Shown here: positions 1 to 64,000 of the stretch, piece by piece
Layout of the letters: every line of letters begins with the position of its first letter
How positions within the stretch are numbered: the first letter of the stretch is position 1
Assembly: GCA_903813345.2 (NCBI GenBank)
Contig: CAIIXF020000008.1
Span: 27,266,822 to 27,330,821 of the forward strand
DNA: 64,000 nucleotides
Direction of reading: 5' to 3'
Source of the DNA: Owenia fusiformis
Taxonomy: Eukaryota > Annelida > Polychaeta > Sabellida > Oweniidae
The notes under the pieces: generated by a model
Told to the model about the DNA's origin: nothing
Database searches by the model: none
Seen by the model: only the letters and a program-made list of their open reading frames with translations
Translations under genes and position numbers: made by a program

Positions 1-258
1 TCTTGGGTTGTTTCGGGGGTGAACTTTATCATTTTGAGCTTAATGAAAGATTATAGAATGATGAACAAATGGGGCAAATCTTGTGTAAAAATACTTACGA
101 TAAATGTGTCATTTCAAAGATTTTTCATTGAATTTGCTTCGATCGGAGCCGGCGATATGATTTTGGAAAGGTTTCTAAATGAAGAACGTGACGTCACTTC
201 CGAATCATAGCATTCAAAATAAGTAACGTTCAATTACTTCGACTATTCATAAAAACAC

Positions 259-323
259 GGTGGTGTAGCGGTAGAATCCTCGCTTAGAGCGCGGGAGGCC
301 CGGGTTCGAATGCCGCATTCGCC
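259..323 (+). tRNA. tRNA-Gly-like sequence, probably a degenerate tRNA relic
   Basis: The body resembles a eukaryotic tRNA-Gly: an A-box-like start (GGTGGTGTAGCGGTAGAAT), an anticodon stem CTCGC/GCGGG at 279-283 and 291-295 around a seven-base loop, and a B-box-like GGGTTCGAAT. A run of T follows, as in a Pol III terminator. The acceptor stem does not pair (the 3' end CATTCGCC has no 5' partner) and the T stem is poor. The loop would give anticodon AGA, which does not fit glycine. I therefore read it as a tRNA pseudogene or the head of a tRNA-derived SINE rather than a working tRNA. Confidence 0.35.
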
Positions 324-329
324 TTTTTA

Positions 330-3300
330 TTTTTTTAACTAAATGATTGTTCTTTGATATTACGCAAAAAACAATTTTTATTTACATAAACTTTATATTA
401 GAGCTTGAAAATGTAAAAACAATATATGTCAACATATTGCGTTTTGGAGTTAACCGCAGAGAAACAATCAACTATTACACAAATATCGCATCTCGGCTCT
501 TGAACGATTAATTCCTTATGCTCGTGAATGTGTGCGTTGTGTAAGTGACACATTTATTCACCGAAGATATGAAAGGAAATATTTTTATTAATAAAAAGAT
601 TTCGCAACGCAGTTTATAGCGTGTTCACAAATCTCTTTTACGTTTATAACTTATGAAAGTGTGTGTATCACGTCATCATTTTTTACGCAGCACCATCCAT
701 TTATAAGGAGCCATCGCTTATAAGAATATGGGGCAGATTAAATTAACAATTTTACTAAAAAGTGGCCCAGTATTTACCTCTTTGATTAAATTAGAATAAA
801 TGCACGGCATTATTGAGGTGGACGCAAAAATGAGCACGCAATTTAAATAGCCCCGGGGTAGAACTCAATGGGGTCTTTCTCTACACATTCTCTCATCTTA
901 CGTTCTATAGAACTACAATTATCTTCATCTATGTGTATTTATATCAAGCACGTCGTGAATCTATAGGATACTTTACATGTTAAATAGTGGAGAAAACATC
1001 TCATTTTCTGTGGAAGGAACATTTTGAATGAAACTGATCTGGCCTAGTCTAGACGTTTGTTTTTACCCGGGACGCTAGCCTTTTAGCCAGGGCCTAATTA
1101 TAGCCTAGAGAAACGGGAATCCCACCCTGTGGCTAATTGCTGAATACTTTCACATTCAGTGTAGTTCCCACCTTGAGAAAACTGGCGACAAACTACATGT
1201 GTTTTGAATCCTTTTGTACACAAGAAATCATTCCAAGATTATTTCCATTCAAGATAATTACTGTACGGAGAATACGTACCCGTTTTTTGGATAATTTATG
1301 GGATACCCTACTCTTCTGTTTCTATTCAAAGTTTCACGCTATGTCACACCGAAACTACAAATCACTCATTTTGACAATATTCCGGCTTTAAGTAGGATAA
1401 AACAGTATCTACTATCAGGGGGCCCTTGAATGATGTCATCAACTGAGATTTGCCATTTTTCAGAGATTCACCTCTGACATAAGTCATGTGACCCGTGACC
1501 GTGACTGGAGGGAGCCAATTACAACAAGGAAGTGCCAACTTATGTTTACTTTCTCTTGCTGTGATGTAAAATGGATTCTCTGTCGCAGAAAGTATCAATG
1601 ATACATATACAGTTATTTACTATAGTGAACAGAACTTGAGATATCTCATAGCCTCTGCTTGAAGAGTGATGAGAGATTTCAGGCTATAAGGGCGAAAATC
1701 ATGTTTCAATAAGGTCTCTTCTCATACGTGTCACATATAGTTAAAGGCGGCGCAAATATTATTTCATGTTAACTTGGATTTCCGTATTCATTTTCATCTC
1801 CCATCACACCCTAACTGCAAAAATAGCTCCTAACTATAAACCTGACACATATTTTGAAATAAAATATTGTTTAAGAATTTGTAACTTAACACAATTAGCG
1901 AAGTTTGACGACTAATTATAATCTTATTGTTTTGTTGGAATTGATTTATGAACTGGTGGCTCGAGGCTGAAGCGATAAGCTAAACCACCTACCAGGTCTT
2001 GTATGGACCTTATCCATTGAAGAAAACCATGATCGATTTCAATGAAAACCTGATCCCTTAAATCAACTTCTAATTGGCAAGATGGTTTGTTTTAAACAGT
2101 AGCCTTATCTGTGATGTATTCTTCAACAAACGACACTCAGGAAATGCGCAAGACAATATCTCGCACGTATTGGTTGCTGGCAGTAAAGATTTGAGTTACA
2201 AGTCGGAAATTAATGAACTCGCAATGATAGTCATGTATCTGGACTGTATCGAGCTGGTTGAGGTTTAACAGGGAAGATTTGGGAAGTGGTAACATCTAGT
2301 TTTAAGAAACAATACTAAGCGAAGACAGATATTTCCATTGAACGATCCAAAAACGTCAAAAGTAATCCCTTAAAATCAAAACAAAATATCGAATGTAACA
2401 ACTACATTCATGGAACTAGAACCACGAACTATGTTTTGAAAATATATAATGGAAAAAAAAATTATTACGATTTATCTCGTCTTACGACTCAAAATTTTTG
2501 ATATTGAATAAACGTGTCATGTAAAATCCAAAATAATCAAAACGTTGGTTCAGTTTTTTGTATATATTCTTTGTTTATTGTGTTCATTACGTTGCCAAAT
2601 GACTTTTGAATTCCCTAGTTTAACTTAATAAGAACTGTAACATATGAATAACATGGTTAGACGTAGGGGAGGGATCATTTGGTATATCCAAAGAATATTA
2701 AAATAAACAACAAGATTGGATTTGTTAATTAGACGGTATCATGTCATGATTGCTTTACCAACACTTGAAAGAGAGCAGAGGAAAGCTTTATTAAACCAAA
2801 ACATTGAATTAACCAAGAACAGCTGAATCGATACCCGAACGAGAGTTTTTTGTGAGAAATCTAGAAACCATACCCCTTCTCACAATTATTACAGGACTGC
2901 TTTGGATAGTTCATTCATTTATTTAGGATCAATTTCGTAAACTGTAGAAACCGCGAAAACGTGAATTGGCCAACAAAGTAAGTTAGTGTAGAAAGATTTA
3001 GAAAGTTATCCAGATCTGTTAGTTTAGAGAAGACAGCGTCTCGCATGATAACTATAAATGTCTCCAATCACGCTGGTTTAAAAACAATGCATGTATGGTT
3101 TTCTAGTTCGCAAACTAGTGCGTTATATAGCGAGTCAGAAATGTAGCCTGCCCCCTCCCGTTGTTGGCAGATATTCTGACATCTAAGATGGCATAGGTTG
3201 GCATAAACAAATTGGAATGATACATTTCATGTTCATCATTTTACCTACACGAAGTGAACACTTGATACATTCTCAAATACGTACATAGTGCGCACGCTAA

Positions 3301-5230
3301 AAGAAAGGTGGCACCACAAGACAAACGATGGCATGGCATACATTAAAAACAAAAAGGTTAAATGAAAATCGATCTATAATCATCTATCATTATTCAAGTT
3401 TAGGTAACATTTTGTGTATCCGTCATTTTATCTCACTCGAGTTAGCCACCACGTGGCAAAACTGGTAACTACTCTGGTAATAAGGTAATCACGTTATATT
3501 ATCCTAGGCTATGTTCTCTATATTATATTAAAATGATGCAGTTTGATAAATAGTAAAATGCAGTTTAAACAACAGTAAATGCCGATGTCCCGAGGTATAC
3601 TACTACAATCAAAAATGTGTATTTATTTACAGCTGTCGTTTTTTATTATTTATTAGATGCATTACATCACAAAGAATAAAATTATATTTGTCTTCCTCAT
3701 TCAAGGTTACGAGAATTGGCTGCGAAACGCTTAACTTGACTTTTGTCAATGGTGTGACATTGGTGTCAGGGCATATGTCACACAAAAAGAGAACGGGTGT
3801 AGAGATATACCAACATTAGGACATATACGTTTAGTTTGGATTGTGCATTATGGAGCTGCTTTATGGCTTTAGAAGCGATCGAATCCTCCACTCAGCCTGC
3901 CTTACGCATCTTATTGAACCCAGATCCGGTTACAAGGTTTACTCAAAAAAGTAAACGGATAGGGAAGCATATAAAAGGCTTTCGATATCGGCTTGTCCCT
4001 TTCTATATAGCACACTCTTACAAGTACCTTTTCACGCTGAAATAATGCATTTCCCAAAGAAGGAAATCTGAATTGAACTGAAATCACAGCTACGAATTGT
4101 ATAATAGACCAAAGACGTACTTGAATAGACCGACAATGATGATATAACACTAAGTTCTACATCATTTTATACATCATGATTAAGAGTATAATTCACAATT
4201 GTAAAAAGTACAAATAAAAGGAAACGCGTATTGCAGTAATGTGTTAATTGTTCAATGATGATTGCACAGCTTTTCAGAAATTAATGTCGACTTAAACTTG
4301 GCAAACATTAATCCATTTTTACTATTGAACTTATCTTAGTAAGCATTTATTGGCGGACTAATAACAAACCAGAAGTCCAGTGTTTCCTGTTAGAAAAATC
4401 AAAGAAGAGAGACAATATCAAGATGAGAAGTTAATGATGAAATTACTGTTTCAACAATATGGTTCCGTCTATGCAAACCTTGTTTCCAGTTTCCAACACG
4501 ACTGATCGCTTTACAAATAGGTCGCCAAACAATTGGTCTTTAACTTCTTCACTGGATAGATAGCCTCAGCGTGTTACTGCAAAAATGAGATTGGTCTTCG
4601 TGCGTAATGTGTTAGGTTTATAAATTAACCATAAAGAATGATATCCTAAAACGTGACAATGAAAGTAGATATGTGCTTAATTGAAGGAGAAATAATTGTA
4701 AGAAATTACAAAATAGTCAGGTCCCTAAAGTACACTTTTGTACTACTAGCATATTCGATTAGACATTGATCATAGTTTAAAAAACCAATATCCTTGAGAA
4801 AAAGTCGATGTTCTTTAGAGTACAATTTACAGATATTTACATAAGCGTTTACTGAATCCAGATATAATTATGGCAATTCTAAAATAAAAGTTGGAATATT
4901 GAATATGTTAATGTTCGAATTGTCCTCAGAAACAAAAATCTATAAAAATATAGCGGATGATTAGCCACGCATGCCATCTATTTTTTGACTATGTTACCAA
5001 ACGAAACATGCTTCGCAGTTTTTTTGTCATACAAAGCTAACTGGCAATGCCATCTTTAAATACTTTACAAGTTCAAAAATATATATTATCCATCACATAT
5101 CACCACCAGTCAGTTAATATTCCTAAATAGTTCTTTTTAATGCAAAATATTAACAGACCAGTAGCCAACAACCCTCTGGCCAAAAGTCTTTCAAAATTGT
5201 GCAGGTTTTTACTATTCTGCGAATTTTCAT
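330..5230. other. intergenic stretch with no gene recognised
   Basis: Only short open frames without recognisable motifs or paired splice sites are seen on either strand. The DNA is AT-rich and mostly single-copy by eye, with no tandem array. Distal regulatory sequence or an untranslated exon cannot be excluded. Confidence 0.5.
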
Positions 5231-5260
5231 GTGATTTTTGACAAATTTTGTCAAAGTAAA

Positions 5261-5318
5261 CCCCTCCGAAATTTTTTAAAAAGTGAACCCCCTTGGCAAA
5301 AGCTGGCTATGGGCCCAA
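5261..5318 (+). repeat. fragment of a dispersed repeat ending in a 'CTGGCTA(T/C)GGGCC' motif
   Basis: The stretch has the pattern seen again near 15.4-15.8 kb, 38.4-38.6 kb, 55.3-55.4 kb and 58.1-58.3 kb: runs of C, then AAAAGTGAACCCCCTTGGC, then a 'ctggctatgggcc' end. This copy is a short end fragment. The family looks like a non-autonomous DNA element with inverted ends, but its class is not determined. Confidence 0.5.
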
Positions 5319-5418
5319 TTAATGTCAATGATTTGCATCGGTATCCCAGCGTATACTCATCAGTTCAACTTGTTAAAGGGTCGGCCTATACTGCTATAGG
5401 ACATGTAGGAACCATTGA

Positions 5419-6105
5419 TCACGAAGACACCGCTACTGACATTGCTAGTCCAAACTGAGCGGCATAATATGATATCATGACCAGCGCTGATGCATTGTCG
5501 ACCTCAAATTTCCATTTGTCAACGGCGATAATAAGATCAGAGAAGGTAAATGCAAATGCTCCAAAGCAGGCAAAAACCGATCGCAATGTCCCCGTCAATC
5601 GCAGTTCCACAAAGGATCTCCATGCCATCCCAAGGATGAGAACAGTGTAAATTGCTACAAGAAGTGACAGTATGGAATCGTCTATTGATACCCAAAACCA
5701 AGCATATAATCCAAGTGCTGACCCGTAAAATACGAGAAACACACCCAATGGTCCAAAGGGGTCGAGTTTGAAAGCTCTCAGGTAACTCATTTGGGCAACG
5801 GCGAAGAACAACACTCCGGGTATGAAAAACTGGTGCCTCCAAACAAGACATGCATCTCCAAACATGGAAAAGAAAAGTCCAATCCCGATAAACTTTTTGT
5901 AATCTTTTCTCGCTTCGTGTATTTTCTCTCCAAACTCCGTGCTGATTTTTGAGGTGAGAACAATTCCGAGAAGCGTGGCAACGGGAAGGATTTTAGATAT
6001 AACAGTCCGATATGATTCCTCGGGATACCCCAGATGTGGTTTGTGATTGATGAAATAAAATGCCAGGAAAATGATGAATGTAACGAGCTTCTGTTCAAGA
6101 CCCAT
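5419..6105 (-). CDS. TMEM86A: TMEM86/YhhN-family lysoplasmalogenase, single exon
   Basis: The protein is 228 aa, reading from the ATG at 6105-6103 (MGLEQK); the frame stays open upstream but has no earlier ATG. It is very hydrophobic, with about eight membrane segments, and matches the YhhN/TMEM86 family. The diagnostic segments are the K-I-L-P-V cluster, 'GLFFSMFGDACL' near residue 75, 'RAFKLDPFGPLG', 'FSDLIIAVDKWK' near residue 190 with its conserved acidic residues, and a C-terminal 'ISYYAAQFGLA' helix. Known members hydrolyse the vinyl-ether bond of lysoplasmalogens in the ER membrane. The length suits animal TMEM86A/B (about 225-240 aa). I cannot separate the A from the B type, so the symbol is the nearest name. 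A single coding exon could be ancestral compactness or retroposition; no poly-A tract or flanking repeat supports retroposition. Confidence 0.85.
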   Translation of the reverse strand: MGLEQKLVTFIIFLAFYFINHKPHLGYPEESYRTVISKILPVATLLGIVLTSKISTEFGEKIHEARKDYKKFIGIGLFFSMFGDACLVWRHQFFIPGVLFFAVAQMSYLRAFKLDPFGPLGVFLVFYGSALGLYAWFWVSIDDSILSLLVAIYTVLILGMAWRSFVELRLTGTLRSVFACFGAFAFTFSDLIIAVDKWKFEVDNASALVMISYYAAQFGLAMSVAVSS

Positions 6106-7121
6106 CTTAAAATCTAAGATCAGATTCCGATGGTTCTCAAATGAAGGCAATTCGATCAAGCTTCAATTTAGCAACTTGGTCACAGTCTTCATTTGTCTGT
6201 TGTTCCAAACACTCATCTGAAACTGAAGAAAGAATAGTTACATGAGGCCACAATGAATTATTGTATCAATTAATTTATCCATGGGTTTTGATTACCAACC
6301 CAAATGCTATTTAGAAAAGATCGCTATCCTACTCCCTCAAGAAGATAATTAATACCTCTCTGTTCCTACCTATCCTCTAGCTATCATATTAGGATCACTT
6401 TTAGGTCAAAATATGTCGTTTAAAGAACCAAAAAATTAAGACCACTGCTTCCTGACAGGTGCTCACCATTCAAAAGTTTTAAAGGTAGAAAATTGTTTTT
6501 GGATATAAAACAGGACGATTTTAACAACGCTATAAAAACCGAGGCAGTCCCATGGTGTTTTTAGTATATACCGAATAGACTAAATGCGAGTAGAAATAAT
6601 CTTGACTTACGTCATTAGATATTCAAAAACCGGTCAAAGTGATGTCATATTTGAAATCTACATGGAAAAATACAAGAAATTTGGTTTCAAAAATTGTTTA
6701 TCAACTTTGAAAATTCATTTTTTTGAAAATGTTACTTCTAGTTCGGACTGATTCCCCATAGACCCTATGTTACAAAATCACAAAAAGTGAAATATATTTT
6801 CTTGTATTGGACATATAACATTTTCTTTTACTGGACACATTTTAATTTGCATAACTATTACATAACATAAGGTGACATGAAATTTGAACCACTAAAACAG
6901 ATGAATATTTAAGTTAAAGGGAACTTTCTACTATACCCGCCATGCTCTCTGACCCGAACGAGCTATCTGGTGGTGAAACTGGTAACTACTTACTCGCATC
7001 TGCGTTATTAACTTTTCAGCGGTTTATACATGGTGTCGTCCTTAACATATACAATAAAAACATTAAACCTGGCGTCCGGCCATCCTCCTAAGCAGGTATC
7101 CAGAATCCGTATACCTCCTTC
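6106..7121. other. upstream region of the TMEM86-like gene, no gene seen
   Basis: No coding exon is recognised. The stretch presumably holds the 5' UTR and promoter of the TMEM86-like gene on the minus strand. No clear TATA or initiator is assigned. Confidence 0.4.
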
Positions 7122-7602
7122 TTAAAGGCCCACTATACTTAATTTAGAAGAAAAAAGAATCATCGAAACATGTTACTCAAACACTCACTCGAATCTGAAA
7201 CAAAGTTTGATTTGCTATAATATTGAACCAAGAAAAAATAACTCACATAGAAAAAAGCATTTGAAGTTCAGAAACCATTAGTAGTGCATGCACATGCTAA
7301 ACAAAGTGCATTATTTAAATTACTTTTGATTTAAAAGATGGCGACACTTCTATAAAAATGAATGTATCATGTACTACAAACAACTTCGCCATCTTTCAAT
7401 GACATTGATAAAAACTTAATATATAAAGCTTGACAGATCGAAAATATTTTTTGATTTATTATTGTAAGCTTTGATGTTTGAGCTGTTGTTGGTGTCAAAT
7501 GAAAGATAAAGTTCTTATCAATAGATTGGACATTCTATAAAATTCAAATAAAAGTCTTTATTTTGCCCAAAAACATTGAAAATACGCAAAGTGGGCCTTT
7601 AA
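7122..7602. mobile_element. piggyBac-like MITE (TTAA flanks), about 473 bp
   Basis: The element is bounded by TTAA at 7122-7125 and TTAA at 7599-7602. Directly inside are inverted ends AGGCCCACT and AGTGGGCCT. Exact TTAA target duplication is the signature of piggyBac-type transposition. No transposase frame is present. A diverged copy in the opposite orientation lies at about 18925-19375. The short open frames inside are not genes. Confidence 0.75.
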
Positions 7603-8718
7603 GAAAAAGCAAGAAGATATTCTGGAACTTGAAACCCTGTGATCGAAGGATGGCGTCCGACGAGTGAAATTAAAAATAGAGTACCATTTTTGGCGCACCT
7701 TGTAATCATACCAATGACTAACATGTTTAATAAACCAAACTGTAAACTGTTTAAGGTGAAGCATACAAAGCACACTGTAGTATGTAGTACCGTATATAAC
7801 AAATTGTGTTTTTCAAAACATCTTTGTATCGTACATCTGCTTCCTGGTTCATCATTGGCCTTGGATAAGGATACCCGGATGAAAGAGTCTACAGGACATA
7901 CATACGATTACATGATTAAGAATGCTTCAAACATATGTATAGTAACTTACAGTACACATAGGCTAGACAGTAATAGGAAAATAAAAAATGAAACAAACCT
8001 GTCGTGTCTCTGAGAATTCACGAATTATACAGCGATAAGTCGACTTAAACTTTGAACTACTGCTGATGTTAGCTGGCAGTGTGGGGGACAAAGTACAGAA
8101 CTGAGATACAAGGTGCGAAATAAATCTGCATAAATGTGTACGTGAGGCTTACAGGTATCTTTCTATCTGTTTGCATACATGTGGATCTTATACACTAATG
8201 AGGGAGAATTACAATCTTCCAAAAAACGCAGACAACTGTTTCATTCAAACTACGCCAATATTTCATTAATAGTTATATTTATGTGATCAATTCAGAGGCA
8301 ATACTGTATTTACATAGTGCATTGTGACATTTTGTGTCAACATAACCATATAAGGAAACCTTAAGGCAGTTCCGCATGTTTTAATGGCTTCCTCATTGGA
8401 ATCCCTTTACTTGTATTTTCAGGTACGGCATAATTCCATATATGGATATGTACTACTTTCAGTTCTGCACAAAGTCTGCTCGCACAATAGTAGTAAGAAT
8501 ATGATTTTAAAGATGTCGCAATATTGATTCCTTTATATCTTGACTGTAGGCTGTCAAAAGCATCGGAAGGTATTCAAACTATAAAAATAGCTTCATTCAA
8601 AACTAAATATGCCACTACAAATAGAACGTGGCAATATTAAACGCTGATAACAACTGTAGGCTATAGGAAGTGTCTAATCACAAATTCAGTATTAGCCTAC
8701 TCACATCTGACAGCATCT
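7603..8718. other. upstream region of the arylsulfatase gene, no gene seen
   Basis: The one open frame here (7639-8013) starts inside the flanking MITE and shows no recognisable domain or conservation signal. The region probably contains the arylsulfatase promoter, but I see no motif specific enough to mark. Confidence 0.4.
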
Positions 8719-11700
8719 ATGGCAGTCCAAGATTTCTTCCGAACCATGCGGATTACACTGCTATTGACATGGTTATGCATATCTTGTACAACATGCAAAC
8801 GATCTGGAAAGACACCCAACATCGTGCTATTCTACGCTGATGACCTAGGCTATGGGGATTTGTCTGTATATGGACATCCCACCCAAGAGTTTGGTCCTAT
8901 AGATCGTATGGCGAGAGAGGGGACACTGTTTACTCAATGGTACTCTCCGGATACGTTGTGTACTCCTAGCAGGGCTGCACTACTAACAGGTAAATAATCA
9001 CCTCCTAGCAGGGTGTTACTGCTAACAGGTAAATAACCAGCATGTCCGCTCCTAGCAGGGTGTTACTGCTAACAGGTAAATAACCACCATGTCTACTCCT
9101 AGCAGGGTGTTACTTCTAACAGGTAAATAACCATCGAGTTTACTCCTAGCAGGGCGACACTGCTAACAGATGAGTAACCGCCATGTTTACTCCTAGTGGG
9201 GCGACACTGCTAACAGGTGAGTCGAGTAACCGCCATGTTTATTCCTAGTAGGGCGACACTGCTAACAGGTGAGTCGAGTAACCGCCATGTTTACTCCTAG
9301 TAGGGCGACACTGCTAACAGGTGAGTAACCGCCATGTTTACTCCTAGCAGGGCGACACTGCTAACAGGTGAGTAACTGCCATGCTTACTCCTAGCAGGGC
9401 GACACTGCTAACAGGTAAGTAACCGCCATGTTTACTCCTAGTAGGGCGACACTGCTAACAGGTGAGTAACCGCCATGTTTACTCCTAGCAGGGCGACGCT
9501 GCTAACAGGTGAGTAACCGCCATGTTTACTCCTAGCAGGGTGACACTGCTAACATGTAAATAACCACCATGTTTATTCCTAGCAGGGCAGTACTACTTAT
9601 ATGTCAAAAACCACCATGTTCACTAAAAATTGAAAGCCTTTATTGAGGCAATGATCTGTTGATTTATTTTCTCAGGTCGTTTACCTTTACGTAGTGGATT
9701 AATAGGTGGCCTCAGAGTTCACCTGCCATCTGTCACTACTGGACTACCTTTGGAGGAGACGACGCTTGCCGAGTCGCTGAAAGACCTGGGATACAAAACT
9801 GGACTCGTCGGCAAGTGGCACCTTGGTAAGATCCTAACCACATCGTTGTATTTACCTAAGGAAAATTATCAAGATTTACACAGGGAAGGGTAAAATAATC
9901 TTGTAGTTTTGTGTTGTGGAGGGTGGACTCCTCGTCCCGCTATTGATTGTTAGCAATTTATATTTGTATTTCATGTGGTTACTTGTAGGTATCAACAAAG
10001 ATACGTATAAGGATGGCTACTACCTACCAGGAAACCATGGTTTTGACTATGTGGGAACATACCTTCCTATGTCTCTGGCCTGGGACTGTGACACAAGTGG
10101 GGTAAGGCCCAATTTCAGTTCTTGCTCAATACGAGTCATTAGAAATACAATTATGAGTAAAATTTAAAACATCAAATTGTATTTTTTATGTTGAACTGTA
10201 AATTCTTCCTGAATAATTTTTTATTCATAGCTTCATAAGAAGGAGCCAAGGAGAAATTATTGTGTGCTGTACAAAAATGACAGCATTGTTCAACAGCCAA
10301 TCTACCTCGACAACATGACAGCAGCGTTCGTGGAGGACGCTAAAGCTTTTCTTTATGACAACGCGGATTCTCCCTTTTTCTTATACTTCCCCCTTGCCCA
10401 AACACATACACCCATGTTCAATGACGTGCGATTTGCAAACAAATCAAAGAGAGGTAGGTGACTTGAATTCATAGTTCGTTCGTTTGATAGTACCTCGAAC
10501 AGCTACTTGAAAATCATGTTACAGTTTTGGCTATCCTTTCTCCAATTTAACGAAATATAGTTTATCATTATATCAGCTGGTCAACAGGTCAGTCATGACT
10601 TTGTAGAATATAACGAATGCACATTATGGCTCATTTTGAAGTTTAGAGAATATCAAACGGCATATTATTTCCATGTTTTACAATTGCAAGTATACCATAT
10701 TTGATCATTTTAATTTTCATGTTTTCCTACGGGTGTTTGCACAATGCTTATGACACATTACGATACTTATTATGCAACTTATAACAGGGCCATATGGTGA
10801 CCAAGTGCTTGAGATGTCATATGCTGTGGAAGAAGTTCTTAAGACTGTAAAAGAGCTGGATTTGGATGAACACACTCTCAGTCTTTTCATCGGTGATCAT
10901 GGGCCACATATTGATATTTGCAATGAAGGAGGTTCATCTGGAATTTTCAAAGGTATGGCCTGGCCTTTCTTATAAATATCAGTTGTCGGGTTTGGTACCA
11001 ATCTTATACGCTTATCATTTAGGCCTAGAACAAACGAGCGAATGGGCGAACTATAACAAACTCAGGCCTCCTAGACTTCCAACAACGCGAACATCAGTTC
11101 TGATACCGCGAACTACGTACAAGAAATATGTTCGGAAACAAGGAAATAGTGGTGCGCGACATAAGATTTCACGTTCGCGATATGAGATTCATGGTTCGAG
11201 TGCAAGGAACGTAGTTCGCGGTATTAGAACTGATGTTCGCGTTGTTGGAAGTCTAGGAGGCCTGAAACTAATTCATGGCTTCTCAATATTTGTTCGGAGT
11301 GATATTGTTACGATATTTTTAAACCATGTAAACTTTTATTATCAGGTGGGAAAGGTACTTTCTACGAAGGTGGTATTCGAGTACCAGCAATAGCCAGGTG
11401 GCCTGGCACTATACCACGTGGTGGAGTATCCTCAAAGCTTATATCCTCATTGGACATCTTTCCTACACTACTAGATATTGCTGGTGGGACGTTAAATAAA
11501 AGTGTAATATATGATGGCACAAATGTCAAAGACAGCTTACTTGGTTCAAATGATAACGAGGGCACCAATGACATCCCAGAACCTGAGGAAGACTATAAAC
11601 ATCATGATATACTATTCTTCTACTGCGATGATACACTCTTTGCCGTGAGATATAAACAATTTAAAGTTCATTTCTACACGAATGTAATCCCAGGTCCTAA

Positions 11701-12016
11701 TCATGCTGCTGAAAATTGCTCTAATGAGGGTTTACCGAATGATAACATTTTCTTGGTAGAGACATGCTCAGAAGGGAAGAAACGAGATCATCCCTTGATC
11801 TATAATGTTGAGCGTGACCCCGGTGAAGTGTACCCATTAGATCCAAATAAATACGAAGCAATGCTTGCGCAAGTACAAGAAGAAATAAAGACACATTCCA
11901 AAACGATTAATAGAAAAGTAGATCATTTATTAGACTTTGAATATTACAATGAAAGTGTCATTCCATGTTGCAATCCGCCATATTGTTTCTGTAATTACAG
12001 CGAGAATAAAAAATGA
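8719..12016 (+). CDS. arylsulfatase A-like sulfatase, six exons, 530 aa
   Basis: Exons are 8719-8989, 9676-9825, 9989-10101, 10231-10453, 10788-10952 and 11346-12016. All introns are GT-AG, the phases close, and the total is 1593 nt. A hydrophobic N-terminal signal (from M1, or more likely M10 at 8746) points to secretion or the lysosome. Catalytic motifs in order: [14 protein letters not shown] (metal-binding Asp pair); CTPSR with Cys81, the residue converted to formylglycine; GKWHLG; QTHTPM; GDHGPH; and [15 protein letters not shown] with the conserved Lys. The C-terminus is Cys-rich. The enzyme should cleave sulfate esters; animal ARSA uses sulfatides, and the substrate here is unknown. 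The full set of catalytic residues suggests it is active. The gene converges on lactamase copy A with only 360 bp between stop codons, so the 3' UTRs may overlap. Intron 1 begins with a tandem array copying the end of exon 1. Confidence 0.93.
8990..9600 (+). repeat. minisatellite copying the arylsulfatase exon 1/intron 1 junction, about 13 units of 40-50 bp
   Basis: The array follows exon 1 without a break. Each unit contains a variant of the last 30 bases of exon 1 (ACTCCTAGCAGGGC then CTGCTAACAG) and a donor-like GTAAATAA, GTGAGTAA or GTAAGTAA. The typical period is 46-48 bp. The repeated codons spell T-P-S-R-(A/V)-(T/L)-L-L-T-G, the sulfatase signature. The base triplet at the catalytic Cys position is TTT (Phe) in most units and TCC or TCT (Ser) in the second and third. 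Many units read CCGCCATG just before it. Units become more degenerate at both ends of the array. Confidence 0.9.
11062..11265. mobile_element. 204-bp inverted-repeat MITE in arylsulfatase intron 5
   Basis: Arms of about 57 bp, at 11062-11118 and 11209-11265, are near-perfect inverted copies starting TCAGGCCTCCTAGACTTCC. The roughly 90-bp centre holds smaller inverted pieces based on GTTCGCG. There is no coding capacity. The class is unknown; flanking duplication is not obvious. Confidence 0.75.
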
Positions 12017-12126
12017 ATCATTTAATTTCAAAAAGAAAACAACATAGTGTTTATTCAAAGCTAGCCTGACATCCATGACTTCTGTACTGACTTTTTATAG
12101 TCAGTAACAATTTGAATTATTTCATG

Positions 12127-12132
12127 AATAAA
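12127..12132 (+). terminator. candidate arylsulfatase poly(A) signal AATAAA
   Basis: A canonical AATAAA lies 111 bp after the arylsulfatase stop codon. Other A-rich matches are nearby, so the functional signal is not certain. Confidence 0.4.
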
Positions 12133-12376
12133 AAGGACCCATTGAAAAGATGAATAAGATTATTACATACGATCACATTTTATTTATTATCATAAAGATT
12201 GTGCTCTTTATTGTATTTGGCCATGCTAGATGAAATGTTTTTGTAAAGTGTGATCTGCATAGCATTTGATATAGGCACTGACACGCCCACTTTACTAAGA
12301 ATGAACGTCAAACTGAGATTAGAGACAATGATCTAGCTAGAGAGACAAATCAACCATATATATTATTCATAATGTT

Positions 12377-15300
12377 CTACAATTGTGATGGGTTTACATC
12401 TGGCTGATAGTCGACTCTATCAATTGATGAATGAAGTCCTCGAGCGCTCAGATCATTCGTAGCATCCAAATGTCTCTCCACTGTTGCGGCTGGATTAATT
12501 TCTCCAACAGCAGTTTCGTAGTCCATTGGAACAATGTTTTTATCATCTGCAGCGTCACTGAGTTCAGTATTTTGACGTCCATATAGGTAAGCGTTACTGT
12601 CTGGTAATGTGTCTTTAGATTCCTTGCTTTAATAGTACAAGAGAAGAAAATTATGAGGATTGCATTTACATTTCAATTTGCTAAATTGTATTAAAACCAC
12701 ATAAATGTTAAACAAATAGATAATGATGCGGATCTTTCACATGATATAGTTAGGAAATGTAGCGAAGTGCACTTACAAGAAGGTAGCAAACTCAAGAAAT
12801 CGCTCTAGAACAATACTATTACTCACCGTTTCATCTTTCTTCCTCGGTATATGATGCAGCCAAGTATAGCAGCGACCACTAGTCCAACAGCAACGGTTAT
12901 AACAACTATTGCCCAAGTAGGTAGCAAGGGTTCAGGCATTGGGATAGATCTCTTGAACTCAAGTGGAATTCCTGAAAGAGAATACAAAATCGCAACTGCA
13001 CAATTCAACAAAACATTACAATCGTCAATTTAAAATTTCAGTAACATATAGGTATTGAGTTGAAATTAAGAAAATTGGAGTAATGTAGCATAGATCTATA
13101 TATCGATTGTCTTGTTAAGAAAGTTTCAATACTTTCAAAAGTTTAGTTATTTAAATTATCAAAACTTTTGAAAATTTCGCACGTAATGCTGTCAGCTTTG
13201 ATCTTGATTATACACTGTTTCAATTACTTCGACATGTGGATATTCTCACCTGTTGTATACTCCGAACACAGTGCTTCAATCTCTGGCTTCTCTCCATTAA
13301 TCTTTTCATATCCTTCGTAGTTAAAATCAAACTTACAACTCGCCCCAGTCACACTCCCAGAGTCCACAGAAAACTCACAAGTCCGCGGATATGGACTCTC
13401 TGCGTTATACCAGTCTTGTTTACTCCACCTCCAGGCTTGCAGGCCATTGCCTTTCCGCCAGAATTCGTGTCCATTACCAGTGGCGTGAAGTTCAAACTCT
13501 CCCGTCTTTCCATACGTCATTTCTAGGACATCATTAGTTAATGTTACTTGAAAGCATCCATAGCCTGGTTGTCCATAGTAACCTACATATTTCTCCAAGG
13601 CCAACGCCGGATCAAGGTCAGTAGGAATGGATTCCGGGAGCGCCTTGACTGCTGTCCGCCAGGGTTCTGGATAGCTACACCCAGTGGTTGTGTTCAACCA
13701 AGGAACGTCCCCATTCAAGACATCAAGAATGTATATGATGATTGGAAAAATGGCATTTGTTTGTTCGACAAATTGTCTACCATTTGTGTGTAAGAACAAG
13801 GCCAAGTCTAAATCGGGCCAGATGACAACATGGGTCCGGTAATAAGCATAACTTCCGGGATGATGAAGCATCACATATCCTACAAAGATACAGACAATGG
13901 TGAGATGATGATCAAGTGTCACCAACTTCCACATAAACAGATAAGGAGAAAAAGTGAAACATAGGGAACAATAATTACACCAGACATTGAATATTTATAA
14001 AAGTTCTTGGTGTTACTATAAATAATGTTGTTTCAGTATAAAACAAACGTGCATTGCCTTTTTGGTATCCCTTTATCCATGCGAATCCATATGCACCACT
14101 GGAGAATCCCGACGGGAATGTAGGCCGAGGTAGTGTAAAGGATTTACGGGTAAATATGTTCCAATTTTCCTTCGTGATCCTCAACTTGGATTCTTCAATG
14201 ATTTGCTGTCCGGCTTGATTTTTCCCATTATTTAAATGCATTTGAAGATAATTTGCCACATCATTTGCATTAGAGGCTACCCCCGCTCCACCCATCATGT
14301 GGCCACTCTGACTGAAACAGAGAAATTTAAATGCATATGGAAGATACTTTGCCAGATCAGTTTCATTAGAGGCTACGCCCGCGCGCTCCACCCATCATGT
14401 GGCCACTCTGTCTGAAACAGAGACATTTAAATGCGTTTGAAGCTAATTTGGCATATCATTTGCATTAGAAGCTACGCCCGCTCCACCCATCAAGTGGCCA
14501 ATCTGGCTACAACATAGACATTTAATTGCATTTGAAGATACTTTGCCATATCATTTGCAATAGATTAAGTCCATTTTTATCGGATTCATCGGTGTTTTTA
14601 GTCTTAACTCCGCAGTGTATATCTCACCTCGTTCACTAGTATTTCACCAATACATTAAATAATTAATATATATATTAATCTTTTTTGCAGAAACATATCT
14701 TAGTCTACTGGAAGAGGACCACTTTATCCACTCCATTGGTATTTCCACGAAGGCACTTGCTATAAGCAGGAGATAATCTTCTTTTATGCATACCTTATAA
14801 ACGCAGGAGTCACTTCTACATCTGATCTGCCATCAGGACCAGTAGTGTAGGCGTGGGAAAATCCATATATTTCTGTAGCTTTTGACACAATGTCCGAGTC
14901 TGTCATACCCAGTGGGTTAAAGATGTATTCTTTCATCAGCTGATCAAACGATTTACCAGTTAATTTCTCTAAAGCCTTTGAGACGACGAGGTAACCTGTT
15001 GTAGAGTAATGCATCCCAGTTCGAAATCGCCATTGACATTTGTAGTGTTTGAGATTTCTAAAATCAGTTTAAAGGTAAGGGGTATTTAGAGATTATCATA
15101 TACGAGGTTCAGAATTTTTGAGATTATCCCGCAGCAAGTATTATATATCTACTGTACCCGAGGGCAGACGAACAGCCACTCAGCCCCGTAAAGCTACAAG
15201 GTAAGCCAAAAAATGTTAATAACTCTGTCATCGAACATGGATTAAAAATCATATTTGGCACAACTAAACCTTGTTCAATGTACTCTTATTCTATATTTCA

Positions 15301-17251
15301 TTGGCCATTTTCCAATGGTCAATATTTTATTGCCATTTTACAAAACATGCTAATATTATGCCAAGAATCACTCGGTATGAATCTCCAAACTTTTATCTTT
15401 GGAGCTATTTCATATAAGATATTGTCCAAACTTACAAATCGAGAAGCATGGGCGTAGCAAGAGGGGGTTCACTGGACTCGTGCAAATATTTCTTCGAACC
15501 CCCTTTCGTTATAAAGCGAACCCAGGCCGGAAACAATCCTCTCTTTTGAAAGATCAACAAACCCCGGGCTATGAACGAACCCCTCTCTCAGAAAGATGAC
15601 CATTTTTCGAGAACAGTGAATCGCACGTTCATACTAGCTATTTGATGATGCACGTACTATATTTCATAATTCGATTGGTTCGTTGAAATTGATTTTCGTC
15701 GTGCGAACATAATCCCCTCCTTCGCAATTTCGGTATAAAACAAACCCCGGGGAAAAATAAAACCCCCCACTAGGTAAATCCTGGCTACGTCCCTGTAGAA
15801 GCATCAGAGTGTTGAAAATAGAAATAAAAAGGATAGAGCCATTACACAAGATATATGTGAGCGTGTGGTCAGAACATCTTCATCGATGCATTCAAAGCTA
15901 AGACGAAACCAGCATTTCGAGGATGTTTTATAAAAAGTCATAAAATTGTGGTACTATACTTAAAATAAAACAGCGAAACTTGATAGGATGGAAGAACATT
16001 GAACGAGGGATCAAGTGTACCAAATATGATTTTAAACCCATGCTGGATTACTCAGTTATTAACATTTGTTTTGGTACCTATTTTGGCTCACCCTTAATAA
16101 CTGCCCGGTGATGAAAATATATGTTTTTACAAACCTGTTTTATGTACCTGAAACACGTTCAAGTATGGGATAAATAATTTCATGATATGCATACTTTATC
16201 AACAAATAAAGGTATACATTACTTCCCGTCAAAAAGATTTTTAGGGCAGTAAAAGTAAATAGTCCTAAAATCTATATTCTTCACTTGGCAAACATCTCAT
16301 TGTTCATTCAGTTTACTCTCCACATACTGAGAATTAATATTCTTTACATTTAAATGGCAATCTGTCAATGACTACTGAATACTTAAAAATTGGTTTTGCA
16401 ATTGTCTTGACCTACTTATATATTATTTTAGGTCGTATAAATGCAGAATGAATGCATGTCTTGATCAAAAATATGTCGGTCACCTTGAATTGCTTTCAAA
16501 TAAGTCGACGCGTCATTTCAACCATGTTTGACCGACAATCCTAGGACTGCAGAGTTCCTAAACATTCCCCGTCTTCCAATATGTCGTTTGTTTAAGATAT
16601 TTTGAGCCATTGTTAATAATCATGCATACCTGATAAACTCATCAGGTGTCATAACCTGGAAGCTCTCAACAAGGACTTCGGGAAAGTTACATCCAGTCTT
16701 CATGGCTAAGAAATCTTTTAAACTCGCATATTCCGTTACCAAAGGATCAGATGTGTTGAAGTCTTCTCCCATGATGGCTTGCAAGCGCGTGTCAAAATCT
16801 AACCTATAACATTGTAAATTGCCTTGAATAAATGGGGGGAATCTAACCTGATAACAAATCATTATATTTAATTATAGTACTAAGGACACCCTTTGTATAT
16901 TTTGTAATATGGTGTTATGGCTCACCCACTTTGGTTGAGATCAGAAAGGACGGCTGCAACAAGCGTCGAGAGCATTCCCTTTGAGATCGACTGAATAGAA
17001 GTTACTGTCCTTTCAGTCATCGGTGTTCCCTTCTCGATGTTTGAGAGACCGTACCCTTTTGCCATGAGCACTTCCTCACTCGTAACCAACGCAATCTGTA
17101 GACCAGGAATATTCCGACATGCCATTGTCTCCGTTAGAAAGTCCTCAATTGCTGCAAGCTTTTGCGGGTTCATTTGGGCCATCACTTGTGGTTGTGGCAT
17201 TATCACAATCACAGACCATGTTATCAGTAATGTGATGTATGCGAAACGCAT
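12377..17251 (-). CDS. membrane-anchored serine beta-lactamase-like protein, copy A, about 690 aa
   Basis: Exons in transcript order: 17251-16926, 16803-16630, 15057-14794, 14311 to about 14032 (3' edge unresolved), 13879-13250, 12971-12827 and 12626-12377. The predicted product has a signal peptide, then a serine beta-lactamase/PBP domain. That domain carries SISK (SxxK nucleophile) in exon 1 and HYSTTGY (the Y-x-N/T position) in exon 3. Exon 5 encodes a C-terminal domain resembling the DUF3471/Pab87-type region (KYVGYYGQPGYG). A single membrane helix (WAIVVITVAVGLVVAAILG), a basic stop-transfer and a cytoplasmic tail of about 85 residues follow. Animal relatives are serine hydrolases of uncertain substrate, so peptidase or esterase activity is inferred. 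The exon 4/5 join needs a phase-1 donor that I could not find; a microexon or non-canonical donor is possible. Confidence 0.85.
14225..14545 (-). repeat. tandem copies of the exon 4 start of lactamase copy A (about 3 units of 95-100 bp)
   Basis: The true exon 4 start (SQSGHMMGGAGVASN, acceptor at 14312-14313) is followed on the upstream, intronic side by two diverged copies. Each copy keeps the acceptor region, the G-G-A-G-V-A-S-N-A-N-D-like coding part and the following codons. The same arrangement, with more units, is in copy B. Confidence 0.85.
15087..16165. repeat. interrupted copy of the 'AGAGATTATC...CAAGTATGGGATA' dispersed element
   Basis: The left part (15087-15175) has AGAGATTATC, a 'gaggttcag' motif and ATTATCCCG, then a 'ctacccgagggc'-like segment. 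The right part (about 16103-16165) matches 27110-27170 and 44205-44275 (CTTTATGTACCTGAAACACG then CAAGTATGGGATA). Between them, 15435-15800 is occupied by copies of the C-rich 'ctggctacg' repeat family, which seem to have inserted later. No coding function is seen. The whole lies in an intron of lactamase copy A. Confidence 0.55.
15435..15800. repeat. C-rich dispersed repeat ('gggcgtagc...ctggctacgtccc')
   Basis: The stretch begins GGGCGTAGCAAGAGGGGGTT and ends AAATCCTGGCTACGTCCCTG, giving inverted ends of the family also seen at 38.41-38.59 kb, 55.27-55.43 kb and 58.12-58.28 kb. Its internal C runs create spurious open frames on both strands. It is probably a non-autonomous DNA transposon. 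Confidence 0.55.
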
Positions 17252-17930
17252 CTTTCTTTTCTGTTTAGGTCTGACGCACAACGGGGCGTCCTGTTGTATG
17301 TGTTTTGGGCTTTGTCTTATATGGTACAAGGAGAGGCGACACGCTGTGAATGATGAATTATTTATAAGAAGTCAACCCGAATTCATACTTTTGTCTATTG
17401 TGACAGCATACTTCAAATGCGCACTCAAGCCATTTGCATGCATATTGTCTGAAACGTTCTTTTTAAAACACAAAAACCCTTGTAGCATAATTGTTTGACC
17501 AAGAATGTCTTTTATTTACTTTCAACTTAAATGTCTGAAACATGACAATCAGTCCATATATTATCTACAATATACGTTGTATGAAAGCTTGAATTAAAGT
17601 GTTCAGAGCTAACGTTTTCTCATCTTAATTTCTCATTCTCATCCGTATTTTGTACTACAATTGTTTGAAGAGTTTAAATGTTGAAGGTGTGTTGAACATT
17701 ATGAAGCACTATTTGCCACGAAAATACATGGCAAATGTGGATAAAGTGCCATAAGTACTTTTACAGTACAGTTAGGTATATGTGTTAATCCCAGCCTTTT
17801 CGCTTTATTTTCGTCCCTTCAGAGCACGTCTCTACCAAAAAATATTTTCACTAGGCAAACACTCAAAGCATAACTCAGTGGCATGATTTGGACCTGGGAT
17901 TACATGCGTGTAGACATGAATTCAAATTGT
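17252..17930. other. region upstream of lactamase copy A, no gene seen
   Basis: It should contain the copy A promoter and 5' UTR. Sequence just upstream of the start codon resembles the matching region of copy B (after 24274), as expected of duplicated promoters, and similarity then fades. Confidence 0.45.
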
Positions 17931-17934
17931 TTAT

Positions 17935-18312
17935 ATCTCACGGCGAATAGTGTATCATCGCAGTAGAATAGTATTTCATGATATGTGTATACTTCCTCAG
18001 GTTCCACGATGTCATTGGTTCCTTCGTTATCATTTGAACCAAGTAAGAAGTCTTTGACATTTTTGCCATCATATTCCACGGGCTTTCAAGAGCTCCTGGA
18101 AGCCCATGACGAAACGAGACTCCCCTTTGATTTATAATGTTGATCGCGATCCCGTTGAGGTGTACCTTCTAGATCCAAAGAAATACGGAGCAATGCTTGC
18201 ACAAGTACAAGAAAAATAAGGACACATTCCAAAACAATTAATCGAAAAGTAGATCATTTATTAGACTTTGAATATTACAATAAAAGTGTCATTCCATGTT
18301 GCAATCCGCCAT
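17935..18312. pseudogene. broken, partly inverted copy of the last arylsulfatase exon
   Basis: Positions about 18105-18312 (+) match the end of the arylsulfatase coding region (equivalent to 11780-11975): 'LIYNVDRDP', then [11 protein letters not shown], then a frameshift/stop within the equivalent of EEIKTHSK. Positions about 17935-18080 match an earlier part of the same exon (equivalent to 11510-11655) but on the minus strand. So one exon copy was split by an inversion. No sulfatase signature or upstream exon is nearby. Together with the flanking lactamase copy B, it shows that a block holding the sulfatase 3' end and the lactamase gene was duplicated and then rearranged. Confidence 0.88.
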
Positions 18313-18610
18313 ATGGTAAAAGGGTAATGTAAGGCTTTCACTATAACAAACCTATAACTAACCTGGCTTCAATGACTTCATTTTTATAACTGACATTTAA
18401 AAATAAGAAATGAATGCCACGAGCCACGACAAGTGAGGATTAAGATAACCTAATGATGTCAAATTTTTATCTTAAAGGTCATGTCGCTCTCATATCCCCG
18501 ATGTTGTGAAAAACTCGTGCCACTAATATAAATAAAGGAGAGAAGGTATGGACGTCAGGCTGAGATTACAGTGAGAAGGATCTGGAGTTTCTGGCTATTA
18601 TTATAATGCT

Positions 18611-21600
18611 CTACAATTGTGATGGGTTCGCATCTGGCTGATATTCGACTCTAACAGTTGTGGAGCGGGGCCCTCCAGCACTGTCTGTATCACCAGTGCT
18701 TTCATTCAGATCATTCATAGCATCCAAATGTCTCTCCACTGTTGCGCCTGGATTAATTTCTCCAACAGCAGTTTCGTAGTCCATTGGAACAATGTTTTTA
18801 TCATCTGCAGCGTCACTGAGTTCAGTATTTTGACGTCCATACAGGTAGGCGTTACTATCGGGTAACGTGTCTTTAGCTTCCTTACTTCAATATACAAGAG
18901 AAAAAACATATTAGGATTGCAAAATATTAAAGACCCACTTTGCGTATTTTCAATGTTTTTGGGCAAAATAAAGACTTTTATTTGAATTTTATAGAACGTC
19001 CAATGTATTGATAAGAACCTTTCATTTGACACCAACAACAGCTCAAACGGACCACATCAAAGCTAACAATAATTTATCAAAAAATATTTTCGATCTACCA
19101 AGCTTTATATAGTACTATCAAGTTTTTATCCATGTCATTGAAAGATGGCGAATTCTTATTATCATACATTCATTTTTATAGAGGTGTAGCCATCTTTTAA
19201 ATCAAAAGTGATTTAAATCATGCACTTTGTTTAGCATGTGCATGCACTACTAATGATCTCTGAGCCTTTTCCTACGTGCGTTTTTTTCTTGGCTCAATAT
19301 TCAAGCAAATCAAACTTTGTTTCATATTTGAGTGAGTGTGTGAGTAACATGTTTCAATAATAATTTTTTTCTTTGATTTGGTCTTATTTCCAAAAAAATG
19401 TCAAAACACATAAGAAGTGATCAAAATATTATTTCAAAACATTTGGATCGCTGATTAGGAATTCATAGTCAGTTATAATGTCAGAAAATAACGACATTCT
19501 CGATGTTGTGGTCGATCAAGTTCAAGGCCTAGGTTGAATATCGAATTGGAAAGGGGGCTCTGGTAACAATAGTTTTTACTCACCGTTTCATCTTTCTTCC
19601 TCTATATATGATGCAGCCAAATATAGCTGCGACCACTAGTCCAACAGCAACGGTAATAACAACTATTGCCCAAGTAGGTAGCAAGAGTTCAGGTGTTGGG
19701 AGGGGTGTTCTTGACTCAGACGGAATTCCTGAGAGAATAGAAAAATCGCAACTGCGGAATAGAACAAAGCATTCCAATTGCCAGTTTCAGATTTTAAATA
19801 GATTCAGTAATATTATAAATATTGGAAATGTCAAAATTGGACAAATGTAAAATGCATGTAGACCGAGACGTGAGTATATCAATTGTCTTGTTATGGAAAG
19901 TTTTTTCATACACATAAAGTGTGATCTTGATTATACACTGTTTCAAAATACTTCGACATGTGGATATACTCACCTGTTGTATACTCCGAACACAGTGCTT
20001 CAATCTCTGGCTTCTCTCCATTAATCTTTTCATATCCTTCGTAGTTAAAATCAAACTTACAACTCGCCCCAGTCACATTCCCAGAGTCCACAAAAAACTC
20101 ACAAGTCCGCGGATATGGACTCTCTGCGAAGTACCAATCTTGTTTACTCCACCTCCAGGCTTGCAGGCCCTTGCCTTTCCGCCAGAATTCGTGTCCATTA
20201 CCAGTGGCGTGAAGTTCAAACTCTCCCGTCTTTCCATACGTCATTTCTAAGACAGCATTAATTAATGTTACTTGAAAGCATCCATAGCCTGGTTGTCCAT
20301 AGTAACCTACATATTTTTCCAAGGACAACGCCGGATCAAGGTCAGTAGGAATGGATTCCGGGAGCGCCTTGACTGCTGTCCGCCACGGCTCTGGAAAACT
20401 ACATCTGGTTGTTGTGTTCAACCAAGGAACATCCCCATTCAAGACATCAAGAATGTATATGAAGTTTGCAAAAGTGGCATCGATTTGGTCAATGAATTGT
20501 CTACCGTTTGTGTGTAAGAACAAGGCCAAGTCTAAATCGGGCCAGATCACAACATGGGTCCGGTAATAAGCATAATTTCCAGGATGATGAAGCATTGCAT
20601 ATCCTATAACGGTACAAAACATTGGTGATGTAAGACCAATAAGTCTTGCCTCAAGACTAAGTAACTCCCATGCATACTTTCCAATATTCAACATATGTGT
20701 TGAAAGTGAAGTACAAGGGGTATACACCTGTATACAGTCTTGAAGCAAGACTAGAGACCAATATATAAATGATGGAATATCACCAACCACATAACGGGGA
20801 AATAGTGAAACGCAGAGAACAATATAATTACATCAGCGATCATCACATCATTACTTCAGTATAATCAAAATGTACATTGCCTTTTTGGTATCCCTTGATC
20901 CATCCAAACCCATATGCCCCACTGACCAATCCCTCTGGAAATGTAGGTCTGGGTAGTGAATAAGGTTTATACTTATAGACATTCCAGTTTTCTTTCGTGA
21001 TCCTCAAATTGGATTCATCAATGATTTGCTGTCCATCTTGATTTTTCCCATTATTTAAATGCATTTGAAGATACTTTGCCATATCATTTGCATTAGAGGC
21101 TACACCCGCTCCACCCATCATGTGGCCACTCTGACTGAAACAGAGATATTTAAATGCATTTGAAGATACTTTGCCACATCATTTGCATTAGAGGCTACAC
21201 CCGCTCCACCCATCATGTGGCCACTCTGACTGAAACAGAGACATTTAAATGCATTTGAAGATACTTTGCCATATCATTTGCATTAAAGGCTACGCCCGCT
21301 CCACCCATCATGTAGCCACTCTGGCTACAAAAGAGACATTTAAATGCATTTGAATGTACTTTGGCTTATAATTTGCATAAGAGCCTACGCCCGCTCCACC
21401 CATCATGTGGCCACTCTGGCTACAACAGAGACATTTAAATGCATTTGAAGATACTTTGCCATATCATTTGCATAAGAGCCTACGCCCGCTCCACCCATCA
21501 TGTAGCCACTCTGGCTACAACAGAAACATTTAAATGCATTTGAGGATACTTTGCCATATCATTTGCATAAGAGCCTACGCCCGCTCCACCCATCATGTAG

Positions 21601-24274
21601 CCACTCTGGCTGTAACAGAGACATTTGACTCAGCACTGCATATATCTCACAGTGTATATCTCCATTATCTTACAAGTATTTGAATGGGGTGTTACCTAAA
21701 CTAAAGGATCAATACATTAAATAACTTATAATATATCAATACATCTACAGAAATATATTCCTAAGAAAAAACGTAGGGGAACATGGGGCAAAACGGCCCT
21801 CTGGGGCAAAGTGGCCCATCGAAATATCTTTTGAACTATGAAAAGGTGGTTCTTCAAAAGTCACATAATCGAATTTTGAAATTGCTGCCACCTTCTCGAC
21901 CGCCCATTTTTAACCAAGCAGCGTCTCGCTTTACGTAAGAGGTAATTCTACTTTTCACCCTCTTTTTTGTAAATTACCCCTCCCACGAGAATCTCTAAAA
22001 AATCCGGCAACAATACAATATCGTTTTGATTTAATATTTTACATAGAGTATGCACATTTATCCTTTTTTTGTAAAAATTTCGAGCTTCAAATATTAGGCA
22101 AATTAAAATGACGTCTATTTGAAAATTCACATGTCTTTGGGGCAAAACGGCCCACACATGTTATAAACATACAAAAATCTTATTGTGCAAGAACAATTGG
22201 TTTTCAAATATAACAATTTTAACATTTGGTTTGTACCTTATTTCCTTCCGACACATATCGAATGACTAGAATTATGGTAGGGGTTAAGAATACTTTATCT
22301 GTCAAAGGTTTGAACGTCTGAGATAAGATGTGTGTGGACGATTCATGTAATTGATTAATTTCGGTTTTAAAACCCATGTAACAGAGGGTGGGCCGTTTAG
22401 CCACACCCATGGGCCTTTTTGCCCCACTCTCGACAATATTTTTGACCATTGAAAAATCACAGAAGATAGTCCTAGGAAAGTATAAAACACTCGAAAAATG
22501 TAAACCACAAACCATTAATAAAGTTGAACATCAAACTGCGCGATGATTGACAGATAAGAAAATACCCCGTACAGAACAACTTAAAATTAAATTTTTAGGG
22601 CCGTTTTGCCCCATGTTCCCTTACGTCTGTTGGAAGACGACAAGATTCTTTATCGGTACTTCACTATAAGGCACTTACTATAAGCAGGAGATAATCTTCT
22701 TTTATGCATACCTTATAAATGCAGGAGTCACTTCTACATCTGATATGTCATCAGAACCAGTTGTGTAAGCGTGGGAAAATCCATATATTTCTGTAGCTTT
22801 TGACACAATGTCCGAGTCTGTCATACCCAGTGGGTTAAAGATGTATTCTTTCATCAGCTGATCAAACGATTTACCAGTTAATTTCTCTAAAGCCTTTGAG
22901 ACGACGAGGTAACCTGTTGTTGAGTAATGCATCCCAGTTCGAAATCGCCATTGACATTTGTAGTGTTTGAGATTTCTGAAATCAGTTTATAGGTAAAGAT
23001 ATATGATATTTTTATGATATTCATAACATCTTTACCGATAAATAAAGATACATTTAAACATTACTTCCTGGCAAACATTTGAGAGCAGTAAAAGTAGATG
23101 GTCCTAAAATCTATATTCTTCACTTGGCAAACATCTGTACATGTTTGTGTATTCGTTTCCGTCTTTACAAATTGGATGTCAATATTATTTACATTAAAAT
23201 GGTAATATGTCAGTATAATTGTTGAGTATTAAAAGTGTTTTTGTAATTGTGTTGACCTACTTATTTTAAGTAGAAAAATGCAGCATGAATACATGCCTTG
23301 ATTTTTATAAGTCATTACCTAAAAACTTTATGGCAATTTATACGACTGTTTTATAGCACTTGCTTATAACAAGAGACATTTGAAAATGTTTGAATACGAT
23401 CAACGGGCACATGTGAGCTACCCTCGTATGTTGTATCTTTCATGTCTTCCAATATCTGAATATGCCGTTTGAGATATTTTGCCATTGTTAATAAGTATAT
23501 GCATGGTGTTCCAAAAGTAACAGGACTAGCACTGGTGCTGAAATTTCGATAATTTTACACCATGTGTCTTCTTTTCACAAAATGTACGTTGACGCATTGA
23601 GACTGAGATTGTAAAGTTTCAAAAATATCATAAAATCCAGATAGAGTTATGGTTACCTCGTGAACTCATCAGGTGACATAACTTGGAAGCTCTCAACAAG
23701 GACTTCGGGAAAGTTACATCCACTCTTCATGGCCAAGAAATCTTTCAAACTCGCATATTCCGTTACCAAGGGATCAGATGTATTGAAGTCTTCTCCCATG
23801 ATGGCTTGCAAGCGCGTGTCAAAATCTAACCTATAACATTGTAAATTGCCTTGAATAAATGGGGGAAATCTAACCTGATAACAAATTATTTCTACTCTAC
23901 CAATAAGGGCATCCTTCGAATATGTTGTAATGTGGTGCTAAGGCTCACCCACTTTGGTTGAGATCAGAAAGGACGGCTGCAACAAGCGTCGAGAGCATTC
24001 CCTTTGAGATCGACTGAATAGAAGTTACTGTCCTTTCAGTCATCGGTGTTTTCTTCTCGATGTTTGAGAGACCGTACCCCTTTGCCATGAGCACTTCCTC
24101 ACTAGTTACCAATGCAATCTGTAGACCAGGAATATTCCGACATGCCATTGTCTCCGTTAGAAACTCCTCAATAGCTGCAAGCTTTTGCGGGTCCAATTGG
24201 GCCATCACTTGTGGCTTTATCACCATCGCAGTCCATGTTGTTAATAATAATGTCCGATATGCCCAGAAACGCAT
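18611..24274 (-). CDS. membrane-anchored serine beta-lactamase-like protein, copy B, about 690 aa
   Basis: Exons in transcript order: 24274-23949, 23830-23657, 22975-22712, 21134 to about 20855 (3' edge unresolved), 20603-19974, 19728-19584 and 18884-18611. All exons except 4 and the last have the same length as in copy A. The SISK and HYSTTGY motifs, the C-terminal domain and the membrane helix (WAIVVITVAVGLVVAAIFG) are kept. The signal peptide starts MRFWAYRTLLLTT. The cytoplasmic tail is eight codons longer than in copy A and its last third has diverged, while the middle of the tail is nearly identical. Introns differ strongly by transposon insertions. As in copy A, the exon 4 donor is not resolved. 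Both copies keep open frames throughout, so both may be expressed. Confidence 0.85.
18925..19375. mobile_element. diverged, inverted copy of the 7.1-kb piggyBac-like MITE
   Basis: The stretch is similar over almost its whole length to the reverse complement of 7126-7598, including the 'gcatgtgcatgcacta' segment. One end reads TTAAAGACCCACTTTGCG; the other has decayed. It sits in the last intron of lactamase copy B and is absent from copy A, so it inserted after the gene duplication. Confidence 0.75.
21040..21625 (-). repeat. tandem copies of the exon 4 start of lactamase copy B (about 6 units of 94-95 bp)
   Basis: The first unit is the real exon start (acceptor at 21135-21136). Five further copies extend upstream in the intron, with a period of 95 bp between the first two. 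Each contains an acceptor-like TGTTTCAG or TGTTGTAG, then codons resembling S-G-H-M-M-G-G-A-G. The period is not a multiple of three, so using an upstream acceptor would shift the frame. Confidence 0.9.
21776..22621. mobile_element. 846-bp non-autonomous DNA element with 'GGGGAACATGGGGCAAAACG' ends
   Basis: The left end GGGGAACATGGGGCAAAACG at 21776 is the inverse of the right end CGTTTTGCCCCATGTTCCCT at 22602-22621, and TA dinucleotides flank both. Further internal 'ggggcaaaacggccca' motifs lie in both orientations. No transposase is present. TA flanks would suit a Tc1/mariner-like origin, but that is inference. Confidence 0.7.
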
Positions 24275-24794
24275 CTCTTTTGTTTAAGTCCGCGCACAAC
24301 AATAGGGCCTTCTGTCATACGTGTTGTGTGCTACAGTACGTATATTTAATATGGTTCAAGGAGACGACACTACGAAAATAAATCATTCATAAGGAGTCAA
24401 AACGAATTCATACATATTGTTTATTGTGCCAGCATACTTCAAATGCACATCTACATGCCTAATCATCGACAAGGTACAGTGACAGAATATACCGTCGTAC
24501 ACTTTCGATATACGGTGTCACTATTCTAAATGATATGAAGCAAAAACTATGTATTGTATTGTATTCTGTTTCCCACCAATGAAGGTGAGCAATACCTCTT
24601 GGGTATGTCCCGTATATATACGGTCGTAATTTAACATGGAAGATAGACCCAGAAACCCCTCCTTGAAGGAGCCCTGTGTTCTTTTATGTGCACTTATACA
24701 TAGACATACAAGTACACACCACAGCCTTTTGTACGAGTTGCGGACCACTAAGTCAAACACCCTGAAGTACTTCACGCAAACAAGCAAATTTAGT

Positions 24795-24845
24795 CTTGCC
24801 TGAACCAGGGATCGAATCCGGGACCTATTGCGTATGATGCAGGTG
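24795..24845 (-). repeat. tRNA-derived B-box relic (possible SINE fragment)
   Basis: On the minus strand a B-box-like GGATTCGATCCCTGG lies in a short GC-richer patch. No acceptor stem or A box is convincing. It may be a SINE remnant. Confidence 0.25.
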
Positions 24846-25196
24846 TGATGTAGGTTAATCTGAGGAATATATAAAGAATTTCATGTTTGATTTCGTGTGT
24901 ATTCGATTTGGAAAACTGTTAGCTTTCTGATTACGTTAAAAGATTTTTGAGGATGAGAAATTGTGTACATGTAGCACTTGATGGAACCTATGTAGAGGGC
25001 CCTGTGGAATGAATGTGGCATAAATACCACATAGTGATGATAAATATTCAAAATCAACTATGGCATAACAAAATGGGGTAATTCATGACCATAATGATTT
25101 GTTTTGTTCAGCCTGCATTCAACTGCTTGCATGTTAAACAAGCTAAAATAGCTTCAGAATGTTTAACGTCATGTCGGTCCCGGGGTACCTACACAT

Positions 25197-25816
25197 CCTT
25201 CACGGAAATAAAGATATATCAAAATATATTACATGTTTTGTTTTCAAATCTTCAGCGATGATAGATAATTGAATAAAAAGCATCTGTGTAAAAAAGCGTC
25301 CATTACTTATTGATCACCCCTAGGCCTCGTATAGCATAACATTCAACAAGATTTAAAAATCAAATTTACCTTATCTTTAGAACATCTGTATTAGGAAATA
25401 AAGATATATCAAAATATATTACATGTTTTGTTTTCAAATCTTCAGCGATGATAGATAATTGAATAATGTATCACTGGTAAGAAAATCGAAGGGATTGGTC
25501 CATAAAAAGCATCTGTGTAAAAAAGCGTCCATTACTTATTGATCACCCCTAGGCCTCGTATAGCATAAACGCGATTTTAAAAAGTCATCTTCGACAAGCT
25601 AGTATAGATCTCTCTATCAACTTCTCAAGATTATTAAAATTCATAAAAATGTTTATTATTACGTTAAAGTACAGACGCCAAATGATCAAGAGGTTGAAGG
25701 CTAACACTCCATGGTCACAGATTAATCACCACACAAACACTTTTATAAAATGAAATAACATTCAACAAGATTTAAAAATCAAATTTACCTTATCTTTAGA
25801 ACATCTGTATTAGGGA
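25197..25816. repeat. mosaic duplication: blocks A-B-C in compact and expanded form
   Basis: Block A (25200-25274) recurs at 25397-25468, block B (25276-25338) at 25503-25567, and block C (25340-25396) at 25757-25815. In the first occurrence the blocks abut. In the second they are separated by about 36 and 190 bp. At both junctions the joined copy keeps one ATAA where the expanded copy has two, which points to microhomology-mediated deletion after a local tandem duplication. No gene is seen. Confidence 0.8.
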
Positions 25817-26576
25817 TAATTGTACGTGTTCGTTGAACATAACTTGTTACTCATTAAAACCTGGATTTTGAAATAAAATGATTGCATTGTTTAATATTAC
25901 TTCTCGTGAATTTCAATTACACTGACATCGTACAGTGGAGTTGACAACGTACACTTCTGATTTTTTTAAATAAGTTAATAATGACACCGTGCATCCAAAG
26001 TGTACAACGATATATTTTGTCACTGTACCTTATCGATGGTTAAGCGTGACCTAAAGCAATGCAGACTGTCGAGAACGTTATTTAAAACAGACTAGCCCTT
26101 ATAGAACCATTAGTTGACCAAAAATATTTTATCTACTTTCAACTTCATTGTTGATTCATGAGTCAATATATGTATCATGTTCACCATATGAAGGGTTGGA
26201 TTAAAGTGTTTTAAGAATAATATAGTTAAAAAACTCACCCGCATGTCGTACTGCAAGAGTTAGGGAGTGTATATGTTTTGTGAGAACTAAACCAAGCCAA
26301 TGAGACCTGGTTTCACATTCTAGGTGACGTGAGAGGCCAGTACTTGATTCTTTAAACACATCTTTAGTCGTGAAAAGCCATCCAAACATTATTTAAAGGT
26401 GATTTATGTTGTTTTCGTGTTTCAAAACACCTCACCTGACAACAGATGTTGTCCTTTATTGTATTTTTATGACATCTCTTATCTCATCAAATAGATACTC
26501 TTGTCAAATTAATTGTTTGTGGATTGGTCACTTTCTGCAGATTTTCTGTGATTCCATTCCATATGTTTTAATAAAT

Positions 26577-26747
26577 AGTACAATAACGTCGTTTCGAAGG
26601 GCAATATAGTGAAATATTGGACCGAGGGCCTAAGGTCCAATATTTCACTATATTGCCCGCACTGAAACAGCAAGAAAATTTTACGCACCAAACGATATCT
26701 AGTTTCCCGGGAAAAATTGCCGGTTGTTGAATGCATTCTCGACCGGT
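26577..26747. mobile_element. hairpin element, copy 1 (25-bp perfect palindromic arms)
   Basis: Perfect arms at 26599-26623 and 26634-26658 enclose the loop GAGGGCCTAA. The surrounding 170 bp are repeated almost identically at 27609-27779. No coding capacity is present. It belongs to the hairpin family described at 27.0, 34.0, 43.1 and 55.9 kb, which share a loop of the 'gagggcctaaggtcc' type. Confidence 0.8.
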
Positions 26748-26753
26748 AGCAGG

Positions 26754-26927
26754 CCAGGTGTAAAAGGGTAGGAGGTCCTCTCAAATTATGGTCCTACTCT
26801 CCATTGATTTATATGGTGACCTAAATACAACCCTTTCCCTTATTATCTTATACACAATCAGGGCCAATAAGGGCCGTTTAGAAAGGGGACCATAATCCCT
26901 AGGGGACCATAATTTCTTTCACACCGG
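26754..26927 (-). mobile_element. MITE with CCGGTGTGAAAG ends, copy 1
   Basis: The stretch is the reverse orientation of the copies at 27774-27912 and 28016-28188. It contains 'ggtaggaggtcc', 'atttatatggtgacct' and a CTTTCACACCGG end. The terminal inverted repeat is about 12 bp. Confidence 0.75.
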
Positions 26928-26999
26928 TAAGGCGGTAATAAATAGAGATTATCCTATGAGGTTCAGGATATTGAGATTATCCCGAGGCCAATTTAATAT

Positions 27000-27175
27000 A
27001 TCTACCCGAGGGCCGTAGGTCCCGAGGGTAGATATACTATATTGGCCAGCGGGTAGATACAATATATCTGCCCGCTCGGAGCGGGACGTATAGCTATATC
27101 TGCCCGCTGTTGAAAATATGAGTTTTTAAACCTGCTTTATGTACCTGAAACACGTCCAAGTATGGGATAAATATT
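27000..27175. repeat. hairpin-containing dispersed element tail (copy also at 44.1-44.3 kb)
   Basis: A hairpin TATCTACCCGAGGGCC / GGTCCCGAGGGTAGATATA is followed by CTGCCCGCT repeats and the conserved tail ending CAAGTATGGGATAAAT. The same tail is at 16.1 and 44.2 kb. Confidence 0.65.
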
Positions 27176-27608
27176 TTTTGCAATATTAGGGTGTCTCGTA
27201 AGACGAGGTCGGTCGTTGGTTTTTTATTTGTTGTATTTCAGTAAACCCGTGACACGGAAATGAAACATTACAAAACTAAACAAAATTAAACTATTAAACA
27301 TAATGAGAAGATTTAGTTTTCATGACTTCATTCAGTATGAGATTGTACAGGCCTAATATTAATCCCATTCAAATGTCTTTTTGAAAAAGTATAAATATGT
27401 AAATATAACCACACGGTAAATCTATTTATTCACCTAGATGTCAAGTACTTTTTATCTACTTAAAATGCATACAATAGGAAATAACAAGGCATTGATATGA
27501 CAAAATGTCACTACCTTGTAAGTTATTGCAAATGGTTAAATAATGATTACAAAATATTACAAGTCGAATGTTTTTGTGGCATTTTTAAAAGCCCCACCTA
27601 AACTATTA

Positions 27609-27948
27609 GTACAATAACGTCATTTCGAAGGGCAATATAGTGAAATATTGGACCAAGGGCCTAAGGTCCAATATTTCACTATATTGCCCGCACTGAAACA
27701 GCAAGAAAATTTTACGCACCAAACGATATCTAGTTTCCCGGGAAAAATTGCCGGTTGTTGAATGCATTCTCGACCGGTGTGAAAGAAATTGTGACCCTTA
27801 CTGGCCCTGAGTGTGTATCAATAATAAGGAAAATAATTGTAATTAGGTCACCATATAAATCAATAGAAGGTAGGACCAAAATTTGATAGGACCACCTACC
27901 CTTTTACACCGGCCTGAAATGCATTCTCGACCACCACTATGACGTCAC
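27609..27948. mobile_element. hairpin element, copy 2, with a nested CCGGTGT MITE
   Basis: Perfect 25-bp arms lie at 27630-27654 and 27665-27689. The element is interrupted at 27774-27912 by a CCGGTGTGAAAG MITE. A near-identical TGCATTCTCGAC segment is on both sides of the insertion, as expected of an unusually long target-site duplication. Beyond the insertion the element continues to an ATGACGTCAC motif at 27939-27948. Confidence 0.75.
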
Positions 27949-28015
27949 ATATTGCTCAGGTCGATATAGTAAAATGAACGCCTTCTAAACTAGCACTAAA
28001 ACCCCTAGAACTGGC

Positions 28016-28188
28016 CCGGTGTGAAAGAAATTATGGTCCCCCAGGGATTATGGTCCCCCTTCTTAACGGCCCTTACTGGCCCTGATTGTGCATAAGGTAA
28101 TAAGGGAAAGAGTTGTATTCAGGTCACCATATAAATCAATGGAGAGGAGGACCATAATTTGATAGGACCTCCTACCCTTTTACACCGG
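28016..28188 (+). mobile_element. MITE with CCGGTGTGAAAG ends, copy 3
   Basis: It starts CCGGTGTGAAAGAAATTATG and ends CTTTTACACCGG. It is full-length by comparison with copy 1. No coding capacity is seen. Confidence 0.8.
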
Positions 28189-28189
28189 C

Positions 28190-29660
28190 ATTGACTGTTA
28201 AAAACACTGGTGGTAGTAAAATGTATTCATTGCCATTGTAACTGCCAGAAATATGTTCAAAGTTGTAACACAAGTCCGTACGTCATCTTGAATTCTTGCA
28301 AATGGTTACAAAATGCTTCAAGTCAACTTATTTGTTGATATGGTAACAGATATTGGCAGTAATTGTTAAGTTATCGGAACTTGTAAGAATACGTTACACG
28401 GCGCATGAGTAACTTTAATGAAACAATTTTGACTTAATAGTATCAAATCAATTCATATCATATATATGGATTTTCTTTCCTTGAGAAAAATTAATTTAAA
28501 AAATTGGAAATTTTCCTAAAAAGATATGGAAAAGGTTCCAAAATGTTCATTATTTTCAATGTCTCATAATGAAGATGAATTACGTTTTCTGCTTTCCTTG
28601 TTATACACAACGTGAACTTTGGTAGCTCATGTGTTAAAGTATTCCATGTTTTATGATATTCAAGCAGACATTTCGTTTTGACTTTTTCAATATGAACCCA
28701 CCTGATATCTAACATGTCTAATTTTAGCGAATCACTAATAGAAGAACCAGAAACACTGGTACATATATTTTCAAAGCATACCGGAGTATTACATGCATTA
28801 TCCTGGTCTTAAAACATAATATGAATTATATTAGATGAATCAAAGTAACAATATTTTGTTTCAACTTATTTTATTCGTCATAGTAATAAATATACTAGTA
28901 TGTAATACTAGCCATGTTGTATAAAATGAGGTCAAAGTTCCATTTTGCGGAGACAGTGTTTGAATTGTTCATTAGCTAAAATTATATTCTCTGTTAGTCT
29001 TGCTAAATATTGTTACACACGTTTTAGAACAGTCCTTGTATATTGGATGAAGGTCAGGTTACAAATCTTCCCTACACGTCATCATTGGTCTGAAAAGAAC
29101 ACACCATCTGTTATTCACTATGGTAAAGAGTAAGAACAGTCAAACCTGTTTAGTTCGAATGCCATTGGAGCCAAAGTGTTCTAATTAGCAGGTTTTCACA
29201 TTATAAATTTTTTTTAAATATGCGAGTTTATGGGAGATTGGGACTGAGATAAGTGTTCACATTGAGATAAATATCTAAGTACAAGTGCCAAAGGGAAGGG
29301 ACCAAAAGTTGTAATGGAACTTAAAAAGAAAAAAGTAAATTCTAAGTGTATACCAGTCATAAGAAAAACAAATCCAAAATATCCCAACCATGACAAAACG
29401 TGAAAAGAAACGATATGTGCGGAAATACAAGTTTCGCTGTCTATTATTTAGCATGACAAGGCATTAACATGACAATATCCCAACACCTGGTTTATTTTTG
29501 GGCATGGCTACGATTGAAAATGTAACACTATTTGTTATGCCACTGCTGAAAAAATGGCAATAGCAATGGTTATCTCTTTTTGTTGGTGGTAGCATAAAGC
29601 ACCAGAAATCTCAATGAACTATGTAATGAATAAACCCAAAATGCCATTATGTATAAGTTT
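28190..29660. other. 3' flank of CatSper1, last coding exon not located
   Basis: The final few codons and 3' UTR of CatSper1 should lie here or just inside 29660, but no exon could be chosen with confidence. A small element with AACCTGTTTAGTTCGAATG and an inverted partner lies at 29144-29193. Confidence 0.4.
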
Positions 29661-29662
29661 AC

Positions 29663-32600
29663 CTCAACACAGCTATCTACCATCATGTCTATGGTGAGTT
29701 GTTGTTGTTGTAATATCTGCATGTTGTATTCTAAAGACACAAGTATCTGCCAATAGTTCTCTTGTAAATCTTGCTCACTGAAAAGCAGTCAGATATTTAG
29801 CATGTTTGTGTAGTTTTCACTTGTAAATACATTTCTATTATAGCTTCTATTTAGCTCACTTTATATATAATCTATGTCATTGTTGTGTTTGGACTGAATC
29901 CTGGTCACAGTTGTGTTGAGATAAGATTTAGATGAGTTGTGTTAGAATTGTAATCTGTGTTATTGTTCCATAATACAAACAAAAAAATTGTAATGCAGTT
30001 GTGTTGGGGTCATCTTTGTCGTGCCATCTTTGTCACAGTTGTGTTAAAATTTCAATATGCGATACGATTGTGGTGGGATTGAAACACATGACACCATTCA
30101 GTCGGGATTGCAATTTATTACATAGTTTAGATTGAACTGCAGTCTCTTGCTAGAGTTATGTTGGGATTGCAATCTATGTCAATGATTTATGTGGCAATTG
30201 TGTTGGGATTGCAATCTATGTCAATGATTTATGTGGCAGTTATGTTGGGATTGCAATCTATGTCAAAGATTTATGTGGCAGCTATGTTGGGATTGCAATC
30301 TATGTCAATGATTTATGTGGCAGTTGTGTTGGGATTGCAATCTATGTCAATGATTTATGTGGCAGTTATGTTGGGATTGCAATCTATGTCAATGATTTAT
30401 GTGGCAGTTGTGTTGGGATTGCAATCTATGTCAATGATTTATGTGGCAGTTATGTTGGGATTGCAATCTATGTCAATGATTTATGTGGCAGTTATGTTGG
30501 GATTGCAATCTATGTCAATGATTTATGTGGCAGTTGTGTTGGGATTGCAATCTATGTCAATGATTTATGTGGCAGTTATGCTGGGATTGCAATCTATGTC
30601 AATGATTTATGTGGCAGTGTGATGGGATTGCAATTTTCATTCAGAATTTATTTCAGTCTAGTCATGTATAGGAAAATATGCCAAGTACCATACGCTACAA
30701 GACACAGTCCGATAGTCTTACCGCTTTGATAACTCAGGGTACAAGTCACACATATCCTTTCTTGGAGGTCTGGGTGCTGCTTCACTGGAGATACTGGAAC
30801 CATCTGATAAATCTGGAATAGTTATCAATCAATACTACTGTTAAAGTAGACGTAATGTGATATGTCAAATCTTGCCTGAGAACTCAACTCTAACCTGAAG
30901 ATATTGAGGTGTCAAGCCAAACCTGATGATACTGAGATATCAAATCTGACCTGAAGATACTGGGATGTCAAACCTGAGATGAAGATACTAGGATGTCAAA
31001 TACGACATGCAGATACCATGGGCTTTCTATTGAATGCCCATGCAGATACTGAGATGTCAAATCTGACTTGAAGATACTAAGATGTTAAATCTAACCTGAC
31101 AATACTGAGATGTCAAGTCTGGCCTGCACATACAGAGATGTCAAATCTGACCTGAAGATACTAAAATGTCAAATCTGAACTGAAGATTCAAAGATGTGAC
31201 CTGAAGATACTAAGATGTCAAGTCAAACCTGAAGATTCTGAGATGTCAAATCCGACATGAAGTTTCACTGAGATGTTAAACTTACCTGAAGACGCAGTGA
31301 TGCCAAATGGATCATCATCACCTTCATCCTCATCTACAACCTGTAAACACACAAACATACAAATCTACCATTCATTCCTTGAAGAGATCATAGCTATTTC
31401 AGTAATTTTCCATTGCATGATGCTGCATTAACAATTGAGCCAGGGCACTGGAAAAGGGGTCTTATTATGAACTGATTTTTTGTCTATGTTAAATAGCACA
31501 GAGACCTTTCAAATGAGCCATGGCTTATGTTTTATAACAATTTTATCTTGCAGATATAGACCAAAAAGACGAATTTGGCATATTTTGGGCACATTTCTGG
31601 CTCTAGCACAATTTTAATTTTTGTGATAAGACCGGTTTTCCTATGTACTGTCTATATTTTGGGAAGATTAGTAGAATGACTGGATTCTGGGGAATTACTT
31701 ACCGTAATTATAAAGATTATTTAGTATTATTAATTGCAATATCAAACCTTTTTCTTGTGTTTCTTTGCTTCATTAGCCGCTTCTAGAGTAAGTTGAAAGT
31801 TGTCAACCAGTACAGCAACAAACAAACTGCAAACAAATATACATGGTGTCCATTCAGTATTTTTACAATTAAAATACAGTCTATGTAAAGTGTACACTTT
31901 ATTGACATCATATGCTAATTTTTAGAGTCAGTTGAAGCCAAATATTCAAGTATTTGACTCGGTGAAGATTGTTGTATTAGAGGGTACTGTAAATGTGCAC
32001 ATATAATGCCTTGGTCACATTTGCTCCGATTTTCACTACGGCGTCCGGGCGATTGAGTATTTTGTTCAAAATTGAATACAATATTGAGCAAAACACTCAA
32101 TCAGCCAGGCGCCAGCTATGATCAGAGCAAATGTGACCAAGGCATTAAGTAAATTCCATAGGTTTTGGGCTGATATAAAGATGGCAGCGGTGTTGAAGCT
32201 ATCAATGTATCATTTTAGTGCAGTAAAACCTGTGTAAGTTGAAACACCTTTGGTACCTATAAAATGTGTTCCACTCAGGTGTCACTGTATAGATAAACAC
32301 AGATTGATTTGAAAATCATTTCTATTGCACTTTAGCTTATGGAAAATTTAGTCATAAAACTGATATAACATTTGATCAAAATTCATTCTGCATGTTCAGC
32401 TATGATGCTAGAAATTATGTACACCATTTACTTAAATGCACATATGGGTATATAAACTGGTATATAAGTTATTTCATGAACATCATCTAATTTAACCATA
32501 ATGACCATTATACTTCTTGCTTATGGTTAGATTAAAATAATGAAAAAGTGACATTTGTATAGACCCAAACATAACTTTCACAAATACATGTAGAGTAGCT

Positions 32601-35600
32601 GTAAACTTACTTGAGGAAAATGAAATACTCCATAACAATGTAAAGCATGAGGTAGAATATAATATGGACAGCATCTGAAATGAAAGAACATTGAACTGTA
32701 ACTTCAGATAACATAGATGAAAAACATTGAAAATAAGTTACATAATATTGTATCTATGAAAGCTGAATGAAGTCCCCATCTTTTGGTATATAATACATGG
32801 TTTATCTTTGTGATTCTAACTTCTTTGAAGAATGTTACAAAGTGTCCCACTTTTATTGCCCACCCTGTACAACCTGTATATTGAACAGTGAGTCATAAGT
32901 CAGATATTTGTACACAAATTTTGAAGTATAACTTGAGAATTAAAAACAAAGTTTCATTTGAAATTTTAAAGGCCCTGTATAAAGTTTATATCATAATCTT
33001 ACCCCAATGTTATCAAAATGTGTGAAACTTTTCAATTTAATTTTAAAAAGTTGAATTACAAAAGTTTAATAATTTATTACAGACACTGAACAAAAAAAAT
33101 ACAGTTATTTGAAGATAATGTTTATCGCAATCACAATTTTTTCAATAAATGACCTATAACTGACCTATAATCTATAGACTCAAAAATCTTATTCAATATG
33201 AAATCTGTAAACCACAGCATCACTGAAATTTAACAGTGTAGGTATACAGTTTCCCCAGTCCACTTCTGGAGCAGTCAATAATATAGAGTGTACATGTATA
33301 CAGGCTACTACACTCACTTGGGTCTCTATTTGTGACGTCAGAGTATATATAGAACCAGTCATCCAATGTCATCAGCTGAAACAATGTAAAAAATGCTACC
33401 CCTAAGTTTCCAAACCTTTCTGGGTCAAGATGACCATAAAGACCCCTCCCAACAACTGCAAATATATCTAAATGAAGATAAGGATGTATAAACATGTTGG
33501 ATTTATGAACAAGGTATTAACATGCAAAATGTCACAACCTGCCATTTGTTACAGATGCTGACTGCCGAAAAGTTAGAGATTATAACAAAAAAGTGGTGAC
33601 GCCAGAAGTGGTGACACGTAAAAATGAATTATTGTTGACATTGAAATTAGTTTGCAGTGTATATTGCATGCATTAATCGGAATGCACGAAGGACAATTAC
33701 CATTGACAACACTAACTAAACAATAACTCTCTCTTATGCAATATGCATTTAGTATCTATATAGTATGCTAAGATACTAAGAACATGATTGGTTTCTGATA
33801 CAATATGTTTCCCAATTCATTTTCAAAATAAGGCATTTACATGCAAAATGTTACCACCTCTCATTGGTTATGGACAACCACTGAATACCAACTGCCAAAC
33901 ACCAACCACCGAACACCATCCACAAAAAGGTTAGAAAAGAGACTATAACAATATATCACGATTTGTGGTGAGTAACATCAAAATTATATTTTGCATCTCT
34001 GCCCTATATTCTAATTAAGAAATATAGACCGAAGAGCAGGGGTAATATCGTCGAATACACCCCTTAGGGTTAGGCACAAATATTTTCAAACACCTCACTC
34101 ACATAGGTCGTTCGGGGTACAGAAAAGGTTTGTGCCTAGCCCTGCGGGGTGTATTCGACGATATTACCCCTGCTCTGAGGTCTATATTACGATTTGAACA
34201 TGAAATTAAACTCACTAAAATGTTTTGAATACTCATTCTGGTCAGCCATTACTACGGACCGCTGTTATGACGTCATACATTACTCGTATTAACAGGGGCA
34301 TTGCTCGCGAATATTACCCGGTTGAAATATTGACTTTGTTCACAGTTTATAGAAGGCGTGAATACAGTCATGTTCAAATTTAAAAGATGAGATAAAATAT
34401 CCCTCCAATCTCAATGATACACCTAGCAATTTTTCAGTGTACAAAAGATACACATGAACAGCAAAATCAGCATGATGATTGCCCCCATAGACTGCACTGA
34501 CTGGAGACATGTTGCCATGATAACCTGGAGGTTGCTAAGAAATCTGAAATGATAAAACAGTTGTTTGAAACTTCTAAGTATTCACATATTAGATATCAAC
34601 AAAATTGCTCCTATATCCTATCCTACATATTTTTTTTGCATTTAAACATATTATAATACAGTTTTATATATTGTTACTAAAATACTGTAAAATAGATAAT
34701 AAAATAGTGACCATTTTTGAAATTGGTTTTCAAGCATAATTTGTACTCACATAAGACATACTTGCATAAATGTAAATGATATTGAGCCAACAGTATGGAC
34801 GGAGCCATTCTCTATATCCCCCAAACCTGGGATACTATCAAACAGTGTATAAAACCACCAATACTATGATAGCGATTCAGCCATAAACATTTCAATTCAT
34901 ATGTTTTTATAGAGAACAAATGACCTGATAGTCCGTAGTACCCTCAGAGCTCTCACGGCTCTGATTGCCTTGAAGATCCTAAGAAGCCTGAAGAGTGCAG
35001 CAGCATTGAAGCCTGTTACATTGATCAGCACCAATGGAAGGATGAAGTCAATACAGTTGAAGATAACAATCGAGAAATCTGAAACACAGATGTGTGGAAA
35101 ATAGTAACAGTTCATCACACAAGCAGATCCCCTATTCATTTCACGTATGATCATAACCATGGGAATTTGCACAAGTCATGTCAATCATTCATTGTACAAT
35201 GTAGTTGAAATATATATGAATAAAAAAAAAAGTTGTATGAATAGTAAAGTACATGATGCTATTTATCCAAGGATGTAAGTGGAATATGCCATATACATGT
35301 ATTTATAGTAACGCGATATTTGCCATACAGGTGGAATATGCTATACCTGTGAAATATGCTAAATTCCACAGGTGACAGAGTATGGCATAGCTACCATGGC
35401 ATATTCTGCAGGTGAGTCATAGTCCTTCTCATTGGTTAGTAAAAATGGCATATTCACCTGTGGTGTATGATATATTCACGTACCTGCGGAGTGCTAGTAT
35501 GACATATATTTGTATTGTGTTACAGCATTACAAAGGCTGTGTTGTAAAAAATGTACAAAAATGTAGCTATACCAAAGTATAGTCAATGAAAGCCAAAATG

Positions 35601-37086
35601 GGCATGTGGTCCATGTCCATGAAATTAATGAATCGATGGTAGGATGAAGTTTCTATAATATCCCACAGGTGTAGATTTGATGCATTTTGAATCAGGTGAT
35701 CACAAAAATACCCTGCCGCTTTATATGTAAAAATGATCCCAAAATATCCTTTATATGTGAAAAATGTACATGTGCAATTGCAAGTTAATCATCCATACCT
35801 AATATATTCCAGCCATCTTTAAAGTAAAGTTTCCTATAGGCATAGACTTTCAGTACAAACTCCATAATGTACGCTCCCAGGAAAGCATTGTCCAAGGCAG
35901 AGAAGTACCAACCTATAATTTGAAAATATATTTAACTGAACACTTTCATGTGGTCAATAGTAAGATTATACACTGTATAAAGAAAATGGAACATGTCCAT
36001 GTAGTTTGATAATGTTACCAATGAGACAGAAAATATGGAAAAAAATTGTAAATACAGGAAAACCTGAATATCCAAACACCTAGCCAATCCGAACACCTCC
36101 CAATCACATTTTTTGGTTCTGTTTTTCCCCTACTGACTCCAATGAAGAAATCTTGAAATATAAACACCTCCCAATTTGAACAGTGAAGTCATATTTGAAA
36201 ATTTAATCTGTGAACACCTCCTAATTCGAACACATTTAGTTTTAGCTGGTATCCATGACGTTAAAGAAATCTTGAAATATGAACACCTCCCAATTTGAAC
36301 AGTGAACAGTCATATTTGAAAATTTAATCTGTGAACACCTCCTAATTCGAACACAATGTCATTTAGTTTTAGCTGGTACCAATGACATTAAAGAAATCTT
36401 GAAATATGAACACCTCCCAATTTGAACAGTGAACAGTTATATTTGAAAATTTAATCTGTTACACCTCCTAATTCGAACACTTTTAGTTTTAGATTAGACA
36501 AGTTTTACTGTATGAGTCAGCAGCCTTTTAATACCTAGTACCTACCACATCTAACTGCTACCTCCTCCCATGTCTGAGCTACTAGGATCCCTGTATTCAG
36601 CATAATAATGCCCAAAATAAATGTCGAAAAGAACCTTGACTCAACAAGTTGATACATCGCCTTGTGAAAATCAGTGGCATTTCTCAACAATTTCCTTTTA
36701 ACCTTTTCTTTCAATCTTTCCCGTTTATTCGCCAATTCAGTGCGCACATCCTGACCACCTTCAACTTTAGCATCCACATCATCTGAATCATCGCCATGTT
36801 CGTGACCCAGTGTTTGGATCTTGATTTGTGATTTCTTGATTTTATGTTGGTTAAATAACTCCTCGCCAAAACTTTCTTGTTCCAACTTTGCTTCTTCATT
36901 AATTTTTGCAAGTCTTGCTAAATCATCCTTGTTTATTCCAGATGAAACATTTTGAGAGATGAAGCTATTCTTTCTACGACTTGCAATATATTCAGTCAAC
37001 CGTAAAGTGTTCTTCTTACTTTGTCTTTTATAGTCTAAGTTGACACTTTTTTTTCTTATTCTCTGCAATTGTTCAATAGTAGGCAT
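29663..37086 (-). CDS. CATSPER1: CatSper1 sperm calcium channel subunit, at least 485 aa, last codons not located
   Basis: Exons in transcript order: 37086-36546, 35912-35799, 35078-34925, 34543-34452, 33467-33318, 32674-32611, 31826-31748, 31340-31286, 30812-30722 and 29777-29663. All are GT-AG and phases match throughout. A charged N-terminus of about 145 residues (start MPTIEQ) precedes S1 (FFSTFILGIIMLNTG). S4 is RLLRIFKAIRAVRALRVLR, with Arg or Lys at about every third position. The pore helix and filter read FTLFQLMTLDDW, and S6 reads YFIFLNLFVAVLVDNFQ. TLDDW and this S6 are typical of CatSper1 rather than CatSper2-4. The C-terminal coil (YWQILVSLEYNMQ) also fits. The channel would act as one of four pore subunits in the sperm flagellum. 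The N-terminus lacks the long His-rich region of mammals. A 5' UTR splice acceptor is at 37123, and a candidate leader exon ends near 38902. Confidence 0.93.
30150..30630. repeat. 42-bp minisatellite, about 11 units, in a CatSper1 intron
   Basis: Near-identical 42-bp units (GTTGGGATTGCAATCTATG, CAATGATTTATGTGGCA) alternate between a TTGTG and a TTATG variant. Because 42 is a multiple of three, the plus strand reads as an open frame of 14-residue repeats, but it is intronic antisense sequence and not credible as a gene. Diverged traces extend left to about 29.9 kb. Confidence 0.9.
30890..31287 (-). repeat. 28-bp minisatellite at the donor of the CatSper1 acidic exon, about 14 units
   Basis: On the plus strand the unit reads CCTGAAGATACTGAGATG then TCAAATCTGA. 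The last 24 bases of the real exon (31286-31309) are themselves a recognisable unit, and the true donor (CTTCAG/GTAAG) falls at the unit boundary. Intronic units keep CTTCAG/GT at the same place. The array therefore grew out of the exon end. Confidence 0.82.
34021..34190. mobile_element. inverted-repeat hairpin element in a CatSper1 intron
   Basis: Arms of about 59 bp at 34021-34079 and 34129-34188 pair almost fully (GGGGTAATATCGTCGAATAC and its inverse). An ATGACGTCAT palindrome follows at 34268-34277, as in the hairpin elements at 27.6 and 55.9 kb. No coding capacity is seen. Confidence 0.75.
36056..36515. repeat. element with AAACCTG ends and three about 120-bp internal repeats
   Basis: The ends read ACAGGAAAACCTG and AAGTTTTACTGT, an imperfect inverted pair of the 'CAGTAAAACCTGTGTAAG' family. 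The interior is a tandem repeat of 'GAACACCTCCCAATTTGAAC' and 'GAACACCTCCTAATTCGAAC' modules. It lies in a CatSper1 intron. Confidence 0.65.
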
Positions 37087-37793
37087 CTTTACACATTTCA
37101 CTATGGCCCTCCTTCGTCAACCTGTAAGTGAAAAATCACTTCATAAAGTTTTTAAAGTACAGGCAGGAGAGCAAGGAAACAGAGGGAAATACATAGAGAT
37201 GTCAAGGAAATAAAATCGGAATGGTTCGGTTCAGGCATTTTCCTTCGGAATGGAACAATTTTGGAAGGGTTCGGAATAGAGTGACTGCGTGTATTAGATT
37301 AAAATAAGTTGATTACCTAGGTCTATTTGGTAGCAAAAAGTTCTTCAAAACTCTTCAATGAGAAGGATTGAAAAGAATGATATTCTTTTGGTGCAAAATA
37401 TTGAAAGAAAATGCTGTTTAATGGCGACTTAAGGGCCACAAGTTGTGAAAGGGTAAGATTTTCTTGTTCTGGAACTGAACCGAAATTGTTAATTTTTGTT
37501 CCGTGTTCTGTTCCGAGAGCGCAATTCCACGGTTCCGAACAAAATTGGGTATCCATGACACCTCTAAAAATACAAGCTTCATAATGAGAAGAAAATGCTT
37601 CCATAAATTATGGGCATGAAAAATGTTCTTTAACTTTTCCAAGTGTTATTTAAATTCATGACTTTTGGATAGTTTTAACCCTGGGGATTTAACGTCATGA
37701 GGACAAGTTGGGAAGGAAAGACTCCCGGGGAAAGACTATGGGCTGTCATTTGAATGGTTCTTGTTGTTGTTGGCAGTTGATTTGACTAATAAC

Positions 37794-38323
37794 AGGCCTG
37801 TCAACTTGGGAACACCTAACATGAGTGACTTGGAAATGTTGAACACCTCCCCTCAAAATGTGGACACCTTGGTCCAAATCTGAACACCTTGATCCAAATT
37901 TTGAACACCTTGGTTTAAATTTTATTACATCTTGCCAAATTTTAAACTTTTCGCGCTCGCTACGCTCGCGTTTCATCGACATCCGTCAACGGGGGGGGGG
38001 GAGGGGGGGGGGGGGGGGGGGGGGGTGGGGGAGGGGGGGCTGGGTAGGTACGGAAAATTTCGAACGAAATGCGTGACATATCTGTAATTCGCGTGAAAAG
38101 TCCGAACGAAATGCGTACGTTTTTTTCCATTCGTTCGTATTTTTGCTGTGTACACGATCTTTTTTATAAAATTTTCTACAGAAATAAATTTGCTTGACAA
38201 TTACCAGGTAAAATGCGTATTTGCGTGACATTTTCTGTCACGCAAAAATAACTGGCGTGACTTCAAATTCTTCAGCAAATGCGTGACAAATACGCAAATT
38301 GCGGGACAGTTGACAGGCCTGTA
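37794..38323. mobile_element. about 530-bp element with ACAGGCCTGTCAACT ends and a G-rich core
   Basis: Inverted ends ACAGGCCTGTCAACT (left) and AGTTGACAGGCCTGT (right) bound the element. Inside are 'ACACCTTGG' short repeats, a G-run of about 50 bases with a few A/T (37990-38038), and repeated CGAACGAAATGCGT motifs. The G-tract produces glycine or proline open frames that are artefacts. It lies in the CatSper1 5' UTR intron. Confidence 0.7.
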
Positions 38324-38412
38324 ATAATTACTCAATCATATTGACTGTACTATTCAAAAGGTGGCGACTTTTGGAATTTGACATCAAGGTTGAGGAACGT
38401 ATCTATCTATTA

Positions 38413-38588
38413 GAACCAGGCCCGTATCCAGGGGGTTCGAACGACCCCCCCCCCCCTGGTCAAAAAATCGTTCAAAACCATGCAGTTTTTCACCATTATG
38501 AGCAATTTTTAAGTGATTTTGGCCATTTTTGACCCCCATAGAATTTTTCAAAAAGTGACCCCCCATGGCAAATCCTGGCTACGGGCCC
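38413..38588. repeat. dispersed C-rich repeat, nearly complete copy
   Basis: It starts GGCCCGTATCCAGGGGGTT and ends ATCCTGGCTACGGGCC, a clear inverted pair. The 175-bp size and the ends make this the best copy of the family also found at 15.4, 55.3 and 58.1 kb. Confidence 0.7.
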
Positions 38589-38884
38589 GAGACCTCTGTG
38601 ATTTCGTCTACGAATTCTGAGTAATCATTCAAGTAAAAATTTCAGTAATTGGCCTTGTCTAGACTTATCTCATGTAAGTCAGTTCAGATTTCAAGATTCA
38701 TTCAATCATTGATTGAATTTTATTTTCAATTTCGAAGTTTTGAATTCGCCATTTTCAATTTTTCTACTTTTTTCACAAATATTAATGCCTAGTACAACAG
38801 CCAGCTGACAAATTAAGTAATACATTTAAGTTTATTTCTTTCAATAAGAATAAAGCGACTATTTACTCTAATTGACCGAACGTG

Positions 38885-39087
38885 ACACTACAAATTCAAA
38901 CTTACCGCGTTGAATTTTGAAAAGCTGTTTACTTCCGGATCCGGTGACGTTGGAAATCGATATGCGCATGCGCAAAAATAAATGTCCGGAAAGAATTCAT
39001 CATAAAATTTCGAACACTTTTGCCAATAACTTAAGAATAGGAGAATTTTAATTTGTTATTACACAAAATAACAACGTTGCTAGTAAG
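38885..39087. promoter_or_regulatory. probable bidirectional promoter of CatSper1 (-) and alpha-SNAP (+)
   Basis: A donor-like GCG/GTAAGT on the minus strand at about 38902 marks a likely CatSper1 leader exon. The alpha-SNAP start codon is at 39088. Between them are TGCGCATGCGCA (38963-38974), a palindromic NRF-1-type site, ETS-like CCGGAAG/CTTCCGG cores near 38935 and 38987, and TGACGTT at 38945. CpG-rich divergent promoters with NRF-1 and ETS sites are common in animals. Co-regulation is inference. Confidence 0.65.
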
Positions 39088-42000
39088 ATGGCAGACCAGG
39101 AGCAAAAGGGGAACCAGTTAATGATAGAAGCTGCAAAAAAATTTAAGTCATCACAAGGATTTTTTGGATCTTTTGGGTGAGAAATTTGATTTAGCCTAGG
39201 TCTTGTCTTGCACATGATTCATTGTCATAGCAAGATGCAGTCATTGGACTGAACGTATGGTCAAAATATGACGTTGGAGTTTGCCACATCAGATTGTTAA
39301 GAAATATGATTTTGATAATAACTTGGGGAAATGTGTCAAAGTCTGATGTATGGGGCTACTTTGTCATGGGGCTATGCTTCGAGATGTGATTATTACACAA
39401 TACGTCGAAGTTTGACACATTTCTCATTGACTCATAAATCCAGAATTTGACCAGCCTCAGGGAAAAGGTATCACCGACCACCTTCCATTCTTTTGTATTT
39501 AAAAATGTCATTACAATGCATATTCACATCATCAACAACAAAAATATCACTCTTAAGTTTATTTCTTCGTTGTATTTACTCAAATCTTAGCCAATGGCTA
39601 GAAATTGTCATATATGACCCACTGTTTGCCCTCAAGAATTGTTACCGATGGTAAAAATTTAATTATCCGAACGAACAAAGTTCGGTAGGGATATAGTGAA
39701 GCCCTCCGTCAGTCCGTCAGTCAGTCCGTCCGTCCGGAAGATAACTCAAATATTGATTGACGGATTTTCTTTATATTTGGTGGAAAGATGTATATTGATG
39801 AATAGTTTTACACTAAAAAAAATTTTTTCAAGATGGCTGCCGCTTTAAAAATGACGGGACTTTTTCGCAAAAATCATAAATTTTTCATTCTGAACCAAAG
39901 TAATCATTATTATTGTTTGAAATTTTGGTAGTATATTCGCAACATCTATTTATTTCACATATATTCCATGTTTTTCATCCTGACCCCCAGGGGCCGTGTA
40001 TGGGGGGGTCAGGAAAACAGAAATTTTCGCTAATTTTTAGATCTTTCTGAAGTATAGCTTTATTATACTCAAATGAAAGGCAATTAAGAGTAGATTGCAA
40101 ATATTGTATCTTTTTTCTGATTCGAGCCTCGTAAAATTCAAAATGGCCGTCTAATGTACGATTTCGCAATAATTTTTCGATCCCTTCAAAGTATGGCTAT
40201 ATTATACTCAAATTGAAGGAATTTTCGAGTAGATCACAATTATGGTATTATTTTTCAGATTTGTACCTCAGAAAATTCAAAATGGCTGCTTTGCAGGAAT
40301 TCGCAATTCTAAAATCTGATTTATTCATTTTCAACCAAAGTAATGAGTATAATTGATTGGAATTCGGTAATTGATATTTTGTTCGTTGGGATTTGCTACT
40401 CCGCGGAGTTGCCGTTATCTAGTTTGGGTTGTTATGTCATGGATGCAGATTTTGCCAAAAGGAGAGAGTGCAACACCCTTGTTATTTCTAACATGTTCTT
40501 ATAGACTGTAACCCATTCTGTATAAGTGCTCTAGAAATGCAACCTTCCTTACATAAAAGGTTACACATTCCAACCTATTTCAAACCATCTGTATGATTAT
40601 AATGGACACTTTCTGGGTAGTTGGACTTTCTATAGGGGTGGCAGACGGCCCTCAGACAAATTTATACCCCTACCCCCAAAAAACCATGGGGGTACTTTAA
40701 TACCATCCAATAAAAAGAATACTAATGCATGTCAGATATTCATTGTTTTATATTGGGTAGGGCATGTTATGATTAATAAGTGCCAAAAATTTCCAATCTC
40801 TAACTTATATAGTTACCATAGAAACAGTATTTATATCTCCAGATATTCTCAATTTGACCCCCTCCCAAATGTGTCCCTTTGTTCTCAAAGTGAAATATTT
40901 CAAAATCTGTTTGGATTTTATGGCTGCTACTTTGTCAAAATTTGTAATATTATGTCTATATTAACACTAAAACACTTAAAAGTTGATATAATGATCCTAT
41001 AAATCAATTATATTTATCAAATATAGTCACACATAGCTGCTTTCAGGGAAAAGTGGGCGTGGCACTTTTTGGTACTTGTGCGCTTGTTGCAGCATTAAAT
41101 GAAAAATGCAAATTACACTAACAATAATTGACATTTAATTAGCATCTACTAATGTTGTGTAACATTGTAATATGTTTATTATCATTACTAGACACTTTAA
41201 ATATTTTATATAAGTGTTATCCTGACCCTTCCCAATCATAGGTCATCAATGGTCAAATGAACTTTTAGTGTAAGTCCTCGGTCTTTTAAGTCTGTCAAGA
41301 GTCAAGTCTTACTTATTCATTGACTTGTTCCTAGAATATGAATGGATAAGTTAAAGTCATCTAGAGCTATGAGTTACAATTAATTAATATGCTTGTTCAA
41401 CAGTATTTAGAACCATTTTACCATGTTTACTGCAATTGAAAAGTAATGAACAGTTCGATCCTTTTGGTATGATATTTGATGCTAGTGTGAATTGCATAAC
41501 ATTTATGATTAAACTTAAATGAACTAATATAACTCTGGCTACTAACCCTTCCCTAGTATCTTCACATAACCTCTAAATCATCTTCATATCCATGGCCTAA
41601 ATGGGGAAGGAGGGAGGGGTTACAAATAGTGACCGAGGGTAATTTGAATCAAAGCAAGAAGACGTAATACTCAAAACTAGAAAGATTGGAGACCATTTAT
41701 ACCCTTCCTAATATTTTGCCTAATACATAACACTTAAATCTATTTTGTCAGACACTTGCTGATTCTTTTATCAATATCTCAACATCAGGCAATGCATGAT
41801 CTATCCAATGGATTAAAGATTATACTTGATTCTAATATGGCAAAATTAATTTTTCGTATGAATTGCATAGAGCATCATTTTGCAGTTATAATAAAATGCA
41901 TCCATTCATTTATTGGCTCATAGTTAACAAAAAAGCTATTCTCTGGAAGGTACAGTATAATTTCTATTAGTATTTAGCAAAAATAATTGCAAGATAAACA

Positions 42001-45000
42001 ATTTACACATGTTTCTGATATACTGTATTTAGGGCTGCCATCATTAGTCGGAACGTCGACTTGTCAGTCAAAATGCAAGTTCGACAACGAAGTCGACAAA
42101 AATTCCCGTCATGTCGACAGCAAACGATATCAATACTTACTTGAAAATATCCAAATGGCCCCAATACATTTCAATACACATTTCAACGTGTTATGTGCGC
42201 GTATTCTGCGGAAATATTGTTCACATTCATTTCATTTTCAAAAAATAAATTCACCCGGAAGTTCCCTTCATGACTTCTCTTCTCTCTTGCGAGACGTTGT
42301 ACGAGATTTCGCCCGAGCAGTCGAAATAAATCCCGGTCGAAACATTGCAGGTATTTGTCCCATTTTCGTCTATAATATTCTATTAACTTGGCATTTAGTA
42401 ACAATATTAGGCAATTACTTCCCGATGATTTTTTCTCCCTGGAAAGTTCGATTGTCGACAATATTTTCGACAGCAGAGTTCGACTGTCGACACTGACATT
42501 TGAGTTCGATGGCAGCCCTAACTGTATTTTCAATGATTTCTTCAATAGTGGTTCGGTATATGTTTTTGAAATACTTCAAATAATTCCTAAACAAATCTGT
42601 TTAGTGTATGAAATCAAAAAAAGTAGATACATTTGTCCCATACTTGGACATGTTTCAGATACATATAGCAGGTTTATAAATACTTATATTTTCATCAGTG
42701 GGCAGATATAGCTAATGTCCCGGCCTGAGAGGGCAGATATATTACACCTGCCCACTAAGTCATAATCATCATTTGTGTATGATTAGCAATGAGGGAAGTA
42801 GCATACTTAATACATATGTTAATAATCAATGATTCGAGAATATGTGGATGAATACTTAAAAAACAGGAGAATCCTCCTAAGGCCAAGAAAACAAAATTAG
42901 ACATGAATACATTCATATGGTTAAATTCTTTCTAACTCTGGCCAATTGAACAATGTGAACCAGATAAGAAAGATTGATATTGGATAAACAGATCATCCTA
43001 TAGTCAGTTCATGCTATAGAAATTATCCCTTGGCAAATATAATATATCTTCCCTCAGGACCTAAGGCCTTTGGCCAATAGAAAATATCTTCCCTCGGGAC
43101 CTACGACCCTGGGCCAGATATATTATATTGGCCTCTGGATAATTCCAATACCCTGAACCTCATAGAGGATAATCTCTATTCGTCTTTATCAACTATTATT
43201 ATACATATAAATCGGGATATAAATATAACCTAAAGTAAGAAATCACATTCTCTAACCAGTAATATTTAATTTTAAAATTGGTGAATGATGATTGTGTCAC
43301 AATAGAATTGATGACCATGATTTATTTGAGAATAAAACAGACAAAACAAAGGTTAACAAAAATCTTTAAAAATTTGGGTAAAACATAAATATTTTAAAAT
43401 TGCTTGTTTTTCATCATTATTACTTCGATTTCCAAACCCCAAAAATTGAACTAATTAACAATTATGCCTAATTGCATGAGCAAACTAGTAATCTTGTTGG
43501 ATATTTTTCCTCGACAATGCCTTATCTAATTCATCTATATACAAACTACTAGATTCCAAATGCTATTTTACAGGATGGGTGTTCATGAAAGTAACACTAA
43601 ACATCAATTTTGTCATAAACTGAACAATGCAGCTAATTGATTCTCCCATCTAAGCAACAGAGCCTGTTTTAATATATTGTAATTTCAAAATTGCCTCTAA
43701 TTCAAGTTCTTCAATCAAATCTAAAATGTACACAACTGGCAATATCTTTATACCACATGAGTAGAATGTATGTTTCTTTCAAATTCATGCTTTCGTTAGA
43801 AACATGGATATCACTAATTCATAGTTTTGATTCATATTCAAAATGGTGTGCATTATACTGTTATATATGAGGTTTAATTAATGGGAAGTTTTTAATACAG
43901 GGAAATACAATATATATGAGGGAAATACAATATACCTCCCGAGGGGTTGAGGGTAGAATATTGTATTTCCCAAGGATTATACCTTGTACCCAAAATTATT
44001 TATCATATACTAAAATACAAAAATATGAGAAATTGCACAATGAAATTCCTGCAGGGGATTACTGAGCGGGTGATAAACCTGGCGATATATAGAGATTATC
44101 CTATATGAGGTTCAGGATATTGGGACTATCCCGAGGGCGATTATGATGGAGTGGGCGGATATACTATATCTGCCCGCTCGCAACGGGACGTAAAGCTATA
44201 TCTGCCCGCTGATGAAAATATAAGTTTTTACAAACCTGCTTTATGTACCTGAAACACGACCAAGTATGGGATAAAGCGGGATATGCAGTACATGTATATC
44301 CCCACTCACCTAAGGTATCAATTATATTCATGCATTTTATTTACCTAAAACACTAAGTATAGGATAAATAACTTTTACTGACAAATTGTATAAGTACATG
44401 ATTACATTAGTCACAACTACTCACTAAAAGGTTAACTTATTGCATGAAGAAATGTAATTCTACATGAAGATTTCAAATATGATATCACTTATTTGACTGA
44501 ATTTTGAATTTTTAATGATGTAAAGCAAGATTATTTCTACTTGCATCTAAGTCTATTTCATTGTGTAAGTCAACAATTAATAAGGCAAATACATATCACT
44601 GGCTTCCCTGATTCATTTAGATTCCTTGCACTTTTAAAATCATCAATAATTCATATAGGGTTGAACTATCGAATAATGAAAACGTTTTAAATGATGTGAT
44701 AGAAGTTTTTTTTACTATTTAGCTTGGAAATATTGCTGATATAGTTTTAATGTGATTTTAGGAGATTAAATGTTCTACTGAGGAACTTTGATTATGTCCA
44801 ATTTTCTATGATCTTTAACTTTCTGAACAAGGTCGGGCTAAATTCTCATTGAGACGATGTTAAAAATCTTAATGTTGACTTCCTAAATGTTGAATTATTT
44901 TGATTGTCATGAATTTAAGGTTCACACAAAATCTGAAGATCATCTAGTTTCAAACACAATCTGAATCTCATTAGGTTTGATGCGAAAGCAGTTTTACTTT

Positions 45001-48000
45001 AATCCAAAATAACAAATATGGTAAATCAATATATGTCTATGGTAGATGCTACCGTGTAGTCCAACCAGCACAAGTGCTGCCATCTACCTATCCATTCATC
45101 AGTTTAGCACCTAATAAGGTCAGTACTCATGGTAAAGCTTTTGTACCTTGTCTATGGTAAAAATAAATCAAACAGAAATGTTAACTTGACACGGTTGGTA
45201 ATGCCCACCTTGAAGGGTGTAGGGATAAAGGGAAGGGTCAGGATAACACTTATATAAAATATTTAAAGTGTCTAATAATGATAATGAACATATTACAATG
45301 TTACACAACATAAGTAGATGCTAATTAAATGTCAATTGTTGTTAGTATAATATGTATTTTTCATTTAATGCTGCAACAAGTACACATGTACTAAAAAGTG
45401 CCACACCCACTTTTCCCTAAAAGCAGCTATGTGTGACTATATTTGATAAATATTATTGATTTATAGGATCATTATGAACACTTTTCGGTGTTTTAATGTT
45501 AAAATAAACATACTGATACAATTTTTGACAAAGTAGCAGCCATAAAATCCAAACAGATTTGCAAATATTTTACTTTGAGATCAAAAGGACACATTTGGGA
45601 GGGGGTCAAATTGAGAATATTTCAAGATATAAATACTGTTTCTATGGTTACCATATCAGGTAGAGATTGGACATTTCTGGCACTTACTAACCATAACATG
45701 CCCTACCCAATGCAAAACAATGAATATCTGACATGCATTAGTATTCTTTTTATTGGGTGGTATTAAAGTACCCCCATGGTTTTTTGGGGGTAGGGGTATA
45801 AATTGGTCTGAGGGCCGTCTGCCACCCCTATAGAAAGTCCAACTACCCAGAAAGTGTCTAGTATCATCATACAGATGGTTTGAAATAGGTTGGAATGTGT
45901 AACCTTTCATGTAAGGAAGGAGTTACAATTATCAGAGTGGGCCGTAGTCTATTAATGAAGAGTGATTTGTCAGGTCGATAGGTCTTCCACTCCTGAGAGT
46001 TGCTCTTTTTCAAGTACAATATGTATATCATTGGTAACATATGTTCTGAATTAGAGATGTTTGATTGAATTATATATACATATGTGGGTGGGTAAGTGAT
46101 GTGGGTAATATTCTAATATATATATTCACAGATACAATTATTGAAGATTTTGAATATAGACATCTGCAATTATGAAGCAGTACCTAATACTGCTAATAGC
46201 TGCAATGGCAATGAGACTTCAGTACCAAAGAGAGGAAGGTATCCTCATTTATTGTCATGAGGACTAAACTTCCACTTTTGATGTCTGATTCTTACTTTAA
46301 TCAACTCATTGATTTTTACACTTACAGAGGGAGTGCAAAACAAGAAGAGGCCTCAGAGTTGTATGTGCGAGCTGCAAATTGTTTTAAGATGGCAAAGAAA
46401 TGGCCAGGTGAGTTGTAAACATTATCAAGCATGGCAAAATGCACATAGAATGCATCTTATAAAAACTAAAGCTTACATGAATAAGTAAACTATTTGGTCT
46501 CTCCCAGTCTCCATGCACACATATCCTAAATAACATTATACTTAATGCAACACAGAAAAGAAACACTGATTGAGCATATTTCATTTGATATTTTACAATA
46601 AATATGAATGTTATTGTACATATTAGGCAAATAATTAGGAAGTATGTAAGGCTTACCCCCCCCAATCTTTGCTCAAAAGTAAATACTTAATATATAAAAC
46701 TATGGTTTGATGCCTAGAATTTGTAGAACATACAGTCTCTGAAATGTTCAAACAAAAATGAACTAAGTGCTTTCATAAACTTTTTTTGAAAAGAGGATGA
46801 TCATTGGATCTTATATAATATATATAAAAAGATATATTTGAATTAAGTAAGGTGAAAAAATTCATTTTTTAACATTATGCATCCCTTGTTAAGATATGCA
46901 AGTTCCATATGATGTAATGTCATTACTTATTCTTTGTAGCTGCTGGTCAAGCATTCTGTGAGTCAGCCAAGATTCAATCTGCACTTGGGTCCCGCCATGA
47001 AGCAGCCACTAACTATGTAGATGCAGGCAATTGTTATAAAAAGGCTGATCCACAAGGTAACCTGACATTTCCTCAAAAGTGTATTTAAAGAATATGAATC
47101 GTACATAAGTGGGGGCTAATTGATTTGGGGACATGGGGATAATTTTAGAAATACATTTAGAAGTCATTATCAAATTATCAATATTCAGTTGTCAATCTTA
47201 AGCATTATTAGCTCTATGAACATAGATACACAGGGAGATATGCTGATTACTCAAGTAGTACTAAATTAGCACTCTGGCCAAAGTGCACTCATGAGCACTC
47301 ATGTCAGGAGTGCTAATTTAGTACTAATTCATGATATTAGTACTCATTTAGCGCTAAAAATCAATGAAATTACTGCTATTTTATCACTCATCCTATGAGT
47401 ACTCATTTAGTACTAAAACATGCAATAAATCACTCATGTCATGAGTGCTCATTTAGTACTAATATTTACTGAAATGAGTACTCAGTTAGTGTTAATATGC
47501 CATGCGTACTATTTTAGTACTCGGCATATCTCCCTGTGTAGGTATAGGCTGCATGCCGATTATGTCTTTCTTTATTTTATTATGTAGCTTTCCATTCGAA
47601 TTCTGAACCCTTCTGCTTAATATTTATTTATTGCAAGTTTACATTTCTGTATATACAGGGTGTCCCGAAAGTATGGGGCCCCCCCTAGGCAGACATACAC
47701 CAATGTTCCAATAGTATGTGTCATATATCATTTTAAAGCTTATCCAAAGTTACATTGATTTGCCAAGTATCATCGTTCAACTTACAAATGGGAAAAAGTT
47801 ACAGGCATTTCAAAACTTAGTGTATGGCCAAAATTAAAGTTAAAATCAGTATCCTGGAAACACCGCTAGCCTGAATGTGACCAAAAATATGGGTGCTATC
47901 GTTAAAGAGAGGATGGATATTGAGTTCTAAAAAGAGGACGTTTAGGGTAGATACTCCAAGGAAACTCTTCTAAAATGCCTTAAAAAGGTTTTATGAGGAT

Positions 48001-51000
48001 TATTAAATGCCATACCCCTATTTGCAGTGTATTAAAGGTCATATCTGGAAAGAATTGCTGCTGTTAACATGGCCAAGGGAGACACGGCGACCATTAATTT
48101 TGTGTAAAACTAAACTTTAATTTTGGTAAAACACTACATTTTGAAATGTGTGTAACTTTTTCCCGTTTGTGAGTTGAACCATGATACTTGGCAAATCAAT
48201 GTAACTTTGGACAAGCTTTGAAATGATATATGACACATACTATGGGGACATTGGTGTATGTCTGCCTAGGGGGGGCCCCATACTTTCGGGACACCCTGTA
48301 TATACAGAAATGTAAACTTGCAATAAATAAATAATAAACAATAAATAATGATTTTTTATGTTACCACATAGTGTCATAGTCTCCTTTTTGTGGACGGTTT
48401 TTGGCAGTCAGTAATCAGTGGTTGGTGTTAAGTGCTCAGCATTCAGTGTCTGTAATAAATGGCAGGGGGTGATGTTTTGCATGTTAATGTGTTGTTTAAT
48501 TAAGCAATATTTTGACTGATGATTTCTTTGTTACAGAGGCTGTTAACTCTATCACAAAAGCTATAGACATATACACAGATATGGTAAGATACTCTTGAGA
48601 AATATATCATTATTAAAATCAATGATTCATCACCCTTAGCCTGATATATTGGTTAATGAAATCCTGTGCTAGGGCTGATGTGAAAAAGTCAGTTCACCCC
48701 ACTGGGGATCGAACCCATGATCCCTCGCTTTATGGGTGCTTGCTAAATATTGAAGGCTGAAACATCATTTGTCTCTGGGATAGGCAGGGAACTAATATTT
48801 ATAGTATTTTGAAGAGATTAATAAATTTGAACAAGCGTACCCAAAAGATTTCCCAAGGGGAATGACTTTTGCATATGGATGAATTTTTGTGTTCGATGTT
48901 CCAATCCAAGAGCCTAATTCTTTGGGTCCACAGGGGCTTGTCTGGAAGGTCAGGCAAGCCCTCCGATGAGTGTACTGGTTATTAAGAGTATAGTCTTATT
49001 AACCAGTTCAACCCGCCCCTCCAGACAAGCCCCTGTGTTTGGGTCAGAACAAAATCTGGTAAAGGTGACACCTCTAGTACTATATTTGTTATATTGATTT
49101 TGATAAAAGAAATACAAAAGAAACTTAATCATTAGCTAGTTTAATTCAATTACAAATCCAATGTTAATTTTCTGAATGTAAACAATGGCTTTCTATAGAA
49201 ACAAGAACACATGTATAAAACTGACCATGTTGCTAACTTTGTTATAGGGAAGGTTCACAGTGGCAGCCAAACACCACGTTACAATTGCAGAAATCTACGA
49301 AACAGAAGCTGTTGATATTGACAAGGTATGGCTCTCATATATTAATATAACATCAGAGCTTCATGTATGTGTGTTATGTTGACTTAACAAATTAGGAAAG
49401 GTTAGTCTAGCTACAAGCCCTTGTCCCCCCACAATACACTTCTCCCAATGTGAGAATTTGTAATACCTGTGTAGTTAAGTAGTGGGAGGGGGGAGGGTCA
49501 CAGGGGCTTGTAGCTAGTCTAAGATATGGTCTCTCAGAATGGTTTATTCCGATCCTAATAATCACATTTTTTACTATTTTATTTTGTAGAGTTGTACTGG
49601 TTATATTTATTTCCTTACATTCCACTTAAGAACAGAGTCAATCACAGTTAATGCAATGGATGATCTAGATGTAGCGTTACTTTGTATAAATGTAGTTCAT
49701 TTGTAGTAGCCCATGCTGAGTTTAGGTTAGGGAGAGATTTAATGGTTAGAGTTGACCATTGGAGAAAATGATAGTGGTTAAATGAACCAAACTATGATCG
49801 ACCCTACCTTAAATGATTGCAAAATAAATCCTGTAAGTGGAACACCTCTGTAAGTGGAACCTTGTAGGTGGAACATAGAAAGTAGAATACTGTTTAGAGG
49901 GACCAAAGGTGTTCCACTTACACAGGTTTTACTGTACTTTCTTTCTTTGTTTTGTAACCTTAATCAGCACCATAGGGGCTACAGTTAGAAATGTAATAGC
50001 CAGCTGGCCCACTAAGAATGCCACCAATCTATCGAGTCCCCATGTCCCCAGGGCATTATCACTATAGAACACACCCAGATAGATGGCAGAACCTAGAGCT
50101 GTGAATTTGGCGAAAGAATATACAGCATGGTTGATTGTCTGCCATTTTGATTCTGAACTGATTCCAAATTCTGATGGCCAGATTGTGATAGCATAGTAGA
50201 TAGGTGGCAGCACGAAAACTGACATCACAAGTAGAGTGTAAAAGACCTGAAAAATAATTCAAGAACAGACTGTTATATAATTTCTAGAACAGTGAAACCT
50301 CTCCCAACTCACATATATCTATGTAAGGACAGTATATAGAGGATTCATGAATTGAAGGAAAAATAAGTTAACCTCTTGAATCCAAGGCTCTAAAATTGGA
50401 TGAAACCAGAGAATTTTTCATTTTTGTCATCTTATGACATTTCACTTATACTTTTGAAAATTGAAAATTGTTCAAATAAGAGCAATTTCAGTGAAAAATT
50501 TTGTGACAGATTTTCTCGTCACTCTTGGTTTCAAGGTCATTTCTGGGGTGACAAGAAATCTCGTCACTCCAGGGTGTCAAGAGGTTGAGACTGTTATATC
50601 GAACAGAGCAAGGTCTCAACTCACTTACTAATATATCTTTGTTAAGAAGAGTATATGAAGGACTCTTGAATGGTCTATTGCTTTACAAAGCTGGCATACT
50701 TACCTGTGATTGGAAGAAGTCCACCAAAGGGTATGAAACATTGTTCTGCCAATCATTTGCATCACCTGAAAATAACACTCAATACAATAATTGTCTAATT
50801 AAGTATCCATTAAGCTAATTACAGAGAATATGGTATCTTGTGTTGATGATGTTAGCTATACGTGTGAGGTACAAAGTATTTGCTGGGTCTCGTTTCATAG
50901 AAAAAGTAGTAATGAATCATTTAAGGGAACATACCTGCGTAGAGGAACCTGTCGTAGCCAAATGACAGTATAGCAAACATACAGGTGTATGCCCCCACCC

Positions 51001-54000
51001 AAAGTGTATGTGCTAGCAGCTCTTGGTTCCCTTTGATACACTTGTAGGCCAACACATAGCCCAGCACACCTGCATGAAAATACAATGACATCTATAGTGC
51101 AACACAATACCCAACATACATGAAAATACAATAACTTTCAATGACTTATGGGTACATCAGTTCCAATTTAGTAATTTGTTTATAATGAAAATCCCACATT
51201 CAACATCTGTATTTGAAAATATTTGTGACTTTGAGAGATAGTCAAGAGTCCCAACAGTCTCTCATGTATATATTGTGAAAGCATTAAAAAGGCACCTGAG
51301 TAATAGATGAATGTGTACTTGCCTAGTGATATGTTTGTGTGGGCAAAGAGACACGGCCAGATCCCATGCATGTCTTTGCTATAATGCCACATCGTCTCCC
51401 ATCCACAATGCTGCCACAAGAGGTAAATTCCAGATGGCGCGAAGATCATGCTGAGAAAACATACAGTGAAGACAAAATACTTGTTGACAAACATTGAGTT
51501 GCTATATTTGATTCCTTTGGGTGCACTGGCCGCGAATTGAGCCCCCATTGCAAATGACCAAAACACATCTACTTGAATCATATTGGAGGATGTAGACTGC
51601 TGCTCAAAGAGTAGTTCTATTGCTGCTCAAAGAGTAATCCTTCTGCTGCTCAAAGAGTAGTCTTTTAGCTGCTCAAAAAGTAATCCTTCTGCTTCTTAAA
51701 AAGTAATCCTACTGCTGCTCAGAGTAATCCTACTGCTGCTCAAAGAGTGGTCTTATAGCTGCTCAAAGAGTAATCGTTCTGCTTCTTAAAAGTAATCCCA
51801 CTGCTGCTCAGAGTAATCCTACTAGTGTCTTTATTAAGTAACATATGTGTAACTTCACAAACTTTGTTCTCAATTTCCCATTAGTACTTGTGAAATAAGG
51901 TGTTAAAATACCAGACTAGTTTTGATGAGGCTCCTATTAATTAATTATTAATGAAAGAGATAGGGGTATCCCTGGAGTAGTAGTTCCCTTTATATTATAC
52001 ATCCTGTGTATTTTGATATTGTATATGATATCTTTATTTGATTTATGCTACTTTACATATTCTTGAAACAGATTGACTGGTTGACTTTTTGCAATTTACA
52101 ATATCATAATACATAATCAATTTTTTGAAATCAAGATGAGACTAGCTTTTTTCAATCTCATAATCTTAAAGATTGACCTAAGAATGATTAGTGCTGCTGT
52201 CTTTAACATTGGATTAATATTGCAATAGGTCTTGTTGTATTGGTGGACTTTTGATTATTAATGTGTTTGTCCTTGCATTAGGTCTTCTTATGACATTGAA
52301 CTTCTGTACTATCTCTATACTAATGTTAATGTGTAATATATTATATGATAATATACATTATACAGTTCACACATAGCAAGGGAAGGTGTGTCTGATTCCA
52401 ACCAGTCCGAACACAGTATTTCATTGGATTATATAACTAATCACTGCACCCAAGGTCAATTGTTGAATGGTTGTCAAGGTGACAACTTTTTTTGACAACT
52501 TGACTACATGCATTGAAATTGATGCTTTGCTAACTTGACCCTTGCAAAAAATTTCATTGAAAAATATGTTCTTTTAGTGATTTCTTATCCAGGTCCAGGC
52601 CATAATACTGCAACAACTTACTTTCTGCAGGGTTTCAGTATTCCTCATATTCAAGAAAGCAATTTGGTATATTCGTTTGGCATACAAAGCTTATGAGTTA
52701 AAATCAATACTTTATATAATTCCTCATGTTACATCAAGTATTATTTGGTAATGTAGAACTGATCCCAATAGACCCAATCCAGTCATATCTATCATATTAG
52801 ATCAGTGATCTATTTATCAACTTAAGTGAGATGGACAGCTATCAAATAATTCTAGTACTTGACTATAGCCAACTATGATCTTGGTTATATCCTTTATAAT
52901 AAAAGCCTTTAGCTATGAAGTTTATATGTTAGGGGTTAGCCCTTCTAAAACCTTTTAGGCACCTTGTACTTGAAGGCTGTAGTCAAGTATGAATTTGATA
53001 CTTGAAGGCTATAGCCAACTATGGACTTTATACTTACAGGCTATAGTTAACTATGAACTTTATACTTACAGGCTATAGCCAAATATGAACTTTATACTTG
53101 CAGGGTATAGCCAACTATGAACTTTATACTTGCAGGATATAGCCAAATATGACATTTATACTTGCAGGCTGTAGCTAACTATGAAATTCATACTTGCAGG
53201 CTATAGCCAAATATGACATTTATACTTGCAGGCTGTAGCTAACTATGAACTTTATACTTGCAGGCTATAGCCAAATATGAAATTTATACTTACAGGCTAT
53301 AGTCAACTATGAACTTTATACTTGCAGGCTATAGTCAACTATGAAATTTATACTTGCAGGCTATAGCCAAATATGAAATTTATACTTGCAGGCTATAGCC
53401 AACTATGAACTTTATACTTGCAGGCTATAGCCAAATATGAAATTTATACTTGCAGGCTATAGCCAAATATGAAATTTATACTTACAGGCTATAGTCAACT
53501 ATGAACTTTATACTTGCAGGCTATAGTCAACTATGAACTTTATACTTGCAGGCTATAGCCAAATATGAAATTTATACTTGCAGGCTATAGTCAACTATGA
53601 ACTTTATACTTGCAGGCTATAGCCAAATATGAAATTTATACTTGCAGGCTGTACCTTTCTATGGACTTTATACTTGCAGGCTATAGCAAACTATAAACTT
53701 TATACTTGCAGGCTATAGCCAAATATGACATTTATACTTGCAGGCTGTAGCTAACTATGAAATTCATACTTGCAGGCTATAGCCAAATATGACATTTATA
53801 CTTGCAGGCTATAGCCAAATATGAAATTTATACTTGCAGGCTGTACCTTTCTATGGACTTTATACTTGCAGGCTATAGCAAACTATAAACTTTATACTTT
53901 GGAGGCTAAAGCCGAATAAGAAATTCATACTTGAAGGCTATAGCCAATTTTAACTTTATACTTTCAGGCTATAGCCAATTATAACTTTATACTTGTAGGC

Positions 54001-56938
54001 TATAGCCAACTATGAACTTTATACTTGCAGGCTATAGCCAACTATAACTTTATACTTGCAGGCTATAGCCAACTATAACTTTATACTTGCAGGCTATAGC
54101 CAACTATAAACTTTATACTTGCAGGCTATAGCCAACTATAACTTTATACTTGCAGGCTATAGTCAACTATAACTTTATACTTGTAGGCTATAGTCAACTA
54201 TAACTTTATACTTGCAGGCTATAGTTAACTATGAACTTTATACTTGCAGGCTATAGCCAACTATCAACTTTATACTTGCAGGCTATAGTCAACTATGAAC
54301 TTTATACTTGCAGGCTATAGCCAACTATAACTTTATACTTGCAGGCTATAACCAACTATAACTTTATACTTGCAGGCTATAGCCAACTATGAACTTTATA
54401 CTTGCAGGTTATAGTTAACTATGAACTTTATACTTGTAGGCTATAGCCAACTATGAACTTTATACTTGCAGGCTATAGCCAACTATGAACAAGCTGCAGA
54501 CTATTACAAAGGAGAAGAGTCCAATAGGTGAGAAATATCTTATACATTTAGTTATACATATGTTTTTTTATTCTACGAGCATGTACATTAGATTCAGTTT
54601 CTTAAATGAAAATACAAGACATTCATTAATAACTGCAGTTTGAAATTTTCATACACTGGACAAAATGCAATTGAGAATTCCCTGGAATTTCTAGTATTTT
54701 ATATTCTCTTAATATCTTTAACTCCCCCTCCCTTACTATGATAATATAGTTATTATGTCATCACCAGATCTGGTGACATATTGCTGTAGTCTCTAATTTT
54801 TTGTATATGATGTTTGGTGGTTGGTGTTTGGCAGTCAGTGATCGGCATCTGTAACAAAACTTTTGGAACAAATACACAAATAGGCTTAATGGTTTTAACT
54901 ATGTTTTATTTTGTACTTTGTTTTAGCTCTGCGAACAAATGCTTATTAAAAGTGGCCACATTCGCTGCACAGCTTGAACAGTACAGCAAGAGTATAGAGA
55001 TTTATGAACAGGTAGGTTCTGACTGTAACTCTACAGTGATCTCCCCAGCATTAAAGCAAGTGGGTGCAACACCCACATGAGATTTTGAAAATAGGCTTGC
55101 ACCCACCTGAAAATCTATTTGCATCCACTTGAAAATGAGAAAAATCATGAAAAATCGGCATATTTGACCAATTATGGTCTGAATTGTGAAAATGAGAATT
55201 TTGCACCCACTTGAGAAAAAATCCTTTGGATATCACTGCTCTATGCAAATAAATGTTGGATGATGTTAGCATGCCCACAGCCAGGTTTTACTAAGGAAGG
55301 GTTCACTTTGAAAAAAAATTCAGGGGGTCTACATTTGACAACTTTGACTCAAAATCACTTGGAATCTGCTCAGAATGGTGAAAAGGTGTATGTTTTTGCC
55401 CCAAACACCCAGGGCTATGGGCCTGATAGTGTTGCATGCTATACAGATATTCCATTCTATTGCAATGAACATCTGGCTCACTTTCATTAATGAAATAAAA
55501 TAGAATATTTGTTTTATTATGCAATGTTATACACCTCACTGATTGGGTCATCATCAATAACAGCAAGCTAAATATAGCTTCTGACCACAACTTATTTACT
55601 ATTGGGTTATCGTTACATTTTTTTAGGTGGCAGGCAAATGCATTGACAATAACCTTCTCAGGTACAGTGCGAAGGATCATTTCTTCAGGGCCGCCCTGTG
55701 TCACATGAGTTTAGACAAACTTGATGCAAAGATTGCTTTAGACCGCTATAAAGACATGTTCCCTGCATTTGCTGATAGCAGAGAGTGTAAGCTAGTTCAG
55801 GTAGGCACCATCCTATTAAACATTATACAATTGTTGACCTCTCCAGAGGTCAACCGGCAAAATTGTATACCGAGACTGTAAACCAAGAAACTACTGTTGA
55901 CAGAGACCGAAGGTCGAGGTCAACAGTAGTTTCAAGGTTTACAGTCGAGGTATATGATTTTGACGGTTGACCGAATTGAGAGGTCTACAATTGTTTTGTT
56001 AGTCCGAAGAAACTAATAATACACATATAGACGAAAATCATCAATCGGCATGGCTTCATTTCACAATCTTTTCTCAGAACCACGTCAGCAATGCGTACTC
56101 ATAAGTAAATTAATGTCAATTTTACGTTTTTTATTTGTATTTATGCAATACTTGTCATCTAGTAAAATCAAATATCACTTTCATCAACGTTTACAAAATG
56201 TCCATCTACCATGTTTTTTCTGTAAACATTATGACGTCATAAAACTTATTTTTCAAAAGTTTCGGTCAACAGTACATATTGTTGACTGCTAATCAACCAA
56301 TCAGAATCTAGTATTTCAGTTGAGGTACTAACAAAATCATTCACAAATGGGTTGCATGGAAAATGTGCAAGCAATATTTTATATGCACCAACAGTTACAC
56401 AGGTATCTCCTTATAATGCCATTTGGGAAGGTGTTTATCATGAAATTTGGGTTTCATCAATGAGTTGTATACAACAGCGAGTGTGTGAGGGTCTAGATAG
56501 CCATATATGTAAACTGCTCATTTCATGGAAAGTTTGTCCCAATTACTTTTTACCACTTCCAGAAAAATGCAAAATATGCTACCTCAGAATGAAGATAAAT
56601 TGTCCTTTTTCTATTATTTTTATGTCACCAACAGAAGTGAAGACATATTTTTATAGTCTCCAACTTTTTTGTGGACATATTTGGCAGTTGGTGTTTCATG
56701 GTTGGTGTTAGGCATCTGTAACAAATGGCAGGTGATATCTCTAATTAAAAAGTATATATTGTAAGTAATGAAAATATGTTTATTCCAGACCCTACTAGCT
56801 GCATGTGAAGATGAGAATGTAGATGCATTCACAGATGCAGTTAAAGAATATGACTCAATCTCTCGGCTAGACCAGTGGCTGACTACCATGTTATTAAGGA
56901 TTAAGAAAACTATCGAAGGAGAAGGAGACTTACGATAG
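39088..56938 (+). CDS. NAPA: alpha-SNAP (NSF attachment protein), nine exons, 291 aa
   Basis: Exons: 39088-39176, 46328-46407, 46940-47056, 48537-48583, 49248-49325, 54472-54527, 54927-55011, 55627-55800 and 56789-56938. Total 876 nt, all GT-AG, all phases consistent. The product begins [20 protein letters not shown] and continues with TPR-like helical pairs ([43 protein letters not shown]). It ends with [20 protein letters not shown] and LR, the conserved C-terminal helix and Leu that stimulate NSF. The FFGSFG loop in exon 1 matches the membrane-contacting loop of alpha/beta-SNAP. It recruits NSF to SNARE complexes for disassembly, in the cytosol and at membranes. The length matches the family (about 295 aa). 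Intron 1 is 7.2 kb and intron 5 is 5.1 kb; intron 5 hosts a gene on the other strand and a large array. Confidence 0.97.
39650..40425. repeat. dispersed repeat beginning 'ACGAACAAAGTTCGGTAGGG' with CCGT-rich head
   Basis: The head has AAAGTTCGGTAGGG, then a short array of 'CCGTCAGTCCGT' type. Two internal modules of about 110-150 bp are repeated (ATTATACTCAAAT and AAAATTCAAAATGGC). The tail ends with TTGCTACTCCGCGGAGTTGC. It is a typical interspersed repeat with no coding frame. It lies in alpha-SNAP intron 1. Confidence 0.55.
40534..41232. repeat. left arm of a large (about 700 bp) inverted repeat in alpha-SNAP intron 1
   Basis: The arm is the reverse complement, with moderate divergence, of 45231-45925. 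Shared landmarks include CATGGGGGTACTTTAATACC, GCATGTCAGATATTCATTG and ATTTAATTAGCATCTACT. The arms are about 4 kb apart. Confidence 0.85.
42030..42520. mobile_element. hAT-like MITE, 491 bp, with perfect 8-bp target duplication
   Basis: Terminal inverted repeats TAGGGCTGCCATC and GATGGCAGCCCTA are flanked by identical ACTGTATT at 42022-42029 and 42521-42528. Eight-base target duplications with this end type are diagnostic of hAT elements. Subterminal GTCGAC motifs are repeated at both ends, as transposase-binding sites often are. The open frames inside on both strands show no transposase similarity. Confidence 0.88.
43055..44290. repeat. cluster of hairpin-family fragments
   Basis: Fragments include AGGATAATCTCTATTCG (43165, minus), CCCTCGGGACCTACGACC (43095), a palindrome GGGAAATACAATATACC / GAATATTGTATTTCCC (43920-43970) and the tail at 44090-44280 matching 26.93-27.17 kb. 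No gene is seen. Confidence 0.6.
45231..45925. repeat. right arm of the large inverted repeat in alpha-SNAP intron 1
   Basis: This is the inverted partner of 40534-41232, with similarity possibly extending about 30 bp further out on each side. It could be two copies of one non-autonomous element in opposite orientation, or the ends of one large foldback element. The 4-kb spacer has no transposase frame. Confidence 0.85.
47231..47536. mobile_element. 306-bp MITE with CAGGGAGATATGC ends in alpha-SNAP intron 3
   Basis: The ends CAGGGAGATATGC and GCATATCTCCCTG are perfect inverses. The interior is made of TAGTACTAAAT, 'gtactcatttag' and related short inverted modules. No coding frame is present. 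Confidence 0.8.
47625..48335. mobile_element. foldback-type element with about 180-bp inverted ends, alpha-SNAP intron 3
   Basis: Inner ends CAGGGTGTCCCGAAAGTATG (47656) and the inverse at 48279-48298 continue inward for about 140 bp as an inverted pair. The inversion also runs outward through TTGCAAGTTTACATTTCTG to about 47625 and 48335. No coding frame is seen. Confidence 0.8.
48690..48750 (-). repeat. tRNA-derived B-box relic
   Basis: On the minus strand ATGGGTTCGATCCCCAGTGG is a near-consensus B box with a flanking stem. No full cloverleaf is visible. It is probably a SINE fragment. Confidence 0.35.
48929..49038. repeat. 110-bp hairpin with ACAGGGGCTTGT ends
   Basis: ACAGGGGCTTGTCTGGA and TCCAGACAAGCCCCTGT form the outer stem, and ACTGGTTATTAAGA / CTTATTAACCAGT the inner stem. 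A related hairpin lies at 49408-49517. Confidence 0.7.
49408..49517. repeat. 110-bp hairpin with AGCTACAAGCC ends
   Basis: The outer stem TAGCTACAAGCCC pairs with GGGGCTTGTAGCTA. ACAGGGGCTTGT at the right end relates it to 48929-49038. Confidence 0.65.
49815..49936. mobile_element. small MITE of the 'CAGTAAAACCTGTGTAAG' family overlapping a stop codon
   Basis: The right end (minus-strand reading) is CAGTAAAACCTGTGTAAGTG, with inverted 'cctgtaagtggaacacc' copies at the left. The same end type occurs at 32220-32290 and 36056-36515. The end contains the stop codon of the nested 257-aa gene. Confidence 0.65.
49929..51581 (-). CDS. multi-pass membrane protein of unknown function, four exons, 257 aa, nested in alpha-SNAP intron 5
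   Basis: Exons in transcript order: 51581-51323, 51069-50935, 50765-50704 and 50246-49929 (774 nt including stop). Phases agree throughout. Intron 1 has a GC donor (CTAG/GCAAGT) with a normal AG acceptor; the alternative GT a few bases away would break the frame. I do not recognise the family. About six hydrophobic segments are visible, with conserved-looking aromatic and charged loops ([39 protein letters not shown]). It ends in a basic tail ([10 protein letters not shown]). The start is the first ATG in the exon. Open frames across four matched exons make a real gene likely. It lies on the opposite strand between alpha-SNAP exons 5 and 6. Confidence 0.82.
51597..51820. repeat. about 22-bp tandem array just upstream of the nested gene's start codon
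   Basis: Units of CTGCTGCTCAAAGAGTAATC type run away from 51598, about ten in all and partly degenerate. On the minus strand the array ends 20 bases before the ATG with TTTGAGCAGCAG, which could act as a 3' splice site for the first coding exon. This is tentative. Confidence 0.75.
51830..52960. other. alpha-SNAP intron 5 sequence without recognised feature
   Basis: AT-rich sequence that may hold the promoter of the nested gene on the minus strand. No exon or repeat family is recognised. Confidence 0.4.
52966..54471 (+). repeat. minisatellite copying the alpha-SNAP exon 6 acceptor, about 45 units of 31-32 bp
   Basis: The unit is TTTATACTTGCAG followed by GCTATAGCCAACTATGAA. That is exactly the last intron bases, the AG acceptor, and the first six codons (A-I-A-N-Y-E) of exon 6, whose real start at 54472 is the last unit. 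Units vary mainly at 'gccaac/gccaaa/gtcaac' and 'tgaac/taac'. Nearly every unit keeps TTGCAG or TTACAG. With a 32-bp unit, splicing at the penultimate acceptor (TTGTAG) would read into TAG after 12 codons. Confidence 0.93.
55270..55432 (-). repeat. dispersed C-rich repeat copy in alpha-SNAP intron 7
   Basis: The stretch has CAGCCAGGTTTTACTAAGG at one end, 'CTGCTCAGAATGGTGAAAA' inside and CCAGGGCTATGGGCC at the other end, the hallmarks of the 38.4-kb family. Confidence 0.6.
55821..55997. mobile_element. inverted-repeat hairpin element in alpha-SNAP intron 8
   Basis: Arms of about 75-80 bp pair well, for instance CTGTAAACCAAGAAACTACT with its near-inverse at about 55923-55945. The loop AGAGACCGAAGGTCGAG resembles the other hairpin-family loops. 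An ATGACGTCAT palindrome follows at 56231-56240, then CAACCAATCAGAATCTAGT. Confidence 0.75.
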
Positions 56939-57588
56939 ACTTTATCACTGTTATGTAGTCATAGAAATATTATAAAGGCATTATTATTGTAAAAATTTTA
57001 ATCTATAAATATGATTGTGAATGTTATATGGTATTGTACAGTTTTACATTACACTTTTTTGTTGCCTGTTTTTCGGTTAGATCAAGATTCATTTCATATC
57101 TGCAATCATAATGTTGACTTATACTCAACAGACCTTTGCTAAATTGCTTTGAAATTTGGTTGGTTGATGTTCCTTTTGAACATGGCTTATAATAAGCATT
57201 GTGAAAATAAGGACTACTCTTGTTTTATGATTATTATTAGTATATTGGAAAAGGCTGGTGTATTTTGCTTGATTGTTTTTCTAAATCTATGTAGTCTACA
57301 GGGTGGGCCAAAGTTGACAAAATAGGTTTGATGAGTGTCAAGTCTTGCATGAAAAAACTTTATCATTTGTCAATTGATTATTTGAAATTGAAAACATTCA
57401 TGAGCCTAAAAGAGCTGCCATTTATTGTATATAAACTGAACCCTGTGCAATACAATAGAATGTATAAAATATATACATTAATGTACATTTATATTATAGA
57501 AAATATATAATGTTGTAAAGTTTTTTTAAAGAGCAGTCTCAAATGTAAATCTTCACTACTTTATGCTTGAATTATTCTTTGTGTATAT

Positions 57589-57664
57589 TAACAGGGGGGG
57601 GGGGGTATAGAGATATTGTATATGCATTTCCAAGACCCTCTATACACCCCCCCCCCATTAACAT
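57589..57664. repeat. inverted repeat with G/C homopolymer arms
   Basis: ATTAACAGGGGG with 12-13 Gs then TATAGAGA is mirrored by CTCTATACACCC with C-run then ATTAACAT. The stem is about 25 bp with a 25-base loop. Confidence 0.65.
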
Positions 57665-58121
57665 CAGTATTTGTTGTCAGATGTTAATTAGAAAATATAT
57701 TACAATTTAGTATTTTGAAGTATATTGGAAAATGTTTCTGTGTATTCACAATGGAGTATCTCTAAATTGATTGAATCCTTTTCTGAGTAACACGTACACC
57801 AAACGTGTCATTAGACAGTGTGCCATGCTTATAGTATTCACATACCAAATATGAACAAAATCGCTCCATCGTATGTAACTTAGATAGGTGCAATTTGTAT
57901 TTTTCTTGAGATGTTAAAGTTTGCAGAAACTGTACCGAATTTCCATTCCACATTCTAAGTATTCCAAAATAATGCACCATTTTTATCATGATGCATGTTG
58001 TCATGGCATTAGGTTTCAATGTACATAACTAGTAACTGTAACATATATGTACATGTGTTAAATCTATGATATAGCAAACAGCAATAGTGTAGTGTTGAGA
58101 GAGGTTGTAAATGAATTGGTT

Positions 58122-58280
58122 CAGCCCCGTAGCCAGCTTTTGTCAAGAGGGTTCACTTTTCAAAAAAAATACCAGGGGAGTTAACATTTGACCATTTTGG
58201 CCCAAAATCACTTGCATGCGCTCAGAATGGTGAAAACTGCATGATTTTGAAAAAATCGTTGGCCAAGGGGAACCACCTGG
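58122..58280. repeat. dispersed C-rich repeat copy
   Basis: CAGCCCCGTAGCCAGCTTTTG at one end, CAGAATGGTGAAAACTGCATG inside and a decayed other end near 'accacctgg' identify the family of 38.4 kb. Confidence 0.6.
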
Positions 58281-59045
58281 CAATGTATGATGAGAGAGAG
58301 AGAGATTGTAACTGATTCAGTAAGAGGGCACACCATTGCATTCTTGAGGACGTAACATTTTTCGGAAATAATAATCTGGGCTCTAAAATTTGATTCTTGC
58401 ATTCCACAACCTGATACAGTTAGTATCATCTTCGTTCACTTAGCTCCCGTCGAACGCAGTGAAGAAGACCAGAGCGTGCGAAGATGCAGTTAGATATTGT
58501 GATCAAATTATAAAAAGTGGTATTCCCTTGAACTTAATCGAGCACACTTCAAGACTTAAGTTCTAAATTGTAGTGTGCTTGTTACTTAAGTACCAGTTTT
58601 TGTTGTGAAGAGTCACTCACTGACTAAGGCCAGTTAGGATATATCTCAACATGGGACCTCAGGAACAATAGCACAGTTAGTTGTAATGCATGTTGTCATT
58701 TGGGAGCATACACATTGAGAGTATATAGATTGTTTTAAACTGCATATAAATTCAAGAAAGAACTCGCCATCAACTTCACAATATTCAAGAACTATCAGTT
58801 ACTTGTCTTCCATCTTGAAAGTGATAACTTCATGAGATTGAAAAAAGCTAAGACTTGATGACTATTTGTTAATGTATCCATGCAATTTGAATAATCATAT
58901 TTATTATTGTATTGTAAATAAAATAGAGGAACATGTAAAAATCAATAAAATATAAATGTAAATGACACAGAGTTGTTTATTTTATTGAGTTGGTTAAATT
59001 GAGAAGTATATGTTTACAAATATATACATAATGTGTACATAATAC

Positions 59046-59465
59046 ACATAGTGTACATAATGTGGCCAATCTCCCATTGGCTCACACATTAAAGAAACCT
59101 TGAATATGTTTTCAAATATATTCACGGGTGCTATCCAGCCCCTGCTGACATCGTGAGCAATGAGCTCATGTTAGAAGCGGGGCCTTGAGAGATATGATAA
59201 AATTGAAATATAAAATTTTCTATGAAACTTTACTCAGTGAAACTGAGTACAACTTTTCACAGTACAATGGCTATTTCCATTGAAGGGCAACGATAACTAT
59301 ATTTTATCATATCTCTCAAGGCCCCGCTTCTAACATGAGCTCATTGCTCGCGTTTTACTGTGCCTGGATAGTCACCGTGATAATGTACTCAGGGTGTCCA
59401 ATCTCCCATTTAATCACACATAATTGTTTAAGAAACCATGGATATTATTTTTTATGTAAATGTAA
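59046..59465. mobile_element. inverted repeat (about 80-bp arms) flanked by direct repeats
   Basis: Arms at 59122-59203 and 59301-59380 pair (GAGCTCATGTTAGAAGCGGG and its inverse). Outside them, 'CCAATCTCCCATT...TCACACAT...AAGAAACC' occurs in the same direction at about 59063 and 59398. No coding frame is seen. Confidence 0.7.
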
Positions 59466-60459
59466 GTTGTGTTTCAAGCCCATTCTGTGCCACCCTGTAG
59501 TCACTGCATGGAAAATGGACATTTACGATTCAAGAGAATGCTTATTTTCTAGGATTAATAAAGATAAATAAAATATCATTGATAAGCATGTCTTATAGAT
59601 ATTCAACCTCCTAGTACTGGTCAATGTGTTTTTGAAAACAACAAAGGTATAAATATGACAAAAAAGATCTCCTACGAAAATTTACTTCAATAACATTTGT
59701 TCATTGTAAACAAAATTAATTAATTTCCAGAACCGCGATATTTGCCCCCCCACCATTTATTTGATAAAAGTTCCGATTTTTTGAAAATTAGCAAGATTTT
59801 TATTTTTTAAACAGGTATGAATTTTTAATGTCCTTGATTTTTGACTTGACAAAATCAATCATAAACAGATGAGCTTTTGTAAATAATTAAATGCATATAA
59901 AAACTTACATTGGCTGAACCACGACTCCCTTGAACTTCTCCTGTCAAACATACTAACGCAACAATTTTCATATGATATATATACAAGGCATTATATATAT
60001 GTTTTTTGCTCAGATGAATTCCCCACTTGGCATAATGTCATTGTTCCATAAGGGACATGCTGTCTGCTGAATATTGGAATTTGATGGTCTACATTCAAAG
60101 ATGCACTTAGTTTATTCTACGTTTTTGTTTTGATTTTATTTGCAAATATAAACTCCACAATGATGCAATTTTTAACTGAATAGTAAAACTGGGTAGAAAT
60201 AAGTTATTGTTGACAAAATCGAGGGGAAAGTTGAGATGGTATGTTTAGACCTCATCATACCTCGAGCCAAAGTTGTTGATGTATTATTTTGTTGCAAATC
60301 AAATTATCTTTAAAACGATATTTTATTGTTGGTATCCTTATTTAAAAATAGATATTTATCAGGAATATTGGCTATAGTATATTTTTTTGGCCCACCCTGT
60401 ACATCAAGGTTTTTTCTACATGTAAAGATGGCAGCCCTTTAATTGGAACTACACATAAA

Positions 60460-60530
60460 CTGATGACGTCGCGACTACTACACACAGTGCTGCAGAAAAA
60501 TCAGAAGGGTTTTCACCTTTCTCGTCTAAT
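60460..60530 (+). promoter_or_regulatory. candidate SETD3 promoter / leader exon
   Basis: TGACGTCG (CRE-like) near 60463 precedes a short stretch ending TCTCGTCTAAT/GTAAGTACTG, a strong donor at about 60530. The coding exon of SETD3 has its acceptor at 61734 (TTTCAG), only eight bases before the ATG. So a non-coding leader exon here is plausible. Confidence 0.45.
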
Positions 60531-60742
60531 GTAAGTACTGACGGACCAGCTCTTCCTTAAATAATGTGAACAATGTTCCTGAATATCGTTATATTCTACC
60601 GAGAATACCTACAGGAAGGTATATCCTCCAAAAGTTGCAGGATTCCGTTTCTACCCATTGAAAGATTCGGTCGGCCAATGATTAGATCTAGGCCTAGCCC
60701 GTAGATTATTTTTAGAAACATAATTTTTTATATCTAACTTAC

Positions 60743-60786
60743 TTAGATGGCTATCTCTCTGCAGAGGGATAGCCATCTATCTAAAA
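60743..60786. repeat. short perfect-type palindrome
   Basis: TTAGATGGCTATCTCTCTG and CAGAGGGATAGCCATCTA pair around the centre CTGCAG with one mismatch. Its role is unknown. Confidence 0.7.
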
Positions 60787-61742
60787 GATGGCCTGATGAT
60801 GTGCAAATAAAGTAAGATCTAACGTCCCCCATAAATATGGGTTCGGTTTGATTTTTTAAAATTTTTGACTTTGATAAGGCAAACCTCACCCACAGCTGAG
60901 ACCTATTTGAAATTGTGTAATTGGATAGATTGATGATTTGAAGATTAAAACCAGGACTAAAGTTTAATTTTTTATTTCGGAAACCAGTTGATATGGTTAG
61001 AATAAGGAAATGTGTGATGTACCCACGTACCTTCTTACAGTGCTGATATATAATAATTAAGGGTGCGTTTTCAAACTAAACAGAGTGCTCCTACCAAAAT
61101 GAATTTGCCTACATACCCCTGAGACTCTTATCTGATAGATAGAATGCACAAATAAAACAAAAGTTTTGCTATTATAGGTAAAAAGTTCTCTTGAAATTTC
61201 GAAGTGATTTTACCTGTTAATTCTGTCCATGGTCAGCCATTTTTGCGGAAGTTACACTGAAACGGAAACTCCATGAAACGAAACGAAATCACTAGAAAAA
61301 ATATGGCACACATTGTGCGCATGTGCAGCAAAGTTTAAACCAATCATATTATTTGATTTTTTGCGCACGTGAATTATTTGCTTCTGAGCACTTACAAGCT
61401 TACCACAATAAACAAACCTGGCAGAGACTACCCTTAGCCTACTTCATTTTGGGGAAATTTCAGCTCAAACTCGTGACAAATGCATAATGCATACGCTGGT
61501 GTGAAGCCTTGGAGACACTTATTTTGGTAAATATGATTTATGGTGTATACTTTTCTGCAGTTTGTGGGAGTTTGGGACATTAAATGTTAAAATTCAAGAA
61601 AATATGCCAATTAAACGACTGATCAATTAATATATACCAGCACTGTACCAGTATGTTCTATGTCTTCATCGGACTATGTTACATTGTGAAACTCAGTTTA
61701 TTTGCATCAGTATTAACATGCGGTTTTATTTCAGAGTGCATC

Positions 61743-63258
61743 ATGGGTAAAAAGAATCGCAAAGCGAGAGCGTCAGCTACAGAGACAGAGGGAAGTTTCA
61801 CAAAGACACAAAAGAGAGACATGATGGTTCTTGTTCACCAGCTCTTAGATAGTAAGTTTGACCAAAACATTTTAATCTAAATTAATTTGTGGTTTTAAAC
61901 TTTTCGTTCTCATTTTTTAAAACCTTCTTGTTTTACAGCAGCATGTGACTACATGTATATTCTTGATGCCCATGTCAGATTTTCATTCTTGAAGTGCTAT
62001 ATTGTCATTTTTTGATGATGAACATGCACCCATGCATATGAACATGCGCCTATGCATATGAACATGCACCCATGCATATGAACATGCGCCTATACATATG
62101 AACATGCAACTATGCATATGAACATGCACCTTTGCATGTGTCTGTTTGGGGCACCACATAAATCTTGTCGTCTAAATTCCAAGAAAATTGCTTATCGCTG
62201 TCCAACTTGAGATTTTTATAGATGCAAGAGCAGACTTTTTTATATTGATTACCGTGTCTTGTTTGTGACGCTTAAATAGTCAGTAACAACATGTAAAGAA
62301 AAACAAAAGAAAATTCAACAATCTTCAAGATTTATTTTTCATGAGAAAGCTTACAAATGAAACACTAAATGGATAATGCATGGCAACTTGAATTTGTATT
62401 TCTTTTATGATTAGAATGTCGACGTCCCCCAAGTACAAGTGCTGGGAAGCTCTGGGAAGAACACATGGAAATAAGGGAAATTGTGGAGAAACTCCGTAAA
62501 ATGCAAGAAGGTATGTTTACCATTATATCAGGTGGATATCTATATCTCTCTGAACTAACTAATGAGCTGTATAAGCAAATAATAAGATTTACAAGACTGA
62601 ATGCATTATGTTGGAACATCCATGTACCCATCTAAAATGATGCCGCATTTTCCATCCACATCTGGCGATAGTCACTCCTTAAATTCATTCAAAACTTAGA
62701 ATGTAAAGGGTTGCAAAGATTGTTGCTAATATTTTTGTATGCAACTTTTACATGACATACTCGTATGTATAACATTTTTCAGGATTCACACTAAATCATT
62801 ACAATCGTGCGGATCACTTCAAAGGTTTCATGACCTGGGTGGAGCAGCATGGGGTTGACACGAGCAATGTAGAGGTTTATAACTTTCCAGAAACTGGATA
62901 TGGACTGAGAGCTACTAAGGATATACCAGTAAGAATTATTTTTGAACACCTGAATTAAAGGTAGAATAGATATTATTACCACCTCTTGAGGGCTGTTCTA
63001 GAAGATCAGAATGCAATTTTTCTTCTTTTTTTCAAAAATAACTTGATGGCACGTCGTAGTGGAATACTTGTACAGTTAGAATAACATCAGGATTTGGGAA
63101 ATGTTTATAACAAAATAGCTACCAATTTTACCTCTATCTTATTAAGTCTCAAACTGTAGTGTTAATGTTAACATTTGCTTTTCAGATGGATTCCCCATTT
63201 TTAACTGTCCCTAGGAAGCTGATGATGACTGTGGCTTCTGCTAAGGATTCTATCATAG
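61743..63258 (+). CDS. SETD3: SETD3 actin-histidine N-methyltransferase, 5' four coding exons only
   Basis: Exons 61743-61851, 62415-62510, 62783-62928 and 63186-63258 encode 141 residues with consistent phases; the gene continues past the window. The N-terminus MGKKNRKARAS, the helix KLWEEHMEIREIVEKLRKMQ, FKGFMTWVEQHGV, and the first SET strands (VYNFPETGYGLRATKDIP, FLTVPRKLMMTVASAKDS) match SETD3. GYGLRA is the start of the SET domain that binds S-adenosylmethionine. The enzyme methylates a histidine of actin in the cytoplasm. Later catalytic residues and the Rubisco-LSMT substrate-binding domain are beyond the window. The start ATG is eight bases inside its exon. Confidence 0.9.
62018..62140. 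repeat. about 21-bp tandem repeat in a SETD3 intron, 5-6 units
   Basis: Units of CATATGAACATGCACCTATG type alternate 'gcgcc' and 'gcacc'. It does not touch an exon boundary. Confidence 0.8.
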
Positions 63259-64000
63259 GTGAGCCAATAACATTTACCATTGAGTTAAGGACTCTGTAAG
63301 GACTCAGGTCAGTTGAGCAGCGTGTGTGTGTGTAAAAAATGTCCGTTGTGCTTCCTCTGGTGTGTTCGGGCATGAACATCAGCTGCCTCTAGTCAGATCA
63401 ACTGACAAAACAACCTTTATTGGGGTTGTCAAGTTGGCTGAGAGGGCTTGGAGCCGGCACGTTCGAGCTAGGCGATTGGGCGCCGTAACCACGAGGTTGC
63501 GAGTTAGAGACATGTGTGCTCCTTGTGTTTATTCATTCATACATAAGTGAGTGAAGAACTTTCACTATTAAACACCCTATGCAGACAGAGCCTGTGGGAA
63601 ATATTGGGTGCGGAGCAAATGAGCGGAGGGTGCGGAGCTGACGGTTATTTTTGAATTTAAATTTGGGATATTTCTGAAACTAAGCCGTTTTGGGACTTCA
63701 AATATACCAAGATATGTGTATTTGACACCAAATATCAATACAATTGTGAAAATAGTAGCGCAATTCATTCTATAGCGACGCAGTGTGCCTTAAACCTTTC
63801 CCAGACCTATATATTTTGAAATTATCCTTTTAATACTGAGTCCCCAGCATTCATAAAAAATGGTGTTCAAGGTGCACTATCTATACAAATTATTTTTGCA
63901 TCTTGGAAGCCAGGCAGTATCTGTGTGATTTTATAAAAATTCGGAAATTTTTTCAGATAGATTTAGATTTTAGATTTATGAACTTTATTACACATCCATA
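63259..64000. other. SETD3 intron, incomplete; contains a tRNA-like patch
   Basis: No further SETD3 exon is recognised. At 63430-63515, TTGGCTGAGAGGGCTTGGAG resembles a Leu/Ser-type A box, and a B-box-like ACGAGGTTGCGAGTTAGAGA follows about 60 bases later. It may be a tRNA-derived SINE head. Confidence 0.4.

Follow-up and report, generated by a model that had tools for sequence, protein, structure and literature searches.

The annelid Owenia fusiformis carries, in five genes within 64 kb of its genome, minisatellites built from the host gene's own splice junction. In each of the five arrays, the repeat unit consists of the end of an exon, the splice site, and adjoining intron. The same junction anatomy recurs in unrelated genes elsewhere in the assembly, where solid arrays lie at exon edges in excess of random placement. 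We consider it likely that these are mirage-type minisatellites, born by tandem duplication across an exon edge, which later grew and were tolerated. Mirages have until now counted as an oddity seen in a few amphioxus genes.

The window, i.e., the whole stretch of 64,000 nucleotides that was analyzed (C8:27,266,822-27,330,821), belongs to an assembly of 498 Mb in 525 contigs, ~477 Mb of which are in 12 contigs of 31.9-62.2 Mb each. The genes recognized in it encode a YhhN-family protein, a sulfatase (Pfam Sulfatase, PF00884), two β-lactamase-like paralogs designated A and B (Beta-lactamase, PF00144), CatSper1 (Ion_trans, PF00520, with CatSper1 as the best PDB match), and α-SNAP, which was identified by tblastn using the human sequence as a query. 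Arrays were detected with Tandem Repeats Finder (TRF), those with a period of at least 20 and a score of at least 100 being termed solid, and overlapping rows were merged by hand. There are 11 solid arrays in the window: five at an exon edge, one possibly so, and five (at 30154, 36145, 40031, 43027, and 62018) at no recognized edge, the exon annotation of the window being partial. A previous sequence-only reading of this DNA had proposed that arrays abut the exon edge and splice site in five genes, with unrelated units of 28, 32, ~47, and ~95 bp. The TRF rows and our reading of the DNA agree with this on both counts (Table 1).

Table 1. Junction arrays of the window and associated exon features (window positions)
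Feature	Position	Strand	Description
Sulfatase exon 1 end, source of the 47-bp unit	8962..8989	+	Real donor CAG/gtaaat
Sulfatase donor array	9002..9588	+	TRF: 47 bp x 12.3
Lactamase A exon 4 acceptor array	14230..14564	-	TRF: 95 bp x 3.5
Lactamase B exon 4 acceptor array	21053..21626	-	TRF: 95 bp x 6.0; unit of lactamase A
CatSper1 acidic-exon donor array	30876..31292	-	28 bp, diverged
Possible sixth case	51596..51823	-	23-bp array ending where a minus-strand open frame starts
α-SNAP acceptor array	52967..54490	+	TRF: 32 bp x 47.9
α-SNAP exon	54472..54526	+	First exon base 54472

In the sulfatase gene, the end of exon 1 encodes a sulfatase signature and reads ...CTAACAG/gtaaat (exon in capitals, last exon base 8989), and the unit comprises this exon end, ACTCCTAGCAGGG...CTAACAG, followed by ~19 intron bases. 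The α-SNAP unit is made of 13 intron and 19 exon bases, and that of the lactamases of ~20 intron and ~75 exon bases, the acceptors of lactamases A and B lying on the minus strand at ~14307 and ~21130, respectively, where the AG can be placed only to within 4 nt. CatSper1 is the weakest of the five cases since its array has diverged (28-bp TRF row at 30892-31292 with 71% matches, last exon base 31286). Of the 24 positions of its exon tail plus GT, 19 nevertheless agree with a decoy, while none of 2,000 shuffled tails does as well. In the possible sixth case, the minus-strand open frame has no Pfam match, and the array sits in the position of either an acceptor or a 5′ untranslated region. As judged from protein homology, the working junction is the one predicted at the exon end of each array, and the extra copies would be intronic.

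The lactamase genes point to a derived origin of one array. A 201-base probe covering exon 4 of lactamase B together with the exon edge, nearly all of it outside the array, matches three places in the assembly: lactamase B itself, its paralog A (81%), and, at a distance of 8.5 Mb, a third copy (76%; locus L077), which has the same junction without an array. Copy number thus runs from none in L077 to 3.5 in A and 6.0 in B, the comparison being among paralogs. Because the arrays of A and B have a second unit type (ttgtagCCAG) in common and L077 has no array, the array most likely dates from the interval between the branching of L077 and the split of A and B, its length having changed since. The alternative is that an array was lost in the third copy.

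How often junctions elsewhere carry such arrays was measured in a sample of 84 loci, hand-picked before their sequence was seen, comprising 59 kinase, 8 CCT chaperonin, and 17 kinesin regions. The kinase regions hold 68 of the 144 matches listed. Unplaced contigs, whole-domain matches, genes nearly duplicating one another, and the majority of the weakest matches were omitted. The CCT regions hold 41 of 60 matches and the kinesin regions 66 of 144, the latter being 16 clusters of at least three matches within ~6 kb plus L078, which has two matches; at least one cluster fitting this rule (C1, ~42.97 Mb) was omitted. Exon edges were called blind to arrays, from the ends of HMM matches, the open frame, and splice-site scores. 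An edge array was defined as a solid array that extends across an edge by at most one unit, and the expectation was taken from 20,000 random placements within the loci. The edge caller was altered twice after HMM matches were seen to enter arrays, and only the kinesin count used a rule fixed beforehand. Raw HMM ends (kinases, 1/16 arrays at an edge versus 1.65 expected; CCT, 5/6) were rejected because matches ran into the arrays, and a first splice-site scorer, which missed edges, was also dropped (kinases, 4/17; CCT, 3/6; together 7/23 versus 2.37 expected, 87/20,000 placements as high). The caller that was retained combines a retrained splice-site scorer with a distance term.

Kinases and CCT genes together have 209 called edges and 23 solid arrays, nine of which are at an edge versus 2.56 expected (8/20,000 placements as high). 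CCT genes alone account for five of six arrays versus 0.77 expected (0/20,000), and kinases alone for 4/17 versus 1.80, which is not significant (1786/20,000). For kinesins, under the frozen rule, five of 13 arrays are at one of 125 edges versus 1.99 expected (468/20,000). Over all 84 loci, 14 of 36 solid arrays are at a called edge versus 4.55 expected (Poisson, 2.8e-4), and the array-bearing edges are 14 of the 334 called (4%). The sequence-only reading had suggested looking for an excess of arrays at exon edges; on these 84 loci the excess stands overall, whereas the kinase subset does not reach significance by itself. Five more arrays are at uncalled exons, three of which were read in the DNA (L012, L015, and L037) and two judged by eye from the unit (L080, 2563-2927; L089, 4075-4393), bringing the count to 19/36. 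The junction anatomy seen in the window is found again in kinases that by eye are PAK-like, MEK-like, CDK-like, and CDKL-like, in CCT subunits, and in kinesins, so that, in line with the earlier proposal, junctions are expanded beyond the window as well. None of six tektin loci, which partly overlap, contained an array with a period of at least 12. A broad hot spot near exons was also considered and found no support: the 11 off-edge arrays of kinases and CCT genes are no closer to an edge than chance (median distance of 271 versus 284 nt), so the excess sits at the edge itself.

Two loci deserve a separate description. An 18th kinesin region, L095, was taken because the match list showed an array and stands outside all counts. 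At 546-3389 (G000:C2, ~23,266,345-23,269,188), a kinesin exon that by eye is KIF4-like carries on its acceptor side ~18 tandem units of 159 bp with 97% matches, ~130 bases of each unit being exon-derived. The tandem kinase matches of L062 (901-1210) were rejected as a mirage. They are two differing copies of a GSK3-like catalytic-loop exon, ~30 bp apart, with the look of a mutually exclusive alternative pair.

The closest known counterparts are the mirages of amphioxus. Canestro et al. (2002) reportedly described them originally, in Adh. In the excerpted account of PMC3087553, they are minisatellite-like tandem duplications of exon-intron borders in BflGb6, BflGb9, and Adh3, on the donor or acceptor side, with units of 10-160 bp, unstable in length and somatically, whose mechanism is unclear and whose splicing is regular as suggested by RT-PCR; amphioxus PGBD5 also has one, according to part of PMC3902484. 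As in those descriptions, the Owenia unit spans the exon edge and splice site on the donor or acceptor side, and has a gene-specific length, and the array has the real junction at one of its ends. The distal copies are more alike one another than the real junction copy in lactamase B and in the PAK-like kinase, which is a further likeness. Several genes with unrelated units are involved, each unit being exon end, splice site, and intron. Hosts of mirages as described are cephalochordates, which this host is not, and host range is outside the definition. Owenia differs from what these sources relate in belonging to another phylum and in having its frequency per exon edge measured, and some of its arrays are long by comparison (48 copies in α-SNAP, ~18 of 159 bp in the kinesin). 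Contrary to the earlier suggestion of a genome-specific process, the arrays are not unique to this genome, since equivalent structures have been published in amphioxus (PMC3087553 and PMC3902484, as excerpted). In a literature search at the level of titles and abstract starts, which is no proof of absence, no recognizable report of mirages outside amphioxus was found, and the term was used for such arrays only in those two papers. At that scope, what is new is the presence of mirage-type arrays in a second animal lineage, together with a measured frequency per exon edge.

More distant parallels exist, again as far as excerpts of the sources go. Human segmental-duplication genes have internal tandem repeats at exon-intron borders (PMC2812944), which are likewise minisatellites at gene borders able to alter gene structure. 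These are described in recent primate paralogs, half of them within coding exons, whereas the Owenia arrays are mostly in conserved housekeeping-type genes whose coding sequence is apparently intact. Intron gain by tandem genomic duplication (PMC4974935) similarly involves tandem duplication of sequence bearing splice sites, but the Owenia arrays lengthen existing introns and we identified no new intron. In another annelid, the earthworm, metallothionein genes have intronic minisatellites and duplications of the fourth exon that are missing from the transcript (PMC12783039). These unused extra exon copies could be related to the Owenia arrays, although the excerpt does not state a tandem unit across the splice junction.

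How might such arrays form? We propose that a segment of ~30-160 bp across an exon edge is first duplicated in tandem, the founding event being perhaps end joining or fill-in of a staggered break with little microhomology. In two-copy edge arrays, the total length minus twice the unit is 0 (L073), 2 (L070), and -1 nt (L016); it is -12 nt in L069, one end of which is eroded. Extra copies would then multiply and homogenize as in any minisatellite, by slippage or unequal exchange. The copy adjoining the exon body would stay the working junction, with the others carried as intron. Because that copy remains the working junction, the protein would be unchanged, and because one intact junction remains, the arrays would be tolerated, splicing presumably ignoring decoys through exon definition. 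The preference for edges would act at the founding step rather than through later retention. The leading ideas for this approximately threefold preference are breaks or strand exchange that halt at the limits of exon homology, or a link to transcription and splicing.

A related scenario, which we regard as unlikely yet the best of the alternatives, makes exons islands of homology. If the genome is very heterozygous and outbred, only exons would pair well during repair, exchange would end and re-copying start at exon edges, and splicing would be uninvolved. That both donors (six) and acceptors (eight) are affected among the 14 blind cases (one-sided sign test, 0.40) fits this, as does amphioxus being likewise a species of high genetic diversity. 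On the other side, the little microhomology at founders favors end joining. Even placement, in which there is no special process and edge duplications are merely tolerated and more recognizable, has a somewhat smaller chance still. It fits the kinase subset alone, and the edge count expected under it is not zero (4.55 of 36), but it has to accommodate the 14 edge arrays observed, or 19 with those at uncalled exons, and the CCT count (5/6 versus 0.77).

It had also been suggested that decoy splice sites might be selected to tune splicing, and parts of the data look favorable to this. The AG is present in all 48 acceptor copies of α-SNAP, one of which is the real site at 54472, and 24 of the 47 decoys score at least as high as the real acceptor. 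In the sulfatase array, the G of GT is kept in 12 of 13 decoy passes and seven decoy donors, scoring 7.0-8.0, surpass the real donor at 4.7. Moreover, the exon-derived half of the α-SNAP unit varies more than the intron-derived half, as would fit retained decoys, and a tttatactt stretch is almost invariant; the difference between the halves, seen in α-SNAP alone, was given little weight because the copies are related. When 16 arrays were pooled (five from the window and 11 from elsewhere), however, the splice core of decoy copies was as variable as the rest, with 35 of 191 columns variable versus 140 of 805 (Fisher, P = 0.75). Decoys therefore look neither kept nor purged, which leaves the suggested selection without support. 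Use of the nearest decoy would, moreover, introduce a stop in several genes, as the sequence-only reading had pointed out and translations agree: it would produce a stop at amino acid 92 in the sulfatase, a premature stop after ...MHLNISVSVRVAT in lactamase B, and a premature stop in α-SNAP, while in CatSper1 it adds no stop. On balance, we find selection for decoys improbable.

Tandem arrays are difficult to assemble, but the copies within the window edge arrays differ (69-93% matches by TRF) and paralogs A and B have their second unit type in common, which makes an assembly artifact very improbable. Insertion of a transposon or another mobile repeat at junctions, already doubted in the earlier reading, can be practically dismissed: each gene supplies the exon and intron bases of its units, which are not the same from gene to gene, the lactamase exon 4 probe matched three lactamase places, the α-SNAP array flank (downstream exon and intron) matched only itself in the assembly, and nothing in these comparisons speaks for it.

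With duplication, growth, and toleration as the preferred reading, exon-edge arrays are common enough to bear on intron growth and on the origin of new splice sites. If a few percent of edges carry mirages, there is either a mutational process at edges or genomes that permit arrays to build up. More tentatively, and with the odds somewhat against it, a formation bias at edges may have given ~4% of exon edges an array, which by extrapolation from 14/334 might mean thousands across the genome. Such a bias may be common to distant animals of high diversity and may continually fuel intron growth as well as the birth of splice sites and introns. The arrays are also numerous natural experiments on how splicing passes over tens of good decoys beside the right site, and they may mislead gene prediction.

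Several minor observations were made in the window and beyond. The CatSper1-like channel gene occupies ~28000-37200 on the minus strand. An array at 30154-30634 (42 bp x 11.5, 95% matches) lies off edge, ~90 nt beyond a CatSper1 exon; its period is divisible by three, and two frames remain open through it. A membrane-protein-like gene on the minus strand (49932-51626), which has no Pfam match, appears to lie within an α-SNAP intron on the opposite strand. A cox1 search of the assembly, intended to reveal the mitochondrial code, gave no match, and a comparison of tektin with PDB entries put 8snb first by a narrow margin only, too little to place the organism. Two microRNAs regarded as lophotrochozoan-specific were searched for, and their presence speaks for such a host. 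The miR-1992 23-mer has one match, with two mismatches near the 3′ end (none for the reversed control), in a strong hairpin (z of -4.4 to -5.6), while the miR-1994 20-mer has two exact matches (none for the control), located 2 kb apart at G000:C1:56576417 and 56578354.
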